64,000 nucleotides of DNA from Lota lota (taxonomy: Eukaryota > Chordata > Actinopteri > Gadiformes > Lotidae), in the NCBI GenBank assembly GCA_026745465.1, contig JACYXH010000479.1, forward strand, positions 231,001 through 295,000, read 5' to 3'. A model generated the notes under the pieces. It had not been told where the DNA came from. It worked only from the letters and a program-made list of their open reading frames with translations, and ran no database searches. Below, piece by piece: positions 1 to 64,000 of the stretch (position 1 is its first letter; each line of letters begins with the position of its first letter). A program made the position numbers and the translations under genes.

Positions 1-6864
<6,864 letters not shown>

Positions 6865-7205
6865 AAGAGAGACAGCCAACCAATCCCAGTGAGTGAGAAA
6901 GCACAGGTGTGGTGAGTGTGTGTGTGTGTGTGTGAGAGAGAGAGTATTGCACATGTGTGGACGTGTGATAATGTGTAATTATACCCTTACTGTAAGCCTA
7001 CCTGTATACAATACTGGGTTCAATCTTAATCTTCACAGCCTCACTTAGCCTTCTTTTAAGCTGTTTGTGAAACCAGTGTACCTCAATTAATAATGCAAAA
7101 ATAGTACATATAAATATTGGTCAAATGTGTCAATATTCTTCTGTCCTGTGGGAATATTTAATATTTTAACAATTGCCCAAATGTTGTTGCATGAATTTCT
7201 TCTGT

Positions 7206-7211
7206 AATAAA
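7206..7211 (+). terminator. Candidate AATAAA polyadenylation signal of tspear
   Basis: AATAAA lies about 340 bp after the tspear stop codon, in AT-rich sequence. Confidence 0.5.
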
Positions 7212-7347
7212 AAAATATATAAAAATAGTTATTTTGCTCTGTTCGCAAATGATTCTTCATGATACCAATGTGTATGTAATAATTTAGTTTCATAACCTTA
7301 ACACTTCTTGGTTGAAACCACTAACACAGAAAAGGGTCACTAGCCCA

Positions 7348-7370
7348 AAACTACAAGTACCAGAATTCCG
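7348..7370 (+). promoter_or_regulatory. ZNF143/Staf (SBS)-like promoter element
   Basis: The words AACTACAAGTACCAGAATTC resemble the vertebrate SBS consensus bound by ZNF143, which is common at housekeeping promoters. It lies about 520 bp before the usp40 start codon and just before a short ATG-led ORF, so it probably marks the usp40 promoter. Assigned by eye only. Confidence 0.4.
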
Positions 7371-7401
7371 CATTCCACATTCCACCTCCTGTTCAGGAAA
7401 C

Positions 7402-7509
7402 ATGGCCGCGTGGTGTCTGCCAGTGTTACATTTATTTACGTTTTGTGTATTATCTTTTAAAACACCTGGCAAGGTAGAAAAAGCTAAAGTTACAATCTGT
7501 GCCGCGTAA
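7402..7509 (+). other. Short ATG-led ORF with signal-peptide-like start, probable uORF
   Basis: An ATG in good context (AACATGGCC) opens 35 codons beginning MAAWCLPVLHLFTFCVLSF, which looks like a signal peptide, and ending in a TAA stop. A GT donor-like word (GGCAAGGTAGAA) follows codon 24. No second exon encoding a secreted protein could be found nearby. It is either a uORF of usp40 or a coincidental ORF. Confidence 0.3.
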
Positions 7510-7882
7510 AAAACACAAATGGCAGTATAAACATTAAGGTTGTCTGAAGCAAGAGGAAGGAACAGGATTTAATCGTAACCGTTGTGCCACTGGTCTCGTT
7601 GCTGTCAGATTGCACCCCGGTATCGTACTGCATTTCGTAGCCATCTCGTTCATCGATACTGTTCTCACATCACTTTCGGTAATAGTAGCTATGTTTAGCC
7701 CCGTAAAATCCTCGTATTTCAGAGTCAGCCCAGCCACTGTCAACAGAGAACTTGGCAAGACCAAGATGAGATAGCAAGAGGACAAACAAAAATACCGACA
7801 CGTAACGTTAACGTTAGATACACGGCTAAAGATATAAGTATACTTTTTTTGAACGAAAGCTAAAGATATCAAAGGAAAGGCA

Positions 7883-20048
<12,166 letters not shown>

Positions 20049-20840
20049 CCCCAACTACCGGATGGATGTCAAACAAATTACTTGTAATACTACTACTACT
20101 TCTACCTGTAATATCATGCATACTAGAAACGAGTCACTGGGACTTTGTACACATAGGATTATCTCAGTCAACCTCAATCTTGTGCCAAAAAAGATTGAAT
20201 CTGTTTCCTTTCCATACATACGTGTTTATCCCCCAAAAAACTGAAATGGTCATCAGATTAGGGCAATTAAGGATTCTTAACGGAATTGTATTTCTGCAAT
20301 CTGCTTTGCTGTGTGTGTTGATCTGCATTACGTCTAGGCAACATATGTTTCCGATAGAGAGGCCATATATAATTTTTTTTACTTACAACCTCAATTCTAC
20401 TGTCTGCCTGTTGAATAACCAACAGCTTTATGCCGTTTCCTTTTCCTTGAGTTCTACTGAAATCTAATTTTTCACTGTTCAATTTAGACCTTTTTTTTAT
20501 TGATGTGCCTAGGGGGACATTTTTTATTTTCTTTGATGCATTGGTCACTATATTTCAGTAAAATTATAATGAGTGGCATATTCGCACTAGTAACAACTTA
20601 TCTTGGTTACTCTTTTTTTTTTTTCGTTATTTTACTTCTCCTGGACTGTCCGAAATCATTACTACTACCGCACAAATGTGATTTTCTTGTCTATCTCATC
20701 TCTGGACTAAACTATTTGTGTTCTGTGGCTCTGTTGTACTATCTCACGCCGGTCATAGAGTTTGGCCTTACCATGGAGAGGCTGAGTCTCATCAGTCTTC
20801 CCTACCCCACTCTACCTCTCTCTCTTTATCTCTACCTCTG

Positions 20841-20841
20841 C

Positions 20842-20872
<31 letters not shown>

Positions 20873-20873
20873 T
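20841..20873. repeat. Poly-C homopolymer, about 33 bp
   Basis: An uninterrupted C run in the presumed usp40 3'UTR. The length as assembled is unlikely to be exact. Confidence 0.9.
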
Positions 20874-20957
20874 TGTTGGTCCATTTATATTACTGATCAG
20901 GTGTTTATTGTGGCCTCTGCAGCTATTTAATCATTGAGCCACTTTTAGTATTTGGGA

Positions 20958-20963
20958 AATAAA
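20958..20963 (+). terminator. Candidate AATAAA polyadenylation signal of usp40
   Basis: The first AATAAA after the usp40 stop, about 910 bp downstream. A second lies at 21387-21392. Confidence 0.4.
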
Positions 20964-21495
20964 TGTTTAAATGTGGATTAACCCTTACACTATGTAGGCA
21001 ATTGGCTGCTGATAACCCTGTTTTAACTATTAAGCGGTTGTATTTAGTTGCAGTTAATTTGGGTAACTATATTCAGTTCAAATCTGCGATCTGCAAAGTT
21101 CTTGACTGCGATCACTGACTGAAATCAAAACAGACAATCTAGACTTTAATGTCATTCAGTTGTCTTTAAACTAAGATATAATTTTGATGAACAAAAAGTA
21201 TGTTTAATAATAATAGTAATACATGTTTACTTTGGATGAATGCCTTTAACAGCCCTGTATCAGATTAATACTACCTTTATGCTCAATGCTGTTTTCTACC
21301 TACACTTAGAAAAATGGGACATTCAGGTCATTCAGTGCACAGTATTTTAAGTGTACATTGCATGCACCGTTACCCGAATTTCAGGGAATAAATGTAATCC
21401 ATTGATTTGTTATTTTAATTTACTTAGCCTATGACATCTGTCATGAACTGCAGTTGAAAAACAAGTTAGTAAATTATTTGGTAACTTTCTTGTCG

Positions 21496-21627
<132 letters not shown>

Positions 21628-22076
21628 TCTGTCCTCAATAGTGTTTCATTCAGGAATTATTCATTTGTAGTTTCTTTAGAGCGATCTGTGGAGGAAGTAA
21701 AGACCTGGCTATTAAATTATTTTATCGTTAGCTTTGCCTTGTATGCAAAATGATAAAAAAAAAAAAAAGACGACCATTGCAGTAAATTATCATTTGAAAC
21801 TACATAGACTCACTGTGAAATCTTAACGGTGATGTGAATTGGCGTATCCCTCATGCATGCACTAAATATCGAATGCAATAGCAATTTCTCACCGACCTTG
21901 CAACCAATCAATGGTCAACGTGTGACACTGGCCGTTGCAGCGACTGGCTGCGGCAAATCTCCACCCACTTTACAGGGTTATATTGGCTAGTGGACTTTGC
22001 GATGTGCAGTTCCTAGGGCGTCAATCAATAACAAACATTTCACCGTTATTTGTAGCGGACTTAACACATTGCCAAA

Positions 22077-23207
22077 ATGGTTGATGCATTCTGTGCCACA
22101 TGGAAATTGGTCGATAGTCAGAATTTTGATGAATACATGAAGGAACTTGGTAAGTTGCTTTTATTCTAATAATCAGGTCATTTTTGTACAAAGCAAAAAA
22201 CAATTGCAATATTTTACTTTGTTATACATATTGCAAACACGTGTCCTACATTGAAAATGGTTCATTTTTATAACAAAAAAACGTAATCGTGACTACCACA
22301 TGATAATAGCATAAATCTGGAATTAGTCTACAATGTTACAGAGTCACAGTCCAATAGTAGCGACTATATTTATATTGGCCCTTAAGCATACATAATTTTT
22401 TCTTGACTAGGTGTTGGTTTCGCCACAAGGCAAGTGGGCAATGTGACAAAGCCCACCATTGTAATAAGCCACGAGGATGATAAAGTCGTGGTCAAGACCC
22501 AAAGCACCTTCAAGAACACCGAGATCTCCGGCAAGTTGGGTGAAGAGTTTGACGAGACGACAGCTGACGACCGCAATGTTAAAGTAAGTCGAGTTAAGGG
22601 GTTGTTTATTAGTAAATTATTAGCCTTCTTGATTGATATTGATTTATTTGTCTTCAAATCAAAAGTCAAATGTACATCAATTAAATAAATGAATATAAAA
22701 AAAACATTAGAAACCTTTAACACATTTGTTGATAAAAAAAGGTTTCAGTCATCGAATGAGTAGAAACTGTCATTGTTTGTAAAAAAAAAAAATGCGTGGC
22801 TCTGCTTTCAGTCTACCTTTACCATGGAAGGGGACAAACTCGTCCAAGTGCAGAAGTGGGATGGGAAGGAAACCAGGTTCGTCAGAGAACTCAAGGACGG
22901 GAAGATGGTGATGGTGAGTCATTAATGAATTGCTGATGTGGCCACAGTCCTGTGTCCCGTTACAAAAGCGGACCTCTGCTGGGACGCTTGGTCATTGAGG
23001 ACATTAGGCCATTGCATCAAGCCAATGCATCAATAAAACCAAAGAGCAACCATAAAGGGATATTTGTGATTTATTTATGTGGAAATAGCAAATAACGTAT
23101 TTTATCATTGAACAAGTTCTCAACATTCACATTTAACAACATTACTTTTCTCTCAGACCCTGACTTTTGGGGGAATCCAGGCCATCCGCACATATGAGAA
23201 GGCATAA
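22077..23207 (+). CDS. fabp7: FABP7: brain-type fatty-acid-binding protein, 4 exons
   Basis: A cytosolic beta-barrel carrier of long-chain (mainly polyunsaturated) fatty acids, in vertebrates expressed in radial glia and retina. Exons: 22077-22149 (73 bp), 22411-22583 (173), 22812-22913 (102) and 23157-23207 (51). This is the conserved four-exon FABP plan and gives 132 aa, exactly the family length. The start [20 protein letters not shown] and the stretch [15 protein letters not shown] are typical of FABP7. The ligand carboxylate pair appears as R-x-Y in AIRTYEKA at the C-terminus. FABP3 is the closest alternative, but the N-terminus and the DAFCATW motif favour FABP7. Teleosts often carry fabp7a and fabp7b; which copy this is cannot be decided here. 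Confidence 0.93.
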
Positions 23208-23401
23208 GATAGACTACCTCACAACCAGGGATGTCCGAGCATGGGAAACCATCTGAATTTGTTTTGAACTGTATGCAAAAATGTGCACCTGATTTTGTTT
23301 TTTTAACATGAAACAAATGTATTGGAAACCCATCTTTTTGCTAGCAAGCCATTAACATGTAATACTGTAATGTTTGTAAAGCTCTTTCAACCATGTTTAT
23401 C

Positions 23402-23407
23402 AATAAA
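23402..23407 (+). terminator. AATAAA polyadenylation signal of fabp7
   Basis: AATAAA about 195 bp after the stop codon, a plausible 3'UTR length for a FABP gene. Confidence 0.7.
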
Positions 23408-23487
23408 TTACTTGTATTACTAAACATATTTTATTATTTTCAATGTTTGTTCAAAAGCTTCTTCTTTGAAAGAGCGGTCCCTTTCCC

Positions 23488-23489
<2 letters not shown>

Positions 23490-23518
<29 letters not shown>

Positions 23519-23519
23519 A
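23490..23519. repeat. Poly-C run (about 29 bp)
   Basis: A C homopolymer followed by ACCACACCCCCC variants. It pairs in composition with the G run at 23767. Confidence 0.95.
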
Positions 23520-23764
23520 CCACACCCCCCACCACCCCCTTCCCCCTCTGCCTCTCTTTTCATAAGAGTTTCTATGCCTTTCCACATTTGTATCCAACTT
23601 AAAGAAAGAACAAAGGGGCTCTCTGTGATTGGTTGGTCCCAGGTGACAGCTGGGCTGATGGGCCGGGGCCCAGCCAGTCTTGGAGCAGCAAGTGTATTGA
23701 ACCCAGTAGCGGGGACGTGGCCTGGAGTAACCTTCTGGAGAGTAATGGGTGGTGGTGTGCACAA

Positions 23765-23766
<2 letters not shown>

Positions 23767-23797
<31 letters not shown>
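23767..23797. repeat. Poly-G run (about 31 bp)
   Basis: A G homopolymer about 250 bp after the C run on the same strand, so the two are inverted complements. Confidence 0.95.
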
Positions 23798-23799
<2 letters not shown>

Positions 23800-25754
23800 G
23801 ATGATGTCAGCCTCCTTGGGATAATCTGATTAGAATTGTGATGTCATTACTTCGAAGCAACGCTCAATAGTTTGGACCAACCGTGTGCAAATTTGACTGC
23901 TAGCATGACACAGCAGATGCCAGGAGGCTAAGCAGTAACGCAAGTTATGAAGATATATAGGCCACACAATGTGCACAATTAGCTTTGAGCAGGAGTGCGG
24001 TGTGAGTGGTTTACCAGTAACCATATGCTGACGGTTCTCCAAATAATCGGTCTATAGGCCCACTTATTGCTGAGTCCCAATACAAAGTGGAGCTCTGCTG
24101 CGACATTGGACTATTGAGATGCATAGAGCCAATGCATCAATAAAATCAAACGACGTATTGATTTAGTTATGTCAAAATCAACAAATTCTTCACATTAACA
24201 TTAGACAACATTGGACCAACCATGTGTATATGGTGTGGCTGGCGTAGATATTTCTGCTACTCATTCAAGCTACAATTGATTCTTTCTTTAGTTCTGTGCA
24301 TATTTTACATTTATTTATTTATTTAAATTTATTTTACTGTCCTGTACTTATTTTGCGATTTATAAATAACATCTTATCTTATTCATATTTCACATCCTGT
24401 TTCATGAAGAGCATTCAACCTAAACAGTTGTTGCGGTAACATTTTTATTTAGTCTCTCTTCATGCAGAGGGTATTTTTTACCACCGTTAAGACTTTTAGT
24501 TCCCTTCATTCTTCCTAGTATCTACTTGTTATAGGGCCAAAGTCGCAGTGCTCCATTGCAGCTATGCATGGTGTGTTTAGCCTACTGAACACCGAGACAA
24601 CAAGTGGTCCGTTATTCTCATTTCATTCTCCCAAGTTCCTGGCCGCTATTGAATAAAGACACAGCAGCAGGGGCGACGGCGGCACCAGCACAATACAACT
24701 ATGGTAACTGGAGTGGAAGTTATTTGGCCATTGGCCCCACTGAATTAATGACATATCCCAGTCTCCCCTGTACCCTCCACTGCACTGCCAAATTATTTGC
24801 ATTAGTAATTCACATGCCAATGGGGGGCGTGAGAGAAACTTTTTGTAGAATATACATATAATAATATTTTAACTCAATATTTTACATTTTAACCACATGA
24901 CACCAATGTATTTATTAAGGTTAAGACATTTGAACAGACGTTTAAATGTCTGGTTGAGCAATTCCGTCAGAGGTCAGGTCAATTCCCAGATGGACGAGAT
25001 TATCCTTTGGCCACCCAGTCTGGAAACTGTCAGTGTTAGCAGCTGACCTCGAGTAACCGCTATCTCTGGCCTAATGAGGGAACCCAAAAGACTGGCCCTT
25101 TATCAGTTAAATTAGGTCTGTGGCATATTCTCACTCTCCCTCTGTCTCTCTCTTCTCTCTCTCTCAATCTCTTTTTTTCACTCACTGTCTGGCAATGTGC
25201 CACAATCCCAAATATACACAGTCGTTATTGAAGTGCATCGAATCATGATAATGTGTTATAATGTAATTCAGCTATTAAAAATGTATACAATTAAACATAT
25301 TTAAACAGGTCACAGTCCTCTTAACCATTAAGACTACAATGCATATGTAGAATATCTAAACATAATTACTGTAAGAAAAGGGGTCGGTAAACTATGAATT
25401 CTGTGATCAAGGTAAGGGGGACCACAACATATAAGGAAAAAAAATGATATTCTGATCATTATTTAAAAAAAAAATGTAGAATGCAGTACAAACAACTAGT
25501 AGTGTTGTGTAGTGTTTTACAAAATGTAAAATTACAAACTGCATCAAGAGTGAGATTCTGAACATTCGGCAATGTATGTGTATGGGGAGCATGACTATCA
25601 AACAAATTGTTTAAGCTTGAAGACTATAGATCACATTGCTTCGACATTTAAATGTGAGTGACAGTAGAAGAAGCTGAACATTTTGATGTAACATGTCTTT
25701 ATAGTATAAACACTGTAGGAGCAGCAGCAGTTTACAGATTGTGAGCCGTGGGTG

Positions 25755-26155
25755 GCCTCTGCTCACTGTTTGTCCTCTCTCTGTTCCTCCTCTCTCTGTC
25801 TCTCCTGTCTGTTCCTCCTCTCTCTGTCTCTCCTCTCTCTGTCTCTCCTCTCTCCGTTTGACCTCTCTGTTCCTCCTTTCTCTGTCTCTCCTCTCTCTGT
25901 TCATCCTCTGTCTCTCCTCTCTCTGTTCCTCCTCTCTGTCTCTCCTGTCTCTGTTTCTCCTCTCTCTCTCTTCTCTCCGTTTGACCTCTCTGTTCCTCCT
26001 TTCTCTGTCTCTCCTCTCTCTGTTCCTCCTCTCTGTCTCTCCTCTCTCTGTTCCTCCTCTCTCTGTCTCTCCTGTCTCTGTTCTTCCTCTCTCTCCTCCT
26101 CTGTCTCTCTTCTCTCCGTTTGACCTCTCTGTTCCTCCTCTCCCTGTGTTGTCTG
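25755..26155. repeat. CT-rich minisatellite with higher-order structure
   Basis: Built from units such as CTCTCTGTTCCTCC and CTCTCTGTCTCTCCT. A marker word, CTCTCCGTTTGACCTCTCTG, recurs at about 25850, 25974 and 26113, giving a higher-order period of roughly 120-140 bp. Long open frames cross it in several frames on both strands, Arg/Glu-rich on the - strand. The low complexity explains these, so they are not called as genes. Confidence 0.9.
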
Positions 26156-26159
26156 CAAA

Positions 26160-28970
26160 TCAAAGTTTAAAATGACAAAAAGAGGTCCTCAGCACACCGT
26201 ATCTTGTCAAGTATGGCATTTTCAAGTTTGTAACAAATCTGAGTGATTCTAACTTTTCTTGTTTGCGCTCACTATGAGGTCGAGATCTTTTGCTGGCATC
26301 GGCAGGAAGAGGCTTGCTTTTTTGACGTTTTAGATATCACCGTATATCCATTTGATAGGAATCCAGACACGCTAGTTAACCTACAGTTAACTAGCGTTAA
26401 CTAACTACAGTAACCTACCGCTCTCTACCCTGAGGTAGCAGTTGATGTATGGTCGCTATGCAGGACAGCCACGGTTTTCGGGTTCTCAATAAATGAGTCA
26501 TGAGCAAAGTCTGTGGCAGTCCGGTTAATAGTTAATAGTTAAAATTTTAACTATATTGAGTTTAACATATTCAGTTGCATAAAATAACACCGCTCAGATG
26601 ACCACACCACACAAAGACAATGTTTCAAACAAAACGCAAGCTGCGTAGTTTCAGTGGTGATGGCGTCCATATCAATCACCATGGCAACGATTGAAAAACG
26701 TTGCGTTGACCAACAAACTGAACATATACATTAACTGAACGAAGATCATGAAAATAATCTAGAAATTGTATCAAAATGCATTTGCAAATTTGCAAATGCA
26801 AAACTCAAAATATTGCATTTTCCACTGAGAATAAAACAAATGCCATCCAATGTTGTTTTGGCAGAGAAACTTGACATGCGTGACTCTTTGCTGGTTTCTT
26901 CGACCACTACTCGGCTGTAGTCGGGGTTACCCCCACACTACAGGGTATCGGATCGTAAATATTGAACATGTGCAATTTCGAATCAGTGAGGCCCTGATCG
27001 GTAAAAAACACGTAACAGAGCATACAAAATCGGGCTTATTATCCTGTAGTGTGTACCCAGCATGACATTTTACCCTCGCTACACATTTTTGGTGTCTTAA
27101 AATATCTTTGTAAAGTAAGAGTATTAATTAAATTCGGTTTTAAAGGTTTAAAAATATTTTTTTAAAGGTTTAAAGGTTAAAAAAAAATACTAACTCATAT
27201 TTGACCCCCAACTTAAAGTGGAAATCCCAAGATGTCTATTTCATTCTCTTTGGCGACACCTTTGGCAATAAGCAGTAAATGCAACCAGCACCCAGCACAT
27301 TCTCGACCAGCTTCGTTTCAGTCAAGTTGCCGTTAGAGTTCTAGGTGCACGCAGGCGGAGGTACTCTCTGAGGTTTCGTGGCTGGAGCCCCTGGACGAAG
27401 GCTTGGAGAGTGAGTGGCTTTTGTGTTGCTGCGTCAAAGTGTGCATAGGCCAACATCTGCAGGATAGGCCCGCATGCTCTCTCCCGGCTTCCTCTGGTGG
27501 TTTATCCTTGCCTTGTCAGGGTCAATGCTGTGGCTGGATTGGGACTGCAGTTTTCTCTCAGCTGTTGTTTCTTCTGCTGTCCACGCATTGAGTTGGGCAT
27601 CAAACTGAACCCGAAATTCTTCAATTTCTCTGAGTAACTGCCATCTTCCCAATCCCACCTCTGACACAATGTGTTTTCTGCATCATTCTCTCCATCTGAA
27701 GGTACATCGACCTGTGACCTGGAACGACGTTGACTTCGCTGAAAAGTTCAGAGTGACAGGTTTCAGAGGCAACAATCCTTTTTTATTCTGCTGCACTTTT
27801 TACCTACACAGTTACTGTATTTTAGGACACACAACCTTGTATACTGTTGGAATGGATGATGGAAACAACTACGTTGCATTTTGTACAATTATCTACATGA
27901 TTATCGACCCCTTATTGTTTAAATGAAATGACCCAAATTAAATAATCCATTCAATACATCAAAATAAAAGTACAAATGTAACATGGCAAAAACGTATTAT
28001 TTTTTATGTCAGGATAACCCTAGTAACTGACAGACAACAGAGTTAAACAAATATTTTCATATTTTCACATTTTTTCATATGACTATAATCATGTGTTTGC
28101 TGGTGTGCTGGTTTGATCAATCCTTTGAAAAGGCAGATCCATATGGGTTCAGATACTAAAAAGAGGCCTCTTTGATAGCAGTGCAGGCATCACCTTAGAT
28201 CTTTGTATTTGTATGTAAGTGCTTTGTATTTTATGTATGGGATAGTTCCATTCCATGGCTACTTAGTAAAGATATCAATAATTTGATACAAAATATGAAA
28301 AACTAAATGATTGTATTGATTTAAAATTGTTTTGTTGCCTCCACCAATAAACGTCGGTTTGTTTCGATGGTTGAAAATGGCATCCTTAGCAAAGGTTTCT
28401 TATTCATAGCAGCCGTCTGTTACTCAGAATTAACAGACCGCTGAATGCCGTGATTGACCAATCAGAATAGAGAATTCATCAATGCCATGTAATGTTGGAT
28501 AGTAAAAATCTCATCATATAATCATATATCACCACTGCTTATTACACATGCTTTTGTCATTAGGTCACAGCACTCATACCCCGCCCCCTGCTGGTTTCAG
28601 GTCCAGAACGGACGTTCAAACACAACCAAGCTGGGGAGCTCCCATCATGTGGGATGGCATATTCCAGACTGAGCTGTACTGACAAGAAGCACAAGAGAAA
28701 GAGATCGTCTGTGGCACTCACTGTGTTCGCCGTGGGCAGGTTGGTTGGTTTCCTGAAACTAGCTTTGAGTCCTGGTTCACATTTATAAGTGCTGTAGGTA
28801 ATTTAAGAGCGATTACCGTACTGACCCGAATATAAGACTGGGCATTTCGGGATTTTTTTTTTTTTTTACATTCTAGCATGTAAACCCATTCTAGCATTAT
28901 ATAACCCCTTTAAAATCAATGACTCAACACTTGACTCAAAAAAATGTGTGAATGGTTTTGATACACTCAC
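26160..28970. other. Intergenic DNA, no gene seen
   Basis: AT-rich sequence. Segments at 27250-27720 and 28560-28745 have higher GC content and short open frames without recognisable homology or splice structure. They may be old transposon remnants. Confidence 0.4.
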
Positions 28971-28974
28971 AAAA

Positions 28975-29840
28975 ATATTTGTCTAGGATACTGGGAAAAC
29001 AATGAACATTTGTTATCCTTGGAAAAACTCAAAAAGATATCTTTCAGATTTCTTTCACCCAGGACAAATCAGGCTACAAATTGTAAGAAGTGTAGCCTGC
29101 AAATGTAACCCTATAGTTCATTAGGCAGTTGAGTGAGCAAAACATATCAGATTCCGTAACATTTCATGATACTGAAAGAGAAGCAGAAAGTTGGTTCCTC
29201 TCATCTTCTTTGTGAATTATTCACGAGAACAGAGTAAGCATTATGTCCACACGCTGAGATGTCCTCTTCCAGACAACATATGGACTTAAAGAGCCATTAT
29301 GTAAACAACAGCTGTTACAGGCTTAACAACTGGAACAATAACATTTAAATTGCTTAATAGAACATATAGTGTATCCACACCAGTGGATTAGTCCGTTAAC
29401 TAAAATATATTTCATTGAGGCATACAGGTTTCCGGTCAGGTTGTTGATCAAGCATAGATTTCTATCTGAATTTACAGCATTTGGGTCTATGAATGAATAG
29501 CTGTAAGGCACAGAAAACATTAATGTAATTTACGTTTCAAATGGCTCCCATTACATTACCGTTATCAAACGAATACAGTCGTTCAAGTTATATTTGTGTG
29601 TCCGGCTATAAACATCTTATTTTATATTATGTATATAATGTATTATTTTACATTACATGTAATTTGTGTGTCCGGCAAATAAAAACATATTGTTTTACAT
29701 TATGTATATAATATATTATTTTACATTACATACCAATTTTTCACTGCTTCTGTCAAATATGTTTCGTAGTATCAGTTTGAACACGGAATTGTCCACCGCT
29801 CAGATCTTCATCTGCCACGTGAGCTCTCCAATGTCGCCAT
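28975..29840. repeat. Copy A of a duplicated non-coding block
   Basis: Shares in order with copy B (30440-31780): GGATACTGGGA...CATTTGTTATCCTTGG, AAACATATCAGATTC, CTTAATAGAACATATAGTG, ATGAATAGCTGTAAG, and GTCAAATATGTTTC near the end. Copy A also has a local direct repeat of about 80 bp at 29600-29735 (TTGTGTGTCCGGC...). Confidence 0.7.
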
Positions 29841-30439
29841 CTATCGTCGCCACAACTACATTGCTTCACTATATTTTCACAGCATATTCAGTTGTTTCAC
29901 ATTCAATTATACACAAACAAAAGGTACTTGCATTTATATTTATTTGTGTCATAGCCTTATTTATACATGGTAGAGTTAAGAGTTACATGGTAGAGTTATA
30001 TGGTCAGTTATATTTGACCAGGTGCATCAAGTACAGATGATGACAGTGACTTTATCACTCAAATCTCAAGGATCAGGTTGCAATACATACTGTATACGTT
30101 TCCATTAATTTCACTATTTACAAAGTGAGTTCTAAAGAGACAATAAAATTTCTGTCGTCTCAGAACATGTCAGGGACCCATTTGTTAGTTAATTGGAAAT
30201 GATATAAGTCACTAGGTGTGACATCACAAAAAACATAAACCACACCATGCACGGTTCATGGACTGCTTTAACAAGTCTGAATCTCCAGAATTTCTGACTT
30301 GCACCTTTACACCTTTAAGATCTAGCCAACTGAATTCCGTCTTAATCATGTAGCCATATAATAAATTACACCAGTCACTCAACACTCATAAAAATGCACT
30401 GCCATCATATGAATCGTTTTGAGATCAACACTCAGAAAA

Positions 30440-31780
30440 ATCATTCCAAGGATACTGGGAGATAAATGACCATTTGTTATCCTTGGAAAAACTCAAAAGA
30501 CAAACTAGGCCACAACTGGTTAGAAATGTACAAATGTAACCCTAGCTCCTAATGAGGCTGAGTGAGTAAAACATATCAGATTCAATAACATTTCACGTTA
30601 CTGAAAGAGAAGGACTAAGTTGATTCCTCTCATCGTCTTTGTGAATAATTCAAGAGAACATACTAAACGTTATAGTGCACCATTTCCACGGACTGAGATC
30701 TTGGTCTTCTCTTCCAGAAAACATGACTTAAAGAGCCATTATAGAAACAACATTTGTAACCGACTTAATGACAGGTACAAAAAATGTAAGTTGCTTAATA
30801 GAACATATAGTGCATCCACACCAGTGGATAATTCAGTTACATAGCTAAAATATCATTTTAATGAGGCAAACAGGTTTTCGGTCAGGTTGTTAATCAAGCA
30901 ACAATTTCTTTCTGAGATTTAAAAAAAAGACAAGCTTTTAAATCACCTAAAACCGACCTGATATTGATATAAGATATTCGTTTATATCTTGCTGCCATGT
31001 CTTCAGTAAATGTACACGTGCATTTCTACAGTGCAGATAATATTATTTAAATACTATCTATAACTATGTTCAATTATATATAATATACTATTTAATTTGG
31101 TTTAGCAGAGCTTTCTTTAGGTTATGTACCTCTTAGCAATATAATAAAATAACACTGTAGGCTTTACTGTTCAATAGCAGCTTACATTCCAGAAAGTTCT
31201 ATCATCATTTTTGAACAAACCCATCATCAATTTATCTTAAAATGTGCTGGATTTTTATAAATGTGACAAATGGCAAGTCACTGACATTTGGTCTTGCAAT
31301 GAATAGCTGTAAGCCACAGCAAAAATTCATTTTGACACCCATTTCAAATGTGTCCCATTGTGTATTACCAGGTAACACGGTTGCTAAATACATTATTGCA
31401 AACCAGTGCAGATAAAAATACTAACTCAGTTACATAGACTTGTGTGAATAGCATTAAATCGCAAAACTTCAATTATATAAATTGACCCTCTAAGATGAAT
31501 ATTTAGAACATTAAATCATACCTTCATGGTAGCGAAGAACATCTATAAATTAATTCTAAGAGAAACAACATTAACCAACATTAGGTCTACAATGCTAACT
31601 GTTATCAAACTAATGACTGATACACAGTCATTCAGGTATTCGTGGGTCTGTGGAATACAAACATCGCTATGTTATATATTAGCTTTCACTGCTTTTGTCA
31701 AATATGTTTCATAGGATCAATTTGTACACAGAACTGTCCGCACCTCAGTTCTGAATCTGCCAAGTGAGCTCTCGTAGAGA
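30440..31780. repeat. Copy B of the duplicated non-coding block
   Basis: Collinear with copy A but longer. The offset grows from about 1.44 kb at the 5' side to about 1.94 kb at the 3' side, because extra AT-rich segments (for example around 30920-31280) are present. It lies within the region downstream of the trdn stop codon on the - strand, so both copies may be part of its 3'UTR. Confidence 0.7.
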
Positions 31781-32790
31781 CAGTACATGGTCATTCCTTT
31801 CAGTCCAAAATAAATATAAAACAGAAGTCTGGACTTTGTACTTAAAACAAAAAAGTAGGAGGGATACAAAAGTAAATATTGTCTTTACATTTTTTCCTTT
31901 GAATCTTCTTTATACTGGTTAAGAGGACATTGAAGACAGTTTGAATATAATAGGGCTCTTCAGTCACCAACATGAATAAATATTTACAATAATGGAATTA
32001 TCAATAACTAACATAACTGCTTATTTGGCATAGAACAGCATTCAAAACTGTCAATGCCGTCTCTAAAAGAAAACGTTAACACTTAATTAACACTTAAAAC
32101 AGTAACATTAACACTTAAAAACTATTAACACTTAAAAGTGTTAATAAGACTAAAATAGGAACACTACCACATTTTCAAGTAAATAAATAACTACCACTTG
32201 ATCTTGATGTGGTAGGCCTATATCTCTGTACCCATTTTTTCAGTTAAACATTCAAAGGTATTATTTTAAAGTGATCAGTTACCCTTTGCAATAGATCTTA
32301 AGCTCAAGGTCAACAAGCAGCCTCAGTAAATAAAATAAACAAATGTGCACGTGTCCCCTTATAAAAAAAAGCTTAACAAACAGCATTTAACATTGATAAC
32401 AATTGTTCAAATTTAAAATAATGAATATGCAAATTATATAAGACGACTAATTTGAAAACAACGGGAAAAAAAAGAAGGGAATGACACACGTCTGCATTTG
32501 CTACGAGAGCTCAACTGACGCTGGAAAAATTAAGAACTTTCTGTCACTTGACGTCAACAGTCACCCTTTGTCTTCGCCTCTTTTTCATAAACAACCTTGG
32601 GTGACTATAAGCTGCGCTACAACAGCGGCGGTCATGACTTCACCTCGACACTCGTAAACGTGCAACTCATCGACCTGTAAACCTCTCGGTCAACGGTGAA
32701 CCTCGTGTTCACAGTTTCTTTTTTCGATAAGTTTGTTGTTCGTTGCGTATGTCAAGTTTCTCCTGAATCTCCCTGGCCCCGTCCAAGGTC
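31781..32790 (-). other. Presumed trdn 3'UTR, no other gene
   Basis: AT-rich sequence directly after the trdn stop codon on the - strand. No convincing AATAAA was identified on the - strand close to the stop, so the transcript end is not placed. Confidence 0.4.
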
Positions 32791-34599
32791 TCACATCTGC
32801 AGCGGCGAAAAGGCGTAGAAAGGAAACTGGGCCTCGTCCTCATCCACGAAGAAGCACTGGAAATAGGGCATCTCATCTAGAAGAAGTCATCAAAATGGCA
32901 TTGGTGTAAGTTGTGTTTTGGAAGGGTTAGGGACAGGAAGCGAGAAAACAGCAAGAACATACATTTTCATCAGCACTCCACATTGCCACGTTTTCAAATG
33001 TAAAAGCTATTTCTACATACCTTCCAGTAAATAATTGTCTGTTGAAGAGGGTTCTTCTGTGAAAATGAAAACATATACTGATGATTACAATTAGGAAAAT
33101 AAGGAGTTTTTTTTTGCATCACTAGACTCTGCATGCTTTGGCATCATCCACTGCATAGCTAGGTTCAATATCCAATACCCATTGCTTTCTCTTCTTTTGC
33201 AGTCTTCTTCTCAATTGATTTTCCTGAACAAAAAATAACAATAATAGTTTTTGTGAAGCAATGTGAACCAAGTAGCTAAGTGAACCAAATACCAAATTAG
33301 CAACATACCCTTGGTCACTGTCTCTTGTTTCTCTTTGAGACGTCTTTCCTCTGTAAAATAAACAAAATGAAAATATAAAGTAAGCCTACCATATTCAAGT
33401 AATAACAGTATCTAATGAAGCCAATTAACTGTATCTATTTTATCACAGACTCTATTACATTCTACATACTTTGCAAAAGTTATCTACAAACGTCTGTACC
33501 TCACTTGGTTTTACCTTTTCTTTTGAAAAGCTATAGGCTCTATTATAGAAAAAAATATATATATACACGCATTGCCAAGGCATTTACCTGCACAAGCACA
33601 GCACAGCGCCTGTCAAACTATACTCTACTATCTAGATCTTTGGTGGGCTTTGAGGCAGGTTGAAACTCACACTTTGGTATAGGATATAATTCTGGCCTTG
33701 TTTAAGGTATATTTCTGGTTATGTATGTATATTATTTCTGCCTTCACAAATAATTAGTTGGGTGTGGAAATACATCATAATGCATGTGTGGACAACTTAA
33801 TTACACTGATACATTCAGGGCAAACATTTAATCAAATTGAAATTAGACACATGGTCATGTAAGGCTATGACAAGCAACGGGGTAAGTAGCCTATTGCATG
33901 AACCCCAACGTCTTGGAAGCACAATGCTTTCTTTCTTTGTCCACGGACAGCCACCTGCCCACACATGTTCCTTGCCTGCAGCCTTTCTGCAGAACTAAAC
34001 TACAGCAGAAACAATGTGGTTTCAAATAAACCAAACATAACAAATATTATGCTGAGACAGCTGCTTGTTCACGTTGAGAGAAGTTGTTCATTTGACGGAA
34101 TGCTGAATGCATAGTGGGGAATTTCACATTGGCACAGTGAAGCTCATATCAATGGGGCAATGCCACAATGTATAGCCTTGACCAAACACTGCACACTAAA
34201 AGCCAACTGCTACTGTTCTTGGCCACCATTGGTTTGGCCCTTGGTTTTACAGCTGTTGAAGGTTAACGCCAGTTACTAAAACCAACACATTTTGTGTTCT
34301 CACTAATATCAACTAAACTATGGCTATATTTTGTATCTATTTTATACTGTACAGTGTTGTATTATTGGGAACTGAAACTCTACTGTCAACCTAAAACAAC
34401 CTAACCTTGTTTAGCTGGTTCACCAGGTTGACAAGAAAGAGCCAAGAGATGATATTTCACATGGACAGTAGACTTTTTTTATTTACCTTTCTTTGTAGGC
34501 GGCGCGATAGTCTTCCTTTTCGGCTTTTCGTCCCCTATTTCAATATAACATGTATGTATAATTTATATGTACTATACAACACACACACACATCCACCCC

Positions 34600-34630
<31 letters not shown>

Positions 34631-37600
34631 ATATTGATCATCAACCAACTGAATAAATAAACCACTGGTAGTATAGCAGTACCTGTGATTTTTCTTGCTG
34701 GTGGGGGTATGGCCCTCTTTGGCGCTTCTATGTGATGAGATACAAACACCGAAACTCAGAAATATTAATATATAATTATACCAATAAATCCATTAAAAAT
34801 ATAAACAATAAAAGTGCACATCATGGAATGAAACAGAATGTAATTCAATGTAATGGAATTTAATTTCTCTTTTTTTCACTTTTTCGTTCCTCACAGTTCA
34901 TATCTTTGCGATGATGTTATTATTATAATGGATTATTGGAGAAATTTCCATGATACAGATAACAGCATATCAGTTGCAATCACTATAATTCAGTAAATCG
35001 GTATAGGGTAACTTTTGAATTACTCTGGCACCAATATAGATACAATCCTAATGATAGAATATTAAAATGAAACCATCAAAGCAATACAGGAAGACACCTA
35101 ATTTCATCCAATAACTAAAATCAGATGTTGTTGTTCAAAAGGTTATATCATATCTATCTGTATCATCAAATCATTACTATGATACAAAGGACATACAAAC
35201 AAATACAAATGGTTACACACAAGGACAGTCGAAATTCTATTGAAAGTATGGTCCATGGAAAATATTAAAATACCCAGGAAACCCAATTTACCTTTTTTCA
35301 ATTGCAAAGCCTTCATCCGCTCCTTTGTTAGACTGGCATTTTTGTGCAGAGCTTCAACCTCTGTTAATATAGAAAATCATTTTTTTAAACTTTTTACATT
35401 ATGCAGAGATGTTAGATTTTTCACAAGGAGTTACAAACTGACAAAAACTGTCCAATCAAATGTCTCTCACTTACCTATCTTTGATGGCATTGATTTGAAC
35501 TTTTCCTTTGCAACCCCAGTTTCTAAAACAAGCATATAACACATTTGTCTTGTTTTGAAGTCGACACCTCTGGATATAGCCACTTTAATAATATCCAGTC
35601 ATGCACTCAAATTGTCTAAATAAATTAAGGTTCCATACCTTTCATTGTTGGTGCGCCTTTTCCTTTACACAACATTTCATTTACTTATAATTAAAGTGTA
35701 CAAATATGTATATGACAACTAGATAGTTATTTTCACACACTAACCTTTTGTAGGGATAGCTGATTTGGTCTTTTCTTTCTCTGCTTAAATAAACCATATG
35801 ATAAATCATGAAAAAACATTCTCTTTATAGATTAAATCATCACATCACAAAAAAACATCCATTAATGCATTGCTTTAACTTTATTCAAACGCAATTTTTA
35901 TAAAATGTAGCAAAATTGTATTAATAATTTAAAGGTACAATATGTAACATTGACACTTATGGTTAAAATGGGTACTGCAGTCCAAATTCACAATATTGGA
36001 AAAAGTTATAAAGGTTGAGGACACTGAACGAACATGAGCGTCAGACTAGCCGCGCACAACCTTATATTTAAAGACGAGTGCAATTTTTATATTTTGACAA
36101 TGAGTTTGAATGGATTCTAATCCAGCTCATGTGGCATCTGTCTTGAAATCCTCTGGGCTCCTGGCTGTAGCATCGTTGTCAGAGAAGCCAGTATTTCGAT
36201 TTAGCATGTTTCCTTAATCTCTGATGACATATCATAGTAATTGTATCTTTCATTTAGTACGGTAAAGGTCTTACATAAAGCTCATTTAAAGCAATATAAA
36301 ATCTTACCTTTCTTCAAAGGAGCTGTATTCTCTTTGTGAACTTCAGCATCTAAATATGTAAAATGTTTATACGTCAAAAATGCTTAACAACAGTGCTGCA
36401 TTAAACAATGAAATGTCCAATGTTTGGGCCATTTAAGAATATAATTACCTTTCTTTGTATGAGCAGGTTTGGATTTGTCTTTGGTGAGCTCAGCATCTAA
36501 AAGTAAAATTATATATTTTTAATTCTAACATGAGTACTTCAACCTCTGTGTCTTTATAGAAGAAACAGTACATGGAGTTTTCAAATTAACAGCTAGGAAC
36601 TATTGTATAGCATGTCTGTTGACATGCAATTCAATAGTTACATAGATTGTACAATTACAACTATTTATTCATTATTTTATATCAGTATTTCCTTTTCATA
36701 TGCCATCCCAACCACACCTCCAGCTTCACCAGGTGAGCCTGAAGTTCAGCACCTTACCTTTCTTTGATGGCTTGGCTTTGAGGGCCTCTGGCTCATTGGC
36801 AGTCTCCACTGCTGTGAAACCATGACAGTATTAAGGCATATTAGAAATAAGCTATTGTAGGAATTATACTCAGTTTACAAGGTGAAAATAAGTGAATGTG
36901 AAACTCAGTAGGAAGACAGTAGGGGTGACCTTGAATCGTTGACAATTCGGATCTTCGATAAGAAGACAATGTCATCTTTCAAAGTTGAATTGTGCATGTG
37001 TAACATCGGGACATTAAATTGGGAGGATGGGTGTGCTAAGTGAAAAAAATAAAGTTCTCAAGTTTCGCTGTTCTGCTAAACTGAATGGTGTTATATATGT
37101 GTTACATATATGCTGAAACACATTATTCTCATGTACTACAAATTTTGTAACAGTCAAACTCTTCTACGCATCTCCACAGAGACCGGCCACTGTTTGATTT
37201 CATAGATGTATTATATTACTCACAGTTTTTATATTAGCCTATATTATAGCATATTAGGATATTAGCATATAGTGGCGTATATCTACTTTCAAATTTAACA
37301 CAGATGCTGACATGAACGGACGTGCACATTGTGGACTGATCTTCCCAGTGTCTATATTATAAAGTGGGATTATAAATATACTACCAATACTATATAACAC
37401 GTTAATATATTCTCCAATAAAATACACAAACACTTCTAGCCAATAATACTATTCAATTTAGTTTTAAAAGGGTGTATAGTTTCAGAGCCTCCTTTGCAAG
37501 AGCTTTGCGAACATGCTGACTGAGAATATTTGCTGTAGCTATTTATGATTACTATTTTGAAATCAAATCAGCCTACGGCATTAAGGTACAAGCTGTTAGC

Positions 37601-38198
37601 TGTGTATATTATTTTTAACTTTACCAGTTTTTGTGAGGTTAAGGTGTGACTTTTTAGGGGCAGCAACTGCTTCCTTTGTGTCAGCTTTAACCATCTTGAT
37701 TGTCTTCTTCAGTCCATCTTCTGAAAATTAAAACAACTTTTCATTAGTAACAATGAAAGCTTAAGTAATTTGACGTGATACCATTCCGTTTACAATTATG
37801 TTAATTATTGTAAGTATTCTTTGCGATTTTTGGTTTGCAATTTTTCTTCTACTAGACTTTCTCCAGTTTAGACTTTTTCAGTAATCTATTTGTGCATCTA
37901 ATTAGTTTGCATACCTTTTTTGAGTCCACCAAGAGCTATGTTCTTTCTAGGACGTTCAAATTTTCTCTCTTTCTTCTCATCTTCTTTTGGCATCTCTGCA
38001 CAATAAATTAAATTAAATAAAATCTAAATATTACAACATAAAAAGTACCTAGGTTATAGATCAAAAAGTGAGAAAGTGATTGTGAAGTACCTATTACCCC
38101 ACCTGTTTTTGTAACATTGAGATGCTCCTTTTTAAAAGGAGAAACTCTGGTCTTCCTGTCAACCCGAATCATCTTTGGAGACTTCTTGGGTTCATCGT
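32791..38198 (-). CDS. trdn: trdn 3' cassette of short symmetric exons
   Basis: Exons by high-to-low coordinate: 38198-38103, 37995-37915, 37720-37625, 36811-36758, 36496-36449, 36349-36308, 35783-35745, 35662-35639 (weak acceptor), 35522-35475, 35360-35292, 34727-34683, 34534-34487, 33350-33309, 33223-33179, 33056-33021 and 32876-32791. Each internal exon is a multiple of three (24-96 bp), starts and ends in phase 1, and encodes a Lys/Glu-rich piece often ending ...KK before a GGTA donor (for example EAPKRAIPPPARKIT). The 38198 and 37720 exons (both 96 bp) are paralogous: both end H-L-N-(V/L)-T-K-T. Human TRDN likewise has many short luminal exons used in alternative splicing. Any exon here could be skipped without a frame change. 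Confidence 0.75.
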
Positions 38199-41100
38199 CT
38201 GAATTAAACAGATTGTGACCAGGCCAGATAAGTATAGAGGAATATAAAACATTGTTGAAAGCATTACATGAAAACATGAGAATTGTGCAACAATTCATTG
38301 GCAATTTGTATTCGTAGGATTATGGGTTTTGGAATTTTGGAACATAACAAATGCCTTTTGGTGTTTTTGGTGTGTCATTTGGTCATTTATCCAAAGTGTC
38401 ATGCAACACCACGAGCATTAATTCTTAGCATGGCCGGTGGGCATCGAACCCCTAACCCTGTATGATCCTACAATTTCAGACCTACCTGTCTTAGTGTCTT
38501 GTTTTTTGAGAAGCCCTGGTTTAATTGATTTCTCCTCTGCTTTAGGAATCCTCTTGAGTTGGATTGTAGTCTTAGAGGGCTTTGTAGCTTCTGCCCCCTC
38601 TTTGGTAGGCTTTTCTGCCTCCTTTTTGGAAGGTTTCTTTGGTGTCTTTTCTTCTTTTAGAGCCTCTGTCTCTTCTTTCTTGGAGAGTTGTATTGCTTTT
38701 TCATCGTCCTTTGATCGTTTTTCAGGGGCTTTCTCTTTATCATCTGTTTTCAGGATTTTATCATCTCTTTGTTCATCTTCCTCTTTTGAAAGCTTATTCT
38801 CTTCTGTTTTGGAAGACTTCTTTTGTGCTTTTTTCTTTTGTCCAGATTTGTCACTCAGTTTTGCATCTTAAAAGTAAAAGAACATTAATTAAAAAATAAA
38901 GTTTATTTGTCATAATAGTGGTTCTATAACTATAACTGCATGCATTTTTGTAATTGTGAAGCAGCGAAACGACAAACGAAAAACAAACATTGCATTTATT
39001 AACCAAAAAAATAGTAGTAAAACAATACCTGTTGTTGCATCTTTTTTCTCGTCTTTTGATTGTTTCTGTACTCCATTCTTTTCTCTAGAGGGTTTATTTG
39101 GTTCCCGTTCTTCTTTGGATGGTTCTTTAACTCCTTTAAGTGGTTTTGTAGGTTCTTGTTCTTCTTTAGCTTGTTTCTTCACCTGTTTTTCTTCCTTTAA
39201 AGCCTTCTCTGTTTTAGTTTCCTCTTTAGATGGTGCCTTGGGTTCTTTTGCGTCTTTGGAAGGTTTCTTAACTTCTTTCTCTTCTTTGGGTAGTTTTGTT
39301 TGTTCTAGTTCTTCTTTAGGTTGTTTCTTCACTTGTTTTTCCTCCTTTGAAACCTTCTCTGTTTTTATGCCTTCTTTAGGTGGTTTTGTTGGTTCTTGTT
39401 GTTTAGGTTTCTTCACCTGTTTTACCAACTTTGAAACCCCTGTTTTGATTTCTTCTTTAGGTGGTTTTGTTGGTTCTTGTTCTTTAGGTTGTTTCTTCAC
39501 TTGTTTTTCCTCCTTTGAAACCTTCTCTGTTTTGATTTCTTCTTTAGGTGGTTTTATTGGTTCTTGTTCTTTAGGTTTCTTCACTTGTTTTTCCTCCTTT
39601 GAAACCTTCTCTGTCTTGATTTCTTCTTTAGGTGGTTTTGTTGGTTCTTGTTCTTTAGGTTTCTTCACCTGTTTTACCAACTTTGAAACCCCTGTTTTGA
39701 TTTCTTCTTTAGGTGGTTTTGTTGGTTCTTGTTCTTTAGGTTGTTTCTTCACTTGTTTTTCCTCCTTTGAAACCTTGTCTGTTTTGATTTCTTCTTTAGG
39801 TGGTTTTGTTGGTTCTTTTTCTTTAGGTTTCTTCACTGTTTTTACCTCATTTGAAACCTTCTCTGTTATCGCTTCGTCTTTAGGTGGTTTTATTGGTTCT
39901 TGTTCTTTAGGTTTCTTCACAGTTTTTTCCTCCTTTGAAACCTTCTCTGTCTTGATTTCTTTTTTAGGTGGTTTTGTTTGTTCTTGTTCTTTAGGTTTCT
40001 TCACCTGTTTTACCAACTTTGAAACCCCTGTTTTGATTTCTTCTTTAGGTGGTTTTGTTTGTTCTTGTTCTTTAGGTTGTTTCTTCACTTGTTTTTCCTC
40101 CTTTGAACCTTGTCTGTTTTGATTTCTTCTTTAGGTGGTTTTGTTGGTTCTTTTTCTTTCGGTTTCTTCACTGTTTTTACCTCATTTGAAACCTTCTCTG
40201 TTATCGCTTCGTCTTTAGGTGGTTTTATTGGTTCTTGTTCTTTAGGTTTCTTCACTGTTTTTTCCTCCTTTAAAACCTTCTCTGTCTTGATTTCTTCTTT
40301 AGGTGGTTTTATTGGTTCTTGTTCTTTAGGTTTCTTCACAGTTTTTTCCTCCTTTGAAACCTTCTCTGTCTTGATTTCTTCTTTAGGTGGTTTTGTTGGT
40401 TCTTGTACTTTAGGTTTCTTCACTGTTTTTACCTCATTTGAAACCTTCTCTGTTATCGCTTCATCCTTAGGTGGTTTTATTGGTTCTTGTTCTTTAGGTT
40501 TCTTCACTGTTTTTTCCTCCTTTGAAACCTTCTCTGTCTTGATTTCTTCTTTAGGTGGTTTTATTGGTTCTTGTTCTTTAGGTTTCTTCACAGTTTTTTC
40601 CTCCTTTGAAACCTTCTCTGTCTTGATTTCTTCTTTAGGTGGTTTTATTGGTTCTTGTTCTTTAGGTTTCTTCACTGTTTTTTCCTCCTTTGAAACCTTC
40701 TCTGTTTTGATTTCTTCTTTAGGTGGTTTTATTGGTTCTTGTTCTTTAGGTTTCTTCACTGTTTTTTCCTCCTTTGAAACCTTCTCTGTCTTGATTTCTT
40801 CTTTAGGTGGTTTTATTGGTTCTTGTTCTTTAGGTTTCGTCGCTGTTTTTTCCTCCTTTGAAACCTTCTCTGTTTTGATTTCTTCTTTAGGTGGTTTTAT
40901 TGGTTCTTGTTCTTTAGGTTTCTTCACTGTTTTTTCCTCCTTTGAAACCTTCTCTGTTTTGATTTCTTCTTTAGGTGGTTTTATTGGTTCTTGTTCTTCA
41001 GGTTTCTTCACTGTTTTTTCCTCCTTTGAAACCTTCTCTGTCTTGATTTCTTCTTTAAGTGGTTTTGTTGGTTCTTGTTCTTTAGGTTGTTTCGTCGCTT

Positions 41101-44100
41101 GTTTTTCCTCCTTTGAAACCTTCTCTGATCTAATTTCTAGTTTAGATGATACATTTGATTCTGTTCTTTCTTTGGATGGTATCTTAACGGTTTCCTTTTC
41201 CTTAAGTGGTTTCTTTGCCTCAGGTTCTTTTAGAAGTTTCTTCACTTCTTTATCTTCCTTAGAAGATAGATCTTCTGTTTGTTTTTTAGAAGGCTTTTTT
41301 CGCTTTTTCACTTCATCTTGAGGACGTTTGGTTGGGTCCTTCTTTTCTTTGATTCCCTCACTAATTGTTTCTTTTTCCTCTACTGTGATTTTGGGCGATT
41401 CCTTTACATCATTGGAGGGTTTGGTTTTGACTTCAGATGATTTCTTTATTTCTTTTTCTTTTGAAGATTTTTCCATATGTTCCTCTTCCTTACAAAGTAC
41501 TTTCGCTTCCTTGGACTGGTTTCTTACTTTCTCTTTTACATGTTTCTTTGGTTCCTTTTGTTCTTTTAACAGTTTCTTTGGTTCTTCTGTAGAGTGTTTC
41601 TTTAGGTCTTTCTGCACGTTAGAGGATACAGTTACATTTTCCTCTTTGGAAGTTACCCTTCTTAGCACTATCTTTCTAAAGAGCTTTTGTACTTTCTCCT
41701 CAGAAAGTGTACCTAACTGCTTCCCTGCTTTAGCGGGTTTCTTCGTGAACTTTTCTTTCTTTGAAAGAATCTCTAGTTCTTTTTCGTTTCCATAGAGTTC
41801 GTTTGCTTCCTTGGCACCTTTAGATGGTTTAGTTTCAGCCTCAGGTTTCTTTAGCCCCTTCAGTTTTTTAGGTGTCTCATCTTCAGGAGTTGTCTTTTGT
41901 TCTTTGACTTCCTTAGGTGGTTTCTTGACTTTTTCTTTCTTTGAGTGCTTAGTTTGTTCTTTCTCCTCTTCAGAGGATTTTTGAGGTGGCACCTTTGCAT
42001 CTTTCAATGGTTTGGTTTCTGCTTCATGCTTCTCTTCCTTGGGAGGAATAACTTCCCATTTTTTGTCTTTAAAATGCTTCTTCACTACCTTCTCTTTAGT
42101 TGTTTTCTGTTGTTTTGGCTCTTCTTTTAACAGTTTATTTGGTTCTCTCTCTTTGGAAGATCTTGTTGTGTTATCCTCCTTAGAAGACACAAGCACTTTC
42201 ATTTCTTTGGAAGGCTTTTTCCCTTCTAGTATCTTTTCCTGGTCAGCAGTCTTCTTTGAAACCTTATCATTTTTAGAGGTTCTTATTGATTTCTCATCAT
42301 TTTTCGATAGTTGTTTCACCTCTTCTCTTGTCTTTGAAGGCTTCTTTGGTTCTTTCTCTACTTCAAGGGGTTTCTGTGAATATTTTTTATCTTTTGCTGG
42401 TTTATCAACTTTGTCCTTTTCCATAGATAGATATTTAGGTTCAGGTCTCTTCATTTCTTTAGAAGGCTTCTCTTCATCCTTGTCTTTTTGAGATGGTTCC
42501 CTCACTAATTCCTCAACTTTTGAATGTTTCTTTGGTTTGGTCTCTTTGGGTTTCTTAATTTCTGGCTCTTCTGTCGAAACCTTTTGTGGTTCCTTTGCTT
42601 CTTTGGGTTGTTTCATCACTTTGTCCTCTGCTTTTGATGGTTTAATCTTTATCTGTTCTACTTTAGAAGCCTTTTTCACCTTTACTTCCTTTGAAGACTT
42701 ATTTGGTTCTTTCTCCTTTTTGGAGGGTGTATCTGGTTTCTTAGCTTTGTCGCCTTCCTCAGTCAGACTTTTTGGTTTAGTTTCTTCCTTTGAAGGTTTC
42801 TTCATTTCTTTTTTTACCTCACCAGAGAGCTTTTGTGGTTCCTTCTCATGTTTAGATGGTTTCTCAGCCTCTTTCTCATCTTTAGATGTTATTTTTGGTT
42901 CTTGTTTTTTAGGTTGTTTCTTGGCATGTTTTTCCACTTTTGAAACTTCTGATTTAATTTTTTCTTTAGATGGTGCCTTTGATTCCCTTACTTTTTTGGA
43001 TGGTTTCTTTAATGTTTCCTTTTCCTTAAGTGGTTTCTTTGCCTCAGGTTTTTTTAGAAGTGTCTTCCCCTCTTTATCTTCCTTAAGAAGAAGAGCCTGT
43101 TCTGTTTGTTCTTTAGAAGGCTTCTTTTGTTTTTTCACTTCCTCTTCTTGAGTAAGTTCCTTCAGTTCCTTGATTAATTTCTTTGTTTCTTTTTCCTCTA
43201 CTGTGAGTTTGGGCGATTGCATTGCCTCCTTGGAAGGTTTAGTTTTTGGTTCAGATGATTTATTTATTTCCTTTTCCTTTGAAGGTTTTTCCATATGTTC
43301 CTCTTCCTTATATAGTACTTTTTCTTCCATGGAAGGCTCTCTTACTTTCTTTTTTTCAGGAAGTTTCTTTGGTTCTTCTTTAGAGTGTCTCTTAAGGTAT
43401 TTCTGCTCCTTAGAGGATACAGTTACATTTTCCATTTTGGAAGTTACATTTAGTACCTCTATCTTAGATAGGTTTTTTAGTTTTTCCTCAGAATGTTTCC
43501 CAGACTGCTTCTCTGCTTTAGAGGGTTTCTTCACATCATTTTCTTTCTTCTCTGGTCCTTTGTTCTTTCCAGATAGTTTCTTTGCTTCCTTGCCACCTCT
43601 AGATGGTTTGGTTTCTACTTGAGGTTTCCTAATTCCCTTCTGTTCTTTAGGGAGTTTTATAACTGTCTCGGTCACAGGAGTTTTCTTTGAGTCCTTGACC
43701 TCCTTGACTTCTTTTTCTTTCTTCGAGTGCCCAGTTTGTTCTTTCTCCTCTTTGGAGGATTTTGGTGGCGGCACCTTTGCATCTTTTGATGGTTTGGTTT
43801 CTACTTCCCATTTCTTTATCTCATTCTCTTCAGAGGGCTTTTCCACCTCTTCCTTGGAAGGCACAGTTTCCTCTTTTTTGTCTTTCGAAGGCTTCTTCAC
43901 TTCCAGAACTTTTCCCCTTTCAGAAATCTTCTCTGAAACCTCTTCTTTTTTAGAGGGTTTCTTAATTTCCCTTTCTTCTTTCAATGGTTTTATTGATTTC
44001 TTAACTTTTTTAGATTTGACCCATTTTTTTGAAGGCTTTTTTGGTTCTTTCTCTTCCTCAAGTGGTTTCTGTGAATCTATTATATCTTTGGCTCGCTTTT

Positions 44101-47100
44101 CAACTTGGTCCATTTCCTCAGATGGAGATTTTGGTTCAGGTCTCTTCATTTCAGTCTTTTCTTTAGGAGGCCTTTTTTCATCCTTCTCTTTTTGAGATGG
44201 TTCCTTCACTTCTTCTTTAACCTGCAAATGTTTCTTTGGTTTGGTGTCTTTTGGTTTCTTTATTTCTGTATCTCCTGAGGCCACCTTTTGAAGTCCCTTT
44301 ACTTCTTTGGGTTGTTTCTTCACTTCCTCTTCCTTGGATGGTTTTATTTGCACCCTTTCTACTTTAGAAGACTTAGTCACATTTTCTTCCTTTGAAGACT
44401 TCTTTGGGTCTTTCCCCTTTTTGGAGGGTTTGTCTGTTTTTTTAGCTTTGTCACCTTCCTCAGTCAAAGTCTTTGGTTTAGTTATTTCACTTGAAGGTTT
44501 CTTAATGTATTTTTCTTCATCAGAAAGCTTTTGTGGTTCCTTCTCATGTTTTGTTGGTTTCTCAGCTTCTTTTTCTAGCTTTGCAGGTTTCTTCAGTTCA
44601 ATTTCTTCCCCAGAGGGCTTCTGTGGTTTCTTCACACCCTTTGATTGTTTCTTAACGTTTTCCTTTTCCTTAGACAGTGCCTTTGGTTCCGTTTTACCTT
44701 TAGATGTGATGTTAGATTTAGATGGTTCTTTCACCTTGGTTCTTTGTTCCTTCATTTGTTTACTTTCTTCTTTAGAATGTTTCATTATTTCTTCATCTTT
44801 TTTGGATGGTGTTTGTGGTTCCTCAGCTTCTTTGGATGGTTTCTTCACCTTCTTCTCTTCCGTGGAAAGCTTTTGTTTAGATGGTTCCCTTAACCTTTTT
44901 AGCTCATTGGAAAGTGTTGTTTTTTCTTCTTTTACTTCTAAATGTGGACATCAACAGTGGAATTACTCATTACTCATCACTCTATTTTATCCCCACATCT
45001 TATAACACATTTAGCATTTTATATTGCATTGATAGTGTTGCCTATAATATAGTGAAATCATGACCTAACTTATTACTATGATGGAATGTCATATCTTTTT
45101 CCTCCCACAATTATTCATTTTGTGAGTACTCTTATACAAATACATGGCTGTTGTTTTATACCTGTTGGTGGTCGACCCTCATTTTTCTCTTAAGAGTATT
45201 TTGACTGAGATAGTTTTTATGCCTATGCATATTTGTAATTAATGGTTTTGGAAGGGTTTTAATGATGAACATATTTAGCAGCTACTTCAATGTTTAAACA
45301 AGGCCAAAAATACCAAAAAGCTATACCTACTAATAATAACAGGTTGGTAATTTAAAAACATGATTCAAACCGGTATTTTCCCTTTTATGGTGATCCGTCA
45401 CCCACAAACCACCTATTTGCTTTGTGATAACTGGAAGTAGACCTACTCTCATACTCAATGCTGGATTAGTACCCCCAGTGGCCCCTGAGCCCTGAAGCTT
45501 ATAGTCATAGTCCCCCCCCTCCCCTCCAGTACTTGCATGACGAGTACTCGTCATGCAAATCCCAGATGATTACAAAAATTTGTAATTGAAAATCGTTTTG
45601 CCTTTTTTCAAACATCGTACCAGTACATTTTATATTGTGTTGAGATGTATTTTGTGTTGGAGCAGGACATATGGTTAAATAGTGAATAGCCTTCATGTTA
45701 TTGTTGAGAGGCTGTATAAAATAGGTTCGTTCGGCAACGTTTAGTAGCAATGTTACTTAACAATAGTTTTACAATATTGACGATTGACTGCTGAGAACGC
45801 CTCGACATCAAAACTGAAAATGAAGTTTAGCGCTGCTGTGGTGATTTATTAAAAAACACATCTCAGTAGCAGCTGATGCAGATTAATTTTTTCTTATTTT
45901 TTTTACTATTGTTTGGTCAATATGTCTACATGATCTGCGAATTACAAAGAACCCTGACTTAACTAAAATGCAGTTCAACTAGATACGTCACATTTAAAGA
46001 TGTGGATGGATATTAAATCAAAATTGCTGCATAAAATATGTATCCTGCTAGCTCTACAACAGTAAAAAGCAGGTCAAAACTGCGTGACCAGCCGAGCTCT
46101 GGTGTTGTTTAAACGCACATGGACTGAAGAAAATATAGAATATAACTGACTTTTGGTATGTGTAAATTAGTGGGAACTATCACGGACATAAATTTTTTTA
46201 AAGGGCCTACTAAACGAGTACTCAAGTATTTGCTAAGACTTAGACCATGTCTATTCGATGAGAGTTTTGGAATGTTTTTGGAAAACCTAACAATTATCAC
46301 AAGCTTGAAATTATGCATTCAGGCCAGCCCTAATGTGAACACCTATAGCTACTGTGATTAAAACAGATTTTGCAGTAGATAATAATTGCACAATTGATTA
46401 GTTGCATAGGTTAATTTAAAAGGCACAATAATAGTAAGAATGCTTGAGTTGGCTCTAAAATACTCCCATTAGAAAGCTTCCATGCATGTTACTTTGAGAA
46501 ATGCATCCAGCTCAGCTGTAAACATAACATAATTTTATAAATATGCTATAAGTCCTCATCACAATAACGTTTGCAGTTTTAAATGTAATCTAACCCTAAA
46601 AAAAAAGATGTGTCATTGCCACCATAATTTCTTCAAACAAATGGCAATAAAAATGTGAACATTATCAAGTGCAAAACTTATCTTAAAGATTATAGTATTT
46701 AAAGAATACATATTGGCCAGGTTCCAGTTAACTGACTGTTGTTGAAATGCAGAGCAATATCTTTGAATATTATTTAAGGGATGGCCAATATTCTTGTCAT
46801 ATATACACAACATGCCCACTGTTTGCATACAAACATAATGCATATGAACTTGATGAAAATACAAGATGAGACATGGGATGGTGATGGTGTGTATACCTTT
46901 CTTGTGCTGAGCGTCCTGTCTGCCTTTGTTCTTGAGGCTTAAGTCTTGTTTTTTGAACATGGCCATAAATCCCACTCTTCTGGCCTTATCAAAACCAACG
47001 TGAACCTTCTTCCTTCTCCTTGGTTCCGCTTTCATGCTTTCACTGCTATTGTTGTTGTTCTCGTCGTCGTCGGTTATGTCATCTTGGTCAGAGAATGGTG

Positions 47101-50100
47101 AGGAAGTTGAGATCTTTTCCACATCTTCATTGTTTACTTCAGACACTGCATCAAAACCACCAGGCTGTTCTGCGTTCAGGATTTCAAGATGGAGATGTTC
47201 AACAAACATTTTATCTTCTTCCTCCTTTTGATCATCCTCTCTGCATTCCTCCCCCTCTTCTGTAATGACATCTTCATCAATGATGTAGTCTCCTTCCACC
47301 TGTTGCTTTTGTTCAACAGGAACAATCTTTTCAACATATTGATCTTGATCAGTTTTTACATTTTCATCTCTCATGGCAATGTCATCTGCCTCTTCATCCT
47401 CAGCAAGGCCTTTGTCGGTATGAAATTCTTCAGTTTCACCTGTCTTGGTCTCTTTTTCATCAAGAGAAGGAATGAAGGTTGCCTCCTCTGGCTCCTGATC
47501 TTCCTCATCTCCTCCTTCCTCATTAATGTCTTCTAAAGTCAGATGCGTAGCCTTCCCTTCTTCACTGAGGTTTACTTTATCATCATCTAGATCCTCATTT
47601 GTGTCTCTATCTTCAACAGCCTCGTGATCTTCAAAATCTAACTCAAGATCCTCATCTTTCTCCACCATCACCTCATCCTCTAAGACCTCCTCCTCTGTCT
47701 TGAGGTCCTCCAGTTCAAATTTTTCTGATTGGATCACCTCCTCTAATTCAAGCTCCTCTCCTTCCTCCTCCTCCTCTAATTTGTCAAATGTTGATGCATC
47801 TTCCTCTTCAAATACATCCTCCTTCTCCTCCTCTAGGAGATCATCCTCTTTCTCCCTCTCCTCCTCCTCTTTAAGGTCCTCATCTGTCTGTATCACGTCT
47901 TCCTCTAAGAGTTTCTCATCGTCCTCCCTGCCATCATCATTTAAGAGATCCTCCTCTTTATCAAACTCCTCCTCTAAGAGATCCTCCTTATTCTCCCATT
48001 CCTCATCTAAGTGAACCTCCTCCTTCTCCTCTTCCTCTAAGATAACCTCCTCATTTTCCTCCTGATCTAGGAAATCATCCACTTCCTCTCTGTCCTCCTG
48101 CTCTAGGACCACCTCCTCTTCCTCTGTGTCCTGCTCTAGGAGATCCTCCTCTAAAATAACCTCCTCTTTCTCCTCCTCCAGGAGATCCTCTTCCTCCCTG
48201 GCCTCCTCATCTAGTAGATCATCCTCTTCCTCATCTAATGCATTCTTCTCTAATTTGATCCCCTCTATTTTGTTTGCATCTGCCTCTTTTTTCAGTTCTC
48301 CTATCTCATCTTCCACACTCTCAGTCTGCTTCTCCTCATCGTAATCCACTTCCTCTTCCCCCCTGGCCTCCTCCTCCTCCTCCATATCCGTCTCATCATC
48401 ATCTGCTTCCTCTTGCTCTGTCATCTCCTCGGTTTTGACATGTTCCTCAGCCGCATCTTCAAAAAGCCGGATTTCATTTAGTGTCTCCTCTTTCTCCTCC
48501 TCTGTTGCATTATCTCCTTCCTCTTCCTTCTCCTCGGCTTCTAGGGCCTGCACCTCTTCCTCTTGGTCCTCTTGGCTGAGCTCTTCAAAGGTTGGCTCTT
48601 TTTCTGTCCGTTTTTCGGCTTGGTCAGTTATCTTTGAAGAAGAGACAGCATCCCTTGTGGCACCCCGCATCATCTCTGTAACTGTATTATGAAACTATTG
48701 GGTCTTTGTTTACTACCCCATACAATTTGGGTTTTTAACAAAGAGGTGTTTAATCTAAGCATGTTTTACAACAGGGAATTATGGCGTGAAATGACAAATG
48801 AGATGACAAGTAAACTTTGTAATTGATATGCTGTATGATGGTTTTCATAAACATGGCGTGTGCTTTCATGCAAAGATAAAATCAAACATTCCATGGAAAA
48901 CAAACGTTAATACAGACTATTTACATATTTCAGTTAAGATTATTGACAGGAAGAAGTCACCAATGCAGAAGAAGACAATATGACACTATACCAAAACAAA
49001 TGTGCAATCGGAAAGATTTCCCATTAAAGATACGTTTCATGCTTAGTACTCAAACATTTGAACATTTGAAAAATTCAACACATAAACAAACTTTACTGCA
49101 TCAAGACATTTATTTTGGTGAACGTATTACAATAACATATTGGACCATGCATGGATTTGTTTAATTTTGTTTTTGAATGGTCAGCATTCAAACTGTGGGC
49201 TTGTCTCACATTAAACACATCACAAGTGACACCTGACACTAATGTAATTTAGAAATAAATGCATGAACATGCATGAAATGTGACATTAAAGGTTTAACGT
49301 GTAATATTATTAGTGATAGTAATAGAAGATAAATAAATAAATGATAGAAATAGAAGCAAAGCAGGAATAAACATTGGCATTACTTTCCACCGCTTGAGAC
49401 AGCTCTTGGCTAGTAAACAAATTAAATGTGATGCTGAACTCTAAACGTTTCATCTAGCCTATCTATCTATCTATCAAGTAAACACCTGTTAATGCTTATG
49501 CTGGCTATGAGCAATAGCTTATAGAAGAAGCTAATTGTATAACGTAACTGACAGTGTTAATATGTTTGCTGAGTTAGCTGTTTGTTAGCAAACCATACAC
49601 GTTGCACATTTAATAATTTGCAGATTTTGTTAATTTGACAGTTAAAGCAGTCAGGATATACTTATCCCCATCAACCAATATCAGCAATATCAAAATGCTA
49701 CAATACCAAAATAATCAATAAGACATTTTATTTTATTGCATTACATACTGTTGAATTAGACTTACCTTTTTCAGAAGTTGGGAAAATTTCACCTGAATAT
49801 CAGAAAAATATAGTTTAATTTGAATTGTATGTCATACATTTCCAATGCATCGTCACCACAATGCATTTAAGACCACCAAAAAAATCAATACTAACCTTTT
49901 TTCCTCACTAAATATATGTCAGACGATGATTCAACTAGTTCATCTAAACAAATATATGGAAACAAAACATGAGATATGGAACTATTCTCAATAAACAATT
50001 TAAAATGTTTAAGGATCGTCTTTATGTATCAAAATCCACATACCTTTTTCAGTTACAACCAGCGGTGTTGCTACAAGTTCACCTTTAAAAGCAACATACA

Positions 50101-51884
50101 GAACATAAAAAATCTGTACACAGATACACATCTGAACACTTTTGTGAGGCATGATTGTTGTATATGATATTTTTGGTTGACATAGTACCTTGATCACCAG
50201 TGATCATGCTTGACATATAACCCAAGAACAGCTCTTTCTTGTCTGTCATTTCCATCAAAGCATCTGTGACCACTTGCATGGGATCAACTGTCACCTCAGG
50301 AAGGATTCCTAAAAAATGCCAATAACACGATACCAATATGTAATTCAAGTAGATGTGTCTAAGAGTACAAAAGGATATAAACATTTCAATATTTCTAAGT
50401 GGTAGTAATCTCCATCATGACGTAGATAAAGTGAATCACTACCCATTGCAAGTTAATACTGTTGCTAGCTTCAGGATTGCTCACTAATAGAGTGTACCGT
50501 TAAAAGAGCCATTCAATTAAAACAATGCCTTTAAGGGTGCCTTAGGGTGTCGAATGGTATCATTATCATGATATAGATAAATAAAATAAAAATGACTAAA
50601 GTACTTGCATTATTTTGTTAGATTTCCCTGTCTGCTACATTGATATACTGTTAGTGTTAGTTCCAGTTAAATACCTTGTTCACCCATTAGCAGGTTGGAA
50701 AAGTAGGCCACAAGCATCTTCACCTCTTCAGTGATGATCTCCTTTATTCTGCTTAGAACCTCCATCGGACTAATTCCCATGGCCTCCTGGATACCTGATC
50801 CATGAATAATGTATTGATACAACATAGTTATTATATTGGGTCATTTCAGTCAGTTTCCTTGTTAGTATGTTATATCATGTGTAAGATGAGTGGAGTTTGA
50901 GTTGAATTGGATTCACAATACCACTTTTTCAATATTGAGATTGTACCCTTTTTTTCCATCAGACATCAAACTCTTTCATGTCAAAAACAGAAAACCCAAA
51001 CTTTTTTACTTTTCTGACATATTTGATGTTATGTTGTAACGTTCAATCTGTACTCATGAGGTAATTAGGCATGCATACAACACTTTTTATACAGAGAGAT
51101 TAGGGGGAATGTTAAACCAGAGTATAGATACCTTTGGCGGTTTCCAACACTGTGTCCAAAACAGTGCACAGCATGTCCTGAATGTAACCTACTAATCCGT
51201 CTACAAAGTCAATAGTAACACTGAAGACATCCCTGCCCACCACCACAGGGTCAATAAAGCTAATGTCAGTGGTTCCTATTGGAGGAACAGAAACAGTTAG
51301 TCCCATGCTCACCTTAGTTATGTTGTTAAACATATGAACACCTCTAACATACACACAACATATTGGTCTACAGCCTTGAATTAAGATTTTTCACACTACA
51401 TTGTAGTGTGAAAAAATGTATACGGTCCATGCCGAAAGTGAACGATCGGTAATCTAGAAATATTAATATTAGCCTAATTATTAATGGGGTCGTAAATGTT
51501 AACATTCAACTTGATTAACTTGTGACATGATTTTACATTTAGAAGAATAAGAAGTTACCTTTTGTCATGTCCAGTATGCTATCAAGGAAATCACACAGTC
51601 CATCCTGGGCATAACTCACTACTCCACTTATAGATTTGTCGGCAACATGGAAGAAATCCCTGATTATGACCACAGGGTCCATGAAGCTAAGGTCTGTGGC
51701 TCCTGAGAAATATAAAACAAACATACTAAGACCATTAAAAAAGGCTATTATTAATTATGATTATCTACACATGATTATGGCCACAGTACAGACATCAATA
51801 GCCATTACATATAAACTAAAACGCCATTGATCAGAAAGTTATTTCGAGATATTTGGATGATATATGTTATCATATTATGTGAAC

Positions 51885-51931
<47 letters not shown>

Positions 51932-54900
51932 TCTTTAAAGTAAATGTCCATGGCCAAATGGTCAAAAGTCCCGTTGACCTGTTAAGTATTAAGTAATAAC
52001 TAATTATGATTATCAAGAGTTTACATTAGATATTATCAAAATGCTAGGACAGTAAGTATCCAATAAATACCTTTCCCTACATCCAGAATAGTGTCCACCA
52101 TAGAGCAGAGCATATCCTGTATGTAGCTAAGCACGCCATTCATTAGGTCATTGGAAGCGACGAAGGCGCCTCTGCCAACGACCACAGGGTCAATGGTGCT
52201 AAGGTCAGTTTTTCCTATGAGGATAAAATAACATAAAAGAAAATGTTATTTGATTAAAAGAAAATGAATAAAGTATGAATTAGGTTTTCTGTTAAGGACC
52301 AGTGAGGTTCAATATGAGCATGCTTTTACTTATTTCCGTTTAGACTACTGTAACTCACTGTATTCCTGTGTCACTCAATACATCCTCCCCAAACTTCAAC
52401 TACTTCTAAATGCTGCAGCAAGACTACTCACAGAATCCAATAGAAGAGTCTAGATAGCGCCTATTTTAGCATCTCTACATTGGTTACCTGTACGTTTTAG
52501 TATTGATTTCAAAAGGTTAATGATCACTTTTGAAGCACGTTTGGGGTTGGCCCCAGATTGTGTCACAATATACTAACTCCTTGCAAACTTGAATGCAACC
52601 TGAGATCCTCCAACAGAGGTCTGTTAGTAATTCCTAGGTCAAGGCTAAAAACCAGCCTTGACCTCTAGAAGTGGTTATTCTTCCATTTTTATTTTACTTG
52701 CTTTATTGTGTTTTAATAATTCATACATCACTTTTCATTATTACTGTATCAATTCAACTTCTTTTAATCTGGTAATTTTTCTTGTTTGCATGTCTTTGAA
52801 AAGCACTTTGTAACTTGTTTTTGAAAAGTGCTACGTAAATTATTAAGTAAATAAATAAAATGTTACATAAAAAGTTAGTTATGTGTATTATTTCATCGAT
52901 CACAAATATTTATTGTAAAATATGGCAATGACGGCAAACTCAAGGTATATAATATAATAAAAAATGTAATTATAATAATTAAACATGAATGATATTAACC
53001 AGTATCTAGTGGAAATGTTGTGGAGTTCTGTTTTTAGCTTATGAAGCTAAAAACGTAAGTTGTAGTAAATACCTGCATTGATGTTGGATATAGTGTCTAG
53101 TATGAAATCCAACAGCGTACAGAACAAGTCCTTAAAGCAGCATATATGTTCACGTAGGAAATCATTCACAGAATGAAAGAAGCTTCGTCCAATGATCACC
53201 GGGTCAACGTAGCTCAGGTAGAAGTTTCCTGTAAGTGTGAAATTACTTACTTATATAGTCACATCGGTGTAATAGATAAGACCTGCAGACCTATTGTCTC
53301 CTACGTGGCTACCGCTCACACTAGGCTACTATATAACAATATAAATTACTGATATTATTACTGTTGCTATTACTGTAGCTTTTACTAGAAGGCTATTTAT
53401 GTTATGGAGTGGCTTGTCATACCATCTTTATCAGAAAACTGTTGAACGACTGCATCCTTGACTTCTGCTATTTCTTCCGTTGCATAATTTGCTATCGACA
53501 TTGGGTCACTTAAATCAGGTGAACACTCTGGAGCCGAAAAAGAAGAAAGAAAACAAATTAGTAAAATCATCATGTAGATTCAGGATTTCTATTTGAAACA
53601 TATGTACCTTGAACTTTATAGAGGAGGCTTGAAACTTCATCGACGGCATTGTTAACAGATTGTATGGGATTCAGGATAATCTCCTGTATGTCTGAGAGCA
53701 CAAGCACAAATGTATATGCTGACTGAAATGCTGGTTTGGCACATATGAGACAGAAGGCACTTTAGAGAGAGAGAGAGAGAGAGACCAAGCAACAATGACA
53801 GCAAAAAGGAGAGTTTGACTCACCAGGAACAGCCTGATGTTCTACAAAGTCAAACATCACGACACCCACGACCCCCCAGGAGATGAGGGCCACAAGAGCC
53901 ACCACCAGCTCCACAGAGACCCTCAGCCTTCCCAGCAGACCCAGACCATTGGGCCGGACAGAGGCTGCAGGAGGGGCCAGAGCTCCCGGACCCCTGGCTG
54001 CAGAGAGAGACAGACGTTTTTCCCCTTTTACCTTGACTGAAGGAGCGACTGACTTTACTGACCCACCCAAGTGTGCTATGCTTTTACGTTTTCAATATTA
54101 GCAATACTGGAATATAATATCCCAATACTAACTGGTGTTTAACCTACAGTGCTTATCCTAAAGCACAAAGCTGTTTCAATGTTTATACCACTGCAGGTAC
54201 AATTGCTTTATCAACACCAACTAACTAGCTTCTAAGTAGCCTAATTAAATTTTGAATCTATATGTATGTCCTGAAAGGAATGATTTTATGTATCAAAACA
54301 TTCAGCTATACAATGTAGTTCAAATTTGTATTTTAATTTGGCAAGTATCATTATTGCATTGTTTATTTTATTGATCAGATCTCACACGAATAGCAACAAT
54401 CTCGTCAATATGCTCAACAGAATATATCCAAAAACCAGTTGCATAATAATTGCAATAATTGTATACCTATACCTAATTGTTGACCTATAATGTCAGATAC
54501 CTTAATACATTATTTGTTGTGGGTTCTCTGACATCAAGTAGCCTACAGCTGTTACAAACATTAGGTCAGATTAATGTTAAACGTCAATGTTAAACATAAA
54601 AATAAATAAAAAATAAATTGTAATTATGATCATGGTGATTCAGAATAAGTGAAGAGAGTCTTGTAATTTTGCTTTTAGCAGATAATCAAATTAGCCAATC
54701 CCCATTTCACTTCAAATAGATTTGTTAAAAAAGAAGCACACGTGTGTTTCCACTGATGAAGCGCATTGGAAAAGGCTGGTCATAGCACTTTATTGCGTCC
54801 TTGCGCTCGTCAATATACACTCATTACCAGTGTGACGGTGTCAAGTTTGTTTCTCAAATAGAACTGGGGCCAAGGTGTCCTGTGACACTTTCCAACACAA

Positions 54901-55385
54901 ATACACTCAGCAAGCTGGTCCATCCAGTTAATTTCCTCAAACAAATACGTACTGATGTTGCTCTAACCGCGAGATATTACATGTTTTATAAAAATATAAA
55001 TAAAATGAAAGTGGCCTACAGGGCAGACAAATTCATCACAAAGGGTGTTTTTTTCATTAGCTTGCGATTAAAAAAATATTCAAGACATCTGATCTATAAG
55101 AAGCATATCATAAGTGAAAAAGGAAAGACAAGTTAAGGCAAAGTAAGATAAATAAGTGGTAAAAAGTGAAAAGTCCAAGGAGTAACGATGTTTCAAGAGA
55201 ACACAGCTAAGACGTTGGCTACATGATATGCTGTATTTATAGCAACCAACTTTCAGAGCTTTTTCAAAGTAGGAGTACCTTGTACAAACAGTAGCCTATC
55301 ACAGGGATTTAGTCATTACTTGTAATGTTGTTTTCACCCCTGTTAACTTCACATAGACAGGTGTGCATGCCCTACCTTCAGCCAT
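32791..55385 (-). CDS. trdn: Triadin (giant form), at least 30 coding exons, - strand
   Basis: Triadin is a single-pass protein of the junctional sarcoplasmic reticulum that links the ryanodine receptor to calsequestrin through luminal charged (KEKE) stretches. Exon 1 (55385-55376) gives M-A-E. Exon 2 (53997-53824) gives a short cytosolic part and one membrane helix (VELVVALVALISWGVVGVVM), followed by FDFVEH, close to the triadin FDLVDY. Further exons: 53691-53608, 53527-53423, 53228-53073, 52214-52071, 51702-51559, 51275-51132, 50794-50675, 50308-50189, 50082-50044, 49943-49896, 49792-49766, 48675-46897, 44937-39029, 38866-38486, 38198-38103, 37995-37915, 37720-37625, about a dozen short exons, and the last exon 32876-32791. 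That exon ends with YFQCFFVDEDEAQFPFYAF, matching the conserved triadin C-terminus. All internal junctions are phase 1. The sum is about 3,400 aa against 729 in human, if the one-base frame break near 40107 is set aside. Confidence 0.88.
34592..34632. repeat. Poly-C run flanked by CA repeats
   Basis: CACACACACATCCA followed by about 21 C and a second CA run, in a trdn intron between exons 34727 and 34534. Confidence 0.9.
38370..38456 (-). mobile_element. Short SINE fragment, - orientation
   Basis: TTATCCAAAGTGTCATGCAA and GGGCATCGAACCCCTAACCC correspond to the tail and B-box of the SINE family found in usp40 introns. It lies just after the donor of the trdn 38486 exon. Confidence 0.45.
38486..38866 (-). 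CDS. trdn: trdn exon of 127 codons, Lys/Glu-rich
   Basis: Bounded by TTTTAAG acceptor and CAGGTAGG donor, phase 1 at both ends. It encodes alternating Lys and Glu/Asp residues (KKEETEALKEEKTPKKPSKK) that continue the pattern of the giant exon just upstream. Confidence 0.8.
39029..44937 (-). CDS. trdn: trdn giant exon: about 1970 codons of Lys/Glu/Pro/Ser KEKE repeats
   Basis: A single exon of 5909 bp, from an AAATGTAGA-type AG acceptor after 44938 to the donor CAACAGGTATTG at 39029. It starts EVKEEKTTLSNELKRLREP and is dominated by K-P-S-K-E-E words of about 7-12 residues. Composition is overwhelmingly Lys, Glu, Pro, Ser and Thr, with no membrane segment. Triadin KEKE regions bind calsequestrin, so this exon would greatly multiply such sites. 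A one-base deficit near 40107 splits the open frame: the upstream 1587 codons end in a short out-of-frame tail, and the downstream frame reopens at once. With that one base counted, the length becomes 5910, a multiple of three, in agreement with the phase-1 flanks. Long open frames on the + strand here are by-products of the composition. Confidence 0.85.
39300..41105 (-). repeat. 84-bp coding minisatellite (about 22 units) in the trdn giant exon
   Basis: The unit is 28 codons containing KPPKEEIKTEKVSKEEK followed by a (Q/T)VKKPKEQEP(I/T) segment. The marker AGGTTTCTTCACTG recurs every 84 bp, for example at 40496, 40580, 40664, 40748, 40832, 40916 and 41000. Variant units (KTGVSKLV, DEAITEKVSNEV, KKQPKEQEP) recur in the same order in different parts of the array, which shows block duplications of several units. 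Confidence 0.92.
41110..44580 (-). repeat. Tandem duplication of about 1.75 kb inside the trdn giant exon
   Basis: The stretch from about 44580 to 42880 is repeated from about 42880 to 41110. Shared landmarks appear in the same order: KHEKEPQKLS, KPK(T/S)LTEEGDKAKK, KRPEPK, VPP(P/Q)KSS, ENVTVSS, EEHMEK(P/S)SKEKEI, EAKKPLKEKET. The offset is about 1700 bp at one end and about 1830 bp at the other, reflecting small indels. Confidence 0.85.
44938..46896. other. trdn intron between acidic and KEKE exons
   Basis: AT-rich DNA with no recognised exon, gene or repeat. An inverted word (GCATGACGAGTACTCGTCATGC) sits at 45535-45556 as a short perfect palindrome. Confidence 0.5.
46897..48675 (-). CDS. 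trdn: trdn acidic exon: 593 codons of Glu/Asp-rich sequence
   Basis: The exon runs from the TTACAG acceptor (48676) to the AAGAAAGGTATAC donor. It starts EMMRGATRDAVSSSKITDQ and is then almost wholly Glu, Asp, Leu and Val, with runs such as EEEDLLEEEKEEVILEEDLL. It closes with a basic segment (RRRKKVHVGFDKARR). Human triadin has only a short acidic stretch at this place, just after the membrane-proximal luminal part. Low-affinity calcium binding is possible but not shown. Length 1779 bp, a multiple of three, phase 1 at both ends. Confidence 0.8.
49766..50082 (-). CDS. trdn: Three short trdn exons before the acidic exon
   Basis: Exons 50082-50044 (GELVATPLVVTEK), 49943-49896 (DELVESSSDIYLVRKK) and 49792-49766 (GEIFPTSEK). 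Each is phase 1 at both ends with GT/AG borders and ends ...(E)K or KK. Confidence 0.7.
50189..53691 (-). CDS. trdn: trdn membrane-proximal luminal exons: eight related DP-motif repeats
   Basis: Eight consecutive exons encode related segments built around a (D/N/S)P(V/M/I) motif followed by a helix-like stretch: 53691-53608 (LNPIQSVNNAVDEV), 53527-53423 (LSDPMSIANYATEE), 53228-53073 (VDPVIIGRSFFHSVNDF), 52214-52071 (IDPVVVGRGAF), 51702-51559 (MDPVVIIRDFF), 51275-51132 (IDPVVVGRDVF), 50794-50675 (ISPMEVLSRIKEI) and 50308-50189 (VDPMQVVTDALMEM). The three middle exons are each exactly 144 bp and contain a (M/G)LC motif; the 156-bp exon has three Cys. Human triadin has one such segment (SDPLKLVRDAMEE), so this looks like exon multiplication. 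Confidence 0.82.
51887..51929. repeat. (TG)n microsatellite
   Basis: A TG run of about 43 bp in a trdn intron. Confidence 0.95.
52290..52862 (+). mobile_element. 3' fragment of an L2/CR1-group LINE, + orientation
   Basis: Conceptual translation, with stops, gives the C-terminal end of a fish LINE reverse transcriptase. Recognisable pieces are DYCNSLYS, LLLNAAARLLTES, ASLHWLPVRFSIDFK and EARLGLAPDC. A tail like AAGCACTTTGTAACTTG...AAAAGTGCTACGTAAAT follows. It is truncated, lies antisense in a trdn intron, and contains no intact protein. Confidence 0.75.
53824..53997 (-). CDS. trdn: trdn exon 2: cytosolic segment and membrane helix
   Basis: The acceptor is a CTCTCTCTGCAG tract and the donor CCTGGTGAG. 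It encodes ARGPGALAPPAAS..., then RLRVSVELVVALVALISWGV and VGVVMFDFVEH. The helix covers roughly residues 32-52, and the W-x-x-V-x-V-x-x-F-D pattern is shared by triadin and junctin/ASPH. The short N-terminus faces the cytosol in triadin. Confidence 0.85.
55376..55385 (-). CDS. trdn: trdn exon 1 coding part (start codon)
   Basis: ATGGCTGAAG followed by GTAGGG donor on the - strand. It contributes M-A-E plus one base, which joins exon 2 in phase (E then A-R-G-P). Such a tiny first coding part ending in phase 1 is consistent with the uniform phase-1 structure of the gene. Assigned from frame and splice logic, without homology. Confidence 0.6.
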
Positions 55386-57804
55386 AGTGATAAAAAGTTA
55401 TTTCTCTTGCAATCCTTGGGTATGTGGCAGACACATTTACAAAGCAGAATTTGGTCTCGGGAAGATGTAAAGCTTTTCAGTGAATCCAATCAGCATCCAC
55501 TTGTTAAGAAATTTCCGACCCAGAGTAAGATTAGTTATTCCATTTCTTTGGCACGAGAGCGGGGACCCGTCTGTTTTTCCGACCCATAAAATCCACCGGC
55601 CGAATGTTTCCAGGAAAAAAGAGAAGAAGAAGTAGGAATTGAAGACTATTAATGGCAGTATCGATGAGTTTACAGAAAGCTGGAAATTTGGTGCTGCCAA
55701 AGAGGCAGCATTGAAGACGGGGGTCTGGGGGGTGATGAGGGAAAGGGAGACCAAATCGGGGGAGGAGAGAGGCGAGCTGAGCGAGCAAGGCATGGGGAAC
55801 AGTGAGTATAGCCCACCCAATTTTTGGCACCTCGGATGGGTATAGGTCAGAACGGATCACACAGAGGCTTGAAGGTAACCTTATCCCCCACATACACAAG
55901 CTCTAAAGTTATTCTTAGATGGTGTACAGCACACCAGCGGCACTGGCAGGCCTTTTTTGGTGATTGAGGGTGTGTGGATGTGTGTGACGTTAGTTGGCTG
56001 AACAGGGAGCCCCTCCTGGCGAGGTACTGTAATCATTCGTATGGCTCTTTAATTTACTTAGCTGCTTAGTTTAACTTTACCCAAAAATAAATTCAAGACC
56101 AGATGAGGTTGATATCTCATATTATGCATTGTAAATGCATTCAGAGGCTTCCTCCATGATGTTTATCACTAATAAATTGTTTTGTTGTTCTACACTAAAA
56201 CTACTAGATGTTGATTGAATTTAAAACCTTTGAGATCTACTTATTTGTCACTGTCGGATTGAATGTACCTTTGAATGGGTGGCTTCAACTAAGTAATGGG
56301 TATTGTGAGAAAGTAATTCTTTCAACACCCACAGTTACACATTAAGAACAGTGTGTTCCCTGGCTGTATACCATTCTCTTTATTGTATCCTATATCTTCA
56401 GAATAATATGTTCTTTAGAAAACCTTTATGAGAACTGTGAACATGCATTCAACTCATTCAATGCAGTGTGAAATCTGTATTGTCTTCTTAAACTGTCAGT
56501 CATGTTTTGTAGACAACAGTACACCAACATTTAAAAGATTTACTGTTTAAATAAACCTTATTCTGAATTGATAAGTAGTCAGTGGTTCCTCAGCAGTTGA
56601 TAGAAACCAAGCTCAATGACATGAATTCAAATAAAATATAAGGGTAGAAAACAACAAGGTTCAAGAACAAAACAAGGTAAAATAAAAACACAACCAGAAC
56701 AGACACACGGGTACAGCAGATCCACTTTATGAACACACAAACACATCATCCTAACCCAAATATAAACCAGCAAAACATTAATTATAATCCTTTTTTCCTA
56801 TAATCCTCAATTATGCAATTAGCTGGATGATTCACATGTGAAGATCTATTTTCGTTCCGTTCATTGGAAGTTGAATTATCAGTAACCTAATCCTATATCG
56901 ATTTTACCATTGAACCTTTTAATCAAACCATACTTTTACTCCAGCCTAAGCCCCTCTGCTCCACAAAGCCCCAGAGTCTACTCAGTCTGACTCGGGCCAG
57001 GTGAGGCTGCTTATACCAGCCATCAACTACACACACTCCACATATCCCCAACGCCATTTGAGGCTTGGGAGAACCCTCAGCTGAAGCCTACTCCCACTTC
57101 ATAAAAAAAAAAAAAATAAATAATAAATAAATAAATAGATATATATATATATAATCTGACCAGGGTTAGCATGCCTAAGAAAAACAACCAGACTATTAAC
57201 AGGGTTACCATACCCAAAATAAAAAGTAAAAACTCCAAACCCTATTGTCCCCGCACCTCCCCAGTGTGACCAGTCTCACCGCCCCCTCCCCCTCACCCCC
57301 GGCCATCCCATGGACCTGGGGTTCCTGCCCTTGTTGGCAAAGGTGCCGCTGGTTCTGGACATTGCAGGGCTGTCTGGATGGGCTGGGTGAGCCTCGACAG
57401 CTGGGCCGCGATCGTAGCTCCTCGGAGGGCCCGGAACAGCCCTAAGTAAGGCAACCCTCCACCAGGGCGACAAGGCACTATCCCCATCTCCCTCCTGGAG
57501 CATGGTGCCTTGGGCTTCTGAGCTGGCTGGCAAAGGTGCGGCTGGTCCTGGGACGCTTCAGGCTGGTTCCCGGGGCTGGTAGCCACAGACGGTTGCTCGT
57601 GGCGGTTGCTGCGCCGCCTCCCGTCCTCCGCCTCTGTGGCTGGTAGCTCCAGTGTAAAGCTGTTTAAACCAGCTGTCAACCACACACACTCCACAATAGC
57701 CTATACAGAATGACTCATGGACATGATATGCTCATCATCATTTACAAACACCCATGCACACACGCACACACGCACACACGAAAGCACCCACACACAGCAC
57801 CTCC
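55386..57804. other. Intergenic DNA between trdn and the traf3ip2-like gene
   Basis: 55386-55900 should contain the trdn 5'UTR and promoter. A GC-rich island at 57240-57690 is flanked by related words (CCATCAACTACACACACTCC at about 57020 and TGTCAACCACACACACTCCA at about 57672). It carries an internal duplicate (GGCAAAGGTGCCGCTGGTTC and GGCAAAGGTGCGGCTGGTCC). It may be a transposon relic; no gene is supported. Confidence 0.4.
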
Positions 57805-60800
57805 TCAGAAAGTGGCTGAGGAGCTGAGTGTGACAGCCCTGATGATGAGGGTGAGCTCTTTGGGTACAGGAGGTGCGATGTAGTGCTCCTCGCGGAGGAG
57901 GCGCAGCAGGAGGTTCTCTTTGTCCTGCGGCCAGCGGTACACGTGCGTGTTCTGAAGCCAACCAGGCACATGGCTCTGTGTACAAACACACACATGCACC
58001 GATGTCCAGACACACACGCACAAAACATGCACAGAGGTCCAGACCACACACATGCACAACACATGCACAGAGGTCCAGACATACACACACAAACAAAAAC
58101 ATGTTTGCACACACACGTTTGACCATATACAAGCATAAACACACACACACAAGCATGCACAAAAGAATAGAGAATGAGAGAGAGAGAAATAGGGAGACTT
58201 TACAAGACAAATAAAAAAAACATGAAATCTGTTAGACTAGTTGTTTTTCTCACCTGAGTTGCATGATGGAAGAGAACTGGCACAAACCGATAATTCAAGC
58301 TTCCTTGCTGTATAAACTCATTCTGCATCTGACAAAAATAAGAGTTTTGAGTTTACATGGGACTGTTAACTCACATTTGAAAGTACCACCTCCTACATAA
58401 AAAGAGTACACAGTGCAAACGCAGCATGCTTACCATAGAGTAAATAGATTTGGTGTGTAGACTATGTCTGTCCATTCCTGTCCTCTCGATGTCCGCCTTG
58501 TAGCCCGAGCTGATTGCGATGATAATCAATACAGAAGGCTGCGCACAAAATTACTTACTATTACTGTCCAACTGGTCATTGCCAAAATGCAAAAGCATTG
58601 AAAATGAATTTAATTTAAACTTCCCATTTCCAATATATTTTCTAATTAATTGAAAACAAGCGGTGATGGGATATAAATGGTTAAATTCCGAAGTCAAATA
58701 AGATCCTTTCAGTAGATTCATTCGGTACAACCCAATAGGATATCATGCCCCTTTGCCTTGTAAGTCAACACATATACAGCAAGGGAATCAAAACAGTTAT
58801 AATAACATTATAACTTAATGTTTAAATTGTATGGCCATCATATATAGAGAACTGAAGAGGCTGCTAAAGTACCAAGTTTTGTACTGAATTATTGGAGAAC
58901 TTGGCTTGTTAGCCATAGTCTGATACTAATGTTTTATAGGGTAATGTCTCACAGTATTTGTGGCATATTACTTCTGAACCACAGTACCATTTCAAGTTTT
59001 TGCTGATTTGCTTTCTACACTTCAACATAAACTAACAAACTCTAGTAAAAAACAACTTTACAAAAAAAACAAAAGATGAAACCACATGAATACCTACATC
59101 TTTTAGATAGCTGTCCATCCATTTGTTGATGTCCATTCGTCTGATGGGGTTATCAAATATGTCAATCTGAAAGTAAGAGTGCTGGTTACACTGAAACATG
59201 GCCATTTTACAGTAGGCTACTTGTTCTGTTGTAGCAAATAACCAGCAAATAACCATCTTTAAACAATCGAATGCAATGTCATGTGATGCAACATAATGGA
59301 AATTGCAATACGATACAATATATTACAGTAAATATAATTGTATTACAATACATATAATTAGTTGATGTCATTGCTGACGACTGGTCAAAATCCTTGGATT
59401 GTAAGAAATTCAGCAAAAGGCACCATCTGAGAAGCCGTGTCCACAGAGTTCGTTATAAAAATGTTTCCTACAAGAAAAGTATAAAATATATATAAGATGA
59501 TCTCCATTTAATCAGTCCCTGATTCATTATTCAGCTAACACTTCTCTGCAAAGCTTGCAGTGAATGGTATAAGAAGATAAGAAGCAGTTAGGGGTTAGGC
59601 ATGTACAGGTAACAGATTAGGCTGAAGACTGTATGGATCAAAATCGGGTATTATTTTGTTGAATTGAACCCCAATTTCCACAATGTCTACCTGTGGGCAG
59701 CCTTGAGGACACCTAACCCCCTAGTTAGTTAGTTAGGCCTTTAAGCTCCCTAGGTAACATAGGCCATTGATGAAACCCTCCATCCTCTCCGGTCTTGTGC
59801 CTTCCGATCCAGTTGTTGCCACGACAACCCTTTTGCCTTCATCTCCTGTTCTCTGCTTCTTCTCCAGGTGGTTCTAGGTCTTCCCCTCTTCCTCTTGCCT
59901 TGTGGGTTCCATGTTAGAGCCTGCTTTGTGATTGATTTGTCCTCTTCTGAGTGTGTGGCCTATCCATTTCCATTTTCTCCTCCTGATTTGGTTTTCTATT
60001 GTTTCTTGTTTCGTGAGTTCCCATAGGTTGGCATTTGAGATGGTGTTGGGCCAGTCGATTCCCAGGAGGTGTCGTAGGCAGCGGTTACTGAATGTCTGTA
60101 GCCTGTTCAGTATGTTGGTGGTTGTCTTACAGGTTTCGGATCCGTAGAGTAGAGTGGATTTTATATTTGAGTTGAAGATTTGTAGTTTGGTCTTGAGTGA
60201 TGTTTCTTGCCTTCCAGATTTTGTTTAATATGTTAAATGTTGTCCTTGCTTTTCCGATTCTGGCCTTGACATCATCCTCTGATTCTCCGTCCACAGTAAT
60301 AATGCTCCCAAGGTAGGGGAAACTGACTATATCAGTTGGGGTTTTGATCCATGGTTATTGGTGAATTGTTCTTGTTGTTGATTTTCATTACTTTGGTTTT
60401 TGATGAGTTGATTCTGAGCCCAAGCGAAGCAGCAGTTGTCTCTAGTTTGTCAGATTTTTCTTGTATATGTTGGTGGGTGGGTGCAAGTAGTGCCAGGTCA
60501 TCAGCAAAATCCAGATCTTCTAACTGTTCTGTCAGGCTCCACTGTATTCCAGTTAGACTGTTACTGGTTACCTTTTTCATAGTCAAGTCTATGCAGAGGA
60601 GGAAGAGGAAGGGCGAAAGCAAGCATCCCTGGCGCACCCCAGTCAGGACCTCAAAGGCCTCTGATACTCATCCTTCATAGAGAACTTGGCATTGCATCCA
60701 CAAATAGGTGTTCTTATTGATGCTGACTTCGGTGACTTCGGTGGGATTCCATAGTGCGGCATCAATTTTGCACAAAGATGAAATTGACATAGACAGGAGA

Positions 60801-63735
60801 GTTACATTCAATGGACTGTTCAATAATAATCCTGAGGGTGGCTATTTGGTCTCCATGATCTGCCATTCCTGAAGCCAGCCTGGTTTTCCCTCAGTTTCTC
60901 ATCAACAGCCTTCTGCAGCCTCTCTAGTAGAATGCAGTTGAGCACCTTCCCTAGTGTTGAAAGCAGCATTATTCCTCAGTAGTTCATGCACTTCCTAAGG
61001 TCCCCTTTCTTAGGGATCTTTACAATGTTGCCATCTCTCCAGTGAGACGGGACATTTTCTTTCACCCAGATGGTTCTAATGAGATGGTGTAGCATGTTGG
61101 TGGAGGTTTCAATGTCTGCCTTGAGGGCTTTGGATGGTATCTCGTCCGGCTCCTCTGCCTCCTCTCAGGGCCTTAATGGCCTTCTTAATTTCTGTCTTGG
61201 TAGGGGGGTTGCAGTTGATCTCCAACAGGTTTGCGGCTGGTTGTATCTCTGCCGTTAGTTGAAGAGCCTGCCTGTTGAGCAGTGCTCTAAAATGTTCTGT
61301 CCACCTCGTAAGTTGGTCTTCCTTGTTGGTGAGGAGTGTTCCCTGTGAGTCTTTAATGTGTACTTGTATTTGTCTGAACTTGCCTGTGAGCCTTTTGGTG
61401 GTCATGTTAACATGTTATGTTCCATCAGATCGTTTTTTTCTGCTGCTTCCTCTGCCTGTTGTGCTAGAGCCTAGATTTACTTATGTTTGTCCCTTCTGAC
61501 ACTTTTCTTCAATTCTTTGTTTGCTGCTTCATATTCCTTCTGTGCTATCACCTTTTTTGCTCTGGTTTTACACCTGTTTAGTACCTCCTTTTCCCCTTCC
61601 TCCACTTTCTTGTACGTTTCTTTCTTTCCTTCTCCCTACCACTTCTTTGCATGTTTCTTTCCATATGGTTTTCAGGCCTTTCCATGCATCCTCCAGTGAT
61701 CCTGGGGTTTCTGTTTCTTCTTGGTTTTGAAGTCCTTGTAGTGCTTGGAACCGGTTGTGTAGTGTGACTTGGTAGAGTTCCGATGTGCCTGTATCTTGAA
61801 ATTGTTATACATTGAATTTGACTCCCTGGATTTTGTCCATTTCAGTTTCCTTGCTGTAACAAGATGGTGGTCGGATCCAGCCTCAGCTCCTCTTTTGACC
61901 CTGACATCCAGAAATGAGCACCTAAACTTTTGATTGATGCAGATGTGGTCAATCTGGTTTTCTGTTATATGGTCAACAGAAACCCAAGTTACTATGTGGA
62001 CGTTCTTGTGTGGGAAGATCGACCCACCAATGACCAGGTTGTTGTCCGCACAAGCCGCTGCAAATCTTTCTCCATTTCGTTCATGGTTCCTAGTCCTCAT
62101 CTTCCCATTGCCTAACCCCCTACCTGGTCCTAATGAATGACATGCATCTTCCTGAAGGTAATTCAATTAATTTGCTAAGGATAAAAGCATCCGCCCAATG
62201 ACTAAACCGAAGGATTTATAAGGGTGACTTACGGCAGTCGTCGGGTAGACTGATAGTCCTCCTCTTCTTGTTGGGGTCAGAGTAGGCACCTTCTCCCGGT
62301 GGAACGCCACCCAGACACAGGTGGTCCAGGTTCATCACACTCACCTGCGACAAGCACTCAGCGGGGGGTAGGGAGAACTGCGGAACGTTGACGGAGAAAC
62401 TGCCCTGAGAGTTGCTGTGGCTTGCCGACTCTGCACCAGAACAAAAGCAATGAAGTTTCAACTAAATCAAATAGTTAAATACAATTTATCACCTGGGGTT
62501 AATTCAAAACTAATGAGAGAGTAGTAGGCATGAGGGGACTGATCTGTTTAATCTTCAGTTGCATGTCTTTTGGTAATTTCTGTTGACCAGTTTTGTGGGT
62601 ATTGCATCCAAGGTCTTACATCCTGACAGGAAACAGAGAGTGGCTGAGGTGGATTGCCGTAGGGGGGTTTCACAGCATAGAGCAACTCTCTGAATGGTCC
62701 ATGTTGTACATTGTGCAGTGGCCAATCTGTGGAGTGGCCCTGGTCTGTGGACATAGACAAAGTTTGAGAGGAAGATGATCCACTTCATGTTAAGGGACAA
62801 TTACCAATTTGTGTCTTTAAAGGTGGTGTTTGAATATGGGATTTGCATGACTGGGTTGTTCTTATCCCTGCCTGTCAATACAAAAGCACTTAGTAAGCAG
62901 GGGAGAATATGTGTTTGAAGAAGAGAGTGTAGTGCAGTGTATTAGGCCTTGGGTATTGTATGTGTTTTAATCAAGACAGGATAATACATCAATACATTGG
63001 GATCATATAGCATTTTGATACTACAATGCTTAATAACCTCATGACATTATCTCAATGCAGAAGCCTTTTCGCCTTACTTTGTAGCGGCAGGTGGGTGTAA
63101 TAGGGAGCAGTGGGTCTGTATTCTTGGCAATCGATATCGGACCTCAGCGGTAAAGGTTGCTCCAGCTGCTCCTTGTTGTCCTGACATCGATCTCTATATT
63201 CATGCTCTCTGCTTCATAATACAACAATAAGAGCATTAGCCTGGAAGACAAGCCACTGTTGCCAACCAACATAAGGGGGAAGGCGTTTCTTCCCCCATCA
63301 TTTGTACCTCCTTGTTTCACCGGCGGCTCGCTCCGTCGCTTCGCGTTGACAGTCCGAACATCTGCACTGGTCTCTTGCGCCAAACCTCCTGTTGTGTGAG
63401 GCAGCTGTAACAGCAATAGGAACACAGTCCTCAGGGATTCGGGACTGGCTTGTCCATCCATCTCTTTCCCTCATTGGCGCTCTGTGGCGCGGTTCAAAAT
63501 GCTGAAATGGAAGATCCACCTTAGGACACCAAAGCTCTTGGTGAGGATATGGCCCGACATGAAGGTGTTGTTGACCTGTGTGGTGATGTTAACAGAATAA
63601 ATCCGAACACGGGCCAGTTAAACGCGTCGTATTGGAGTACGGACCAGCGTGCACAGTCACCCCAGGGGTCAAACAAGGCAGACCGTGTTGTGGAGACGAG
63701 CCCTTCGGTTCTTGTATCAACTCGAATTCCTCCAT
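57805..63735 (-). CDS. traf3ip2: TRAF3IP2 (Act1)-like SEFIR adaptor, - strand, possibly decaying
   Basis: Act1 couples the IL-17 receptor to TRAF proteins through a SEFIR domain. Coding exons: 63735-63321 as one block or two (with an in-frame TAA at 63591-63589), 62744 to about 62620 (3' border unsure), 62430-62233, a SEFIR exon starting 59467 ([15 protein letters not shown]), 59166-59098 ([20 protein letters not shown]), 58538-58434 ([20 protein letters not shown]), 58328-58254 ([20 protein letters not shown]) and 57975-57805 ([20 protein letters not shown], then [15 protein letters not shown]). The last four exons match the C-terminal half of Act1 closely. The 59467 exon meets an in-frame TGA at 59387-59385, just where the next exon should join. 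Both stops could be mutations, sequence errors or misread exon borders. Confidence 0.72.
57873..58170. repeat. CA-rich imperfect repeats in the traf3ip2-like last intron
   Basis: Between about 57980 and 58160 there are repeated CACACATGCACA and GAGGTCCAGAC units (three copies of AGGTCCAGAC about 35 bp apart). The 57873-57975 part is coding. Open frames on both strands are by-products. Confidence 0.6.
59690..62130 (-). mobile_element. Degenerate non-LTR retrotransposon (LINE), - orientation
   Basis: From 62130 towards 59690 on the - strand, an endonuclease-like segment appears ([20 protein letters not shown], then [14 protein letters not shown] and GSDHHLV). A linker follows (about 61405-61109), then a reverse-transcriptase segment with [18 protein letters not shown] and the catalytic [16 protein letters not shown] (about 60637-60332). 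Frames are broken several times. The sequence resembles the LINEs behind 'craniofacial development protein 2-like' annotations (RTE-like group). It is inserted in the intron between the 62233 and 59467 exons of the traf3ip2-like gene, in the same orientation. Confidence 0.8.
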
Positions 63736-64000
63736 TTAGGTTTGCCTTCCTTTTAAACAAAGAGAAAGTATGAGAGAAAGGCAGGAAACTATAGTAGCCT
63801 ACCACAATAAACTGGATGATCACAAGAAGCTAAATAAATAGCCCACTGAATGAATGAAGAGCTCAGACAAACAAAAATTGCATTAACATATTTTCACTTT
63901 TAAAGATTTTAACAATAGTCAAATAAAAAATAACTCAAAAATAAAATACATTATACAGACCGGTACAAATGTAGGCTACAACAGCAGGCCTATTACGAAA
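63736..64000. other. Upstream of the traf3ip2-like start codon
   Basis: AT-rich DNA with no recognised feature. It may include 5'UTR or promoter of the traf3ip2-like gene. Confidence 0.4.

Follow-up and report, generated by a model that had tools for sequence, protein, structure and literature searches.

A divergent triadin-like gene with a long predicted luminal region in Lota lota, distinct from two TRDN copies of the same genome

The window, i.e. the whole stretch of 64,000 nucleotides analysed here (Lota lota, contig JACYXH010000479.1, positions 231,001 to 295,000), carries a real and triadin-like gene on its minus strand, to which all exons and exon features below belong. A model of the gene was built by hand and runs from 55385 to 32791, with 32 exons totalling 10,280 nt (approximately 3,426 codons); it may omit small exons. 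Exon ends were chosen at GT-AG sites in phase 1-1, and both features are therefore partly present by construction. In the model, phase 1-1 holds for all internal exons except exon 15, which contains a deletion and is the sole exon with a length not divisible by three. The gene ends, the N-terminal anchor, the C-terminal FQC...QFPF block and two very large exons (48675-46897 and 44937-39029) were all found where the original prediction had placed them. Three Pfam queries (exons 1-13, exon 14 and codons 1-1,603 of exon 15) returned no family above its cut-off, and a PDB sequence search with exons 1-13 gave a single match (E 0.31), which was taken as chance. MEF2 sites across the whole window numbered 13 against 9 expected, which is uninformative.

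Exon 1 (55376..55385), placed from the original prediction and from phase, holds the inferred start codon and encodes MAE plus a split codon. Exon 2 (53824..53997) encodes a cytosolic stub and a single transmembrane anchor (LVVALVALISWGVVGVVMF). Hydropathy over 19 residues peaks at 2.69 in this anchor and nowhere else in the 3,423-aa read-through exceeds 1.6; the topology predicted from hydropathy is one N-terminal anchor with a short cytosolic stub. The anchor exon was compared with those of two TRDN copies found elsewhere in the genome, on contigs C1 and C249, and with human TRDN, giving scores of 57-63 (0/500 shuffles each). Against ASPH the scores were 49 (contig C212) and 52 (human ASPH), again with 0/500 shuffles, so that the lead of TRDN over ASPH is small. 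The PF05279 profile gave no match to the window anchor exon at E ≤ 10, and scored 23.4, 28.3 and 55.1 bits on C1, C249 and C212, respectively (cut-off 23). This failure, together with the score of the ASPH anchor against TRDN (77-88), which by score alone places TRDN farther from the window gene than from ASPH, is compatible with descent of the window gene from a TRDN/ASPH ancestor preceding their split.

The exons downstream of the anchor (53691-50189), whose repetition the original prediction did not mention, encode eight DP-type modules, with a membrane-proximal DP exon following the anchor. Exons 3 and 4 (53691-53608 and 53527-53423) are short modules, with NP in exon 3; exons 5-8 (53228-53073, 52214-52071, 51702-51559 and 51275-51132) are four long modules of 48-52 aa that have one cysteine in common; exons 9 and 10 (50794-50675 and 50308-50189) complete the series, with SP in exon 9. 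On sequence comparison exons 5-8 are clear copies of one another (0/500 shuffles in all six pairs), and exon 9 matched exon 10 equally well (0/500); exons 3 and 4 against exons 5-8 were mostly not significant. The DP exon of the C1 TRDN matched exons 3 and 10 (0/500 each), exon 4 (2/500) and exon 9 (4/500), with higher values for exon 8 (70/500) and for exon 5 (161/500, not significant). The human DP exon matched exons 3, 6, 8 and 10 (0/500 each) and exons 4, 7 and 9 (3, 6 and 12/500), the comparison with exon 5 being not significant (85/500); the DP exon of C249 reached 19/500 at best. Exon 10 closely resembles the one DP exon that ordinary triadin has, and the eight modules are probably copies of this one membrane-proximal exon. 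Between exons 5-8, pN/pS was 0.37-0.54 at a pS of 0.60-0.82, which is near saturation. A structure model of exon 8 gave one helix over residues 9-46 (mean pLDDT 77, pTM 0.41), and the hydrophobic moment exceeded that of shuffles in five of the six modules tested (exons 5-10); the module is modelled as an amphipathic helix.

Exons 11-13 (50082-50044, 49943-49896 and 49792-49766) are short linkers. The GEIFPTSEK of exon 13 corresponds in position to GEFLPSRSK of the C1 TRDN, with 4/9 residues alike. Exon 14 (46897..48675) is an acidic mega-exon of 592 whole codons, with 43% D+E and a net charge of -191. One frame is free of stops against 33.6 expected, and none of 1000 first-order Markov sequences was open. 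An acidic exon of equal size, 692 aa by a rough model, occupies this position in the C1 TRDN, and exon 14 is therefore not special. Of the two exons put forward as novel in the original prediction, the acidic one thus has a counterpart, and the lysine/glutamate-rich one was found in the window gene alone.

This second mega-exon, exon 15 (39029..44937), is K/E/P-rich and comprises 5,909 nt or approximately 1,970 codons. It consists of two open parts, in which no stops were found against 81.7 and 14.2 expected (0/1000 Markov sequences open in each case) and which have net charges of +142 and +35. Among the 104 candidates scored out of 315, a 399-aa query from exon 15 matched at E ≤ 1e-5 nothing but this exon and the copy within it. 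This internal duplication (41052..44582) comprises copies at 44582-42879 and 42883-41052, each about 1.7 kb long, whose blastn pieces are 77.5% and 81.5% identical. All 16 indels between the copies are multiples of three, all 1,653 aligned columns share codon phase, and no stop occurs, where 1000 null replicates averaged 14.9 stops and never had fewer than 5. Exon 15 behaves as coding, and its reading frame is constrained. Its residues are loosely held, since dN/dS between the copies, 0.59 by the DNA alignment, is only slightly lower than expected from a position-blind null (mean 0.74, with 35/1000 as low); the protein-guided alignment gave 0.47 (bootstrap 0.35-0.60). An 84-bp tandem array (39323..41145) encodes a 28-aa K/E/P unit in 21.7 copies, and 20/21 unit spacings are divisible by three. 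Codon differences among 19 units (15 synonymous, 78 nonsynonymous) would at face value mean no constraint; residue selection within the units was given no weight, as a one-codon shift puts some of them out of register. Long ORFs of up to 409 aa on the plus strand, facing exon 15, were taken to mirror the purine richness of the coding strand.

Exon 15 is not a single open frame, a break that the original prediction overlooked. A one-base deletion (TTT to TT) within 40105..40109, at about 40107, shifts the frame, and the array unit between the anchors 40109 and 40026 is 83 nt long instead of 84. In the assembled frame the first in-frame stop lies at 40087, 2,648 codons into the whole model. Were the deletion real, the gene would be decaying, and the protein, cut after 2,648 residues, would lack both its final K/E segment and the FQC block. 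We consider this improbable: beyond the deletion a second frame is open for 359 codons, up to the end of exon 15; the lengths of exons 16-32 remain divisible by three with phase kept; and the 32-exon model has no other frame defect. Moreover, the missing T belongs to a run of three in a near-identical 84-bp array, where assembly errors would be expected.

The sixteen luminal exons 16-31 (33021..38866), 24 to 381 nt in length, together encode 397 aa with a net charge of +41 and are K/E-rich overall. Exon 32 (32791..32876) encodes the C-terminal DEMPYFQCFFVDEDEAQFPFYAFSPLQM and the stop. It scored 58 against the last exon of the C1 TRDN (0/1000 shuffles) and 38 against human TRDN (2/1000), and tblastn on the 40-kb C1 locus detected it at E = 1.1e-4. 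With internal exons in phase 1-1, each could be skipped in frame, and mammalian triadins are described in PMC8471218 as splice isoforms that differ in luminal length. The mega-exons might likewise be mostly skipped, leaving as the working protein a short triadin of anchor, DP modules and small exons. This is unlikely in our view, as the keeping of frame and avoidance of stops across the duplication of exon 15 need translation at least sometimes.

The two TRDN copies, which surfaced through the PF05279 profile search alone, adjoin CLVS2 (C1) and NKAIN2 (C249), and the human gene order is CLVS2-TRDN-NKAIN2. NKAIN matches over the cut-off were found on C249, C135, C175 and C319, and CLVS was found, among the matches listed (E ≤ 1e-6), on C1, C212, C50 and C627. 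The window contig, C479, had neither CLVS nor NKAIN among the matches listed and thus lies apart from this neighbourhood. The triadin-like anchor, K/E lumen and FQC tail of the window gene would also suit an ordinary TRDN orthologue enlarged in the lineage, but the anchor exons of C1 and C249, which stand in TRDN synteny, are far closer to human TRDN (168 and 185 against 63), and we regard such an origin as very unlikely. Since the genome also holds TRDN on C1 and C249, the window gene is not an enlarged TRDN; from its sequence it appears to be a further, more divergent triadin paralogue. The original prediction was thus right about triadin kinship and a very large K/E-rich lumen, and its proposal that the lineage enlarged its own triadin was not upheld. 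Own-genome searches with exons 1-13 or the last exons returned the window locus only and missed both C1 and C249, and a "third" gene therefore means at least three found.

The exons of the C1 and C249 genes were sought with a splice-and-composition exon chain trained on the exons of the window gene itself; in-sample, it recovered 16 of the 18 window exons 14-31 exactly, the ends of exons 15 and 17 being wrong. On C1 the rough model comprised 18 chained exons encoding 1,058 aa, anchor and last exon excluded. In the roughly 125 kb that follow the C249 anchor, the chain gave the DP exon and nine weak candidates, none of which was accepted, and looser scans nearby (to 9.83 Mb) gave short candidates or simple repeats only. 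These repeats included arginine/glutamate runs and poly-glutamate near 9.827 Mb.

By the definition of PMC3427183, the lumen of the window gene contains 41 KEKE runs, of which 30 start in exon 15 and one of these spans the join of the two frames. Enrichment beyond composition in exon 15 was rejected (29 runs against a shuffled mean of 34.8): the first 1,250 aa had fewer than shuffles (13 against 22.7), and the tandem part had 16 against 11.8 (14/300 as high). PMC8080761 and PMC3427183 describe KEKE stretches of triadin as binding calsequestrin and the RyR1 luminal loop, and PMC8880904 describes triadin as the anchor of calsequestrin. In PMC3427183, RyR1 binding is concluded to be decided by specific residues and not by the KEKE definition, and CSQ1 binding there is termed possible, not shown. 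The many more calsequestrin sites of the original prediction would thus be putative.

On balance, we think it somewhat more likely than not that the window carries a further divergent triadin paralogue beside two TRDN copies, encoding a long multivalent luminal calsequestrin tether. We infer the expression, splicing, location, calsequestrin binding and reach of the predicted product, which would cross the junctional SR membrane once and have a cytosolic stub of about 33 residues, one anchor and a four-zone lumen of about 3,360 residues. The first would comprise the eight DP-type modules, modelled as amphipathic helices; the second, strongly acidic zone (-191) could hold Ca2+ at low affinity; the third, basic K/E/P zone, partly of 28-residue repeats, could offer many binding points to the acidic tails of calsequestrin; and the fourth would be a tail of small exons with the triadin FQC block at its end. 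Calsequestrin tails and the histidine-rich calcium-binding protein are thought to act as calcium buffers, and the 43% D+E of exon 14, matched by the acidic exon of C1, would allow the lumen to be chiefly a buffer rather than a tether. This we consider unlikely, given that the larger, unique addition is basic, a charge better matched to acidic partners than to Ca2+.

The accepted role of triadin is to keep calsequestrin close to the release channel. A tether that is long, flexible and multivalent could gather calsequestrin there and extend farther into the terminal cisterna than ordinary triadin does; a scaling law that leaves out charge and Ca2+ gave an estimated reach of 65 against 25 nm. With a natural triadin relative several times longer beside two ordinary copies, the effect of tether length on calcium release could be tested directly, and fish "trdn" studies may cover only part of the gene set. 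As a more speculative and somewhat doubtful extension, vertebrates may have had, and some fish may keep, a third triadin gene apart from the TRDN and ASPH loci, in which the membrane-proximal helix exon multiplied to eight and one K/E exon expanded to some 2,000 codons; its luminal chain might then stretch right across the terminal cisterna and serve as a scaffold that orders calsequestrin instead of pinning it at the membrane.

Among the papers listed on triadin in fish, duplication, KEKE and swimbladder, titles and abstract openings describe no giant or third fish triadin. Triadin-like isoforms are annotated in Sparidentex hasta (X1, PMC10864312) and Gymnocypris eckloni (X4, PMC7694923), each as a single table row without sequence. 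ASPH/junctin has an anchor related to that of the window gene but differs in that C212 matches both PF05279 parts, with none among the matches listed on C479. The C1 TRDN (C1:~1,218,350 to ~1,190,500, minus strand) shares with the window gene the anchor, DP, nine-residue, acidic, small and FQC exons in the same order; its rough model has one DP exon, against eight in the window gene, and the 5.9-kb lysine/glutamate exon of the latter found no counterpart in it. Ordinary TRDN has one DP exon and is not known to carry a K/E mega-exon, and human Trisk 95 is 729 aa in length. The window gene differs from it in its approximately 3,426 codons, its eight DP exons, its position outside the CLVS2-TRDN-NKAIN2 synteny and an anchor exon that fails PF05279; in common with human skeletal Trisk 95, it has the anchor, a membrane-proximal DP exon, a K/E lumen and an FQC...(Q)FPF C-terminus.

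The triadin-like gene of the window (C479:231001-295000) runs from 55385 down to 32791 on the minus strand and was traced by hand as 32 exons, whose ends were set at GT-AG sites in phase 1-1, giving a total CDS of 10,280 nt. The coordinates originally predicted for the gene and for both of its mega-exons were right, and the gene is real, triadin-like and exceptional in size. Exon 14 (48675-46897, minus strand) is acidic, with 592 whole codons, 43% D+E and a net charge of -191. Exon 15 (44937-39029, minus strand) is as large as predicted, at 5,909 nt, and K/E/P-rich, but its frame is not continuous: as assembled, it meets a stop at 40087, 2,648 codons into the whole model. The exon contains an in-frame 84-bp tandem array (39323-41145, 21.7 copies), in which one of the 21 unit spacings measures 83 nt, one unit being a base short. 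Since the frame following the break is open for 359 codons up to the exon end, and the exons after exon 15 keep phase, the break is taken to be either recent or an error of the assembly.

The coding nature of the two mega-exons was assessed against composition-matched first-order Markov sequences, of which 0/1000 were open in each case for exon 14 and for the first and last parts of exon 15. A segment of ~1.7 kb is present twice inside exon 15, and blastn aligns the copies in pieces of 77.5% and 81.5% identity. In the DNA alignment of these copies all 16 internal gaps were divisible by three and 1,653/1,653 aligned columns shared codon phase. No stop had arisen between them, against a mean of 14.9 and a minimum of 5 when the same substitutions were redistributed at random in 1000 trials. 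The dN/dS was 0.47 in a protein-guided alignment (552 codons, bootstrap 0.35-0.60) and 0.59 in the DNA alignment (543 codons), where a position-blind null had a mean of 0.74 and was as low in 35 of 1000 cases. Together, gaps, phase, stops and dN/dS indicate that the frame of exon 15 is kept firmly and its residue sequence loosely, as a disordered charged chain would be. A 399-aa exon-15 query gave no match at E <= 1e-5 beyond exon 15 and its own internal copy among the 104 candidates scored of 315.

By a polymer scaling law, the ends of an unstructured 3,362-residue chain would lie ~65 nm apart, versus 25 nm for 660 residues; Ca2+ and charge would alter both. KEKE runs were counted by the definition quoted in PMC3427183. 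The luminal part contains 41 runs, 30 of them starting in exon 15, including one that spans the join of two frames. Shuffling of exon 15 showed that run number is a product of composition (29 observed versus a shuffle mean of 34.8). The first 1,250 residues hold fewer runs than shuffles (13 versus 22.7), and the tandem part, the only one in which order is hinted at, holds more (16 versus 11.8; 14/300 as high). As PMC8080761 reports binding of triadin's KEKE region to calsequestrin, through its acidic tail, and to the luminal loop of RyR1, a basic chain some 1,970 residues long could plausibly act as a multivalent tether. According to PMC3427183, RyR1 binding is decided by specific residues and not by the motif definition. 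Any function for the gene would be assigned by analogy with triadin only.

Nearer the membrane, exons 3-10 encode luminal DP modules. One module, with a shared cysteine, is clearly repeated four times as exons 5-8 (0/500 shuffles for all 6 pairs; pN/pS 0.37-0.54, with pS near saturation). Exon 9 matches exon 10 (0/500), and exons 3 and 4 are joined to the set chiefly via the TRDN copy on contig C1 and human triadin. With six window exons as AlphaFold input, exon 8 was modelled as a single helix at residues 9-46 (mean pLDDT 77, pTM 0.41). The hydrophobic moment exceeded shuffles in five of the six window modules tested, exons 5-10 (at most 17/1000 shuffles as high), and in the C1 exon; exon 10 failed (212/1000). 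We infer a putative run of amphipathic helices that could lie on the membrane or pair together.

A PF05279 profile search of the 575-Mb genome gave six matches, five above the cut-off. The C249:9.705 Mb match falls on a TRDN anchor exon adjoining NKAIN2 (C249:9.641-9.693 Mb), and that at C1:1.218 Mb on another, ~39 kb from CLVS2 (C1:1.166-1.179 Mb; human query). The human linkage is CLVS2-TRDN-NKAIN2. Because their anchor exons adjoin CLVS2 and NKAIN2 respectively, C1 and C249 carry two TRDN copies, probably derived from the teleost genome duplication. Two matches on C212, near a CLVS-like gene (~1.00 Mb), look like ASPH; a match of DADGDGDFD type at C752:871,750-871,821 apparently marks a second ASPH-like gene. 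Own-genome protein searches with parts of the window gene missed both C1 and C249, so further relatives may exist.

The anchor exon of the window gene itself fails PF05279. Its scores are 57-63 with TRDN sequences and 49-52 with ASPH (0/500 shuffles each), lower than the 77-88 that TRDN and ASPH anchor exons reach with each other. The gene is therefore a divergent paralogue and not the TRDN orthologue; on the anchor alone it could even predate the TRDN/ASPH split. The original prediction that the lineage had enlarged its triadin several-fold is therefore not borne out. The gene's triadin-like character comes from other parts: the only DP exon of C1 is matched by both exon 3 and exon 10 (0/500), exon 13 is the position counterpart of a nine-residue C1 exon (4/9 residues), and the last exon matches C1 (0/1000; tblastn E 1.1e-4, 40-kb locus). 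Two results count against triadin kinship: the failure of the anchor with PF05279, and the DP exon of C249, which reached 19/500 shuffles at best with the window modules.

Among the NKAIN and CLVS matches listed, none lay on C479, the contig of the window. The neighbouring exons there (1890-6660, plus strand) carry laminin-G and EPTP domains and are presumably TSPEAR-like. Plus-strand exons at 13424-19300, three pieces of which gave no Pfam match above the cut-off, belong to another gene that we take to be ubiquitin-protease-like. A minus-strand ORF of 164 aa (61672-62166), with no Pfam match at E <= 0.1, is presumably a LINE endonuclease remnant. Dinucleotide repeats at 235-376, 4605-4796, 17154-17328 and 17515-17644 are perfect and 65 to 96 units long.

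As a lead, zebrafish si:ch211-266g18.10 is a candidate orthologue of the window gene. PMC9748118 places that zebrafish gene under sarcoplasmic reticulum. Zebrafish trdn has been knocked down, and is described as ~30% conserved with human and as having three isoforms (PMC8471218). 'Triadin-like' isoforms occupy single table rows in two fish transcriptomes (PMC10864312 and PMC7694923). No giant or third fish triadin was found among the literature matches listed, in their titles and the starts of their abstracts.

Comparison with the TRDN copies used an exon chain trained on the window gene's own exons, which recovered 16/18 of window exons 14-31 exactly. The rough, provisional C1 model comprises 1,058 aa in 18 exons, without anchor and last exon, with one DP exon, a predicted acidic exon approximately 692 aa long (C1:1,208,477-1,206,402) and small exons. 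Over ~125 kb of C249 (9,705,149-9,830,000) the chain yielded, besides the DP exon, nine weak candidates, and looser scans gave short candidates and simple repeats only, with no convincing K/E tail, so this copy may be short. Human triadin has a short acidic stretch. The acidic exon of C1 TRDN is far longer than that stretch, and since the C1 chain contains it, a giant acidic exon is common to both genes; of the two exons put forward as novelties, the acidic one is thus shared with an ordinary TRDN. The K/E giant exon stands as the window gene's own, as does the helix array: neither this exon nor the set of eight DP exons was found outside this gene, the C1 TRDN chain having a single DP exon and no K/E giant exon.
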